Positions 1-64,000 of a DNA stretch of 64,000 nucleotides are shown here, in pieces. Position 1 is the stretch's first letter, and each line of letters opens with the position of its first letter. Origin of the DNA: Heterobilharzia americana. Its lineage: Eukaryota; Platyhelminthes; Trematoda; Strigeidida; Schistosomatidae. The stretch spans positions 47,773,998 through 47,837,997 of the forward strand of contig OX104129.1 in assembly GCA_944470555.2 (NCBI GenBank), given 5' to 3'. Below the pieces are notes generated by a model, which made no database searches, was not told where the DNA came from, and saw only the letters and a list, made by a program, of their open reading frames with translations. The translations under genes were made by a program, and so were the position numbers.

Positions 1-1700
1 AACAGATAGAAATGCATACTACTATGTAGACAAGTGAGATAATAGTTTATTAAAGGCTAAGTCCTTGATGGTAAGTCCTTGTCGATCTGTCTTCTGTATA
101 AAAACCTGCATACACCAGGTAAAACATTTCATATGGAAAATGTTGAAAATGTTATCCTGAAATCCAAGATCGAATTTTAGGCATATCAGAATGAGACTTC
201 ATCGATATTGATTAGTGTTGTGTTTAGAGTGACCACTGGTTCTGGATTTATCAACATAAAACAATCACACAATGATGTGATCAGTTAGTGACTAAATTAG
301 AGACGAAAGTATGGTTAGTGAGTGGATTCAAAGCAGACGCTTCGTGTGTGATGTTGATTGGCTAGAGAATATCGACTGGAAGTCGTTCACATAATGTCAC
401 TCGGAAACCAATGTCGAGGATTCAACTGATCAGGTGAATGTTTCCAGTGATATGGATAGAAATTTGGTCTCGTTGTGTATGTGCGTGTGCGCGCGTTTAC
501 GTGTTGAGGAAATGCTGTGATGTAGGAATGATAAGTGATGATTCATAGCCTTCACTCACTAGAATAAACAGTGACCACTACAATACACATGACTAACTGT
601 AATTCCATCTCAGACAACAATGTTACCAAATTTGTTCTGCGTGTAGCCAGTGTCAGGTCAGCAGTGATTTCACATGGGGACCGTATTCCACTAAGTTCTA
701 GTTAAGTTGGTTGAGACACGAAATTGCATCCCACCTATGATAGGCAAGGGATAGCTTAGTGAGTCTTCACACTGTCTTCAGATTTCTACACTATCCAGTC
801 GCATACCACCAGCACGCTTGCTTCAGCCATTGTTTTACTCACACAAGGCTTGTTCGAGTCTGCATGCTATGAGTTAGTTTACACCACATGTAGAATTAAC
901 AATGAGCAGAAGAGTATTGGAAGACACGCCTCTGAAAACTAATGAGTATCAAGCAAGTGGTTTTTCCTAACATTCTCCCATTCAACAGTGATAACCTTCG
1001 GTTACTCCCTCGATGATGTTCACTGCAGACCAGTACTACAGTTGTAGCACGATGCTGCACAGTAGCGAGTAGTTCTCAGTGGTGCCTTAGCCGACAGTAT
1101 CTGATTATGGAAACTGCTTGAAACTTGATGACGAGTTGAAGGCAGTCAGGTGGTGTCGCATGCCGCTTCCTCAAGTGAGTTTAGGACGACGTGAAATGAG
1201 GAGAGTTTAGGTTTTGTTTTCTGCTTCCTATGCGGTCATGAATAGCACGAGATGTTGGTGAACTTGATGACGTGGAAATGTGTAGTTGTCTTCAGGGGAG
1301 GGGGCCATAGAAAGAACGGAACTCGTGAGATTTCGCGAACCTGTGTGTAATCAGGTGATAAGGAATAAAGAATGCATTAATAACATGACAGCTCCACTTT
1401 CACTACTCGCTGCATGTGACATGATCTGGTGTACACTTAAGTGGGGTATGCAACACAGTTATTACTGAGTTACACCCCTTGAATATCGTCGGCGACGGCA
1501 GGCTAACGGCATCGTGGAGAGGCGTCTCTCGCTTCCAGTTTGTGTCATTATTATGTCACATGGATTGGAATGAGTATTCCATTCCTACCATCCCATTCAT
1601 TCTATTTATTATTATCAGCAGTCATCTTACAAATTTATAACTTGTTCTAATGCTTTGTTGACAGAAATGGGGTAGGTTATGCATGTCAACTTCATGAACC

Positions 1701-1724
1701 AATCAATCAATCAATCAATCAATC
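1701..1724. repeat. (AATC)n microsatellite
   Basis: About six tandem copies of AATC, read directly in the sequence. Confidence 0.9.
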
Positions 1725-1811
1725 AGTAAATGACTCAATCCATATTTGTGAAGGCGAAACTAGTAACAAACCAGTATCCACATCTCTGAAATAAGTTTAA
1801 TGAAGAATGCG

Positions 1812-2081
1812 TCACTCTTCATCTTCATTTATTTCCTGAGTCTCAGTAGTTATCGCTGCGAATGCTTCAATATGGTAGTAGCTGCTGTCGCTAGTATCAT
1901 CATGGATGCTTCTAGAGAGATGAAGTGCACTCTCATGTAAACTGCGTTCAAAACACCGTGGATCATCATCACTCACTCTCTTTCTTTTCTTCTTACACTC
2001 ATTCAACACATGCATGCATGATTGTCTATTAAGATGATCCGTTGACGGAATCGATCGGATACATTTCGCTACTACTGACAC
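1812..2081 (-). CDS. Weak coding-like ORF with basic patch and acidic C-terminus
   Basis: An 89-codon open frame, not recognised. It contains a basic run KKKRKR (about residues 31-36), then a Ser/Asp/Glu-rich part, and ends with the acidic tail NEDEE and a stop. On the minus strand a TTGGTAG sequence lies just upstream and could be a splice acceptor, so this might be a terminal exon. Two other minus-strand ORFs lie upstream (2194-2475 and 2460-2768) but I cannot join them convincingly. A chance ORF is at least as likely. Confidence 0.2.
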   Translation of the reverse strand: MSVVAKCIRSIPSTDHLNRQSCMHVLNECKKKRKRVSDDDPRCFERSLHESALHLSRSIHDDTSDSSYYHIEAFAAITTETQEINEDEE

Positions 2082-3898
2082 CTACCAACGTGATGATGAT
2101 GAGCAGAAAAGAAATCCACTGAAATCAGATGAAGTATTGCGTGACTCAACTGTGATTGAAGTATCGAGAATGAATAACACAAAGTGTATCGTATCAAACG
2201 ATGCTGATTTCAGTCATTAGTGACACACGCTGAACTCCTTTGTTCACGTGTGTGAGGAAGAGAAATCGTCTCAGTGTTGAATCCACGTAAGTAACAGCTG
2301 ATTCCAATGTCTTATCGAATTCCGTACCACTCTGTCTGAAGTGTGGTGTTATCAGAGTGAGTAACAGAATATGTATTGAGTCACTTTTCAAAATCACCGT
2401 CCCACCATTTCTCATGGAATGCTCAGATGTTTCTTTCCCTGTATCTTGTCCTGGCACGTCTATTGAACACCACATTCAGTAAGCACGTGCTCAGCTTCGT
2501 GTTCGACAACAGGCTTGATTGTCGGCGTACTCAACCAAATTCTCTTCACGCTGTGTTTCTCGATCCCAGACAAAACGTTGATTACAGCAATTAGGTACCA
2601 GATTATATCCTTGCCTTCTTCTATTCGTGTTATTTGTGATTGTGATGATGTCGTTTGTATATCATACAATTGACCTGTTGTACATAATGTAGATTGAATA
2701 TTCGTTGATTTGTGTTGGCTCTCTGTAACCATGGGATTTTGCATGTTAGAGGCGTGTTGTTGGTCCATGAATGAATGAATGCCTGAATGACCTCACATTA
2801 TGTCGAGTTATACAGCTGCACATCTATTTGCTTTCACACATCTATTAGTGTCGTTATTGGCATGAGGCTTCATCGGAAAAATCAGTTGGATTTTCTGCTT
2901 AGTTCGGAGTTGGAAACTCATATGAAGCTACTCAACACATATTTAACTCTCTTCCTCAAACATTTATTTTCAGAAGACACACAATGCATGCAAATATTCA
3001 TTCATATCCCTTCAGAATGGAACTTATTGGGTTCTGCACTTAAGTGTTATTCGATGACCTGTATTCACTTCGAGAGCAATCATGTCGAAATTGACGCTTC
3101 TACTGCAGAGTTTGGTGACTTCAACCTAATTTTACGGTGATAGCCTGGAACGAGAAATACACCTCCAATTCCAGTCGAACACCATGCGGTGTTTGAGAAG
3201 GTAAAGTAATAGGATGTTGGTGTGCATTATAGCATAGCAGCAATTGGAGTTCCTAATTCATATTCATTTTGAGTGTACCGACATTGCGTTCTAGCATTTA
3301 GGTCAGTGTGGATTGCATTTCATCAAGAATTTCTTGAAAACATCAAGTTTGAATTTAAACCTATTTTAGACTGAATGGAAACAGATGAAGCTGTCATATT
3401 AGCAATGCTGATCGAACTCAATCGATGCAGAGTGGTGTCAAACACGAATCTCTGACTCACAACCTGTCGATTATCGACTCCTTACGTCCAACCCCAACAA
3501 ATTTGTATGACAGTGCTGTGTTACTTAGCTCGGTGAAAACAATGCACAGTCGATCGATGGATTTCGATCACGGTTTCAGGAATTAACAGTCACGTTGGAC
3601 AAACTGCAACGACGGAATGGACACCTGAATCTTGTCAAGTGTGAGAATGATCAGCTAACCTTAAAGCCTCCGGTGTCAACACCTAGTCATATATTTTTTT
3701 ACTCACTATGACATTTATTCCAGTGTCTTGAACGTAGTTAGCCTCGACGTGGACGAGTTCTCATCCCCCACATACAAACATGTGGCATGCACACTGAATT
3801 CTTCACCCCATGCTGAATAGGAAATCAAAGATAATTGAGCTCATCTGAAACACATAAAGCCAACAGTTTGACAAGAAACTAGTTGTAAGTGTGTAGAT

Positions 3899-3917
3899 TG
3901 GGGAGGGGGGGGGGGGA
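3899..3917. repeat. G-rich homopolymer tract
   Basis: A run of almost pure G interrupted by one A, followed by a purine-rich stretch. Such tracts are prone to slippage and to sequencing error. Confidence 0.85.
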
Positions 3918-5301
3918 GGAAGAGAAACAAGAGACAAGAGTGAAATAAAGTTCAGTGTATTGAATTTCCAAAATGAGATTGATTACCCACAGCTTATTTG
4001 AGTGTCATAGGGTGCATAAATGGACAGTATCCAGCTCACATTGACTTCACAGGATAACATCACAATATCACTTATTATCACTTGTAATACACTGAGTATT
4101 TGGTGTTAATTAGAATCAGACAAACTGTTTGCAGCATCTGAATGATACGAGTTATGATTTCGACTACGGCTAATTAATGGTTATTTTTCATTGGGAGGTA
4201 GATGGATTTCTCTGAGTTGACAGATGTCTTGTGTAGACAAATAATGCTCAGTTTGAACAGATCTTCACCTGAGTCTTGAGAATGTATTGAAGTCACACAC
4301 ACTTCGGTGTCAGCTACGGATGATAACCGTTTTGCAAAGCTACTTTGTGGAGGGAAACATGCTGACCAATTTTTATCATTTCATTCATTCATTCACTCAT
4401 TCATACATAAAGTTAGAGGTAGTTAATATTAGCGATGTATTCGTCACTCGCTCTATGGATATATTGCCAAGGAGATGAATGAATTGAATCTTCTTGTGAA
4501 CGTGAAACATGTTAGGACATGAGTATTTCTTGAAATGAAAGTCTTGATGCAGTCGGTTCAACAGGTGAGTTCCATTTGGTCATTTTTCCCACATAGGTTG
4601 TCCTCTAGAATGTCGTTTTTTAGCACCCCCAAATTGACTGAATTCTACTCTGTGATATCTTTCGTTGATATCAGAACACTCGTCACTGTAGTCAGTAAAT
4701 AATTTCTGTTTTGTGGAAGAGATAACATTGCTGACGAATTTTTCGACTGCAATGAGTGTTCTGAGTCATCATTTTCTCTACAAATGTTTTTCTTGGGAAA
4801 TGTAGTTAGTTATGCAGAAGACATATCGACATGGAGTTACTGTTAGACTTCAATACACCATCATTTCATTTTTCCAAACAGTAATTGTGTGAAGACTTGA
4901 TTTCAAAACACTTTTGTCTATTCAAGCGATACTGTTTTGTTGAACCAGCCCAAACATTTTTGTATTGTTAGGTGGCCAGATCAATACATGTCATCAATCT
5001 TCGTAGTTACTATCTGTCGGTGTGAGCCATGCAGGAAATCATAGACTGTTCATCGAGATGCGAAAAATCAGTGTTTGCAAACGCCAGCAGTCGCTACTGA
5101 AAACTGATCATCATGGCGCGTTTGTATTCATTCCCACCAATTGCAGACATTTTGAGCATTTTCTTGTCACCGGTAATTCATTCCCTCTCTATGCAAACTC
5201 CAAGTTTATTTGATATCCCTCTGCGTGTGCTAATTCCCTTACTATGCATTTGCTTACAGCTACAACTCACGCAAAGACGCTTCTGTCCAAGGTTCTGAGT
5301 C

Positions 5302-5304
<3 letters not shown>

Positions 5305-5340
<36 letters not shown>
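5305..5340. repeat. (TA)n microsatellite
   Basis: About 18 uninterrupted AT dinucleotides. It gives rise to a meaningless IYIYIY stretch in a minus-strand ORF. Confidence 0.95.
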
Positions 5341-5344
<4 letters not shown>

Positions 5345-6397
5345 GATCAATGGGAGAATTCAGGTCCGACCTACAGTTGACTAGCATCCTTTCATATCAA
5401 TACTGCAGTTATTCAACAAATATCCTATTCGGAAATCAACTGACTGAACCCATCAGAATGTATACAGCCATCAATAAACGCATGCACTTTCTATAATTTA
5501 CATCTCCATTGCTGTAATTTTTAATATTGACACTACCGGGAATCTATCATAATTACTTTTGCCTCTTTTTTCAGACACAATTTGTGCTGGTGTATGCTTA
5601 GCTTTTTTAATACCATAGTTAACTGATGATGCAACTCAACGGTACACATTTACGCACCAAGTAGAGAGACACACTTGTTGTGTGAGTGGTTATGACACTA
5701 ACCTAATGTCTAGGATAAAGTGAGTGGATGGGGTTGCAATTTCACCACCCAGTGACTAAATATTCCCCCCTTAATCTAATCAACTTCATCTTCACTTGCA
5801 TGTTTGCTCGTTGAACTCAAACTGTTCAACTCGCTCAGTGTTGTTCAGCATACTAGGATCTGATGTTCGTCAGATTGATATAGGAATTTATTATGTGGTG
5901 TTTGAGAGACCTACAGAAATCCATTTTAGATCACTGACATACTGGTGTTCATCATCTTTTGCTCTATTCACTCCGTCAAGATATTAGCACTACTTCCAAT
6001 CTTCTGATAATCAATATCTAATCCACTTACCATTATGGCATTCGACTTCTGACAGTAGGTAATCAGCTAGATTAGAATTATCCACGTACTACATTTGCGG
6101 GTTATTATTTCATCTAATTCATCAGTGAGCTTACCGTCAAATCTAACCATAACCTAATCAGGATTACCGGAATAAATATCTGTGAATATTTTCTGTATAC
6201 TTACATATGTGTTAGACAATAATCCGGAGGATTAATAAAGCATCACATACCAGCTGAATATAATGGAGATGTCACACAATGTGTTTGTCTGCACCTTTAG
6301 TTGATTAGCTTTGATTTCGCTTATGGAAGTTTATTGTTGCTGTGTGACGCGTTGTTGTAAAATTATGCAGCTCCACAGTGCTAGATAGTCGGAAAAT

Positions 6398-7410
6398 AAC
6401 TTCAAAGCACAAAGAAAATGTGAAAAATCAAGATGAACTCATTTCTCACTGGAATCGAGGAAATGAAATGATGCCTGTTGGTGAAAGCCTTCGAGAAGCC
6501 AGTTGGCCAATGTGTCTCCTCTCTCGATGAAAGCGAATGTAAAATTAGGGATATGGAATGTCCGCACAACGTTTGAACCTATCAAGGCTACCCAGATTGC
6601 AATGTAGATGAGAAGATACGGCATAAAATTGCTAGGAATCTGCGAAGAATCAGCAGATAGAATGGAAGTGGACTCTCCAAACTGTCAACTGGAGATGAGT
6701 CAATAATCTACTCTGATATTGTCACCCAAACGACAACGACAAGCACACTGATGATGTCTCCAACAGTATCAAAGGCTCTCAGGCAATCGGAACCAATCTC
6801 CTCATGCAGGATCACGATCATAACAGCAAGATTCAACTCAAAAGGAAGGAAAGTCACAATCATTCAGTGCTACGCCACAATGTGCACCTGCAAATAATGC
6901 AGGAGAAGAGAAGAAGGAGGAATTCTACAGACAACTGCAGACAGTACTGGACAAGACAACACCCCAGTTGGCGGCATCAAATTTCCAATGCGTGGATTGA
7001 GATGAATGCCAAACTGTGAGGAGTGGACAACACAGGAAGAGAACTGATCATGGGTTGAGAAGCACTTGGTGAAGTAATGATGAGAATGGAGAACTGTTTG
7101 CAGACTTCTGCGCATTCAGCAGTTTGGTGATTGGAGGCTAGGTAGTGTGTACAAACACAAAGATATTCGCGAAGCAACATGGATTTCAGCAGACACCAGG
7201 ATACACTAAAAATCAGGCCGATTATATCGATTAATGTGAAGAAGGTGCCTTCCAAATCAAGTTGAAAGCCTTCACAGATGCTGATGATAATAGACCACAG
7301 CTGAAGTTGGAAACCCAGGATAGAAATTGAACTGAAGGATGAAACTACGAAGGACATCCTCACGTCAGTCAGTCATTCACTCAGTCAGTCAGTCATGAAG
7401 ACAAAACGGG
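6398..7410 (+). mobile_element. RTE-type non-LTR retrotransposon, 5' (endonuclease) fragment
   Basis: A decayed copy of the same RTE family that is full length at 40092-43389. The two align from the 5' untranslated region (GAATCG...CCTGTTGGTGAAAGCC) through the start of the apurinic-like endonuclease (a decayed form of IRMGTWNVCTM near 6545) and the following linker. Many frameshifts and stops are present, and no reverse transcriptase part follows. The fragment stops close to 7410, just after a (CAGT)n run at 7364-7397 that replaces the GCAGCCAGGCATC segment of the 40 kb copy. It cannot encode a working enzyme. Confidence 0.85.
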
Positions 7411-10400
7411 AGACAAATATGTTCTTTCGGCACTGGATTCAACTTGAAGCCAATTAATTTCATCCAAGATATCCATGTCATTTTGGATTGATAAATGGTG
7501 TAACCTGCCCAGGGTCTCAAATTGTCTTCCTCTCAAATCATATTGTGGATAATGGTTATCTGAATATTTATCACCTGTTTGAGAAAATATACTCTAAGGT
7601 AGCTCTGACATTCAGGCTCATCTAAATTATAAGTTACATCAATCGTGACACTGGGTAGATGTTGAACTGTGTAGCGACTTCGCTGTAGTTTTAGGTGTTA
7701 CTTTCTTCATCTCTATTCGAGAAGATTACATGTGCATTCGATTAACTAGAGCTCGGGATATATAAAACTGTAAAACAGTCACCTGATTTCACCCGGCTGA
7801 CGTCGTTTTGTGATGAAACTGTGTCTCACAAAAGCTAATAAGTACAGGTGAGAATGCAACGAATATTGTACCAGAGCATCGCTACTCATTGGTGAACAAT
7901 GTATGATCTCATTTTCTACAATATACATACGATAGAGTCTACAAGAAAGTACATGAATTCAGTATTTACTAATTTTCAAATTTGAGTATCTGATAACCGA
8001 AACAATTGTTTACTTGTGTACTCAATATTTGAAGAAAAGCCTATACGAAGTTGTCACCGACTAGTGGATGTAGTGTGTCGCATAGAAAGAAATTTTCCAA
8101 ATGGAAATTCATTAGCTGTAGAAGAATACGAATCTCAGAAATACCGAGAAAGTAAGTTTTAGAGATAGCAGCAGTCCCCATCTTCAAGACTGTAATGCAC
8201 TTAAATCTCATGTTGTTTTGTTAAGATGAATGACTATCTAAGTGTTGCATGAAATTTCCGTGACTGAGAATAGAAGAGTATCAATGAATTGCCTTATAAC
8301 TGTTATCCTCAGCAACAGCAACACTTCTGTTATACTTTACTCCTTCAATATTCAGATCAAACTATTCTATTAATACACCCATGAAGATAAGCGCAGTCAA
8401 CTACTTATATGCTGATCGCAATCGTAAGCCAACTACAACCACGATTCAAAAATAATTCTACTGGTGCATTTTGCATTCAGTGCTCGTCTTCACAGTAAAT
8501 ATGTTGCATGAACTGTCAATCTGGTCCTGCTCCGTACAGTAAGTATGCAAGAGCCGTAGAGTCCTTATTTTGTGTGTTTGTAAGATCATCATTAGGTAAC
8601 CTGGAAACTATTAGTCTATTCACAGATCATATGACATGTGAAACATATCAGTCTGTCTTCATTACATGGGGACTGTGAACACTGAGCTGTACTTTGTTAG
8701 ATATGCTGCCACAAGAAATCATATAAGGACGGTGGTGGTTGCTGCAAGGTTATGAGGCAGAAAATCTTTGAAGGGTTTCTGGGCATCAGGAAATTGCGTC
8801 AACCCCACGTATAGATCAGTCTGAAGTGTAATATGAAAGATTGGTGACAAGTCTGATGAAAGGCAAGAGAGTGTTGACAATACAGGCTGGAGGGATGATG
8901 GCCAATAAATTTGGTTTGTGATAACTGAATTTGCACAGTTCAGCTGCAGTTGAATATATCTGACCTTCGATGTTACCATGATTGATCGGTTTGCTTTCGA
9001 AACTGTAACGGACGACTCAAAGACAGTCGAATATAGGAGCCCTAATGCTTTTCTATGTTTGTAAATTAGAGTACTTCGACGCGAAAGATTTCAAACTGGG
9101 TGAAATATGTAGAGTCGGATTATTATCTCCTATGTAGTCAGTCAGTGAATACAAACACACACTTTTAACGTGGTGTACTTCACTGAGAAAATTTTGGTCA
9201 TTCAACTAGTCTGTCTCGCGGGTACTATTTAGTATCTTGTCTGGGAATATCCCTGATCATGAACTCATCCTGGCAATTGTGGCATTTTTTCGATCAGCGG
9301 AAAATACGTTGACACTTGTCAATGAGGCTGCTCACGCATAACTACATCAAAAGTGCGTCAAGAATTTTAGAATGCCAATGTTTTTATCAATTGTAAACGG
9401 ACACACGGAGTGCTATCAATTCATTAAGGAATAACATGCCTAGTGGTTCTCTTGGGTTGGTCTATTTGAAGGCAGGCACTCTCCGGCTGCGTACAACCTT
9501 CTGGAAGAATTGTGATCACTGAACGGAGAAGTTGTGAAGATACTTCATGTGCTTGATGCCAGTGAGTTGAATTCAGTCTGTAACTGTGCAAGCATGAATA
9601 CGCAAAATCGTGATAGCAATAAGGATTATGTGACGTAGATATACATACAGACAAGATTACCTGTCTACTTACTGATTCTCACTTTCCAGGTTGTTGTAGG
9701 TGTCTCAAGTGACCGGTATACAGGGAACAAAATATGTGGAACATATCGATGTCTTGATAAAAGTGCCACGTACTGTTGACTTTACGTGATACTGAGATTA
9801 GCGGTTGTGCATTCCAAAACGGAAATGAAATATTCAACAAGGTGAATAGCGTAAACAGCTGGGAAGTCTATAAACGATCACATGTGAGTGAGAAATGTTG
9901 GGACAAAGAGAACTGTATCTGTCATCTTCATGAAGCCAGTTGGATGAACACAGCTTCCTCGTGATCACTTTAGCCAATTAGATTATTTCACCGAAGCAGT
10001 CATTGCTCCGTTCTGTGTTTGAGCTCCTTCAAACTTATCGAGGTCTTAATAGACCGACGATAGTTGTATTCAGCGTCTCATAATCGCAATACCAAGCAAA
10101 CTGCCAGGCTTTGTGAGGAGATTAGAAAACTAGTTGATAGATTTCGGTCCAATGTAAAGATTAAATTCTATACTACTCTCTCCTATTCAGTGGATGATTT
10201 AGACACTAGAATCAGTTGAATGTTGAGTATCTATCCACCAACTGATATCAGTGACTAACTGCATAAATGAATGGCATCACGGTTGCATTCACCCAGCTTT
10301 TCCGCTCGTAAAGCATATCTCAGTCATTTATCATGGATCATGTCAGCGATCTACAAGCCTTGAACGGGGAAAAAATCATTCCTCAAAATTATACTTAGTA

Positions 10401-13400
10401 ATTGGTAAAAGCATCAGTTTCAACTTCAGTTTGAATAAGCTGATCATCCTCATATCAAACTGAGCACTCACATAAAATCACGTTCCAGATGCTTTCATCA
10501 CCACTCCTCTTCATCTCAAGTGTATTTTGAAAAGAGTATATTGGTGGAACATACTCGGCGGATAAGCTTTTTAGATGAATGAACAAGCCTTCATAAAATT
10601 GATGACAAGGAAGTAGATGTTCACATAGGTAAATGTAAAGCGGATACGATTCACTGGAGAGGAAATGTACACTGGACATCGGGTAGGAGAAGAAACAATG
10701 AGTAATTTGGATGTGAACAATATCATTTTCACCACTCTGAAGGTTGGATAGTTTGTGAATGTTCATGCGTATTTGAGAAACAGACTGTGTCTACTCATTT
10801 CAATAAAAGTAGTCTCTCCGCTTCACAGTCCTAACAGAGTACGGTCAAAAGTGGAATCAAATCGACTACGCTTCATTTTGTTTGTATTTATCTTACTCCA
10901 TCCCTCCTAATTACCAGGGCTATTCTTCGCATCTTGCTGTTACATGGCTGCTTTAAGTATTCAGGAAGTGCCAAACTTATCTTCATTTTCCCGCTGAACA
11001 CGGTTTATTCAGTGTAGAGAAGAAAGAGAACCAGATTACGTGTTTCCGTAGTAAAAGAAAGAAACAGGACGAAGAAAGCACTGTAGAATAAGGGATATCC
11101 GGTACATAAATATCTCGAGTTGTCTGTTTACTTGTTTATCCTTATACTTGCTCACATGGATGTGTGTGTATGTGTGTGTAGAGTTGTGCGTGGGTTGGGA
11201 TGATAAATCTGTATCGATTTTTCGCTACTCTTTTAGCATCGTTTCTTCTCAACATGCTCATTTGCATAAAGTCAATGGAATTTCACCACCACAACCACAA
11301 CAAACAGCAACATTTATCTACATTAATACATGAATATGTGAGTATTTTTGAACCGGGACATCGAAGAAATATCATGATGGGAACATGTTACAAGGTGGCT
11401 TTATTTATCGGCATAATTTTGAAATCATTGCAGATAGTTAATTCGGTCAAATATATTCCGTTTACAACTCTCACCACCATGGACTGAATTTGTTTTACTT
11501 GGAATATTTTTCAAAACATTCGCATGTTCAGTGGTGAGGCTTACATTCTGAACACACACACCTGCACACTCTTGATACCTAGTCTCCATCTATTCAATGT
11601 GTAGGATTGACATAAAGTAGAATCGAATGGTTTATATCATCTGATTTAATGTAGACGCATAGCTCTGATATAGTGACTGTGGGAGAGAACTGCTGGCTAC
11701 CTGTTGCCTCCCAGTGTTGATGTATTTATGCATGATGCCAGGGATAGATATCAATTACTGGATAGGAGTATTTAGTGCTAAACAGATAACTTCAAGCATA
11801 GTGAGAATCTATCTCTTCTTGACCAGTATGCTTCATCTTCACTGTATGCATACGCTGACACGTGAAATGTATGCTACTTCGATGGCGGTTTTCAATTGTT
11901 CTTCAAAATCACTGATGAGTACAACAAGCACGATATACAATGACATTCAATTGTGGTGAATTCTATGCCTTACTGACTAGTTAGATATTTTCCAAAACTA
12001 TATCCGGTCGACACTTTGAGGTGTCTGGTTATCTGAGGTGTAATCATAGATAAATTTCATATTGGAGTGCGTCACTTGCTAGTTAATTAGCCTGTTAGGG
12101 AATCAGTTGATGCGATTATAAATGACAAATCGACTCAGGTACCACTGAAATTATTCATTTTGTTTCAATCACCTTATGAATACTCATGCTTTTCATTCTT
12201 ATTTCGGACAAACCATTTCAAACACACTAATCAGGAAACATTTTCACAATGTATCTGTAACGAGTTGAGCTGTGTACTGTAGGATTGACTTCAGCCTAAT
12301 ACCAAGCATGACAATTAGACTGCTTCAGGATTTACGTTTATTGAAAAAAAGTGTCAACTACAAGATGTTTTACTTGCATGTAGTACTCTCGGTAGGAGCA
12401 ACTTATCGCTCCTACTATTTAAAGAGTGGAGAGTATATTGCGTACTTTGTTTGCAAAGAAATGATTTCCATAGGGTTGATAAATGTTAGGAATGAAAATT
12501 TTCACTTCATTGGTAACGTCAGACCTGGGATAATGTGTAGCAGTTAATTCTACTACAGCTGTGCTTGTTTTGTATGCTGAGTATTCTCAATTATTTTGTG
12601 TAGTCTCGGAATATGGACTAGATTTTCACGTAGTGTTTGCATAGCAGTTAGGCTTTTTATCTCGTATAGTATTGAATAAGTCAGAGTTCACGAAGTGAGG
12701 AGAACCATCACCTGGCACCAACCTTTGTGTTGCTAGTCTTCATTTAGACTATGGACGACAGCTTCTGGAGGGGAAATGTGAAATATCCATGCGTTGTGTA
12801 GTTGTGACCTAAAGGTATAAAAATAGTGGTATTCCACTTTCTTACTTATCGCGATAACAGTGTGCAATGGTGTTCCCGTACCTGAACATCACTTTACTAA
12901 TCCCACTAAAATATTGAGCTAATTTACTGTCCTTCTCTTCAATTTCACCGAAAAGTGTAAGCGGCTTTTAGTAATCTATTGTTAATGAATATATGCATAG
13001 GACATAGTGAAGCTGAGCTAAAAATATCGCCAGCTGGATGATTTAGAAATGTATCAATGGACTGGTCTATGTCTGTCGCAAGTGATGATCACAGTGGAAA
13101 CTGGAGACAAAAATATTCAGATGAAGCAGCATAGATGTGAGGGGAATCACTGGTGAATTTCACCTTCAGTTATCAGTCATAAATGACTTAATAATATATC
13201 GAATTAATTTTTGATAGAATTTCAGTTTTGATTTCCTACACTTTCCAAATATTCAAAATGATAACTAGTTCAGGGAGTACCTCTTTCGCTAACGTCATTA
13301 GTCCGAGAAGAAATATTCGACACTGAAAGTATAAGTGTGAATTGGACATTATTTCCAAAAGATATGTAGGCTGGAAGCAGCACTGTGATAATTCATCCCG

Positions 13401-16377
13401 TTTTTGGAAGACTGTTACTTTTTCCTTGTTAATGAAATTACTGATCCATTTTTAATGCTACTCTTAAACTGTGTGTTTCACGACTTGGCCATCACTTTTA
13501 TTCATTTCGAAAATTACACCAAAGTTATCTTCCACCTTGACGACACCAATAGATAACTGCTTAAGAGGTAGAGGATGATGCTCGGTTTCCGGATACGTTT
13601 GATTACTTTTCTGTGATTATTCTTAACTCTGGTCAGTTAAACATGCCATACTACTGAAAAATCGTGAAATGTATATGACGAAAAGATCACTGAACAACAT
13701 ATGCATGGAGTTTTGCTTCGTGGCTGTCTCTGATGATGGTATGTATTACCTCTAAAATTACTACAGTTATCCATGTAGCGTTTTCTACCTGAGAAACCAC
13801 AACGGATTTAATGAGCTATTTTCAGTCTTTGCGTGTTAAGGTTTGTGCTCAAAGAAGCATATGATTACTGATAGGATCAAACAGTTTATTCTAAAACGAT
13901 ATGCCCGTCATTTAAACAAATAGTTATACACTGATTTTTAGGAGGATCGAACACTTATCTAAGCTTTTTAAAAGCAAGAGAGTATCGTCTCATTCTGCAG
14001 TGCAACCATGTGGGTGCCTTCATCCGGGTGAATCATTCACACCGTGTATTGCATGAGCAAGCATGGTTATTTCGATTAATGATCGCACCGATCAATTATC
14101 CACAATATGGACAAGCTAGTTCAAACCTAACCCACTTACACTACCTGTCAGACACGGTAATACAACACCCCAGTGACATGATCGTTAACCTAGCGAACCA
14201 ATTTAATGTATAATAGGCTTTCAATAGACCATCGAGATTACTGCATAACTGAACCTGTAGCAGCATATCACGTTCAGTTCTGAATATTGATATAGCCAAG
14301 GTTATATTAGGGGTAGTTTAGTGGGTAATAAGCAATGTGGCTTAGTATGCATGTTTTAAGTCCAAACGAGCTTAAAACCCATGATCTCATGTGCATTGAT
14401 TGATACTTTAATATGATGCATTCAGAGTGATCTGGTTAACAGGAGCATTTTCAAAGGGTTTTCGTACCTGGTAGTACTTACTATCAATAGTACTGTCTAG
14501 AAAAGAAGCACAATTTATGCTTCTCAGATACATTATCATTAGCCTTTTATAGGTACAATTATTAATGTTAACTCTGAACTTCAGAGGATTTGCGTTTTCC
14601 ATGAGTATTTCTGTTAATAATTTGATTTCTTCTTCCAATCTATCTATTTTGCAAATAGGTTGGGTCGTTTTAAAAAGCTTTTTACAAAATTCAGTCTGTA
14701 CTGTATTTGACAGAAACTATAAAAGTTAAGGTACTTTCCGGTCCATGCAAGTTTTCTGTACACTGATCTTTTTATCAACCCATCTTCCTTTCTAGTTAAT
14801 AATACATTTTATTATGATTTTTAACAGAGACACTTATGGAAAACACATATCCTTCGAAGTTCATCAGTTGTCATAAAAACGTCTCAACGGTGTAAGCTAA
14901 TCAGTTTTCTGTCCTCTAAAAGGAGGTTAACGTCACACTAACGTATAATGGGGAATCTTAAAGCATAATCTTAATATGAAGGCTTAGTTTAGTTACTAAA
15001 AAGACATATTATGCGGCCAAGCTCAATATTACCGATAAAATGAAACTTATACTTCAAAATAAACCTCATCACTATGGACAATAAACTATGTCCGCAATGT
15101 TAACAAGTGAATGATACTATATGACTATGCGATGCATCTAATCAGCGGAACGGAAGGTGCAATTTACCACACTGTCGAAGTTTTACGTTTATATTATGAA
15201 GAGATTAAAATCCACATCACACTATTTCTACCAATACTTAAAAATCCAGTTTATTGGTAAATGAGGTACAACGTCGATAGATGACAAGATTCCAATATAC
15301 TAACCTTTGGATAACAGAGAAATAATACTTGTTCGCCTAGATATAGTACGATGAAGCTTTCTTTTTGACTGGATAAATGTTAGTAGTAAATTGTGTACAG
15401 TTCTATAGACCAGAAAGACAAGATACAAGATATCGAGAATTATATGTCGATAATCTTAAGAAAATCAAAATTTGAATCCATGATTACCTAACTTTTGTAT
15501 GAACATCTTAGACTGTCTGGTTCAAACATCTATATGTATGACTAATTTAAGGTGCGTAATAAAATGACATTTCCACATTGTTGAATGTATCAAATTCATC
15601 TTTTCATTCACCGACAAAAAAGATCACTGAAATCCTTTATCCAACGAAGTCAAATCTGAGCGTGTTTAGCGTTTCAGATAAATTTGACGTCTTCCGTTGC
15701 ATCAAAGGAATTAACGTTTCTTCTCTATTCAAGAATATTTCACTTGTATAAACTACGTGCTATCTATGCAATTATATTGAGTCTACTAATACAACTTTTG
15801 GATAACTGAAGAAGAAATTATAGAAGCTTGTATCATTATGCACTTTCAATGTACGGTTCAGATTTGATGATGTGACCTACAATGAATCAGATAGAGCAAC
15901 ATAGAGTTCAAATTAGGTTTCAAGTTGGCTGATATCTTCATGGCACATCTTGAAAATTAGCCACAGGAAGAAATAATCTCAGAAATTTATCTGTCACATA
16001 AGAGACACTGATAATACGTTTTGTATTTGTGACGAAACCTGTTCGATTAGTGAACTCGTTGTACAACTGAGTGATTGTTACTCATCTGTCAAAATCATTG
16101 TTCAGGAAGAACTAAGTTCCAGGTATCACCCTGGAAATGCTATCCTTAACAATAGGGATGACTGTTCAATGCAGAGCCAGATGGTTAACTAACTTCAACG
16201 GTTGAATACCTTTGACTACAAAAAGAAATCTTATTCTTTTCTTGTGTTCTAAAACTCTATCAATATGTTGAAATGATGTTGGTGATTAGAAGATTGGAGC
16301 TGCTTGAAGTGCAATATAAAATAATGGGTGCTCTTGAATATTTATCGATAGAAACCTGAAGAAAAAACTACCCATCA
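7411..16377. other. Unassigned DNA, no recognised gene
   Basis: About 9 kb with no recognised gene, RNA or repeat element. ORFs are short and unlike known families. A GT-rich run lies near 11161-11181. The one ORF worth noting (11200-11487) is listed separately. Composition appears to become more AT-rich around 14.2 kb. Introns of an unseen gene cannot be excluded. Confidence 0.45.
11200..11487 (+). CDS. Possible first exon of a small secreted protein (weak)
   Basis: A 95-codon ORF starting with ATG. Its first 25 residues (MINLYRFFATLLASFLLNML...) resemble a signal peptide: one basic residue, a hydrophobic core, then a His/Asn/Gln-rich stretch. A GTGAGT splice-donor consensus sits at 11337-11342, after the Glu-Tyr codons, so a first exon of about 46 codons (11200-11336) is conceivable. 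Such short signal-peptide exons occur in schistosome secreted proteins. No downstream exon was identified and no family was recognised. Confidence 0.2.
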   Translation: MINLYRFFATLLASFLLNMLICIKSMEFHHHNHNKQQHLSTLIHEYVSIFEPGHRRNIMMGTCYKVALFIGIILKSLQIVNSVKYIPFTTLTTMD

Positions 16378-16890
16378 TTGAATTACAGCTCCAAAGAAGA
16401 TTTTAATTATAGAATCAGAATTCAGTGGAGGGGGGAAGCTTTAATTAGAGTCCTGAACAGGTGTCTATCGAAGAGTATTGAGAATACTTTCTATTCCACT
16501 AGGTCACGGTTTGTATCCTTAAGTTGTTGCGTAACTCAATTACTTGTGAAGGATAGGTTTCCACTTACTTCCACATCTATGTATGTCTATAAACTCACTT
16601 TCTTCTATCGATTTGACCACATAGAACTTCTTAAATGGGTCCTTGGGAAATGCGTTGGCAAACAGTACCCAATTTGGTTAACCAGAGTTTAGTAGAAAGC
16701 AACAAATCTATCCATAAGTAAACACCTAATGGAGTCAGGTCATTCAGTTCCTCGGAATTCCTCTTTTCAGATAATTTTTCGAGCTAACTCTATAAAAGGT
16801 TTATTTTTTCATCACTTACGCACAGCTCAAGTATTAGCTACAAATGATCAAAAGTCTAATATTTATATTCAAAAACTCTATACGAAACCT
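16378..16890 (+). mobile_element. Penelope-like element remnant, GIY-YIG endonuclease region
   Basis: The translation follows the C-terminal layout of PLE proteins: a stretch like RVLNRCLSKSIENTFYSTRS, then KDRFPLTSTSMYVYKLT (the GIY-type motif, here YVY), then after frameshifts SISKHLMESGHSV and a late LATN segment. The same order is seen in the better copy at 25.1-25.7 kb (IKRVLHKAFPAAKL, KDKLPGSATSICIYQF, SYIGRT). The YIG part is shifted out of frame (SSIDLTT in another frame) and in-frame stops follow near 16690. It differs enough from the 25 kb copy to belong to another PLE lineage. It is a dead remnant; its upstream limit is uncertain. Confidence 0.65.
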
Positions 16891-17559
16891 GTTTCTCTAT
16901 CTTGACCCTGCCAATGCGGAAGAAGGAACTATCGCACTTCATTTCGGATGTTTCACTTTAATCATCTCACAATCGGCAAAAGAGCACCAGATAGTCGTGA
17001 GAACCAAGACTTTACCCACATACACTACCACTTTCTGCACATATTTCCAATCTTCCAAACTCAACTTTTAAAATAGTACAACATTTAATTGTTTCATACA
17101 AGTATTAGAGTTGACTGTTTTTGCATATAAATTCGCTGCAATATCAGTTTTATTCACAGTTTAATACATTTTAACACTTACTCATGAATCAAGATTCCAC
17201 TGATTTCTGAGTTCAAGGTCAGAGTAGAAGGCAGATGAATACTGGTGGGAGAATATCCTTATTTTACCTATCAGCTGTTCTTATAAGGCAGTATAATGTT
17301 TTAATGAAAATATAGTTTACTGCATTCACTATACTAACATACATAAAAATAAACTTCCCTACAAAAACCACAGTGAAGAACATTGAGAATTTGCTTTATG
17401 TAACCATTATCTGAACTGCTAAGAGATCGGATGGTTTAGTAACCCAAGACAATCACTGCGTGATATAAGTCAATAAAGCAATCGTTTCACCTTGAAAGTA
17501 ATAACGAAGGTTAACGACTTCAAAAGAACTCGTCACATTTTGTAGACTGTTTGGTGGCT

Positions 17560-17725
17560 AGCACTGGAATCCGTTACGAACATTTCATCCTATTTGGGGC
17601 TGGGTGCAGTTGGACCCCACTAAGTTATGGTGTTCCCACTGTGACTCAAGCCCAACGTCCATAGCTTCAAACTCCGAAGCGTTATCGACTAGGCCAGTGG
17701 GGTACGACAGCCAGCTCTTGCGTAA
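17560..17725 (-). mobile_element. tRNA-headed SINE, family C, decayed
   Basis: On the minus strand it shows a tRNA-like head (GGCCTAGTCGATAAC as a box A, GGGCTTGAGTC as a weak box B) followed by CACCCAG, CCAAATAGGATGAAA and GGATTCC. These match the hammerhead-bearing family C copy at 37.8 kb, except that the CTGANGA core between CACCCAG and CCAAATAGG is missing. The ribozyme is therefore dead here. Confidence 0.65.
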
Positions 17726-17770
17726 TTGGTATCAGTTTCTCTTTGATACTTGCAATCTCCCGATGCTATA

Positions 17771-17850
17771 TTGGGTTGAATTACTCGACTTCTGTTGGCA
17801 GATATGCTCCTATGCAGATGCTTTGGTACTGTCCGAGTATTCATTATATT
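17771..17850 (+). repeat. Short dispersed repeat D, copy 1
   Basis: Similar to 43929-44005: both run from GGGTYGAA through TCTGTTGGCA, ATGCTCCTA and GATGCTT to GAGTATT/GAATATT. Both lie next to a family C SINE but on opposite sides of it, so D is probably a separate repeat. Confidence 0.5.
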
Positions 17851-17999
17851 GTAGCTGTAGTTTGTTCTATTTATTTATAACAGACAATTTATTTTTACAA
17901 TCTTTCAAACCAGTTTACCATTTTCGACTCTAAGGTAAATTTTTCAGCCATGATTTTCAAGAATAAACAAGTGCACCTACCTTGATAGGACTGATTTTA

Positions 18000-18837
18000 A
18001 TTTTTATACCAAGATTTTTTTCTCTACCCTTACTACTCTCATGTTTCCTACTGACTAATTGACCCTTTCCGTGAATTTTCATATAACTAGTGCAACAAGT
18101 CTTTGTGTGATCAGATTGTTCGAAATGTGTAGCGCCAATACATCACGTGTTTCAGATGATATTCGTCTTCTTCTTAGTCTGTTTATATAAACAAGTGAGT
18201 TTGACGCTCACAGTGAAAACAAATCCACCACTATTATTATTATATGTCTCTTGGGTTCCTAGTTGGTATATTTCTGGAATTAAGCTAGCTGAAGTAGCTT
18301 ACGAGAAAATATGCAACTGCAGTGCACCTTGAGTTTTTTTGTCTTGACCAAAGCAGCAATGACAAGAGTAAACTGTCTGAAAATCACATAAGAAGCTTAT
18401 GTTTCAAGTAGTCAAGAGGTAATATGACAGCTTTTAAAAGTGTACTTTTTAGCGACCATTATAAACTTAGAGTTGAGGCCACATCCCCGTTAACGTCTAG
18501 AGAAGAAACATTAGCTGTAGTCGGAGTAAAAATCAGAGTAAGTACATCTTAACTTTCGATTGTTCGGCTGGGGAGATGATCAACTTCGTATCAGGTTTAC
18601 GACAGAATAAGAATTTTCTATGGGTAGTTACCTGCTTCGATAATGAGTTCTAGGTAGCTCTGCTATTAGCAGTTGTTAGTAGGATCTTTTTCTTTATCGT
18701 CATCTGATCATCTAATGTACCATACTTCGTTGTAATGAATCAGGAACAAAATAAAACTAAAGGAATTTAAACGTAGTCGTTATACAAAAAATAAGAAATA
18801 ATAAGAGTTGCACCCTTATTTCAAAAGCAATAAACAC
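18000..18837. other. AT-rich DNA downstream of GCH1
   Basis: No gene or repeat recognised. It lies beyond the predicted 3' end of the minus-strand GTP cyclohydrolase gene. Confidence 0.5.
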
Positions 18838-18843
18838 TTTATT
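18838..18843 (-). promoter_or_regulatory. Candidate poly(A) signal of GCH1
   Basis: AATAAA on the minus strand, about 145 bases after the GCH1 stop codon, a normal distance for a compact 3' UTR. Hexamers are frequent in AT-rich DNA, so its use is inferred. Confidence 0.5.
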
Positions 18844-18987
18844 TATCATAGATCAAAGGTTAGTTGGTCTCGTTCTTATCACAATATACTGAAACTGAAA
18901 TATGTAGGCTGACTCAGACAGACTCTGACATAAATTCAAATAACAAATGGCAAGTATTAAATTCTTAAAGCATTGTTTAGCGATCAG

Positions 18988-20448
18988 TCATCTCCTTCCA
19001 GCTAGTTGAAGAAACTCTTCGCGTAATTTAAGGTTTTCTTTTAAATCGCCCATCATTGCTGTTGTCACTGTTGTGGAATTAATCTTTTGTACACCCCGCA
19101 TTACCATACACATATGTGTAGCCTCAATAATTACGCCTACACCTCTTGGATTCACAGCCTCAGTCAGTGCAGTGGCGATTTCTTTGGTAAGCCTTTCTTG
19201 TACTTGAAGTCTACGTGAAAATATTTCAACTATCCGTGCTAATTTACTCAAACCAAGAACTTTTTTATTTGGTAAGTAGCCAATGGAAACACGTCCAATA
19301 AACGGGATCATATGGTGTTCACACATTGAAAACATTTCAATATCTTTGACTAGCACCATCTCATCATGATCTTCTTGAAAGATTGCTCCATTTAGTATAT
19401 CACTAACGCGTTCTTCATAGCCTTTAGTGAAATACAGCATAGCTTTGGCAGCTCTTTCTGGTGTTTTTAGTAGACCTTGACGATTTGGATTCTCACCGAC
19501 AGCAATTAAAATTTTATGAAATGATGAAACCAGATCAGCATAATTTTCATTTATCCCACCTGTGATAATCCCATTGACACTATTCAACTCTGATACACCT
19601 AACATACTGCCACCAAGAGCAATAGAACCATATAGATAATCTCGTTGTGCATCCCATAAGGACGCTTGACTTTGTTTACGACTTGATTGTAGACTTAAAC
19701 AATCTAACTGATGAAGTGGTTTTAGATAGATTTGTGATCTGGACATTAATGACTGTTCATTTGTAATTTTGTTAGGTTTTAAATACCTGCCTGCAGGATA
19801 ACGATGGTTATTGGTGTTATTTTTCTCATTTTTATTCACTGAACCGTTTAACTGAAATGATAAACGTTGTTCATAGTCTTCACGTTTTACACTGAGACTT
19901 GATGAACGTCTTTTAGGTGATATATTATTTTTTGACTCATTTGAATTCAATGATAAAGTACCAGAGTCACAAGTGTTTATAAAATGATTCATTTTAGGTT
20001 GGTTCTTTTGAATATTGCTGTTATTATGATCATTACTAGTAGTAATATTGTTCGTCTGAGAGGTGTTTGATTTTTTAAAACTCGCACTGAGTACTTCACG
20101 TGTAACACGAAATTTCTTTTTAATCAATTGATAACCTTTAACTGGACGTTTCGGTGGTTCATCAATTAGACTGTTTTTATTGATTTGCTCTTCGTTTATA
20201 CATTCTTTTAGTGCTGAACCATCTGGAAAATGATGAACTGTTAACTTTTCATGGAGATATTCTTGATGACTGACAGGCATTTCGCTGGATCCATCATCAT
20301 GTTTAACGTGTGTGTTTGAGACAACAGTTCCTATTGGGATTGTTGTTGTCATCGTAGCTGCTGGTGATGATGATGTCGATAAACGAGACTGATATTTTTG
20401 TTCATTTTCATCCATAGCTAGTACATGAGATACTGAATATCGTAACAT
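18988..20448 (-). CDS. GCH1: GTP cyclohydrolase I (EC 3.5.4.16)
   Basis: Converts GTP to 7,8-dihydroneopterin triphosphate, the first step to tetrahydrobiopterin, cofactor of aromatic amino acid hydroxylases; cytosolic, known to act as a homodecamer. The 486-codon frame ends at TGA. Residues about 303-484 form a complete catalytic domain closely resembling animal enzymes: [13 protein letters not shown] (325-337), EDHDEMV, MCEHH (375-379), [24 protein letters not shown], and [13 protein letters not shown] (443-455). Zinc ligands by homology are Cys376, His379 and Cys447; His378 and His445 are catalytic candidates. No gaps or lost key residues are seen. Residues 1-300 are Ser/Asn/Lys-rich low-complexity sequence, much longer than the usual short regulatory N-terminus of animal homologues. 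Met1 and Met12 are possible starts; an in-frame TAG lies 18 codons upstream of Met1, but it coincides with a possible splice acceptor, so extra 5' coding exons are not excluded. Confidence 0.96.
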
Positions 20449-20498
20449 TGAAATACTTTTAATTTCTTCTTGTTTCTTAATGATGAGTAGTAGATGTT

Positions 20499-20520
20499 TC
20501 TAAAGAAACAGAGGATAAAT
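20499..20520 (-). promoter_or_regulatory. Candidate 3' splice acceptor (or trans-splice site) upstream of GCH1
   Basis: On the minus strand the pyrimidine-rich CCTCTGTTTCTTTAG precedes the exon sequence; the AG ends at 20500, 51 bases before the ATG. It would fit an intron in the 5' part of the gene or, as known in flatworms, a spliced-leader acceptor. Sequence alone cannot decide. Confidence 0.45.
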
Positions 20521-21714
20521 AGTATAAGTTAAGTTTTTATATCAATTAACATCAATTTTAAAACTTCAGAATAAAAAACAATATGGCAATTCACTTATCA
20601 TATTGAACGTAATCTAAGTGAAATGAAACACACTGGTGTTAATTCACCCTTCCAGGAACCTTATTAAAGTTGAAGGAAGAGAGGAAGCAGCAAAGGACAG
20701 ACTAAATAAGATCATAAGGTATCAAAAGGACAGAATACATGAGAACTCTTTTTTAAGGATATCTAATTGTTGTCTTCTGCTATAGACTTAGTTTGGTCGA
20801 TAGAGATCGCCACGATCGGTAGCTACTAGTTTCTGGTCCTGTGAATAAAATTAAAACATTCTTAACCGCTTTTTGTGTGCACATCTATGGATCATTGAAA
20901 ATAGAGATGGTTGATATTATGCCAAATCGGAGACAATAATAATATGTGAAGCTACCCACCGTACCTGTTGAATTTATTTGTCTATTTCTCATAGTGTTTT
21001 ATTTTAGCATCAACATTAAAAAATCTGGATAACACATACTACTTAAGATACAAAGACCGTACCCTGACTCAACGTTTGATAGGTTACGTCACAAAAGTGC
21101 ATGCTTTACACTTTTATTCATTTGACAAAAGCATCGTACAACATCGGCACCGATATTTCGAAATTTGTTTCAAGAAGTTCCACTACACGATTCAGACAAA
21201 CAATGTCTTATAATTATTTTGTAGAAGTTCATGAAGGGAGCTTATGAATACGCTGCATAAAACAATAAGAAGATTAGAATGGTATAGAAGGAAAAAGATC
21301 GACAACGAATGACGAAACGACTAGAGAAGCTGTACCATGAATTACGTTCAATGAACGACTTTCAATGGATAGAAATGAAAGGAGAATGTTTTTTCTACTG
21401 ATTTCCATTTCAGGTGTTATCTGATAAAGTCTCAAACTTATGAGTTGTATGATTATTTCGTCAACTTTCTAGCTAACTGATACACAAACAGATACTTACT
21501 CAACAAAAGTTTCTGTCATTCTATTGCTTGGTGTCACGTACTGACCAACTTCACACCTCTTTTAGCTCTTACCATAGTTAGCGAATAACGAAATGTGTAG
21601 GTGGCACTGGAACGACTTGTGTAATCTAAATCACCGAAGTAAATTTCTCAAGATGACTCCACTCACTGAATGATGGTCTCCCTCATGTCCAATCACAGAC
21701 TTTTAAACTTTAGG
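20521..21714. other. Upstream region of GCH1, nothing further recognised
   Basis: AT-rich. It probably contains promoter, 5' exon or intron sequence of GCH1, but I see no motif strong enough to call. Confidence 0.4.
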
Positions 21715-22025
21715 TATACTCGTAAAGTCGCTGAATACAACACTGGGTGACGCGGGTTCGAATCTCAGGCGGGACATCAGTTCTGTCAAGGTTGCAGATA
21801 CGCCTTGCTGACGAGTGCCGAAAAGCATGAAACCTAGGTCCAGGGCTTCCTGCCGATTGCCTCCAACCAACTACCATCTACTAATGTGCACCGTGATGGT
21901 GAGCTTCTTAGCTTGCTTGCCACATTGCAAATATGGTCGATAGAATTCGATCTGCACTCAGGACTAGACAACGTGAAATTGGTTGCACTCCCGTGACCAA
22001 TCAATACAACAAATGTTTGTTGCTT
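21715..22025 (+). mobile_element. tRNA-headed SINE, family B, with hammerhead
   Basis: A head with a clear RNA polymerase III box B (GGTTCGAATCTC, 21755-21766) is followed by a complete hammerhead motif (listed separately). A unique tail runs through CTTCCTGCCGATTGCCTCC to a GACTAGACAACGTGAAATTGGTTG segment. Related copies are at 23.5, 36.1, 39.7, 46.5 and 52.5 kb. The 46.5 kb copy shares the whole tail, showing that this is one family. Box A is obscured in this copy. Confidence 0.8.
21802..21846 (+). ncRNA. Hammerhead ribozyme, family B, core intact
   Basis: Read in order: GCCTTG (stem I, 21802-21807); core CTGACGA (21808-21814); stem II GTGC/GCAT around the loop CGAAAA, with a terminal G-U pair; GAA(A) at 21829-21832; stem III A-CCTAGG-T, a self-complementary hexamer with no real loop; cleavage triplet GTC ending at 21840; then CAGGGC (21841-21846), which pairs with GCCTTG through one G-U. 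All conserved core positions are present. A stem III this short is known from schistosome and newt hammerheads, which are thought to work best as dimers. Confidence 0.75.
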
Positions 22026-23459
22026 CCAATATCAAAGAATATGGCGACTGTTGGCATGGTCGTGTTCGAACATCTGGGAGAAAGTTATCAAGTATTAACT
22101 TATTCATGACCTGAACGACGCCTGACTTACTCCGCAGAAACAGGCTCTTCCTTCGTTTCGCAAAGCTTACATAGTATGTTATCAGCCACTACATTTGATG
22201 GAACTGTAGACGGACTGGTCCTTTCATTGCCCTCCAGTAGAGCTTTCTTGAAGTTGAAGATACCGATTGAATCGTCCGAGTTATGAAACACTTCCGATCT
22301 GTTATGTCTTCTTGAATAATCTGGAAAGTTATCAAACCTGTCTCCCCACGGTCATCAGAAACGGAACAGCGTAAGTTGTCTGAACCGGGCACCCTGTGAC
22401 ACTTTAGTACTTATTGCTGCTTAGATTTGTCGGTGTTAACTGATCACTGATCACGAGAAACTTAGGTTGAATTTGCATAAACAGTAGACTAACTAAATTG
22501 TTTTCTGATGTGATCTCAGCGTCTGACGTGACCATTAGGTTGTTTATCTGCATATCATCTACCTCGCAAACTGTTTCACTTGGCTTTTTGTTGTCTGTGG
22601 CCCATACAAGCTAAGACGGAACCTGGCCATAGCTAGATACAATTACAACTTCCATCTCCTGGTGCGTTCTAACCATCAAGCTTCATAGTAACTACATGGA
22701 AGATCTATAATTTATTTTGTGAAGAACTTATGCAAAATGTTGTGCATTTTATCCTACACAACAGCAGAACAAACAAACAGCAGAAGCAGAGAAATGTTAG
22801 TTACTGTAACACTATTTCGAACGACCAGTTGTTTTACGTTTTTAAGAAAGATCATCTCCGGATGTGCCTGTGCTCCCTACCCAGTCAAAATGCTGTGTAC
22901 TATCGTTGTGATAGCGTCGAGACGTTTGGGGAAAAGGTTAAAAGAACACGAAATATTCAGCTATCTAAGTAAACATTTACGTATTATCCAAGTACAAACA
23001 GGTGTTTTATAAGGAGAAGCCTTCTTTAATGTTTCAGAGCTATATGCACCTAGCTACAGTATAACCATTCTTCAGTGGTAGAAGGAATACTGCAAATAGA
23101 AAAGAGAAAATGATTACACTTAACGATGACACTTGTTAAAAATAGGTTGTGTTCTACACAAAGTTACAGAATGTCACTTCTATCTGACCTGAATGTTGCC
23201 AATTTTCACTTGCCATCCAATCAGATCTCCTTTAAGCCTGGACTGGACATCCAGTGTATACGTTCTATTGCATAAATAACACCACAAAACATGCAAGGAG
23301 CATTCTATTAACAAGGTCATTCAACTGTTCGTAGAACTCAATCTTAGTCGTATACATGTCGTAGTTACTTTTAGACGTAGGTTGAGATAAAACAGAACCA
23401 TATTTCTTCCCACTAGGTACTTCCTGACAAGACTAAAGCACATGAAATACTATTACTGA
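22026..23459. other. Unassigned DNA
   Basis: No recognised gene. A minus-strand 67-codon ORF (22189-22392) has varied, protein-like composition but no family match, good splice sites or neighbouring exons, so I do not call it. Confidence 0.4.
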
Positions 23460-23870
23460 GAATCAATTTGACGGGTGTGGTTTTGGATCCCACACCGGTA
23501 TCAACAAAGCTTGATCTGAATGCCACACGTTCACCAGATAGGCGTATGCCACACACACGCTTCCGGGGGAAATGGAGAATCCATTTAGAATGAAGAGTGA
23601 GTCTTCATGATGCAGCAAGCATTGATTGCAAGACTGTCTGAAGTTCAAAACAAACACCAACATCCTCATGATTGTAGATGAACCCTTCTGATGAGTCCAA
23701 AGACGCGGGAATCCTAAGTTCATGACTTCCTGCCTTCTGACTCCCTCTGCCTGACACCAGGACCTATATTTTATCTGGTTAGAAGCCAACACTGAAGATG
23801 CATAGTCGCTACAGCGCAAATGGTTTCAGAATACTCGTATTGCATTTCTCAAGGTAATTTCTTGGCAAAT
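23460..23870 (+). mobile_element. SINE family B copy, diverged
   Basis: Shares with the 21.7 kb copy the segment around the ribozyme: GATTGTAGATG, TTCTGATGAGTCC, then GGAATCCTAAGTTC and CTTCCTGCC in place of GAAACCTAGGTC and CTTCCTGCC. The core CTGATGA survives, but GAAA has become GAAT and stem I no longer pairs. The 118-codon minus-strand ORF here is only an artefact of this repeat. Confidence 0.6.
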
Positions 23871-24929
23871 CACGATGATAAAAGTAGAATAGAGTTCTGC
23901 AAGATGACCAGCAGTCGAATAAAATAAAAAGTAGAATAAGTGTGAAAATAATACAGATGAAAAACAACTTATACGGAGACAAAACAAAAACAGTATTGCA
24001 ACGTGTAATGAGTGACTGAGTTCAGAATGTGAGATACTATGAGTCCGGTTAGCAAAAGACGGTGTAAAGCTAGATTTAAAGTCTTCATTGTGGTGGAATA
24101 ATACTATTATTTACATACAAGCTAACATACTACATAGACGATTAACCAAAAGCTAATGGTTCCCTTAAGGAACCACTCCCTGAACTTGAGGCTTGAATTT
24201 TAATGTATATGAGAAAAGAGAAACATTAGAAGTCGTATCAGTGTGGCTATCAGTATTCAAAGTAACTTTATCTGCCATTCTTTCTCTTGGTTTCTCACAG
24301 GTTAACTAAACCACCTACTTGGAATCAGAGTTTTATTACTCGCCTAGGTGAGTGCTCTATGACTACAAGTCTTGTGATTTACACTGAACATTCACTTTCA
24401 ATTTTTTTCATTTTTAGGAACATCACTGTTACAGTTAGGCTGTTGATAAACAGTTCTCTAAAAAAGACCGTGAACATGCTGTCATATGACATTTTGAGAG
24501 AATTAGTAAGCTCTATCCAACATCGGTTGCACTGTGTCAAAGAGGATATCTTATCGTGTAGTCAATATTTTATGAAACAGTAGATAACTACCTACTGTAA
24601 GCTTATTGCCAATCACCGGAATTTTTTTCAACAGGCAAACTACTAAATGTGGTGAGAATGCTGAAACAAGTGAATTTATATACAAATACGTAACCATTTG
24701 ATTAATTATAACTGAATTGTAAGGCTATAAGCACCAGATTGGTAATACTGTTTTGCAGTCTAAAAGTCAACAACTAGCCATTCTAGATTATGACATCGAA
24801 AAGATTTAGACCTCTGGTCTCTAGTTTGTCAACTCAGATAAGGAACATAATTCCTGCTCACATCTTATTTTCATTTCTATCATCAAATGTTGTCTCTAGC
24901 GGTTATTAAGGTAAGAGGTAATCAGCCAT
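23871..24929. other. Unassigned AT-rich DNA
   Basis: Nothing recognised. A plus-strand ORF of 98 codons (24287-24583) shows no family features. Confidence 0.4.
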
Positions 24930-25085
24930 TCGTGCCTCTTTGAATTGTAATTGCTCGATGAGGAAATATAAGGTCCTGGGTCCTATTCCTGGCGTGGTGA
25001 AGAGCATGCACCGCTAAAGAGTGACATATTAGGACGAGATAACTGTCCAGTTCTCCCAGGTTATTAATTGATGAACTTCAATTCT
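24930..25085 (+). mobile_element. SINE family A, single decayed arm
   Basis: Contains the box B-like GGTCCTGGGTCCTATTCCTGG, then a decayed hammerhead (CTAAAGAG, ATATTAGGACGAGA, CTGTCCAGTTC) and the end GATGAACTT. Unlike the other family A copies, no inverted partner arm was seen. It abuts the PLE fragment that follows. Confidence 0.65.
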
Positions 25086-25095
25086 TTTATGCTAT

Positions 25096-25950
25096 AAAGG
25101 AAGAGTGCGCCACCATCCGTGATCTGCTTAGTAGGAATGGCTACCCAGATAAGTTTGTAAATAAGCACATGAATATTACGAGGGTTAAGAAAAGAGTGCC
25201 AACAGTTCCTAAGAAGCAAATCTTGTTGAAGCTGGAATTTAGGAGTCATATTGCCAGTGAGATCATCTCACAAAGCATAAAAAGAGTCTTGCATAAAGCA
25301 TTCCCAGCCGCTAAATTATGTCCTGCCTTCTACAGCCGCCCGATTCTAGGTGCAAGAAATAAAGACAAACTGCCTGGTTCTGCCACTTCTATATGCATTT
25401 ATCAATTCAACTGCTCCTGTGGAGCGAGTTACATTGGGCGTACAATGAGGCAGTTCCATCGTCGAATTTCTGAGCACCACCCATCATGGTGAACAAGGGA
25501 CAAATTAGAACTATAAAGAGCTCCATACCTGCACACTTAGTTGACACAGGACATCAAGTGGTTACTGGAAAAGCCTTCAAAATTATACACCAGATTCCAA
25601 TTAATTGACCTCATGGATTACGCACTCGCTGACTTCACATAGCAGAGGCGATTGCAATCCACCTTTACAAACCTAGCCTTTGTATCCAAAAGAAGTTTGT
25701 TCGACCACTTTCCTTACCGTGGCCATCAGTATGATGTAACTTCTAGGTTTATTGTGTGCACCTCTTCCCCTTCTTGCTGCTGTCAATATTCATATTTCCT
25801 ATTTTAGTAACCCTATTGATTATTTACAACATTATTTCCGAAGCATCACGTGATTGGTAATTTGATTGAATTGTAAACCTATATATTAGTGTAGAGCCCA
25901 AGATGAATACCTAATTGAAAAGAAATATATTTCTTCGCTCAATCAGTCTT
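25096..25950 (+). mobile_element. Penelope-like element, 5'-truncated, GIY-YIG domain and 3' end
   Basis: The translation starts in the C-terminal part of a PLE protein: ATIRDLLSRNGYPDKFVNKH, a basic linker, then ICIYQFNCSCGASYIGRT (GIY-type and YIG motifs of the endonuclease, 25393-25446) and RQFHRRISEHHPSW. A one-base loss near 25493 shifts the frame; it continues as KGQIRTIKSS, DTGHQV, AEAIAIHLYKPSLCIQKKF near 25645-25705. The reverse transcriptase part is missing. The noncoding end ATTAGTGTAGAGCC...CTCAATCAGTC (25874-25948) recurs in inverted orientation at 51876-51949, which marks it as the element terminus. Not functional as it stands. Confidence 0.85.
25887..25940 (+). ncRNA. Degenerate hammerhead-like motif in the PLE terminus
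   Basis: PLE terminal repeats are known to contain hammerheads. Here GTAGAGCC, AGATGAATACC, TAATT, GAAATATATTTC and a late GCTC lie in the order expected for stem I, core, stem II, GAAA with a self-complementary stem III, cleavage triplet and stem I. The first core bases are disturbed and stem II does not pair well. The inverted copy at 51.9 kb reads CTGATAA at the core position. A decayed ribozyme is plausible but not shown. Confidence 0.3.
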
Positions 25951-25957
25951 TTTCTAA

Positions 25958-26188
25958 ATTTTGATTCAGCTACGTTTCTGTGCTCAAATAGCTTAACTGT
26001 TCCTGGTCGACCAATTTCACCTCACAATCATTTCAAGGGATTCGGTAAACTGAGTTATTTTGTCTGATTGGATCAATGGGATCATTTGATCTACCAAGCT
26101 TGTTTGTGAGCAAGTTTGTTGGTTAGAATACCACTCTAATCCGAGTCAGCCTTATTGAGGAGTCCTCATAACGCTTCTGAGCTCTCTT
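25958..26188 (+). repeat. 231-bp inverted repeat, left arm
   Basis: The reverse complement of 33154-33384 over its full length, with about four mismatches seen by eye. It starts ATTTTGATTCAGCTA and ends GCTTCTGAGCTCTCTT. The arms are about 7 kb apart and similarity stops abruptly at both ends. No coding content. Confidence 0.9.
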
Positions 26189-26930
26189 CCTTATTTGGTA
26201 ACGCAGTAGGGGCTATGAATTCTCTTTCATCCTTGTCACCATTAGTAGAATCACTATTAACAGCACTTAGGTTACTACTACTACTACTCATATGTTTCTT
26301 TCGATTTCTTATGAATTTATTGATAAATCTAGGTGTGAAATTATTGAGACTTAAGGTGTTCTTGACGTCTTGGTGGAAATGATTCTGTACCTGTCTCATA
26401 TATATGGAAAATTCTACTTACCTTTCACACAGAGGGACAGAAGATTAGAACTGTATATATATAACATATCTCAAAGTTATGGAGTTACCCGATATGAATG
26501 TGGACAATAAATTATGTGCGAAACCTTATCCATTAAATAATACTGTTTCATAGTGTGACAATTTGAATTAACAGATTAAAACGAATCAGTCTGCCAAATT
26601 ACTGCTATCTCAGATAGTCAAATGAGAATCAGTTTATGTTGTTTTACTTGTGTGATGTAAACGCCAAATGCAATTTTCGTCAAATTGTGCACAACCTTTA
26701 CGTATATGCTGCAAGGACCTCAATGTTATATCTATCCAGTATATTTGATAGTGGCGTACAATAAAAAGTTACTGATGTTACAGTAAAATGATTTGAGTTC
26801 ATATTAGTATGAGAGACGTAAAGGGATACACTCTTCATACATTCGTTTGGTGAAAAGTTCTAGTTTTTTGTTCGTTTCCATCTACGTTGCATTTTCTTTA
26901 TATTTTTGAGTAGGGTAATAACCTTAGCAG
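26189..26930. other. Spacer with small repeat remnants
   Basis: Contains an (ACT)n run near 26270-26288 and, at about 26585-26640, a segment (ATCTCAGATAGTCAAATGA) that matches the 3' end of repeat E near 56.8 kb. No gene recognised. Confidence 0.5.
26921..26930 (+). repeat. Target-site duplication, 5' copy
   Basis: ACCTTAGCAG directly precedes the RTE insertion and recurs at 28531-28540 after its AAT tail. The match may extend a few bases to the left, where it merges with the tail repeats. Confidence 0.9.
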
Positions 26931-28530
26931 AAATACCACCTGCAGCCGCTGAATTACAAGTGAACATTAATCCTCCAACGAAAATGGAGGTCCTGAACGC
27001 CATAAAGCTACTGAAATGCGGGAAAGCAGCAGGACCAGATGGGATCCCTCCAGAAGCACTGAGAACAGATGCAGAGACAACAGCGGCCATGCTCACACCA
27101 CTATTGCAGAAGGTGTGGAAGGAAGAGAAGGTACCTGACGAATGGAAGAAGGGTTACCTTGTCAAACTGCCGAAGAAGGGAGACCTCAGTGCTTGCAAGA
27201 ACTGGCGCGGAATCACTCTCCTGTCCACCCCAAGTAAAATATTAAGCCGCATCATCCTGGAGAGGCTTAAAGACGCACTGGATTCAAAACTGCGACCGGA
27301 ACAGGCAGGCTTCAGGAGGTACAAATCATGTGCAGACCAAATTGCAACGCTTCGTATCATCATAGAACAGAGCATAGAATGGCAATCAGCTCTCTACCTC
27401 AACTTCATCGACTTTGAGAAGGCCTTTGACAGCGTCGACCGAGAAGTAATTTGGAAACTGCTTCAATACTACGGAGTACCGCAAACCTTTATCCGCCTCA
27501 TTCAACAAGTATATGAAGATGCCACATGCCAAGTAATCCACAATGGGAAGCTCAGTGATGATTTTGAAGTGAAGTGAAGACAGGAGTGAAACAAGGTTGC
27601 CTACTATCCCCCATGATATTCCTTATTGTGGTGGACTGGATCATGCAGCAAACAGTAGGCAGCGAGAAGAGGGGGATACACTGGACTGCGGAAAAGAACC
27701 TAGAAGACTTGGATTTCGCCGATGACTTATGCCTAATGTCACACAAACTTGAAGATCTGCAGGCAGAAACTAACAAGTTGATAGAAGAGGCAGCTAAGAC
27801 GGGACTTCAGGTGAATATAGAGAACACAGAAGTGATGAAGATACCGCACCACCACCATCAACAACAACAAACTCCAATCACAATCAACGGGAGAAACTTG
27901 AAGGAAGTAACCTCCTTCACTTATCTAGGAAGCATTGTTTCAACTACAGGCGGGACGGACGAGGACGTCAAAGTCAGAATCGGAAAAGCAAGAAAGGCGT
28001 TCATTAGCCTGAAACCAGTGTGGAGATCTTCTGCACTCAGCATGTGGAACAAGATCCGGATTTTCAACACCAACGTCAAGTCAGTGCTCTTGTATGGCTC
28101 AGAGACTTGGCGCGTCACGAAAGGCATTTCCAATAAACTACAGACATTCATCAACAACTGCTTACGCTCGCTGCTGAAGATCAGATGGATTGCCAGAAAA
28201 AATAAGCAACAAGGAACTCTGGGAACGAACCAACCAAGAACCTATCACGCAACAAATATGCAGGAAGAAGTGGAGATGGATTGGCCATGCACTGAGAAGG
28301 CCGACTGAGGACATCACGCGTCAGGCCCTCGAGTGGAATCCCCATGGGAAGCGACGAGTTGGACGTCCGAGGGTGACATGGAGGAGGTCATGCGAGGAGG
28401 AAATGAGAGGTTGTGGGCTGTCATGGGAGCAGGTTCAAAAGATCTCAGAGAACAGAGTGTACTGGAGGCGTGCTACTGAAGCCCTATGTTCCACTAGGAA
28501 CCCAAGGGACTAATAATAATAATAATAATA
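26931..28530 (+). mobile_element. RTE retrotransposon, 5'-truncated young copy
   Basis: Encodes most of a reverse transcriptase: KCGKAAGPDGIPPEAL (near 27015), ITLLSTPSKILSRIILERL, SLYLNFIDFEKAFDSVDR-like fingers/palm, LSPMIFLIVVDWIMQ, and the catalytic FADD (27714-27725). Then come FTYLGSIVSTT, LLYGSETW and the C-terminal RWIGHALRRP...WRRATEALCSTRNPRD. The frame is broken twice: GAAGT is duplicated near 27567-27576, and about four extra bases lie near 28188. Together these restore the original frame. It ends in (TAA)n. The 10-bp target-site duplication gives the exact limits. The endonuclease half was never copied, as usual for 5'-truncated insertions. Confidence 0.95.
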
Positions 28531-28540
28531 ACCTTAGCAG
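28531..28540 (+). repeat. Target-site duplication, 3' copy
   Basis: ACCTTAGCAG, identical to 26921-26930. Confidence 0.9.
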
Positions 28541-29848
28541 TATATAAATTCATGCATCGAAAAATGCATATTCGCGTATTTCCCGTAAATTATTTATTCA
28601 AGCGAATGAGTAAAAGCTTGTGTTCTTCAACACTCATGATATATCGTATCTGAGGTTAACACAACAGATGGCATTTAGTTTCTGTTCAGTTACAGATATA
28701 CTGACAATGTGTTGCCTAATCTACTAGTCCAACACTGAGAACGTCACCTTCTGTATCAAAACTTGAATATTAACCTGAAAACTTGATGTCACATTCATAC
28801 TTATTGAAAAGGATCTTTCTAGCAAGATAGAAACGTTGGGAATAGTACAAAATATTTGTTTATTTTGTTATTTGTTCTAATATACTACCCCAGGATTACA
28901 AAAGTAAAACTACACCTTATACAATGAGTCATACTAACTCAGTACCCATGTTTTCACAAACCATCCAGTCCACTGTTAGTCAGGATGTGTTCAAACTATG
29001 AATTGAAGTTCGAGAAATGTTTACTGTGCTATGACGTAGTCTCGAAATACTGATTTACCTTTTTCGAAGGAGAATTATGAACCGTTAGTTGTGTCTGGTT
29101 GCAAGAACACAAAAACTCAGGTTGCTACAGGGAAAAGAAGAACTGAGATTGTAATCCAGTCTTCACACATACAACAGAAACAAAGATAGATGATTATGTT
29201 AATAACTAAAAAACGCCAAGATTTCAGTAAGTTCGAGCAGTTTAGTAAATGCTGAACACATATATTTCCAACCTATGAATGTTATCGCTTTAGTCTGTTC
29301 AGAAAGAAGCAACAAGAGATTAGTGACGCATTGAACTGCCACATGCATATGAACTATGAGTTAGAACTTCAATGGGCGTAAAAACGTAACCTGCAAGCCT
29401 GGAAACTGGATTTATCAGATCAGCTTCCCATCGTTTAACAAATGTGAACTAATTCTATACCTTTCTCTGTTATATCAAAAACCCTTCTTCCATACGAATA
29501 ATGGTAACATCATTGACTGAATTTTGATTACGAGTAAAGAAGTTGGTCTATGTGGCGGAGATGTGTATCGAAGTACTGGAAAACAAGAATCGTGGTCTCC
29601 ACATCATTCCTTTTTCAATTCTTGGTACCAGTGGGGCTTTATCTCAACTTTCATAATATACCATTGCACTAGAACCAGTCCGTCAAACTGTCGCAGTCGT
29701 AGATAACGTCATTAACGAAAGTCGATTATCATCTACACGTTTGAAATCGTAAATTTTGCAAACATGATCTCGTCTGGAAAGGTCAGCTTGCTAGTGTGGA
29801 TTTATCGCTTCATCACATCGCTACTTCATGACACCAGTTCTTAGAAAT
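28541..29848. other. Unassigned AT-rich DNA
   Basis: Lies between two RTE copies, inside the pair of inverted arms. No gene recognised. Confidence 0.45.
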
Positions 29849-32697
29849 ATTATTATTTGTCATTTGGGTTTCTAGTGAAACATAGGGCTTCAGTAACACG
29901 TCGCCATTTCATTCTCATTTCTGCAGTCTTTTTAACCTAGCTCCACAACTGCCAACAACCTTTCATTTCTTCCTAACACGATCTCCTCCATGTCACCCTC
30001 GCTCAGACGCCCAACTCGTCGTTCCCCATTTGGATTCCACTCGACGGACTGGTCTGGTGTGTGATATCCACACTCGGTCTTCGCAGTGTATGCCCAATCC
30101 AATCCATCTCCACTTTCTTCCTCTTCTGCATATTTGTTGCGCGACAGCTTATTTTCTGGCTCGTTATCAGCCAGCCAGTCAGCCAGCCAACCAGAGTGAG
30201 TTCCTTGTCGCCTATTCCTATTATTCTCGCCATCTCATCTCATCTCCACTTTCGAGTGAGCGAGCGTAGATGGCATCTGTTGATGATGCATGTCTGCAGG
30301 TTGTTGGAAATGCTTTTCGAAACGCGCCAATCCTCTCAACCATCAGATAGAAGCACTGACTTGACTGAATTAGTGTTGAAAATCCGGATCTTGTTCATGC
30401 TTTATGCTGAGTGGAGTTGAGTTGAGTGTAGTCGATCTCCACACTGAGTATTTCAGATTAATGAAGGAAGGTCTGTCTTGGTGTCTTTCCAATCTTGACT
30501 GGTTTTGACATCCTCATGTGTGCCTTTGCCTGTGCCTGTTCCGTCTGTAGTTGAGGCGATGCTGCCCAAGTAGGTAGGTAGGTAGGTAGGTAGGTAGGTA
30601 GGTAGGTAGGTAGGTAGGTAGGTAGGTAGGTAGGTAGGTGGGTAGGTAGGTAGGTAGGTAGGTAGGTAGGTAGGTAGGTAGGTAGGCAGGTAGGTAGGTA
30701 GGTAGGTAGGTAGGTAGGTAGGTAGGTAGGTAGGTAGGTAGGTAGGTAGGTAGGTGGGTAAGTAGGTAGGTAGATAGATAGGTAGATAGATAGATAGGTA
30801 GATAGGTGAAGGAGACAACTTACCTTAGATTTCTCCCGTTGATTGGGACATTTGCTTGTTATTGTTGTTCTTGTTGGTCGGGTATCTTCCTCACTTCTGT
30901 CTTCTTCATGTTCGCCTGAATGGAGTCCAATCTTCGCTAACTCTTCCGTCAACTTGTTGGTTTTCGCCTGTAGATCTTCGAGTTTGTGGCACAAGATATT
31001 AGACATGAATCCTCATCCGTAGCGAAATCCAAATCTTCTGTGGTCTTTTCATCGGTCCAGCCAACGTATGCCCATCTTCTCCTTCCTCACAGTTTTTTGC
31101 ATGATCCAGTCCAGTACCCCTCCTTCCTTCCTTGCAAACCTTCTGCAATAGTGGTGTGAGCGTGTCCGTCGTAGAAGCGTCTTTTGTCTTTGCATGCACT
31201 CTTCTTCACTTCTTTGTCCAGTGTAGTGTTTTATAGATTACTTTCAGTTCCTCTTCTCCTTGTTCATTCCTGCACTACACTGGTTCATCTTCTGCTTCAC
31301 CACCATCATCTTCCTCTCCCTCTTCTATCAGCTTCACTGCGTCCATCGAGATCCATTCCCTGTCTTGCTTCTTCTTCTTCTTCTAATTCTTCCTTCCTAA
31401 CACGGTTATGCAGGCCTCCCTTCACATCTCCTTCACAGAGTTCCAGTGTTCTTCCACACACGTCCCTTCAGGTATGTTGCCCAATGTCTCCCATCTCGTC
31501 TTCATGACTGACTGACTGACTGATGTGAAGATGTCCTTCGCAGTTTCGTCCTTCAGTTCAGTTTCTGTACTGGGTTTCCAACTTCAACTGTCGTCTATCA
31601 TCACCAGCTGCTGTGAAGGCTTTCAACTTGATTTGGAAGGCAGGTTCCTTGCACTTGATGGTGGTACGAGTGGTGTGAACCACCTACATCTGCTCCCCTT
31701 CTTCATCTGGTCTCGTGTCCAGTAGGCTGACTGCATTTCCATTTTCTTCACATTGGTCAGTATAATCGATTTGATTTTAGTGTTGTGTGTCCATCCGGTT
31801 AAATCCATGTGTTTGTACATACTACCTCCAATCACCAAACTGCTGAATGTGCAGAAGTCTGCAAACAGTTCTCTACTCTCATCAATTACTTTACCAAGTG
31901 CTTCTCAACCCATGATCAGTTCTCTTCCTGTGTTGTCCACTCCTCACAGTTTGGCATTCATCTCAATCCACGCATTGGAAATTTGATGTCGCCAACTGGA
32001 GTGTTGTCTTGTCCAGTACTGTCTGCAGTTGTCTGTAGAATTCCTCCTTCTTCTCTTCTCCTGCATTATTTGCAGGTGCACATTGTAGCGTAGCACTGAA
32101 TGATTGTGACTTTCCTTCCTTTTGAGTTGAATCTTGCTGTTATGATCGTGATCCTGCATGAGGAGATTGATTCCGATTGCCTGAGAGCTTTCGATGCTGT
32201 TGGGGATATCATGATAGCCACTCCCTCAGTGTGTTGTGCTCGTGGTTGTCATCTGGGTGACAATATCAGAGTTGATTATTGACTTCTCTCCGGCTGACAG
32301 CTTGGACAGTCCACTTCTATTCCATCTACTTTCGTAGATTCCTAGCACTTCCATGCTATGCCTTCTCATCTCTTTTTCAATCTAGGCAGCCTTGCCTACC
32401 AGCTTCAAACACTGTGCGGACATTCCATGTCCCTATGTTTACTTTCTCATTCGTCGATAGAGAGGAGACACATCGGCTAAGTGGCTTCTCGAAGGCTTTC
32501 ACCAACTGGCGTAATTTCATTCGCTCTATTCCAGCTAGAAATAATTTGATTTTTCATATTTTCCTTGTGTTTTGAAGTTTCGTTAGTCATAGGATTGGTT
32601 TGTCGGGACAGGGTTGCTAGTCATATGCCAAACCTTGTCTATTTATCCAAGCATAGGATCGGCTAGTTACTAGTGAACTAGTTAGCTAGGCAAGATC
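29849..32697 (-). mobile_element. RTE retrotransposon, full ends but internally deleted
   Basis: Same family as the 40.1-43.4 kb copy, in reverse. The 5' end (right) matches the 5' untranslated region of that copy from GCCTAGCTAACTAG onward; the 3' end (left) has the family end and an ATT-rich tail. The endonuclease half is recognisable (31.5-32.6 kb). The reverse transcriptase is mostly lost through two deletions: near 31165 RDKRRFYD-type sequence is joined directly to TPLLQKV, and near 31115 LLQKVCKEG is joined to the segment after the catalytic palm start. A (CCTA)n tract of 237 bp interrupts the FTYLGS codons. Further short-period growth is seen at 31503-31522 (TGAC)n and near 30170-30200. 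Not functional. Confidence 0.9.
30571..30807. repeat. (TAGG)n microsatellite inside an RTE copy
   Basis: About 59 units of TAGG/CCTA with a few variants, more irregular (TAGA) at the right end. On the minus strand it encodes repeated Tyr-Leu-Pro-Thr, which is why long ORFs appear; these are not proteins. It lies exactly where the RTE consensus has the FTYLGS codons. Confidence 0.97.
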
Positions 32698-33002
32698 TTT
32701 TCAAATATAGGAGTAAAATTTGGTCACTGTGGTAGACTGTAATTACATTTTAGTCTGCTTTTTAGAATTGTCGCACAGTAAAGCGATTTTTATTTACTGA
32801 ACAAGGTTTCGCACATAATTTATTGTCCATTTTCGTATCAGGTAACTTCACAATCTTGAGACACGATTTATATGCTTCGAATTCTCTTTCCTTCTTTGTT
32901 TGCGTTAGTACGATCTAGCGATAGTAACACATCACGAATTAATATGACAGTAGGGCAAAAACGCCCGATGATTGAAGAGAAATACAAAAGTCATCTGTAG
33001 TT

Positions 33003-33125
33003 GAGTCCTACAGCTCGGTTGGCAGAGCCTGGGGCCAGAAACTAGGGATCGCATGTTCGGATCCTTCCATAGCTCAAAATCTCATCTCATTTTCAAGCAT
33101 CACCCAGTACCAATAGTAATATGCA
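33003..33125 (+). mobile_element. tRNA-headed SINE, family E
   Basis: Box A-like ACAGCTCGGTTGGCAGAGCC and box B-like TGTTCGGATCC lie about 35 bases apart, followed by AAAATCTCATCTCA...CATCACCCAGTAC, which matches the ends of the copies at 34.6 and 56.8 kb. No hammerhead core was seen. It lies just outside the inner end of the right inverted arm. Confidence 0.6.
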
Positions 33126-33153
33126 TAACAGAGTTCATTGTTAATATGCAAAG

Positions 33154-33384
33154 AAGAAAGCTCAGAAGCGTTATGAGGACTCCTCAATAAGGCTGACTCG
33201 GATTAGAGTGGTATTCTAACCAACAAACTTGCTCACAAACAAGCTTGGTAGATCAAATGATCCCATTGATCCAATCAGACAAAATAACTCAGTTTACCGA
33301 ATCCCTTGAAATGATTGTGAGGTGAAATTGGTCGACCAGGAACAGTTAAGCTATTTGAGTACAGAAATATAGCTGAATCAAAAT
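33154..33384 (-). repeat. 231-bp inverted repeat, right arm
   Basis: Reverse complement of 25958-26188 with about four mismatches. See that entry. Confidence 0.9.
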
Positions 33385-33399
33385 TGGTGGATACTAGTA

Positions 33400-34080
33400 A
33401 GGAAAGGAATCTCGAGTGAAGCTTGGTTGTGACTGTGCATGCAACTGGACAGAACCACAGAATAGAGAGTGATAGAGCTATGGTATTATTTTAAACTAAC
33501 TTATTTGGATGGAGGGAGAGACTGTCAACCGAATCTTCGTTTATCAAATCAACACCAAATACATGCAATGGATTAGTCTATTTGATATACGACACCATTT
33601 ATTGCTGATAATCATTTGAATCCTCGCATTCAAATAAACAAATTTTTTCATAGATAAGTTTTGTTCCGAGTGTTTCAAACTGGACCTAATAATCTGGTCT
33701 ACCAAGCTTCATGTTATGACCGTGAGTTCTTGCACATAGCGAGACCAGATGACGTGACTCGATAAGGTTATCAGAATAGGGTATGAAGGATCAAAGTAAG
33801 ATAAAGAATTTGAAAAGAAATTTGATCCTGACTATGCATGCACTAGCACAATTACCGAACTGGATGAGATAAAATAACAGACTTGAAGACTGTTATGGTT
33901 AGTCGGAAGATAAAGTTGGTCACTGAATCTCTGTTCATCAAATCAACACCAACCACTTTCAGCAGAAAACATTCAACACCACTCCTGAATGCAGGTAAAA
34001 GTTTAATGCCATTAAAACCAAAGAAAGAGGCAGTCACAGTATTAAAAACCAATCGAGAAAACTAAGGGATCACCTCAATA
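33400..34080. repeat. Imperfect direct repeat of about 380-bp period
   Basis: Two diverged copies: GACTGTGCATGCAACT...TTTATCAAATCAACACCAA near 33430-33560, and GACTATGCATGCACTA...TTCATCAAATCAACACCAA near 33830-33955. A short ORF here (33883-34065) falls in the repeat and is not called. Confidence 0.55.
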
Positions 34081-34624
34081 TAATTGTCAACTATAAAACT
34101 GGCTTAAAGTTCTATCTAGTAACTGATTCTAGATCCACGAGAAATAAATAAAACGAACGAATATGTTGCGCAGTTACGTATACATTTATGATAGCTAGTA
34201 TATTCACTGTTGTTGTGAATAACGTTCTGTAGTCCGATGAAAAATGGATTCTGGGTTCAAGTTTTTTTAGTAAGGACAAGATAGCTCAGAAAAATGAATC
34301 TCAGAATATTTTGGAATGTCTAGTTTGAATTTCACCACTAACCATCACCAATTAGACGAAATCAAAATGAAACTCAAGGCAGTATCGATCCATCCGCTAA
34401 GAAGGTATATGCGCAAACAACTGGATATTACTAGCATGACTAAACTGTAGTGAATAAATACTTCTTTATCTCATACGTAGTAGCTGTATATTAGTTCTTC
34501 CAAACGCGCGTCGAAGCATTCGAAATCAAAATTAGCACTTTTAACCCTTCATGAATTCCTGAATATAATTTGTTCAGAATTAGACCATATGAGATAGTTG
34601 TTGTTTGATAGACTATTGTTATCG

Positions 34625-34760
34625 ACACTATGTGATGACTGAAGGTGATATGAAAACCTGGGTCTCTGTCGGTATCGGATAAGCGGTCTATAGGCCACTG
34701 GCTCACTATCCTACGAAATAAATTATGAAACTGAGCTACTGATGACCAGGTTCTAACTTC
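34625..34760 (-). mobile_element. SINE family E, decayed
   Basis: Shows GTGATGACTGAAGGTGATATGAAAACCTGG on the plus strand, as in the copy at 56.86 kb (GTGATGACTGGAGGTGAGATGAAAATCTG). The tRNA-like head is too decayed to mark its boxes. Confidence 0.5.
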
Positions 34761-36049
34761 ATTTTTCCCAGCTTTCTCATGAATCCGTGGAATGTAACTG
34801 TCGGTCCACACTGTTATTCACATTCTACGGTCTTCTAAGCAAGATTGTTCATTATAATCATTTGGCTAAGCTTACAACAGATTGACTTTAAACTGTTTTT
34901 CATCATAAATGGAAACATTTATAGTAAACTTCGTTTTTAAAATTCTCGTTACAGAAACATTAAATTTATCTCAAAAAACAAGCACAAGTGGACTTGATCA
35001 CCAGTCAAAAAATCCAGTTCAGCTTAAGTACTCATAACCTCATTATCGGTAGTATAACAGTAGTAGTAATCTGCAGTAACTTTGAAGGCCATTCTAACAA
35101 TCAGTAAGATAATCATTTACTTTTTTGTATTTCACGAGAAGCCCACCATAATAAGCAAAATGGAGATACCCGATTGCTTATTTATCATTTGTTAGGGGAC
35201 CTTCAAAGCCCCTCAAGATCTACCAGGTCTTGACTAACATAAGCCATAAACTTTGTAAAATGAAAATAGATATTAAGTAGGTAATGTCGAAGGGGCAGAT
35301 TGTGTTACACTTAACTATTATTATAATTCCTTTTGTACTGAGTGATTAAACATTCATAAAGAAGCTTAGTAACTTACAAAAAGAGCTTCAGTAAATAATA
35401 TGTAAATTGATCCTTTTCAAATAACCGCACTAGTATTGTCAACGGTTAATCGAAATTACTGGTTTTTGTTTATAGGAATTACCACGTATTATATTGAACA
35501 TTGTAACCAATTTCCTTGCTCTGATTGGTTATTTGTGATTACAAATTTAAAATTTATGAATGAGAACAGTTGATATCCACTTTCGCTCGTTCACCCATTG
35601 ATTCATTCTACAAATAAATGAAAGAAAACTAATCTAATTTGACAAATGTACAAAGAAAATGTTTTCATGAAGAAAAAATGTATCATGTCAACTTTTTGTC
35701 TTTACTCCTTCTTCGGAATAACATAAATATATACATAAGTTTCGATATCTGTAGTGATTTGCAAAGATATTTACCCGGTAAAAGAATAAACCACATAATT
35801 CTGACAGGGCATATTTGAAGATTGTCATTTTGTAAACAAGAAACAAAATGATCAGTCTACATAAACCTGATTAGAAAATCTGAAATACCCTCAGAGCAGC
35901 TGGGATGTAAACTAATAACTACACTTGTAATTTTAACTTCAAAGGTAGGTAGGCAGTGGTGACAGACTTCTAGACCCAGATTTCTTGTTTCTTTGTAATA
36001 AGCAACAGGATATATTTTTTATTTAAAGGTTTTTTTTTCTGAGATATCT
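34761..36049. other. Unassigned AT-rich DNA
   Basis: No gene or repeat recognised. Confidence 0.45.
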
Positions 36050-36215
36050 GAACTCATTTCATGCGATACTTCAGCCAAACGTTTTACCACTTTGTTTCCA
36101 ATAGCACTTCAGGAACATCATTTTCGTCATTACTGCAGATCTGCCTTGTTGATGAGTATCAACTACAGCCTAATTATTTCAGGTCATTCGAATCTGGTTG
36201 GCTAGCTTCCATGGA
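36050..36215 (+). mobile_element. SINE family B, heavily decayed
   Basis: CTGCAGATCTGCCTTGTTGATGAGTATC corresponds to the family B segment GTTGCAGATACGCCTTGCTGACGAGTGCC; the downstream GAAA and cleavage triplet are lost. Confidence 0.45.
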
Positions 36216-36715
36216 CCGGTGAACCTAAAATAGGATGGTCAACTTGCAATGTGTTTTACAAATTGCAGCTGAGTAGCTTTCCAACTGACTAACTTTGGTG
36301 TCAACAGAGCTTCTGTTGGAAACCAGCAAGCCAAGATCACCAGGTATGATCTCTGACAAAGAAGTGTATTGGACCAGCAAAATGTATTACTACTGAACAA
36401 GTTAAGTTGTTAGAAATCACCCAAGCTGATTTATAGATTTCACTCGGTGATTTCTAACAGAAATCCTGTTGACAAACACAGTTGGATAGTTTAAAAAATA
36501 CTCAGCTGTAAGCAATGTCAAGGTGGACCATGCAATTTGTAAAACATTTGCAAATTGATCTTCCTGCTGGTTAGTGTACTTTATCAGTTCACGAGAAGTT
36601 TGTCTTCGGGATCATAATTTGTTATTCTGATTGTTCAGTTTCTAACGAAAATCCTGTTGGCACCATAGTTGAACAGAGTGTGAAAGCTATTTAACTGACA
36701 AAAGTTCCAAGTTTC
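36216..36715. repeat. Cluster of inverted and direct repeat modules
   Basis: A module of about 110 bp is present forward at about 36235-36335, inverted at about 36445-36560, and inverted again and shortened at about 36630-36710. Shared pieces include TTTACAAATTGCA, CAGCTGAGTA, CCAACTG and CTGTTGGAAA/TTTCTAACAG. Between the first two lies a perfect 13-base inverted repeat, GTTAGAAATCACC (36409-36421) and GGTGATTTCTAAC (36446-36458), around a 24-base loop. Confidence 0.6.
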
Positions 36716-36919
36716 TGGTAAATTTCAGTCAAGTGACATCAACAGCAGTATATTGAAATATCAAATCATTCATCATGATAAAACTACAGCTTTGAGAACT
36801 CTAACAATGGTTTTTGAAGTGCAGTTTGCTTTACTACTCGTCGCTGATGCTTCCACTGAATAATGTTTGACCATTTCTTTGTTTCAAGTCAGTAACTATT
36901 AAATACAGTTTACAAGTTT

Positions 36920-37330
36920 GTGGGAATTTATTCATTGATTTCAGGTCTGTATTCACCGTGGACTGACATCAGTTGGAAAACACTGGAAACCTAAGGGGCA
37001 GTGGATAGCTGTTTCGTCCTAGTATAGGACTCCTAAGTGGTACGCATCCATGACTTTGTCACGGAGGGAGAATTGATTCCCAAAGTTCTTATCATAAGTC
37101 ATGACGGGTGAAATCAACCAAGACGGATATGAGGACAGTAACTCAAAAATAACGTTTGGTCATCATCGCACTATATGGTGAACTGACCAAAGTAGGATAG
37201 ATGGACAAATGGATTCCGAACCAGTGGCTCAGTGGTACAGTGCCAGTGAAGGTCATGCCTGGGTTCGATCCCTGGTAGAGTAATGGATATTTCTCCAACT
37301 GATGTCAGTACATAATGAATACCCACCTGA
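36920..37330. mobile_element. Foldback element: two family A SINE arms head to head
   Basis: The left arm is in minus orientation (36938-37095) and includes a hammerhead remnant (plus-strand TTTCGTCCTAGTATAGGACTCC). The right arm is in plus orientation with box A TGGCTCAGTGG (37225-37235) and box B GGTTCGATCCC (37262-37272), but its hammerhead is deleted: the sequence jumps from CCTGGTAGAG to CTCCAACTGATGTCAG. A spacer of about 110 bp (GGATATGAGGACAG...GGTGAACTGACC) separates the heads. It recurs, in either orientation, between the arms of other copies. Confidence 0.75.
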
Positions 37331-37744
37331 ATTTATTTAATATCTTAGATAGACGGAATGATACTTTCCTCTGTCAAAAAAATGAATTACTACTTGAAAA
37401 CACTTTAATGATAACTATCTGAGTAGGCATCCTTTGAATAACCCAGCTCAAGAATAAATGGTATGAGAACTGTTTAAGCCTTTTCAAAGAAAATGGTATT
37501 AATGTTCAGCTTTATCATCGAAGTAAATTTACGAGTTGTATCTAGCAGTTAGCTGCCCCCCCTTCGGTTACACAAGATAATCTATCCATGATCGTCTGAT
37601 CCTCTTTTGTCTGACGCATACTCGAATGTTATACTAAAAGTTCCAAATGGAAGTAGGATAAGGTCTTCATGTTCTGCAGACCAAAAATAAAGATTCTGAA
37701 TTTTATTATCATAATTGATAAAACACTCCATTGTAGTCTATTTA

Positions 37745-38000
37745 ATGGTTAACAGTGGAATCCAGGACGTGCATTTCATCCGACTTAGGATTCTTCAGCT
37801 GGGTGTACCTGGCGCCCCACTGAGTGTTGTTCTCACTGAGACTCGAACCGAGTGACCATTGATAAAATGTTCATTCAATAGCCAGAGACTTCATACAGTA
37901 GCGTAATGTCTTTGACTAACACTCTCGACCCTCTTACAACCTAATCCAACTTCCCTTAGCTTCTCCCGAATGATGCTTAATCCACTTTTCATTTCTCCAC
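37745..38000 (-). mobile_element. SINE family C with hammerhead
   Basis: On the minus strand a box B GGTTCGAGTCTC (37838-37849) precedes a complete hammerhead (37757-37809). Copies at 17.6 and 44.0 kb have lost parts of the ribozyme. The ribozyme resembles the well-studied Schistosoma mansoni Sm-alpha hammerhead (CTGATGAGTCCCAAATAGGA type). The 5' limit at right is uncertain. Confidence 0.75.
37757..37809 (-). ncRNA. Hammerhead ribozyme, Sm-alpha-like, core intact
   Basis: Minus-strand order: GGTACACCCAG (stem I with an internal loop), core CTGAAGA, stem II ATCC/GGAT around the loop TAAGTC, GAA(A), stem III A-TG/CG-T with a two-base CA turn (one T-G wobble), cleavage triplet GTC (plus strand 37766-37768), then CTGGATTCC. 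CCAG pairs with CTGG, and outer GG/CC pairing leaves an internal loop, as in the natural schistosome ribozyme. Position 10.1 is A instead of G, and 11.1 is T instead of C, so pairing is kept. All core bases are present. Confidence 0.8.
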
Positions 38001-38839
38001 AGCGCTTCATTGCCGAACAAAATAGGTTTATATAAAGCTGAACTGTATGCTTCAGAGGAAGTAGCATAGTTCCTATTCATAAACACTGATCAAAGTTTTA
38101 ACGATAGTGTGCAACAGTTTGTGATGATAGTCTGTTCATTAATAGTTTCTACAAATTTACCAAGTTTATAAACTTCTTAACACTTATAAGATGATTCTAA
38201 AATCCGTAATGAAACACAGTATGTTGTAGATATACGCCTCGCTATACAACCGACTAATTGTCTATTCAGTACTTGCCTACTCAAGCACAATCGGATTGAC
38301 AGAATTTGACTGCAGATCCTTCATTCTTGTTATTTAACGTGCATTAAAAAACGTGCTTTGCGTTTATACCTTTACTTACAGAGGTCTGTTTTTATTGAAA
38401 ACATGAGCCTCTTAGTATACATATCGATTTTAATGAATACTGAATTTCATCACAAAACTCCGATGAATAGACGTCATTCGATGTGGAACAGTTTACACTA
38501 CACTGCAGACAAAGGTCTGTTGTTGTAGTTGTGACTGGTCAATGTAGGGACTTCTGACAAGTTATTTACATTCGCTGATAATACCCTATAAGTAAGGGAA
38601 CCCATAAGCGTCGTTTTTTTCGGTGCTTCTTTTAATGAAGACTCAACTTAGAACCTCATAAATCGATATCTTTTGAGGAACCACTAGAGTCGAAGATCTC
38701 TGAACTAAATATTTGTGACCGAAATGGGTGATCAGAAACCACTAACTTGATCAAAGTAGCCCAAGTACTTGAGCGATCATCTCACTCGTTTGGAATAAAG
38801 CTCATCAGCGATGGTCAGAGACTGATTTTACCAATACAA
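38001..38839. other. Unassigned AT-rich DNA
   Basis: Nothing recognised. Confidence 0.45.
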
Positions 38840-39290
38840 ATGAATCCAGATTTGTATTCAACATGGACTGAACATTGGAAACCTGAAAGCACTGGACAGC
38901 TGCGCCGTTTTAGTGAGTGATTCCTTGGTAGTGCGTACCCATAACTCCACCGGAGATCAAACCCAGGGCGTGAGAACAGCTACTTAACGACGGCATTGTA
39001 TGGAGGTTGCGCTATACAGTGAACTGACAGAAGTAGGGAATGTGGATCAATCGATTCTGAGCCGGCAGCTCAATGGTAACGTACTGGCTGTGAAACCTGG
39101 AGGTCCTGGGTTCCTTCTCTGGTCGAGACATAGGGGCTCACTGCTTAGTAATCCCATACTAGGATGAAAGGTCTGTCTAGTGCCAACAGGTTTCCAATGC
39201 TTCTGCAAATGATATCAGTCCACGTTGAATACCAACTTGAAACCAATAAATAAGCCCCTACAAACCTCCGAATTGAACGAATAAACCCTT
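38840..39290. mobile_element. Foldback element: two family A SINE arms head to head
   Basis: The left arm (minus, 38850-38975) carries GCACTGGACAGCTG and a decayed ribozyme. After a spacer like that of the 37 kb copy, the right arm (plus, 39060-39250) has CAGCTCAATGGTAACG, GGTCCTGGGTTCC and a ribozyme remnant (CTTAGTAATCCCATACTAGG, TGAAAGG, CTGTCTAGTGCC). It ends in CCAATAAATAAGCCCCTACAAACC, whose complement appears at the outer end of other left arms. Confidence 0.75.
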
Positions 39291-39699
39291 TAAAGAACCA
39301 ACAAACGTGTCCACTAAACAGGTAGATCGGTGAAATATAACGACTGACAATGTTGCGAAGACCTACTTTGAAACTAGGGACCAAGTCGAACAACTTCCAA
39401 CTCTTCGATGCTTGATTTATTTAATTTTTAAGTATTTTGTACCAAATGTTACCAGTTACACTGGTGAACACTAGTACTGTTATCTGAATTACTTGCAGTT
39501 AAGTATGGAAGTCAAACTAGTGGCCAAAAAGTAACACTGAACGTCAAAAATCTCATTTATGACAAAATGAAAAGCATGCCTTATTAAATCGCTCAAGAAT
39601 AGAATGAAACAGCTGGTTCTTAAAGTAAGATGACAACTTGAAAATATTACTGAGCTAACAAGTTACGCTGAATAAGTGGTGACAAGAAATGCTCTGTAA
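39291..39699. other. Unassigned DNA
   Basis: Nothing recognised. Confidence 0.4.
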
Positions 39700-39935
39700 T
39701 CAGCCTTTCAGTGATGAGAAGTAAGTCTGACGCACTATTAGTTAGATGGATGAAACCCTCGGAAAGCTTTGACCGATCCAGACTTCATGCTTGTCAGCAC
39801 TCTTCAGCAGGGCATGTCTGCAACCTCCACGGAACTGCTGTCCCACCTGAGACTGAAATCTGCGTCACCCAGTGCTACAGTCAGAGAAGTTACCACTGAG
39901 CTATTGGGGCCACCCCCCCCCCTGTAGAACTGGGT
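39700..39935 (-). mobile_element. SINE family B, decayed
   Basis: Minus strand: GGCCCCAATAGCTCAGTGGTAAC (good box A), a mutated box B, then GCCCTGCTGAAGAGTGC, GCATGAAG and TCTGGATC. The ribozyme core CTGAAGA remains, but GAAA is GAAG and the cleavage side no longer matches. Confidence 0.65.
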
Positions 39936-40091
39936 TAAGCACATTGATTGATCACTGGAGGATAATCAACTTCATGTTGTCTAGTCCAATGTGATGATCA
40001 GATTCTGTCGATTATTTTGATACTGTTTAACAAATAAAGTTATACTCAGAATAAAAGGAAACCACAATATTTTTCGTTTCCTTATTTATCT

Positions 40092-43000
40092 GACCTCGCC
40101 TGGTTAACTGTTTCACTAGTTACTAGCTGGTCCTAAGCCCGGGTAAAGAGGGAAGGTTGGGTATAGAGCTAGCAACCCTACCCGATAAAACTAACCCAAT
40201 CGCTAAAGAGACTACAAAGCACAAAGAAAATATAAAAAATAAAATCAAACTTATTCCTCTCTGGAATCGGAGAGACGAAATGACGCCGGTTGGTGAAAGA
40301 CTTCGGGAAGCCAATTGGCCAATGTGTCTACTCTGCTCTCGATGAAAGCGAAAATCAGAATGGGAACATGGAATGTCTGCACCATGCTTGAATCTAGCAA
40401 GGCAGCCCAGATTGCAAACGAGATGAGAAGGCATCGTATTCAAGTGCTAGGAATTTGCGAAAGCAGATGGAATGGAAGTGGACTCTCCAAACTGTCAACT
40501 GAAGAATCAATAATCTACTACGATATTTTCACCCACGCTAAAACCGCGAGCACACTGAGGGAGTGGCTATCATGAAGTCCACAAGAGCATCGCAGGCTCT
40601 CATGCAGTGGGAACCAATCTCCTGCTGCAGGATCATGACAGCAAGGTTCAACTCGAAAGGAAGGAAGGTCACAATCATACAATGCTGCGCTGTGCACCTA
40701 CAAATAACACAGATGAAGAGAAGAAGAAGAATTCTACAGACAAGCAGACAAGACAACATCCCAGTTGGCGACATCAAAATTCCAATGGGTGGTGTGATAT
40801 GAATGCGAAACTGGGAGTGGACAACACAGGGGGAGAACTAACCATTGGTCGAGAGGCACACGGTGAAGTGATGAACGAGAATGGAGAATTGTTTGCAGAA
40901 TTCTGTGCATTCAACGATTTGGTGATTGGAGGCTAGGCAGTGTGTTCAAGCACAAGGATATCCACAAAGCGACATGGATTTCACCAGACACAAGACACAC
41001 TAAAAATCAAATCGACTTCATCTCAATCTCAAGAAAGTGGAGACGCAGCCTACTTGACACAAGGTCAAGAAGAGGAACAGATGTAGGTTCACACCACTCA
41101 CCATCTAGTGCAAGGAACCTTCCAAATCAGGTTAAAAGCCTTCAAGGAAGCTGGTGATAGACCGCAGTCCAAGTACAACACTCATAAACTGAAGGATGAA
41201 ACTACAAAGGAAATCTTCACGGCAGCCAGGCATCAAGACAAAATGGGAGATATCGAGCAACATCCCTGAAGAAACCTGTGTGGAAGAACACTGGAAGTCT
41301 TTGAAAGAGATGTGGAAAGAAACCTGCACAACAGTATTGGGAAGGAACAAGAAAGAAGACAAGAAATGGATCTCGACGGATACATGGAAGCTGATAGAGG
41401 GGGAGAGGAGGATGGTGATGGTGAAGCAGAAGACAAACCAGTGCAAGGAAGCTCAGCAACAAGAGGAACTGAGCACAACCCATAAAACACTGGACAAAGA
41501 AGTGAAGAAGAGTGAGTGAAAAGACAAAAGACACTTCCACGACACACTGGCAAGTGAAGCAGAACAGGCTGCAGGTAGGAGAGACAGAGACCTGACAACA
41601 TTGTATCAAATAACCAGGTTACTATCTGGGAAGAAAGAGATCAATGCAGACGAAACCAATAAGAGATGATGACGGAAATCTAATTACGAAAGAAGCGAAA
41701 CAATGGAAACAATGGGCTGACCATTTCAAGAAGTTCTTGAATCGACCACCACCTGCACTTCGTCCAGAAATACCACCTGCAGCCACTGAACTACAAGTGA
41801 ACATAAATCCTCCAACAAAAGTCGAAGTTCTGAACTCCATAAAGCTACTGAAATGTGGGAAAGCAGCAGGACCAGATGGGATCCCGCTAAAAGCACTGAA
41901 AACAGACGCAGAGACAACAGTGGGCATACACCACTATTGCAGAAGGTGTGGAAGGAAGAGAAGGTACCTGGCCATTGATTGTAAGAAGGGTTACCTTGTC
42001 AAACTCCCAAAGAAGGGAGACCTCAGTGTTTGCAAGAACTGGTGCGGAATCAGGCTCCTGTCCACCCCAAGCAAAATATTGGGCCGCATCATCTTGGAGA
42101 GACTAGAGGATGTGCTGGATTCAAAACTACGAACAGAACAGGCTGGCCGGATTCAGGAAGTACAAATCATGTGCCGACCAAATTGCAACGCTACGCTTCG
42201 CATCATCATAGAACAGAATAGAGAATGGCAGTCAACTCTACCTCAACTTCATCAATTTTGAAAAGGCTTTTGACAGCGTCGACCAAGAAGAAATTTGGCA
42301 ACTGCTTCAACACCACGGTTTTGGTGCCACAAACCTTTATCCGCTTCATTCAACAACTATATGAAGATGCTAAATGCCAAGTGATTCACAATGGGAAGCT
42401 TAGGGAAGCTTTTGAAGTGAAGACAGGAGTGAAAGAAGGCTGCCTACTATCACCCATGATATTCCTGATTGTGATCGACTGGATCATGCAACAAACAGTG
42501 AGGCGCAAGAGGAGGAGGGGATACAATGGCTGGACCGCGGAAAAGAACCTAGGAGATTTAGATTTCGTCGATGACTTTTGTCAAATGTCGCAAAAATTTG
42601 AAGATCTGCAGGCGAAAACTAACAAGTTGACAGGAGAGGTAGGGCAGCGAAGATGGGACTTCAAGTGAATATAGAGAAGATAGAGGCGATGAAGATACCC
42701 AACCAACAACACCATTAACAACAAGCTCCAATCACCATCAACGGGAAAAACTTAAATGAAGTAGCCTCTTTCACCTATTTGGCAAAACTATTTCAACTAC
42801 AGGCGGCACAGGCACAGACGAGGATGTCAGAACCAGGATGGGAAAGACAGCAGGACAGGCTTTCATTAGTCTGAAATCATTGTGGAGGTCTACTGCACTC
42901 AGCACAAAGAACGGGATCCGGATTTTCAACACCAACGTCAAGTCAGTGCTTCTGTATGGTTCAGAGACTTGGTGCGTTACGAAAGGGATTTCCAACAAAC

Positions 43001-43389
43001 TACAGACATTCATCAAAAACTGCCTACGCTGGCTCGATACTGAATAACAAGAATAAGCAACAAGGAACTCTGGCTGCCAACGAACCAACCAAGAAGCTAT
43101 CGCTGAACAAATATGCAGAAGGAAGTGGAAATGATTTGGGCATACACTGAGAAGACCATTCAGGGATATCATGCTCCAGGCCAGGTACTCGAGTGGAACC
43201 TTGATGGGAAGCGATGAGTTGGACGTCCGAGGCGAGGGTGACATGGAGTTCTTGTGAGGAAGAAATTAGAGCTTCTGGGCTCTCGTGGAACTAGGTTCAA
43301 AAATTTGCAGAGAACAGAGTGCACCGGAGACGTGCTACCGAAGCCCTGTGTTCCATTAGAAACCCAAGGGACATATAATAATAATATAT
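40092..43389 (+). mobile_element. RTE retrotransposon, full length, decayed
   Basis: About 3.3 kb. The 5' untranslated region matches the 32.6 kb copy. The endonuclease starts near 40345 with IRMGTWNVCTMLESSKAAQ and VLGICESRWNGSG. A linker with the QCKEAQQQEELSTTHKTLDKE segment follows, then the reverse transcriptase from 41770 (IPPAATELQVNINPPTKVEV, KCGKAAGPDGIP), LSPMIFLIVIDWIMQ near 42447, and the catalytic site as FVDD instead of FADD near 42565. Then come VLLYGSETWCVTKG and a short C-terminal part. The 3' end is GGGACATATAATAATAAT. Many frameshifts and stops make it inactive. It serves as the family reference in this window. Confidence 0.92.
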
Positions 43390-43394
43390 TGCCG

Positions 43395-43508
43395 GACATG
43401 ATCTCAATTTTGCAAGAGATTATGCAACTGCCAAAGTTTCGTCATCAGTCTAAATTAGTTCCACAAGAATATGTAAACTACGAGCGCGTTTATGAAGAAA
43501 TTTTTTAA
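43395..43508 (+). pseudogene. Coding-like segment after the RTE tail, unknown
   Basis: Immediately after the RTE tail a frame reads PDMISILQEIMQLPKFRHQS, then KLVPQEYVNYERVYEEIF and a stop. Its amino acid mix looks like real protein, unlike the surrounding DNA. No splice acceptor is evident at its left, so it may be an exon or retrocopy broken by the RTE insertion, or a chance ORF. Family not recognised. Confidence 0.25.
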
Positions 43509-43928
43509 CTGTGTAAAGAAATTTGTTTTTTATTCATATCCTTTCTGCTTCTGGGCTTAACAACCAACGGATGATATCAAACAAATGTAGACGAAGTTAC
43601 CTGTGTCTGTCACCTGATTGCTTATTATTTGGCACGCTAGTTACCTTCTTGTCAAGCAAACTGCTCAACTTAAATGTAGCACTTACTGAGTTTTTCAGTT
43701 ACATTTTTTTTCACAAAACAGTTTGCAGAGTTGTGATCACTGATGCACATAGACATTTAAGATGCTATACCACTTTATTGGAATATGGTTCTCGAGAGCA
43801 TTGTAAATTGTGTGTTCGCCTCAGTAACTGGAGTGGATGCCTTGACTCATTTCTAGAAGCAATATTGTGTTTAAGTATATTTTTTTCATCACTGTTTTTT
43901 GATATACTTGTAACTCCCCCTTGTTTTA

Positions 43929-44005
43929 CTGGGTCGAACTGTTCAACCTCTGTTGGCATATGCGCTCCTACCTGGATGCTTCGATAGTGTCTGAATATTA
44001 ATTAC
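43929..44005 (+). repeat. Short dispersed repeat D, copy 2
   Basis: Matches 17771-17850; see that entry. Confidence 0.5.
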
Positions 44006-44014
44006 AGTAATTTA

Positions 44015-44270
44015 CTTGGTTGGGGTTAACCGAGGAATCCTACTTGCAACTCGTCAGCTGGGTATGCTTTCACCCCAGTTAGTGATGGTGTTCCCACTGA
44101 AGCTCGAAGTATCAACAAATAATCATAGCTAATACAGGTTGCATAACATAAGAGGCAGCTCTCATGATAAACTGGCCTACAGAATAACACTAGTGTTTGA
44201 GGTGATAGATGTGGGGTTTCAGTCTCAATGGGAAAACCAACATTCACTGGAGTGCAGGTACATACAGCTG
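44015..44270 (-). mobile_element. SINE family C, ribozyme broken
   Basis: The minus strand shows the family C segment ATACCCAGCTGACGAGTTGC. The hammerhead core CTGACGAG is intact, but stem II and GAAA are deleted, leading directly to GTAGGATTCC. A head with TTCGAGCTTC as a weak box B lies upstream. Confidence 0.6.
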
Positions 44271-44639
44271 ACGGGTCCCAGATAGGAAGAAATACGCTTC
44301 CTAGATTTCAACGCTAACTACTAGCAGCTGAGTCATATTAATACACATTGCTTGTTGAACAAGGGGTGATCACTGAAATTTACTAAAGAATGTTATCGTT
44401 AACGTGCAGTTCCAACCAAAGTGGAAAAGCTAACACATGTAGGTATAACAATCAACCCAGTCTTGGGATAGGGTAAGATTTACTTCATGAATTCAATTAT
44501 CTGTACAAATAACTCCATTTCATGTTTTGTCAGGATGATAAGCAATTGAGCTTTCTATGGTAATCACAGCCAAGCATACACAAACACATCTAACAATCAA
44601 ACTTTGTTTTATTCAGTAAATTCAGTAACCATTTTATGA

Positions 44640-44840
44640 ACAGTTCTGAAGTAACTGTTGAATCCTCATCTGCCTAACAGGATACACTTAGTAAACTCAA
44701 GAAACCTGGTTCATTTTGATAAATCTATCGACAAAGTAGAAGTAGTAGCATTTCAAACGTTCAAACCATCATTGTGGGTTCAAAAGAAGTATGGACAACC
44801 TCTTTCTTTGTCGTGGCTGTCACAGACGATAGATCACTCT
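44640..44840 (+). mobile_element. Penelope-like element, C-terminal remnant
   Basis: The frame KVEVVAFQTFKPSLWVQKKY, then GQPLSLSW, parallels AEAIAIHLYKPSLCIQKKF and VRPLSLPW of the PLE at 25.65-25.73 kb. No YIG motif is left. The ORF beginning at 44658 has no independent meaning. Confidence 0.65.
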
Positions 44841-45117
44841 AGATACTTCCCATATGAGGTAATTATATTCTGTTATGGGGTCCTTTGTTTATTTCTCCAT
44901 TTTAAGCATCTGTATATATTAAGTAGGTTTCCTCTATCACGCAAATTATTTTGATCTTTGGTCGGATATTACTGTGAAAGTTCTGTCGCTTCTACCACAT
45001 ATTCACGAATGTGCAGCCAAGAGATATTATTAAGGCGAAAAAATCTTCACTGCAATCATTTTCTCTCCTTTCCAAGAACAATGCATTAAAATCAATCCGC
45101 GTCAATCCAGTAAGTGT

Positions 45118-45313
45118 TTAAAACCTTCTACCTCTTTCTTTTTTGTAGAGTGACTTAACTGAATGTAGTACATCGGTCCAAGAGAACATTTCATGTTTCT
45201 GTATTATATATTGTATTCTTGATTGGATTCCCTTTCTAACAGTAATCCAGGAATTACTATCTGTTACAACCCCATCGCCATTTGTTATCTTTGCAGTGAC
45301 TACTTGATATGAC

Positions 45314-45315
<2 letters not shown>
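45118..45315 (-). CDS. Coding-like ORF next to a TA repeat (weak)
   Basis: A 65-codon frame with balanced, protein-like composition (TAKITNGDGVVTDSNSWITV, then RKGIQSRIQYIIQKHEMFSW) ending in a basic C-terminus. A possible donor, GAG|GTAGAA, lies close to the end, and a possible acceptor (CAAG or TAG) at its start, so it could be an internal exon. Not recognised, no partner exon found. Confidence 0.25.

Positions 45316-45316
<1 letters not shown>

Positions 45317-45364
<48 letters not shown>
45317..45364. repeat. (TA)n microsatellite
   Basis: About 23 uninterrupted TA units. Confidence 0.95.
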
Positions 45365-45367
<3 letters not shown>

Positions 45368-46495
45368 CGCTTGAAGAATAACCTTCAGATTTCACCCCTT
45401 GATGGTCGCTCAGTTTCTCGATAAGTGGAAAAGGCGGTGAGATAACAGAAGGTATTTTGGAAAGTTAAAAACATAAAATATAAGGGTTTGATCACATTTA
45501 TAATGATGCTGGCTATTTTTAGGCCTGTCTGTGACTTTTTCGGTGTGAATATTCTGTTGATTTCTTGTCTCTTCAACCAATCTAATATTTACAGGTTGTT
45601 TCATGTGCTTTCCCTTGCAACTTCGGTGTAGCACGATTGATAGTAAAAAGTTTCAGGCTGATGTGGTTTCTAACAGTGATTTTGTAAATCCTATTCCACA
45701 CTGTAACAATACCTAGTAAGCTTCCTTTGTCGTTTAAATATATTCTTCTGTCCTGACAATCATCTCTATGATCTCCCTCGAATTTAATTGCTTTTACATC
45801 GAATTACTAACGACTTAGTGCTTCTTCTATGTAGACATCATAACTATTTAAGCACACATTACAAACAGAAGAACAAAAATGTTTTGCAAATGTTAAAATT
45901 CTAGATTCTTCCTCACAGAAAATCCTTAACATCAACCACATGATTGATACCAAGTCGTATAAACAAAACCACCTGAAGAAGTTGAAACTGGAATGAAAAC
46001 GTGAGCATAGTTTTGAGTAAACACAAACTTAATGTGACATTTTAAGTTCAGGTTTTCCTAAGGACCCACCCTTTAAGCTACTTTTTTTTCCTAAATTGTT
46101 CATATAGCAGTAACATCTTTTCGAATGAATATGTAATGAAAAAACTAACTACTAAAAAATTTGTCAGTAGGTAAACAGAAAGTTTTCAAATACTTGTCAT
46201 ATACGTAAATTCGTTATACCATAGAACTTTGGTATTATAGACCTAATACATCACAAAGTGAATGTATAACATTCTACATTGATGACACAGAAGGAAATCC
46301 TTTTGAAGCTATTACTGCCATCCCCGCAACTGCCATGTCAGTGTTATTACGTAGTCATCAAATTCGAATCATTATTTCACAGTAGTTTCGGCTAAGGTGT
46401 CGCATACCTGTAAGTCTGTCTTACTAAAATGTACCTCTGGAATACATATCCGAACATAGCTAATGTAATTTTAGACGAATAACAGATTTCAGTCC
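45365..46495. other. Unassigned AT-rich DNA
   Basis: Nothing recognised. Confidence 0.45.
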
Positions 46496-46800
46496 TACTT
46501 GCACTTGGTCTTTGGTCTGTTATTCTGACTAGTCTCGAACTGGTAAAACTGGGTAACGTGGGTTTGAATCTACCAAGAGATATTGAGATTACAGATACGC
46601 CTTGCTGACGACTACTAATAAGCACGGAACCTACTTCTAAAGATTCCTGCCGACTGTCTACAACCGACTTGCATACATCAAAGTGCATCGTGATTGTGGT
46701 CCCTCGTAGGTTGGAGGCAATATCACCAAATAATCGATAGAATTTGTTCAGCACTTGGGACTAGACAGCAAGAAATTGGTTGCTTTACAGTAACGCAATC
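46496..46800 (+). mobile_element. SINE family B, full-length but decayed
   Basis: ACTGGGTAACGTGGGTTTGAATC (box B with GGTTTGAATC), GATACGCCTTGCTGACGACTAC (core CTGACGA), then ACGGAACC in place of ATGAAACC, and the family tail AATCGATAGAAT...GACTAGACAGCAAGAAATTGG. The loss of GAAA kills the ribozyme. Confidence 0.7.
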
Positions 46801-47600
46801 AATATTTAAATATATCTTATTTCAGTCTTCAACCTAGTGAATGCGTTTTACTACATAAACATCTTGTATGAACAAAGCAGACGTTTTGATTTTCCATTTA
46901 TCGATTATACTACTGGAGTTTTGTATCATCTGTGCGCTTGTGAGTGTGTGTGTGTATGCCTATGCGTGTTCGCTAGATTTCTAATGCATCAACAGAAATA
47001 CTTTACATGCCTATAATGATCAAATGTCACAAAATGCAACTTAAAAATTTATTATGAAGGTAAAATCAATATCCTGAGAAAAAAAGTTAAACACTTATAT
47101 GGTGTTTAACTATTTAAAAAAGGTAGTAAACCAAATTTTAGTCCTATTAAAAAAATATGATCTCCGAAAATTTTTCAATTTGTTTTCACTTTAAGTTTGT
47201 GAGATAATTGAACATCAGGTTAGCTGTCTCACTATGTACTTTCTAAATTTTTCTCAGTAGTAAGCAGTAATAACTTATTCTGACGATATCGGAAGCTGCA
47301 ACTGAATATATACCAATAAGTGTTGTCATTTTTAAATACATTAAATGTATCTTACAGTATCCTTTAAAAATTATTCATCACCACAATTGAGTGCTGATTC
47401 CAAAAATTCCTACTTTTCATCACATTTTCAGAAGGCGACCCTAGAGACAATGATATGAAGGTAATGAGTGTGATTTTGTTGAGATTAGTAGACTGAAAGT
47501 CTGCACTAGACGCTCAAGCAGTCTCCAGTGAATATATTAAGTATCAGTACGACATAGGAACAAAATAACCTATATATGTGCATATACATACGCATATATA
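46801..47600. other. Unassigned AT-rich DNA
   Basis: Contains a short (GT)n run near 46946. Nothing else recognised. Confidence 0.45.
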
Positions 47601-49275
47601 TCATTATTACTATTTGATTATTTGTCTCTTGGCTTCCTAGTGAAACATAGGGCTTCAGTAGTACATCACCGTTTCATTCTCATTTCTGCAGTCTTTTTAA
47701 CCTAGCTCCACGACAGCCAACAACCTTTCATTTCTTCCTAACACGATCTCCTCCATGTCACCCTCGCTCAGACGCCCAACTCGTCGTTCCCCATTTGGAT
47801 TCCACTAGACAGACTGGTCTGGTGTGTGATGTCCACACTCGGTCTTCGCAGTGTATGCCCAATCCAATCCATCTCCACTTTCTTCCTCTTCTGCATATTT
47901 GTTGCGCGACAGCTTATTTTCTGGCTCGTTATCAGCCAGCCAGTCAGCCAGCCAATCAGAGTGAGTTCCTTGTCGCTTATTCTTATTATTCTCGCCATCT
48001 CATCTCATCTCCACTTTCGAGTGAGCGAGCGTAGATGGCATCTGTTGATGATGCATGTCTGCAGGTTGTTGGAAATGCTTTTCGAAACGCGCCAATCCTC
48101 TCAACCATCAGATAGAAGCACTGACTTGACTGAATTAGTGTTGGAAATCCGGATCTTGTTCATGCTTTATGCTGAGTGGAGTTGAGTTGAGTGCAGTCGA
48201 TCTCCACACTGAGTATTTCAGATTAATGAAGGAAGGTCTGTCTTGGTGTCTTTCCTATCCTGACTGGTTTTGACATCCTCATGTTTGCCTGTGCCTGTGC
48301 CTTTTCCGTCTGTAGTTGAGGCGATGCTGATGGTAGGTAGGTAGGTAGGTAGGTAGGTAGTTAGGTAGGTAGGTAGGTAGGTAGGTAGGTAGGTAGGTAG
48401 GTAGGTAGGTAGGCAGGTAGGTAGGTAGGTAGGTAGGTAGGTAGGTAGGCAGGTAGGTAGGTAGGTAGGTAGGTAGATAGGTGAAGGAGACAACTTACCT
48501 TAGATTTCTCCCGTTGATTGGGACATTTGCTTGTTATTGTTGTTCTTGTTGGTCGGGTATCTTCCTCACTTCTGTCTTCTTCATGTTCGCCTGAATGGAG
48601 TCCAATCTTCGCTAACTCTTCCGTCAACTTGTTGGTTTTCGCCTGTAGATCTTCGAGTTTGTGGCACAAGATATTAGACATGAATCCTCATCCGTAGCGA
48701 AATCCAAATCTTCTGTGGTCTTTTCATCTGTCCAGCCAACGTATGCCCATCTTCTCCTTCCTCACAGTTTTTTGCAAGATCCAGTCCTATTGACCACAAT
48801 CAAGAAGATCATTGGTGATAGTAAGCAGCCTTGTCCTACTCCTGTCTTGACTTCAAAGTCGTCACTGAGCTTTCCATTGTGAATCACTTGGAATGTGGCA
48901 CCATCATATAGCTGTTGAATGAGGTTGACAAAGGTTTGTGGCACCAAAACCGTAGTGTTGAAGCAGTTGCCAAATTACTTCTTGGTCGACGCTGTCAAAA
49001 GCCTTTTCAAAATTGATGAAGTTGAGGTAGAGAGTGGACTGCTATTCTATGCTCTGTTCTGTGATGATGCGTAGCGTAGCGTTGCAGTTTGGTCCGCACA
49101 TTATTTGTTTTTTCTTGAAGCCAACCAGCCTGTTTCGGTCTTAATTTTGAATGCAGAGCATTTTTGAGTCTCTCTAAGACGATGCGGCCTAATTTTTCGC
49201 TTGAGGTGGACAGGAGCATGATTCGAGCCAGTTCTTGCAAAGACTTATGTCGCCCTTCTTTGGGATTTTGACAAG

Positions 49276-49276
<1 letters not shown>
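47601..49276 (-). mobile_element. RTE retrotransposon, 5'-truncated, sister of the 29.8 kb copy
   Basis: Nearly identical to 29849-31115 in its 3' part, including the same expanded TAGG tract site and other short-period growths. Unlike that copy it keeps reverse transcriptase sequence: QTFVNLIQQLYDGATFQVIH and TGVGQGCLLSPMIFLIVVNR at 48765-48945, and KLGRIVLERLKNALHSKLRP near 49190. The element is cut off at its 5' side directly at a (TA)n tract (49277). Flanks differ from the 29.8 kb copy, so this is a separate insertion of the same subfamily, not a segmental duplication. Not functional. Confidence 0.9.
48332..48482. repeat. (TAGG)n microsatellite inside an RTE copy
   Basis: About 37 TAGG units with a few variants, at the same point of the RTE as the tract at 30571-30807 but shorter by some 86 bases. 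Confidence 0.97.

Positions 49277-49313
<37 letters not shown>
49277..49313. repeat. (TA)n microsatellite at RTE truncation point
   Basis: TA repeat starting exactly where the RTE sequence ends. Confidence 0.9.
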
Positions 49314-49316
<3 letters not shown>

Positions 49317-51875
49317 ATTGTCAATATTATTCGACACCAGGATACTCTTTAAACATTTATTAAAGATAGTTAGTTGATCTAAGAAAGCTAATATAACTGG
49401 GGGACATTTTTTCGGTCAATTTAAATAAGAATTCGATTACTCTGTCAATAGTATTCATAATCAACAGACAAACAAACAAAGCAGTACAGAATATATGCGA
49501 TCAAACAATGATTACACTTCATTGTAAACAGCTTATTTTACTGTTTTTCTATTGTTTGCAAGCATTTTTTCAACAATATAAATACTTTATTATTGTCATT
49601 TATTAGTAAGTCAACGAATAACTAATTACATATTTCGCTATACACACAGTTCAAAATAGGCGTCGATTAAAGAATAGTTAGTTTGTTTTGATATAGATGA
49701 CTCAGTAAACATGATTGACGTATTGATTTTAAATAGTATTTACACTAATGCAAGGAGAGTGTGCTTGAAATGATGAGTTTAAACAAATCTATGAATATGG
49801 ACGTTGTGAAATTGTGAAACTGAATACTTTACAATTATATCTCATTAACCGAACAGTCCACAAATATGATCATTTAAAGTAGTCAATTAAGCACATCTAC
49901 ATGAAGGAAGCGACAAAAAGAAATAAAGAACATACTACGCCGTTTTTGGTATGAAGTCGTAACACAAGCGTTAATTCAAGGAGAGGAAACTATTGGGATT
50001 CAAATTTTGTCGCAAGTTATAGTGATAATGGTGAGGTACAAGAGAATAAACAAGCATCAAATATTAAAAAAACTGCTGAAGTGAGAACAGATTTCACTGC
50101 AAAATAACATTAGATGGAGCATCAGTCGCAAGAAATATAAATTTCACAAGTAAAATATCTCTAATAGATCGCAAGCTAAGGATCACCTAGTCTATATTTC
50201 CTCAAATCGAGTCAGTTCATTGCAGTGTGATGAACTTATCAGTGGATATCAACTGATGACGAACTGGCTAACGTTAAAAGATGCCAGCTGCTAAATACTC
50301 ACTCAGAAGGTGAATAAATAGTAATACAGTCACCATAACATGTTAGAGTAAAACTCTATCTTTCAGAGTAGCCGTAAATAAATACACCCAGTAACTGTAA
50401 AACAAGGACTCGGTTTCATCATCATTTAAAGTCTTGACATGTTTCATGCATACATATTATCAAGGTAGGCTTAATATGAAAGCATCCTGTTCCCAAATAC
50501 ATCGATCAAGTGGAGAGTACTGAAATGGAACAAATTTAAACAAACTTAGGTAATAAATACTTCGTTGATTTTACTTTCGTAATAACTAGAAAACACCTGC
50601 TCGAACAAGTAATATGGTTAGAAACTTTACGTTGTGCTACTGAACATCCTGATAACTTATGAAAGCAGGATTTAAAAGTGGTTTTTCATATCAAAGACTG
50701 AAAAATATTTGACCATGCTCCCAATTCTACACACGCACACACACACACATAAACACACAGATGCAAAGTCGATTCATGAAGTAAGATTCAATGCTGGTAA
50801 CTCGCCTATTTCATTTAAAAGTGGTGACTTGAATGAAAGATATTTTAATGACTTGTTTAAACAATATCTAATCAAAGTGTACACTTTATCTTGAACTAAG
50901 TTTGCTCATTTGAAACAAGGAGATCTGGTTACTTTTGTGCATCTAAGTTAAGATGTCCAGAAGCCAATTTCGCAAGATAATCAGTATTCAACATATCATG
51001 TAAAAATTCTTGTTTTTTAACGAAAGCATATTTTCAATAAATCTTTACCATTTCGCCAAGTAATCTTCTTATCCTATGGAAAGAAGCATTTAAAGATGTT
51101 GACACACGATTATCAATCAAAAAGTATTAACTGGTAATCGAAAGTCAGATATAATTCCTTCTGGATGGAGCTTCTATTCAACAAACTTATTTCACAAAAA
51201 TGGTAAAGAAGCTTCTTACTCCCATCAAAGAGAGATTCAACTAAGCGATAGAGAATTGAAAGTCTAGAGTACCGTGAGCTTGAGAACAGCAAATCGGAGA
51301 AAATTGGACAGACTTCAGAAACTGTCATGACTGTTATGATCATAAATTCACTCTCTATCAGACACTAGAAGATATGCTTACTGGTGAGTGAAACTAGTCG
51401 CAACGCTCAGTATGAGCAAGGTATTTGACTTTTTGTATGCCTCTTGGAGAAAACGTTGCATGGCAATCACCTTATGCTACTATGAGCTATTTAAGCGAAC
51501 ATTCGAAGTGGCTCTATGGCTTCCAGTGACCTATCTAGTCGGGTGTATTAGTCAAGCACTGTCCATCAGGAAAGTGTACCTTCTTCATTTAGGTTTAATT
51601 TTGATGAGATTCACTCTCTGAATTTGGACTGGAAAGGATTTATTTCCTTGGTGAATATTCCTTTAATATCTTAGAGGATACAGACAACATGATCCTATAA
51701 AGTGAAGATCTTGACAGCAACATGGTTCTTCTTGATATTTTGAAGAATAAATTCGGAGTCTTTTTTTAACAAGTTTCCGGACACTTGAATGTAAACTACC
51801 GCTTTGAGACTGGTTCATATTAGTGAGATGAATAGTACAATGAATTAACTCCTTCACCTATCTGCAAATTCATGA
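49314..51875. other. Unassigned AT-rich DNA
   Basis: 2.5 kb without a recognised gene. Includes a (CA)n run near 50733-50748. Confidence 0.45.
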
Positions 51876-51949
51876 GACAGATTGAGTGAAGAAATATTTC
51901 TTCCCAATTAGGTCTTTTTTATCAGCTCCACACTAATGTATAGGTTTAG
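51876..51949 (-). mobile_element. Inverted terminal piece of a Penelope-like element
   Basis: The reverse complement of the PLE 3' end at 25874-25948: AAACCTATACATTAGTGTGG, CTAATTGGGAAGAAATAT, TTCACTCAATCTGTC. It lies directly in front of a plus-strand PLE fragment. Penelope elements are known for such inverted 5' terminal pieces. It carries CTGATAA and GAAATATTTC in the order of a damaged hammerhead. Confidence 0.75.
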
Positions 51950-52290
51950 CATTTAATAACATGATACCGTTTAGGGATGGTGATTTAATTAGCTTAAATT
52001 ACTATGTAGGGCGTACAACTAGGCAAGTCCATCGTAGAACATCTGAACACCATCCAGCATGGTTGAGTAAAGGACAAATGAAAACGATAAAAAGTTCCAT
52101 GCATGCACATAAAGTGAATACGAGCAAGACTTTTACAGTTATTTACCGTATACCATTCAGTCTTTGGTATAGTCTACGTATTTGCTTGCCACATATGGCA
52201 GAAGCTGAACAAAGGGAATCTTTGTATTCAGAAAAAATTTCTACAACCTCTGTCATTACTTTGGCCATCATGTCAAATTAATGTTCAACT
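51950..52290 (+). mobile_element. Penelope-like element, GIY-YIG fragment
   Basis: YYVGRTTRQVHRRTSEHHPAW, without its last residue, is the YIG half of the endonuclease (YVG here) with the conserved Arg and Glu-His; KGQMKTIKSSMHAHKVNTS follows as in the 25 kb copy (KGQIRTIKSSIPAHLVDTG), then PHMAEAE. The GIY half and the reverse transcriptase are absent. The frame stays open for about 106 codons, so this fragment is fairly young. Confidence 0.8.
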
Positions 52291-52499
52291 TCAATTTATT
52301 TCAGTCTATTGGATCATAGTTTGTTGTTAAAGAACCCACCCCTCTCTTCATCACATATTACCCATCTTCTTTATTCCCCGTTTGCCTATTATTACGTAAT
52401 TCTGTTGACATTTATCCACTCACCGTTACGCAGTTTTTTGTTTTCCATTTTAATATTAGTTGTTAAGCCATCAGTGGATTAACAACCTGTTATGTGTTA

Positions 52500-52690
52500 G
52501 TTGGATAGAGGAAATCGGCAAGAAGCCCTGCACATAGGTTTCATGCTTGTAACACTCATCAGCAAGACGTGTCTGTAACGTCTACGGAACTGATTTCCCG
52601 TCTGAGGTTCGAACCCGTATTACCCAGTGTCTCAGTCCATGACGTTACTGCCACGCTATCTGGGCCGCGACTAACCTCCTATAAGACTGG
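52500..52690 (-). mobile_element. SINE family B, well-preserved head
   Basis: Minus strand: GGCCCAGATAGCGTGGCAG (box A), GGGTTCGAACCTCAG (box B), CGTCTTGCTGATGAGTGTTA, CATGAAACCTATGTGCAGGG. The ribozyme core and GAAA are intact, but the cleavage triplet reads GTG instead of GTC, and G is not allowed at that place. Cleavage is not expected. Confidence 0.8.
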
Positions 52691-52719
52691 ATTATTTGAC
52701 ATGGGTCAGAATTTAATGC

Positions 52720-53045
52720 TCCATATTTACAACTTCTGTTAGCTCACGATATAGCGCAACCGCCACCCAATGTCATCGTTGAGTATCTGTCCTCACGGCC
52801 ATCAGGCTTTGACTCCACCGGTCACGACTTCTCATTGGAACTTCGGGAATACTTCTCGGCCCAGTGGCTCAATGGCAACGCGCTGGCCGCGGAACCTGAA
52901 GGTCGCGGGTTCCACCCCTGGCAGGGTCGTGAGTGCCCACTGCCGAGGAGTTCCATACTAGGACGAAACAGCTGTCCAGTGCTCCCATGTTTCCTTTGTT
53001 CCTCCAACTGATGTCAGTCTACGATGAATAACAACTTGAAATATT
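52720..53045 (+). mobile_element. SINE family A, spacer plus right arm
   Basis: Begins with the spacer found between arms elsewhere (ACGATATAGCGCAACC...CGACTTCTCATTGGAACTTC, as at 58.57-58.68 kb). Box A CAGTGGCTCAATGG and box B GGTTCCACCCC (52908-52918) follow, then a hammerhead at 52937-52982. Its core reads CCGAGGA (T to C at the second position); GAAAC, GTC and CAGTGC are otherwise correct. No left arm is present; a family B SINE lies there instead. Confidence 0.8.
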
Positions 53046-53493
53046 AATATGAGAGTTTGTAAGACGAATAAGATTGCCACCTTGTGATATAATTTAGAAT
53101 ATCGTAAAGATTTATAAAATGGTCTGGGGAATGTGTGCTTAGATATAAATGGTTTATGAAAAATTCCAGTTTCCATTTTTCAGATACTAATTTGCACTTG
53201 AAGTTAAACAGGTCTAACTGTAAGAATTATCAAAATGTGAAAATGATGTTCAAAGTGTGCTCTTTTTTAACAACTTACACATTTTTACCCAAAACATGTA
53301 TCTCTGTGTATCTTTAGATTCTTTTAATTATGTTTTGTACAAGGATGGCATCATCGTACACACTCTTCTGAATTATAACATGTATGACGTAATCCGACAT
53401 GAAATATTCAGTTTCAGCGATGAATGGTGTTTTAGCGTTCTCCACTATTCTAAAGAATTACATTTCATTGTGATTTCCCAGATAACTAATTTG
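53046..53493. other. Unassigned AT-rich DNA
   Basis: Nothing recognised. Confidence 0.4.
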
Positions 53494-53800
53494 ATTTCAG
53501 GTTGTTAATCACCATCACCTGACATTGGTTGAAGAACCATTGAAAACTTGGCAGCACTGGAAACCTGTTTCGCCTTAGTACGGGACTCCTCAGCAGTGTG
53601 CACCAGTCACCCCACCGGAGATCGAAACCAAGACCTTCGCTTCCAGCAAAACTTGAAGGTTCTCGGTCTGACCTCTGGTCGGGTGATGGGTACACACTGG
53701 TTAGGAATCCCATACTAGGACAAAGAAGCTGTTCAGTGCTACCAGGTCTCCAATGGTTCTCCAACTGATGTCAGTCCGTGATGATTAGCAACTGGAAATA
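53494..53800. mobile_element. Foldback element: two family A arms, almost no spacer
   Basis: The left arm (minus) runs from ATTTCAGGTTGTTAATCACC to about 53645 and the right arm (plus) to GATTAGCAACTGGAAAT. The arms are near-complementary along their length, with heads meeting at about 53640-53665. The left arm has a hammerhead with intact core (53554-53600). The right arm's reads GTTAGGAATCCCATACTAGG, CAAAG, CTGTTCAGTGC and is dead. Confidence 0.8.
53554..53600 (-). ncRNA. Hammerhead ribozyme, family A left arm, core intact
   Basis: Minus strand: CACACTG (stem I), core CTGAGGA, stem II GTCC/AGGC (three pairs, one of them U-G), loop CGTACTA region, GAAA, short stem III, cleavage triplet TTC (53560-53562) instead of the usual GTC, then CAGTGC. 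The stem I match is CACTG with CAGTG. TTC obeys the NUH rule, but the loss of pairing in stems II and III makes activity doubtful. Confidence 0.5.
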
Positions 53801-56240
53801 AATAAATCCCCAGAAACTTCCAGGTTGAATAAATAATCTGAAATCGAATGTCTTATTCAATAATCTATCCAGTTGAATACATTACATTACTGAAAAATTG
53901 CCAACTTAGTAATCAGTGTGGATTTCAATTTATCCGTTCTATTGTAATTTACGATGAGTTTTTCAGTTGTTTAATAAAGCCATTTTAACCATACGCACCT
54001 AGTAGCGTGTTCAGCAATAACAAAAGATTTTTACTTTTACTTAATAAAACAAACGCTAAATTATGATCAGTTGAAGTGGTATAAAATAAGCGAATGGATG
54101 ATGGGTATAGCTCATTCATTCAATAGGCTAGATTTTGAGTTCAGATCTTAAAGCGAACACTTACAAGGACAAAACTAAAATATAAGAAACAAGGGAAGAC
54201 AAAAGTGGGAGATTTCACTGCACACAATGATCAAATACTAGTTGAAAATATAATTTGTAATTGAAACAGATTTCGAATTCCTTTCGGTACTGGCGTAAAT
54301 ATTATGCTTCAAATACAAAATGAGACTGTATCTATACTTAAGCAGCTTTCATTCTTTCGGTTAACTTCCTAAAAGTATTCAAGTAGAGATTTGCAGATAA
54401 AATGTAGCATAGGTACTGGGTCTTCCCACCACGTTAATTCTATTCTAATGCGCATAATGACATTATACATTATGGTATTTCCTCGTCTTATTCTGCATGG
54501 ACCTCGCCATCCTCATCAATTGTCCTCATGTCCACTTCCAAAATTTCCGGTTAAGACACCATCATTAGGATGAATGACGGATAGACAGGTGCTGGCACAG
54601 AATTTTACCGGTTCAGCTTTTCACATTCTATACCAGATAGCGAGGATGTAAGTGGAAAAGTTATTTTAAAGTAGAAAATGTGTCTAAGGGGAGAGAGAGA
54701 ATAAATAGGTTAGTGACATATTAAGTATTCCGAAGATGATATAAAATGGCCTATTCTCAGCCATGTCACTGAAGGTCTGCAACCATTGATTCTTGCCTCG
54801 AAGACCCCAGCTAGGAAGTCTGTTTTCCGTATATAGCTCAAACCGTCAGCCAAGAACTTAAGGTACTGTTAACACCTCTGCATGCCAAGATAGGCTATGA
54901 GTTGCACGCGTAACGCATGTTCAAATTATTTCAATCAATATAGATTCATAACTTCATTGACTGACTAACTCTCCTTGCGTAGTCCTCTTTGTCTAACCAT
55001 AATACTGATTACACTGGGGTTCAATCACAGGTGAGCAATGCTACGAGGACACCTGTTTAAGATTTTAATGACTGACACAGTGTTATAGTCTGGCCGCCTC
55101 GAGCCGTTTTCCAGGCCAAATCTAAATCGGCTAACATTGTGCGACAAGGTAGACAGTGACTAGAGATGTGTTACACATGTTCCAGCCACGTGGGCCGACA
55201 AAAGTTTACAACCTCATCAAATGACTTTTCTATGCTGCCTACAAATCTACATCACCGATATGGTGGAACGGTTTGCTATCTTTACATGATACAATATGTG
55301 CTTATCGCAAAAGTGAGGGTAAGAGCAAAGACTAATTCAGCGGTAATACATTTTCCGAATAAAAAGTCTCATGTCATTCAATATTAAAAAACCTTTTTTC
55401 ATTTAAGTGATTCCATTAAACTCATTTATCTAAAGATATGACCTGCCATTAAACTAAGGTGAATTCGGCACCTATCAGAAGGCGACATAGATTATCATAG
55501 TCTGATGACTAACAGGCAACAGCTTAGCCTGTGATCAATTTATTCCATCAGTTGACACTGCATGATGTAGCGCTAAAATCTTCACGTATAATGCTCAATA
55601 ATTAGTCTTCATTTTTCAACAAACTAGCATTACTGACTATAGTTGCCAGTTACAACTGCTAAAAGCCCTCCACTGTTACGCAAGCCATCATTAATAGTTG
55701 AATTGTCATCCGCGATGGTATTTACTGACAACAAAGGTAGCTTTCACTTTCATCTCTCTTTTACATACTCAATAATATTTAGTATATGGTTATAAACCAA
55801 CTTATTTCATCATTTAATATCAGCTTAGTTCTAAGTGACCAATTTAATGACATCGTAAATCCTGAAGTCAGCGGAAGAAATTTAGCGGTTACATTCTCAC
55901 TGTCATTGAAGAATAGAACAACTCAGTGTATCGTTAGACTCTAGATACTGATTGCTTCTTGAATGTAGTTTTGTCAGTGACTGCAAATTTCTCACCTCAC
56001 TGAGTAAAACGCATGGTTCATCAACTTTCTTATGCAACCCAGAGGCCTCTTTACTCCTACCTCTTCGGATAACTGAAAACACTATGCGAATGAATTCACT
56101 TGGAACGACTTGACTGAGGAATACTGTGCTACTAATCAACTTAATTAAATCACATAAGCGAAATGAATTCTATTATAACTGAAGGTATCCCTTGTCCATG
56201 ACCACCAGTGAGTAAAAACCACGGATACAAGACTGTCATA
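53801..56240. other. Unassigned AT-rich DNA
   Basis: 2.4 kb without a recognised gene or element. Confidence 0.4.
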
Positions 56241-56514
56241 TAATATATTATTATTTGTCCCTTGAGTTTCTAATGGAATATAGGGCTTCAGTAGCACGTC
56301 TCCAATGCGCTCTGTTCTCTGAAATCTTTTGAAGCTGGCTCCACGACAGCCCACAAGCTCTCATTTCCTCCTTGAACGATCTCCTCCATGTCACCCTCAG
56401 TTGGGACGCCCAACTCGTCATTTCCCGTCGGGGTTCCACTCGAGTACCTGGCCTGGCGCGTGATGTCCCCAGTCGACCTTCTCAGCGTATGCCCAATCCA
56501 TCTCCACTTCCATC
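56241..56514 (-). mobile_element. RTE retrotransposon, 3' terminal fragment
   Basis: The minus-strand translation ends with WRRSFKEEMRACGLSW, QLQKISENRAHWRRATEALY, SIRN as in the other copies (WRRSCEEEMRGCGLSW), followed by a TAA-rich tail at left. Only about 270 bp of the 3' end is present. Confidence 0.88.
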
Positions 56515-56799
56515 TGCATCTAAATATGTAATAACCATCTAGTGTCGGCCTATCTAACTACATTCGTTAAATGCATCCCAAGTATCGGAAATCGCTACAC
56601 CACCCGTCACATAATTGCATATACACAGAATACACTCATCATGTGACAGTTTGTTGTTTCATTCTCACTTTAAAGTAGAATAAAAATCGAAATCATGTAG
56701 CATCACATGACCTAAAAATCACAGAATAAAGCCAAATAGTCTTCTGAAAAAATATGTCAAAATCATAGGATTTGAAAGTAATCATTATTAACAGTTATT

Positions 56800-56960
56800 A
56801 TCTTATCATTTGACTATCTGAGATAGCCGTAGTTTGGCAGGCTAGTATTTGTACTGAGTGATGACTGGAGGTGAGATGAAAATCTGAACCGTGGCTGGAC
56901 TCGAACCAGCGACCATCTTGTTACCGGCCAGGTGCTCTACTAACTGTTGACCAGGATTTT
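56800..56960 (-). mobile_element. tRNA-headed SINE, family E
   Basis: Minus strand: GTTAGTAGAGCACCTGGCC (box A region) and GGTTCGAGTCC (box B, plus strand 56897-56907), then CACGGTTCAGATTTTCATCT and the end CTACGGCTATCTCAGATAGT. The head looks like a tRNA without an acceptor stem, so it is a SINE and not a working tRNA gene. Confidence 0.7.
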
Positions 56961-58340
56961 ATTTCATTTAAATCACCAAAGGTTATTATCTTAACAATAA
57001 ATCGGAATAACTGTGACTCTCTTTAAGTAGCCAGATGCCTCACCGTAGTCACGTACCAGGCCTTCAGTGTTCCTGAAACGTACACATAAACGATCCCAAT
57101 ACGCTCATTTACTTGAATAAAATTGACTGACCATTTGAATCATTGACCTTCCTTTTAGGTTAAACAGTCGTAATTTATAGTGTTGCAGATGAAATCGTTC
57201 AAGTGGGTAGAAAATATGCACTTTTTCGATAAATTAAGACATACAGTACGCATTGTAGTCATCTAATCTGACAAGGATCTAAACAGATTCACCACCATAC
57301 TGAAGATGAGAATTAAATTAGGTTGCTGAAGTCGCTAAATTATGCTTTAGTGAATGTAAATAAGTATACTAAGTATACTAAATAAGTATACTTCTTGAGG
57401 AATTATGGTAGTACGTTTCAGTGAGAGATAAAGTTGGTAAGTAGAAACTAAAAAATGATTTCGTGAGTAGTTTAGCTAAATTGATCTTCAGTTTGAAAAA
57501 CTGTACATGAATTACAGGAGTGGTAGAACTAAGAGAAATACAAATCAGATGTTTAAGCTTGTTTACAAATAATGTCATGAATACATTCCCTAGCTGTACA
57601 TCAGAACACGAAATTATTGATTACTATCCCCCTACAGCTGAATCATGTAGAGGGTGGGTAAGTCTATCTTCACCTATGCGCACGTCAAAATTAAAGCATA
57701 TTACGTTAGAAAGTAAAACCTGCCGGCGATGACGAACACATTACGAAAACCATTTCTCAGCCACATCGGTAGTTGATGAATAATCATAGAACGCAACTGA
57801 ATAGGTATGCGGAATGAAGCGTTTCGACCTCATTACTAAAACTGAAGAAGGACGCACATAGGTCTGCACCTCTTCTTTGAATAGGTAAGCTGTCTATGAG
57901 CTATGTACTGACCAATGATTGCAGTGCATATCTAACCCTGAAAGAGATGAGGGTGACCGAGTAACAAAAATAAGAAACACGCGAAAGATACAAATGCGAT
58001 GAGCCACGTTGACTGGATATGCAAAGCATCTGTTATCTACCAGTACTCTGTACTTTACTACGGAAATAACAGAAGACAAAGACTAGCCTGTGACTGTAAG
58101 GAAGTTGCTTTATTCGACAAAAATATATCATTTATATACAGTTCCGATGAACATATAAAACCACTAGGTCCAAAGTTTGATTTTGATTGAGCAACTGTGA
58201 GATGGTGTTCAGTAAGGTTTTTCCTGACCACAGAGTGATACGAAACAGAAATCGAAATACAAAAACTTCTAACTTAACGGTTGATGAGTTACAAAGTTGA
58301 TTTCTATTAAAGTCGCTTCTTATCAGAGATAACTAAAGTT
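56961..58340. other. Unassigned AT-rich DNA
   Basis: Short ORFs only (57520-57732 and 57999-58190, plus strand), neither recognised. Confidence 0.4.
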
Positions 58341-58870
58341 CAGTTTGTGGGTTTGCAGGGATTTGTTGATTTCAAGTTGGTATTCATCATGGACTGACAC
58401 TGAAAATTTGGGCGCACTGGACAGCTGCTTCATCCTAGTAGAGGACTCCTCAGCAGTGCTCACCCATGACCCCACACCACCACGGATCGAAACCATGACC
58501 TTTAGATTCTGTGGTCAGCATGTTACCATTGACCTACTGGGTTGGAATCCAGTGGTTCATATTAACAACTTCTGTCAGTTCACGACATAGCGTGACCATC
58601 ACCCAATGTCATCGTTGAGTATTTCTCCTCACGTTCAGCATGTTTGCCCCAACGGTCACGACTTCTCATTAGAACTTCGAGAATCACCTCTGAAAGCTAG
58701 TTACCAATGAGCAATGAATAAATCCAATTTGGGTGTTTGTGAGGTCATGGTTTCACACTGCTCAGGAGTCCCGCAATAGAACGAAACAGCTGCCTAGTGC
58801 TCCCGGGTTTCCAGTGTTCCTCCAACCAATGTCAGTACATGATGAATACTAACTTAAAATCAATATTTAT
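58341..58870. mobile_element. Foldback element: two family A arms with spacer
   Basis: The left arm (minus, about 58365-58555) and right arm (plus, about 58690-58865) face each other across a spacer (58556-58690) that matches the 52.73 kb spacer. The left-arm ribozyme is nearly complete (listed). The right-arm ribozyme reads CTCAGGAG, ATAGAACGAAACAGCTGCC, TAGTGC and is damaged. The tRNA-like head of the right arm is mostly lost. Confidence 0.78.
58414..58459 (-). ncRNA. Hammerhead ribozyme, family A left arm, one core-edge change
   Basis: Minus strand: GCACTG, CTGAGGA, stem II with loop TCTACTA, GAAG, CAGCT, cleavage GTC (58420-58422), CAGTGC. Stem I GCACTG/CAGTGC pairs perfectly. GAAA is GAAG, giving a G-U instead of A-U pair at the base of stem III, and stem II closes with G-U. 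Reduced or no activity is expected. Confidence 0.5.
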
Positions 58871-59573
58871 CAGTATTCAAGTAGGCATGGGAATATAAAA
58901 TCGTCAAAGCTAGTGATTGTGAATTGTTGTTAGAATTATTGTTATCGGAAGATATATTGTGTTTACTATGCCAACCTTCCATGCATCATCCAAAAGTGAC
59001 AACTTACCCTTGATACTTACCGTTATAACTTGTAGAAAGTTATACCTCACTGATTGCTGTGACCATTTCTAACAAGAAGTGATAAACTTTGATAAGACAT
59101 AGAGATTCCTACCTGTTAGCCACTGAGCTTGTATTTCAGAAAATAACGCCAACATCATGTGTCTGCTTCTCGACTGGATACCAGAAAACAGCCGTCTATG
59201 TGTTGTTCGACTCAATGGATCTGTAAGGACTAGGAAGGACCGTGAAACAAGGTAATACCTATTCCTAATCTTCATCCACACACCCACCGACTGTAGTTTG
59301 GATGATGCAAAGGATGAATTCTATGAAAAGCTGCCAACTTTGCTACAGAAAGCAAAACGTTCAGATGTAATCATAGTGGAGGGTGCCTCAAAAACTCGAG
59401 TACGAAAAGTGAACTAACCAGAAAGGCATCTGATGCGTATTTACGGAATCTCATATCAACAAACCGACAACGGTGATCACCTGTTGCAATTTCGCTCCCA
59501 CAATAGTTTGTTGCTGACCAACACTAACTTTAGGTATAAGGAGATTCACTGTCTCACATGGTGTCCGCCTACT

Positions 59574-59583
59574 TCAAACAAAC
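59574..59583 (+). repeat. Target-site duplication of nested RTE fragment, left
   Basis: TCAAACAAAC, repeated exactly at 59941-59950. Confidence 0.88.
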
Positions 59584-59940
59584 TATCTTATTATTATTAT
59601 TTGTTCCTTGAGTTCCTAGGGCTCCAGTAGCACGTCGCCATTTCACTCTCTTCTCTGCAGCCTTTTCAACCTGGCTCCACGACTGCTCAGAAGCTTTCAT
59701 TTCTTCCTCACAAGATCACCTCCATGTCACCTTCGGACGCCCAACTCGTCGTTACCCCTTTGGGTTCCACTTGATGCCCTGGCTTGGTGTGTGGTGTCCG
59801 CAAATGGTCTTCTCAGTGTATTCCCAATCCAACTCCACTTTCTTACTCTTCTGCATATTTGTTGGACGATGGGTTCTTGGTTGGTTCATCGCCATTGGGG
59901 TTCTACTCGACGGTTTCGCATGTGATGTCCCCAAATGGTC
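59584..59940 (-). mobile_element. Nested RTE 3' fragment inside the SR2-like element
   Basis: A 357-bp minus-strand piece of the first RTE family, with the TAA-type tail at the left (CTTATTATTATTATTTG on the plus strand). It splits the endonuclease of the SR2-like element between TWCPPTSNK and the following sequence. A 10-bp target-site duplication flanks it. At its 5' end (59890-59940) about 45 bases repeat a stretch already present further inside (CATGTGATGTCCCCAAATGG versus GTGTGGTGTCCGCAAATGG), suggesting a template jump during copying. Confidence 0.92.
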
Positions 59941-59950
59941 TCAAACAAAC
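59941..59950 (+). repeat. Target-site duplication of nested RTE fragment, right
   Basis: TCAAACAAAC, identical to 59574-59583. Confidence 0.88.
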
Positions 59951-62484
59951 CATGGACACATATATTTCATCGCTATTCAAAAGGGTTGGTAGTGGGTTGC
60001 CGCTACTTCTGGAGTACTTGTTTCGACACCGATCACGCGTTAGTACAGTCTCACGTACGTCTGCGCCTTACTGGTCGCAGGGAACGCTGAATTGGAAGAT
60101 GAGAACACATTAAGGAAAGAGATAGCTAACCACTTATCTAACATGACAGCAATCCTTACCCTGAGAAAACCTCGTGTGATATTAAGTGTGTTGTAGAAAC
60201 AACCGTAAAGACAACTGATATTCAACACACAAAGGTTAGCAAACGTCACTGGACTTCTGTGACGTCATCCCAACCAATTAATGTGAGAACACCGATTCCA
60301 GCTGGCTCTTAACAAGATGAAGAGCGAAAGCAACTCAAACGTAAGTTGACCGAGAGTCTTCGCAATGAGCACAAGAAGTGGTAGCTGGCGAAGGAGAAAG
60401 CATCAGTGTTGGTTAAAGCCCGGCAATTATTCAGGCTTATTAAAAATATCAGGTTAAAAAAACGATGGCTAGTGAAACCAACAACGAAAAGGACGACACA
60501 CTGATAACCTCTCAGGATGGGCGGCTAGAACGTTGGGCAGGACACTCTGAAGCACAGTTCAACTGACCCTTAGAAACACTTTAGTCCCCCAACATTCTGC
60601 CTGAACCTAAATGGTATGCAGATGTTGGTTCTCTAATCCTTCTTGAAGTTGAGAAAGCTGTATAGAACCTGGAACGATGTAAAGCAGCAGAACCCGACAG
60701 CTTGATACCTGTTTTCAAGCATGGAGGTAGGAAATTGTTGCTTAAACTGACGGAGGTACTTGGAAGTGTATGCGAATCAGAAATAATGCCGTCAGACTGT
60801 TGTACTTCCCTTATCATCCCAGTCTATAAGAAGGGAGAGAAGTCTTCTTGTGACAACCGTAGGGGATTAGTTTGACTGACACTGTGTCCAACCAAGATCC
60901 TAGGGTTCATAGTTATCCGACACCTAAATGGAGCTCGGGAACGACAAACTCGAGAAAACCAGGCAGCCTCCAGACCTGAGTGACAGTACTTCGACCGGAT
61001 CTGCTAGGTTCCGCAACACAGGCATACCTGCCAGCCAGTGGCCAACACTTGCCATATTTTCTGACCTGAAACCCGCATTCGGCTCTTTGACGGTGAGGTA
61101 TTGCGGCAATTACTAAATGTGAAGGGGGTACCGAGAAAGTATATAATGCTTAGCAAAGCTCTCTACTCGAACTCATGCAGTTGTGTAAAGGCTTATAAAG
61201 AGAAGTAATTTAAAGTTGCTGACAACTAGTGGCATCCGTCAGGGATGTCCACTGTAACCGTTCCTATATAACTTCGTCATAGACGTACTAATGGACACAA
61301 TCTTAGGAACATCTGACTTCACAGTGATTGGTCTACTCCTCGAGGTCATCTGGTTGACCTGAAATATGCAGATCATATTGTCCTACTAGGTGAAGACGCT
61401 GACGAAATGCAGGGTCTTCTGCACGTCTTCAGCAGAAATCAGCAATTTTGACATGGGTTTCGCCGGCACCTGTAAAGTGTGAGATGATGCTCCAGAACTT
61501 GTCTGCAACCACTCCCAGTCTGATGGTAAGGAGTAGTGATGAGATGTGTCCACCACCTCACTTATTTGAGGAGTTGCGTCACCTCGAACAGCCTGATGAC
61601 TGATAAGATCTTAGCTCGAATACAGAAGGTCCGTTTGGCATTTGCCAACTGTAGCACCAATTGGAGAGATATCAGACTGTCTATCTGTGCTGTTATAGTT
61701 ACGACAGATGAATTCGTAGCATTACAAGCCTTTAATAGAATCAGTGTGAACAATGTTGAGGTCAAGCGAAGAATACTAGGCAAGGTAGGCAAATCCATTG
61801 GTGAGGCTGTGAACCTTCATTCACTGAAATGGCTTGGACATATACTGCACACACTAAGCCACCATGTGTCTCAACATACAATGCTAGAGGGAGTTGGATT
61901 AAAATTCAGGGTGGCCAAATCAAGGCATGGCAACATCCTATGAAGTCTCTGATTGTTGTTCCGAGCCCTGTAGGAAGATGTAGACTATCTGGCTGGGGTG
62001 CCCGAGACGATAAGAATCAACGGTTGAGTACTGACTCTTGATGACATGGCTTGAAATCAGTCACAATGGTGCAGATGTATTCACTCCTTGCCGTCTTCTA
62101 AAGCTTGAATATTTGCACTAACCTTTATCTTCAGACTGTTTATTCTCTCACACAAATTTATCCACTTTGATATCTGTTCTTTTCTATCTGCCTGTTCATT
62201 GTATTCTGTTATGAAGTGTGGCAACTAGAAGCGATGCGCTTATGTGAGAGGTTCTGTGTTGATTTTGTCAGTCAGTCAGTGACAAAAGTTCTCATTCCGA
62301 AGTATCATTTTCAAAAGCTGTACATTTATTCGTATTTATAATTACAATAAAATATATGTCCATCAGTAGCCAGCGGGTCATTAAAAACTGTCAATTAAGT
62401 CATAATGTGATTACGACTATAAGGTCAATACAAAGTTATCAAAAAGTTATTCATAGCAATAAAATAAATTGATAAATAGTAAAT

Positions 62485-62845
62485 ATATTTCGGGGTTTAC
62501 GGAGATTTTAAGATTGTATTTATCACAAACTGACATCAGTTGGAGAGAAATTAAAAACCTGAGAGTAGTGGACAGCTGCTGCTTCCTGGTGGACGGTCGC
62601 GCTATTTTGCGAATTGATGGAAGTAGGAAACCATGGATCATTGGAACTTCAACCCGATGGCTAAATGGTTAAAGTGTTCACCATGAAATCTAACGGTCCT
62701 GGGCCCGATCCCTGACGAGGTCGTGTGTGCGTACTGTTGAAGAGTCCTATGCTGAGATGAAGCAGCTTTTCAGTGTTCCCAGGTTTTCAACAGTTCTCTA
62801 ACTGGTGCCAGTCCGTGATGAACACTACCTTAAAAATGGCAAATA
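62485..62845. mobile_element. Foldback element: two family A arms head to head
   Basis: The left arm (minus) starts near TTTACGGAGATTTTAAG and contains AAACTGACATCAGTTGGAGA and GTGGACAGCTGCT. The right arm (plus) has CCGATGGCTAAATGG, GGTCCTGGGCCCGATCCCTG (box B) and a ribozyme remnant TTGAAGAGTCC, GATGAAGCAGC, CAGTGTTCCC, ending in CCAGTCCGTGATGAACACTA. Both ribozymes are damaged. Confidence 0.75.
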
Positions 62846-64000
62846 GATAAAACGTCATGAGAGAGATTATGACGAAGGTAAAATTACAGACTGAATGCAA
62901 ACATCAGGCTTAAAATGATGGACTAGCAAGACTTCTGCTGTATTCAGTTGGCGAATCCACACCCCTATCAAAATGCTTCATATTACTTCATCAGTGACTG
63001 TGAAGGAAGATTCTGATGGAGCGAAAAAACCAGATACTCAAGAATCAAGCTGTCAATCGCTTCGCACTCTTTTTAGACTGCCATAAAGGATGCTGTTCGG
63101 AGAATAATAACCAAATAACCAAGTTAACTTGTAAACACACGTGGAGGTGGCCCAAGGCGGTAACCTTTTGTTGACCTGGTTATAAGTACCTTATGACTTT
63201 ATCGACAATTTTTGATGACCTTTCATTGACCCATTAGCTATAAATACGAATGTACAACTTTTGAAAATGATTCGCCAAAAATAAAATTCTCGTCGCTGAA
63301 TTGTCTTTTGATGATTAGATATACATGAGCTTTATTTTTCTATAGCAACTCATGTGTGAGTGTACATGAATGAAAACTGAGGTTTGATAAAGGTCGCCAA
63401 ATATCCTTAGGAATACTCGATAGCACTTCGTCGTTACAATTTGTGGTCACATAACTAGCTCAATTAATCTGCTATTCAGTTGTGGGTTAGATGATTTATA
63501 GTTGGTCAAAAACTGTGAAAACGGTTATCATGAACAATTTGTGGGATTACTGTTCTGAAAAGATGACTTAGCGCAATGAACACTAGTTTGTTCGGTCAGT
63601 TCTGTGTCTTCTAACCAAGAATTTTATGCTACTGAGCAATCTAAGTTATTCTACAACTCATGAAGGCTGAAAAAATTGTTTCTTTTATAGGCCGAATCAT
63701 GTTCAGTATAGAAAAGGTTTCAAGATAGCAATAGTACAAAAGAAGGCCATTTGATATCCATTAATTTGTACTTTCGCGGTAAAAACAGGATTAAACGATT
63801 CCTCGTTTTAAATTCGTAAAGCGTTAAAATCAAATAACAATCTAGTGAGAAATGCAACTCAAGTGAACTGATTTACCAATGACATGTAAATACTAACGGA
63901 AAACCTTTAAACAATGTTTAGCACCTGTTGCAAATCGTAAGGCAACCTTAACTCCAAAAAAGTGTTCGTCTTTAGATAATAGGTTGAAATCATCGATTAA
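62846..64000. other. Unassigned AT-rich DNA
   Basis: Nothing recognised up to the window end. Confidence 0.45.

Follow-up and report, generated by a model that had tools for sequence, protein, structure and literature searches.

Five loci in a window of 64,000 nucleotides of the Heterobilharzia americana genome (the whole stretch of DNA that was analysed) carry short interspersed element (SINE) arms with a hammerhead ribozyme design, lying head to head. This arrangement raises the question of whether the pair is a foldback element mobilized in one piece or is made afresh at each insertion.

Architecture of the pairs

The monomer of this family (family A) is 403 bp in length, has a GC content of 50.1% and consists of a tail, a spacer, a tRNA-like head and a type I hammerhead. 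A search of the window with a monomer profile recovered all five of the loci in the original prediction as head-to-head pairs of one hammerhead family, in which the minus arm adjoins the plus arm with a gap of at most 5 bp or an overlap of at most 12 bp between them. Profile matches and tail scoring placed the long end with the tail of unit 1 (36904-37333) on the minus arm (36904..37063), while its plus arm (37068..37333) comprised the spacer, the tRNA-like head, a deleted ribozyme and the short end. The tail was on the long end of the plus arm in unit 2 (38838-39278; minus arm with the short end, 38838..38968; plus arm, 38966..39278) and unit 4 (53472-53829; minus arm with the short end, 53472..53642; plus arm, 53645..53829). 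In unit 5 (58331-58864), a minus arm of nearly a whole monomer with the tail on its long end (58331..58748) was joined to a plus arm with a short end (58736..58864), and unit 6 (62489-62841) had a long end on the minus arm (62489..62590) and a short end on the plus arm (62587..62841). A sixth head-to-head pair, unit 3, was detected at 52453-53048. The left arm of this pair (52453..52710, minus strand) comes from family B, a second family with a tRNA head and a hammerhead, and is continued on the minus strand by a family A spacer stretch (52703..52858); the monomer profile gave one match, 52493-52858, for this side. The family A plus arm (52854..53048) contains a type I hammerhead ribozyme at 52937..52982 (plus strand; 40.1 bits, gathering score 34). 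The profile also gave one single-armed copy at 24952..25066 (plus strand), so that 6 of 7 family A insertions detected in the window were two-armed.

A ribozyme or ribozyme remnant had been predicted in the arms. Only two matches in the window reached the Rfam gathering score, namely, the ribozyme of unit 3 and one at 37760-37804 (minus strand) that belongs to another family and not to family A. The minus arms at 58414 and 53554 scored below the gathering score, but the remaining window arms gave no match up to an E value of 10; hence, the ribozymes of the low- or nonscoring arms were regarded as remnants. Full hammerheads, at 47.8 bits against the gathering score of 34, were present in copies L037, L038 and L046. 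Monomer positions 223 and 266 carry motifs that by eye we take to be A-box-like and B-box-like, as expected of tRNA heads, but ARAGORN found no tRNA in the window. The spacer was indeed seen in both orientations, but the suggested flip-flop or recombination between arms is not needed to explain this, since the spacer corresponds to the monomer's 5′ portion and adjoins whichever arm was copied further. Multimeric genomic copies were also present, with 11 of 35 arms exceeding one monomer and the longest reaching 561 nt.

Pairing across the genome

The analysis was extended to samples of the window's own assembly (665 Mb), and pairing was found to be general across the sampled genome, beyond the window. 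A predominance of pairs over single arms was observed among the best arm matches (young loci), of which 15 of 20 were two-armed and 5 single-armed, but not in 200 kb of C1 sequence sampled at even spacing, in which 8 of 19 insertions were two-armed and 11 single-armed, one of the latter having a short inverted stub by eye. A first look at the assembly gave 4,773 candidates for one arm, of which the two-armed share was measured only in samples, and the head-to-head element seems abundant in this genome. Wherever family A arms on opposite strands abutted in the young loci, the window and the 200-kb sample, their orientation was head to head. By our own estimate, fewer than 0.01 abutting head-to-head pairs would be expected by chance at 19 insertions per 200 kb, so that chance adjacency is negligible as a source of pairing, as had been proposed. 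L001, being unit 5 of the window, was left out of the counts, and the young-locus analysis disregarded older fragments lying upstream of L033. Neither L012:8330-8721 nor L012:3997, a one-armed stub, is included in the older-pair duplication counts or in the tail counts given below.

Outer ends and the mobilizing enzyme

The outer ends of the pairs were nearly constant, in line with the prediction, and fell into two classes, the second mostly 30 to 40 nt further out. One end was at monomer position 394-4 in 14 of the 15 young pairs (the exception, at 381, being L032) and the other at 29-42, again in 14 of 15 (exception, L030, at 19). Tail scoring of 34 pairs detected one long and one short end in 31 cases, two short ends in 3 and two long ends in none. 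A target-site duplication, usually of 12 to 13 bp, was located outside the whole pair, where it had been anticipated. Duplication scores were 8 to 14 in the young pairs, all 15 lying above the 95% level of the null (7; 99% level, 9), and 9 to 13 in 10 of 11 further pairs. Duplications were weak in the older pairs, of which 6 of 19 exceeded the 95% level, as did only 2 of 5 young single-armed copies. An assembly artefact was rejected for the ribozyme pairs, as their duplications differ and their arms differ in length and junction.

As read from the genomic copies, the monomer, the two-armed structure, the outside duplications, the arms longer than a monomer, the independent junctions described below and the presence of both end classes, one each, in almost all insertions scored are established. 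The arms are probably cDNAs of a nonautonomous hammerhead retroposon, SMalpha/retrozyme-like in kind, that were joined after two-sided priming of the type associated with Penelope-like elements (PLEs). A Penelope-type reverse transcriptase (RT)-endonuclease would make staggered cuts in both target strands, and each cut end would prime reverse transcription internally on the monomer RNA, one starting at the outer site and the other at the inner site 30 to 40 nt upstream. The template would be a multimer or a circle. Both cDNAs would be copied in converging directions across one 3′ region and would mostly extend into or through the monomer, a few stopping early (at 34 nt in the shortest case), before being joined head to head at a short microhomology. 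The product would be a single insertion consisting of a minus arm, a junction and a plus arm, with the tail on one end and flanking target-site duplications.

This genome is rich in PLE reverse transcriptases, with 150 matches scored of 4,312 candidates and many in open frames. The RT domain of a young PLE frame scored 46.5 bits with Pfam, which detected no GIY-YIG domain in this frame, a GIY-YIG likeness being apparent by eye only. When the genome was searched with GIY-YIG, two matches were obtained; one was interpreted as a cellular SLX1-like gene, and the other lies beside a broken PLE. L066 contains the C-terminal portion of a PLE frame, while L065, L068 and L069 had no long PLE frame. We infer the involvement of a PLE; no match to the monomer was obtained in the stretches searched, namely, those upstream of 6 PLE copies, a portion of L061 and the P1 repeat, with a clear open reading frame start only in P1 and L067. 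The 3′ ends of 12 fetched PLE copies were at pLTR position 298-328 in 10 cases and at 46 in one, with one copy unaligned, and did not form two clean classes. P1, the only PLE pair examined with both flanks, had no clear duplication by eye. A further PLE pair, L062, was dropped as support, since the palindrome that it forms extends into the flanking sequence.

SINEs are usually mobilized by LINEs, and LINE-like RT fragments were recognized by eye in the window (open reading frames 26864-28308 and 41614-42261); hence, a LINE-type enzyme of this genome could have performed the same two-sided target-primed insertion in place of a PLE. We consider this unlikely, as two start sites at fixed internal positions 30 to 40 nt apart, one per end, together with head-to-head copies of one 3′ region have been described for PLEs and, to our knowledge, not for LINEs.

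Junctions and descent of the pairs

If PLE-type two-sided priming is responsible, each pair would be a separate event. The inner junction was different in every one of the 15 young pairs, with short microhomology at these junctions, and 8 distinct junctions were present among 11 pairs picked as the best matches to one whole pair. At most, copies with the same junction shared common subfamily variants; private variants were never shared. Because these copies have no private mutations in common, pairs must form anew, and the inherited unit is the 403-bp monomer and not the pair. These results run counter to the original prediction of a foldback element in which the spacer flips by recombination between the arms. 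In a foldback or MITE-like DNA element, a transposase would excise or copy the inverted pair whole. Such an element would have the outside duplications, the long inverted repeats at its termini and the almost invariant outer ends observed here, and nearly the same junction did recur in a few older pairs (the pair at 58331, L002, L008 and L026 of the random sample). The restriction of the tail to one end in 31 of 34 pairs and the existence of single-armed copies argue further against this reading, which is largely refuted for the young copies and very improbable overall.

A variant found in at most two copies was common to both arms in 8 of 25 within-copy arm pairs, compared with 40 of 1,200 between copies (L032, with its 34-nt minus arm, was left out of this comparison). 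An inverted 5′ segment, a duplication and junction microhomology are also features of L1-style twin priming, in which an inverted 5′ part is placed beside the 3′ part of one RNA. Twin priming yields adjacent, nonoverlapping parts of that RNA, whereas the arms here overlap, each of them beginning within one shared 3′ region, which contradicts twin priming on one monomer RNA and leaves it a very slim chance; on a multimer template, it would merge with two-sided priming. Snap-back self-priming of a single cDNA, suggested for rotifer Penelope inverted repeats in a passage of PMC3846280, would give the head-to-head layout and the private variants common to both arms and would fit L046 (227/210), but it predicts near-equal arm stops and, with stop points in the 15 young pairs averaging 119 nt apart (of at most 201), is contradicted for most pairs and the least probable reading.

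Relation to known elements

Two-sided PLE-type priming has parallels in described systems. According to the sections of PMC3846280 on Penelope, its signature comprises an inverted pLTR copy, a 31-bp tail on one inverted pLTR and a 9-bp duplication. Penelope of Adineta vaga and other animals resembles the element described here in its inverted head-to-head copy and one-end tail of ∼31 bp, and also in its duplications (8 to 10 bp in several copies) and partial tandem repeats (PMC3846280). In contrast, Penelope encodes an RT-endonuclease (PMC3846280), while the present element, whose monomer measures 403 bp, combines a tRNA-like head with a full type I hammerhead and, on the first-look candidates, appears far more abundant. 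The non-LTR retrozymes of animals share with it a type I hammerhead, a monomer of ∼400 nt, multimeric insertions and duplications of >4 bp, their repeat units being given as 150 to 450 bp and their RNAs as ∼170 to 400 nt (PMC7229834). The GC content of the monomer narrowly misses the retrozyme limits of <45% and <50% in that paper, and we therefore term it retrozyme-like rather than filing it as a member; the pairs here are inverted, whereas the term "inverted" is absent from the available text of PMC7229834. SMalpha/W36.2 of Schistosoma mansoni is, by description, also SINE-like and repetitive with a type I hammerhead, while the passages on it in PMC8490949 do not describe head-to-head pairs with one tail.

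The purified PLE PAc of Anolis cuts and extends both DNA strands in vitro and starts reverse transcription at two adjacent internal sites that define the tail (PMC11167929, in the parts available). The start site was the same for both strands in that report, whereas nearly every insertion here has one of each; one start site per end is an insertion pattern absent from those in vitro data (PMC11167929). The PAc start lies in an AC-rich stem-loop (PMC11167929); although it looks AC-rich by eye, the tail of the present element is not predicted to fold, the tail region folding no better than shuffles.

PLEs were proposed in 2020 as "a strong candidate" for mobilizing animal retrozymes (PMC7229834), and in 2024 the mobilizer was still given as "LINEs or Penelope-like" (PMC11722881, in the portion available). 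Two-armed retrozyme insertions were not described in the literature titles and abstract openings searched. Chances are about even that flatworm hammerhead retroposons are substrates of a Penelope-type enzyme, with two-sided reverse transcription in which each start site is used once, one per strand. If so, the mobilizing machinery of animal retrozymes would be identified, and one tail per insertion would be a rule of the PLE integration cycle. The short young two-armed insertions are a natural readout of the mobilizing reaction and make the question of the enzyme testable. For annotation, two SINEs lying head to head can represent one insertion event rather than a foldback element.

Head-to-head copies of family A in the window and in the genome

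Family A, the hammerhead SINE-like element of the window, had been predicted from the sequence to lie head to head at five loci; a monomer profile detected opposed arms at every one of these and at a sixth place, window positions 52453-53048. Type I hammerheads like those of schistosomes, together with an open frame that reads by eye as GTP cyclohydrolase, make a trematode source likely. Paired and single arms were then counted in contig C1, sampled at even intervals as 20 stretches of 10 kb each and regardless of the element, from the 665-Mb assembly of 337 contigs in which the window occupies C3:47773998-47837997 (profile matches with E up to 1e-4). All 19 insertions lay within 9 stretches, the other 11 having none, and 8 of the 19 were two-armed. 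The arms of seven pairs overlapped or were separated by a gap of ≤5 bp, while the eighth (L019) had a 196-bp gap; a ninth candidate, L012:3997, in which a short tailed stub lies inverted, was recognized by eye only. Abutting opposite-strand pairs were head to head without exception. The two-armed structure is real and general.

Young copies were represented by the 20 best arm matches besides the window (ranks 2 to 21 of 40 scored, from 4,773 first-look candidates), 8 of which were extended. As several arms extended past one unit, the monomer was written as a 403-bp circular order of tail, spacer, tRNA-like head, type I hammerhead and body. Its GC content of 50.1% is narrowly above the limits stated for animal non-LTR retrozymes (<45% and <50%), and the element is, therefore, termed retrozyme-like. 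The spacer between the heads, whose two orientations were originally taken to suggest flip-flop or recombination between arms, is the monomer segment from tail to head; it simply adjoins whichever arm was copied further, and flip-flop is not needed to explain both orientations.

Outer ends, tails and target-site duplications

Fifteen of the 20 young copies were two-armed, with the minus arm first and the plus arm second, and five were single (L029, L031, L034, L036 and L041). The original prediction named constancy of the outer ends of pairs beforehand, and these were nearly fixed in the 15 young pairs: one end lay at monomer position 394-4 in 14 pairs (381 in L032) and the other at 29-42 in 14 pairs (19 in L030). 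All 15 pairs had mixed ends, which by our own arithmetic has a probability of ∼3e-5 if long and short classes are independent at 1:1. Sequence past the inner site was scored for likeness to the tail in 34 two-armed copies, of which 15 were young, 7 were best matches to the whole unit, 7 came from the sample and 5 from the window. Exactly one tail was present in 31, two in none and none in 3, namely L003 (anchor unplaced), L008 (unclear) and L019 (one point below the cut-off).

Duplications outside the pair, which the prediction had proposed looking for, were detected. In the 15 young pairs, comparison of the two flanks gave scores of 8 to 14, against a null from mismatched flank pairs with a 95% level of 7, a 99% level of 9 and a maximum of 11 in 2,000. 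The 95% level was exceeded in 15/15 young pairs and the 99% level in 11/15; the figures were 2/5 and 1/5 for young singles and only 6/19 and 3/19 for older or sample pairs, in which support is weak and decay is a likely reason.

Inner junctions and template

The 15 young pairs had 15 different junction coordinate pairs. A whole-pair genome search with L046, a two-armed copy, yielded 11 other full- or near-full-length matches, which were fetched (best 40 of 1,170 candidates scored). With mirror images and one-base shifts counted as the same, these exhibited 8 distinct junction positions; duplication scores were 9 to 13 in 10/11, and in 10/11 the two ends lay close to the two sites, one at each (389-4 and 26-39), the right end of L084 lying outside the fetched stretch. 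One junction was common to L086, L087 and L091 and another to L083 and L084; some of these copies differ in which arm carries the tail. Descent of these copies from one pair was rejected in favor of recurrent events, since the first three shared only three common subfamily variants, no shared variants were found between L083 and L084, and same-junction pairs differed from each other at 11 to 21 sites. The older pairs 58331, L002, L008 and L026 had a nearly identical junction; L002 and L008 were picked by likeness to 58331, and the common position may reflect either a hot spot or an occasional inherited pair.

Variants seen in ≤2 copies were shared by 8/25 arm pairs within a copy versus 40/1,200 between copies, indicating that the two arms sometimes have a visibly common source, either an RNA or a locus; gene conversion between the arms at a later time could produce a similar signal.

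Arms passed the hammerhead cleavage position M 337 (our own reading) in 34/35 cases, the exception being the minus arm of L032; 11/35 were longer than one monomer and 0/35 longer than two. Both results indicate that the template had escaped cleavage or been religated, and that it was a multimer or a circle. In the 11 long arms, successive passes differed at 6/21 common polymorphic sites, a result that speaks against one monomer circle as the template.

Proposed insertion mechanism and comparison with Penelope-like elements

The starts of both arms lie in a common 3′ region, at two sites separated by 30 to 40 nt. The point at which the arms meet varies, and most copies show microhomology of 0 to 4 nt or small gaps there (exceptions were an overlap of 12 in L035 and gaps of 5 and 6 in L032 and L040). 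This pattern fits two-sided priming, in which reverse transcription would be primed once from either side of a staggered break, producing two opposed arms; the head-to-head structure is explained as a by-product of the element's mode of insertion.

Published Penelope-like element (PLE) insertions have the same structure, including an inverted pLTR; one inverted pLTR may carry a 31-bp tail, and several copies have 8- to 10-bp duplications (PMC3846280). The one PLE reconstituted in vitro cleaves both DNA strands and extends them, starting at two adjacent internal sites that match the tail (PMC11167929); it showed no strand difference, in contrast to the pairs here. This genome is rich in PLE reverse transcriptases (150 matches scored among 4,312 candidates), some with inverted neighbors. 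In one such PLE unit, P1 (from L063, L060 and L064), an 808-codon frame lies between two 302-bp direct repeats, with an inverted, truncated copy ahead of them. A thin test of stretches upstream of PLEs found no sequence in common with the monomer, no fold was predicted for the tail, Pfam detected no GIY-YIG in a young PLE frame, and PLE 3′ ends were spread over ∼30 nt without two clean classes. Given these results and the lack of an in vitro strand difference, the attribution to a PLE as the putative enzyme source is a structural one. The element and the one-tail pattern are new; the machinery resembles a known kind.

L062 (C8:60234200-60239000) contained a 4.7-kb near-perfect palindrome (97.9% identical) including a PLE and flanking DNA, either an inverted duplication or an assembly error.

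Other hammerhead families and features

Family B matches lie at window positions 21655-21989, 39700-40020, 46480-46786 and 52453-52710; the first (plus strand) has an intact-looking, HH9-like hammerhead core at 21790-21863 (39.7 bits, below the gathering score of 52). Head-to-head places of this family were found in the sample, two each in L021 and L027, the other matches being mostly single (in L024, two pieces on the same strand are separated by 12 bp). One end of L027:6289-6825 is ∼130 nt longer than the other, with imperfect flanking repeats by eye. These pairs and unequal ends hint at a property of the machinery rather than of one family. The unit at 52453-53048 is chimeric, its left arm running from family B into the family A spacer and its right arm being family A; it looks like a template switch and has a weak duplication (score 8).

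A third family, SMalpha-like and carrying a tRNA-like head, has a type I hammerhead at 37760-37804 (minus strand; 41.7 bits, above gathering) and matches in head-to-head order ∼105 bp apart at 44023-44109 (minus) and 44215-44323 (plus), with a subthreshold hammerhead at 44262; L026:8298 (minus)/8503 (plus) is similar. Near-consensus type I hammerheads were present at L061:3081-3125 (minus; 62.9 bits) and L070:151-195 (plus; 58.6 bits), within stretches fetched beside PLE matches.

The window also contains a Twister-P1-like match at 40087-40160 (plus; 38 bits, gathering 67.2, E = 1e-4), a mir-3492-like hairpin at 61554-61631 (minus; 41.4 bits, slightly below the gathering score of 44) and a weak eukaryotic SSU rRNA fragment at 13581-13820 (minus; 30.7 bits, gathering 50) that may be an rRNA-derived repeat. 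By eye, a 503-codon open frame at 18988-20499 (minus) resembled GTP cyclohydrolase I, and LINE-type reverse transcriptase fragments were seen at 26864-28308 and 41614-42261 (plus).
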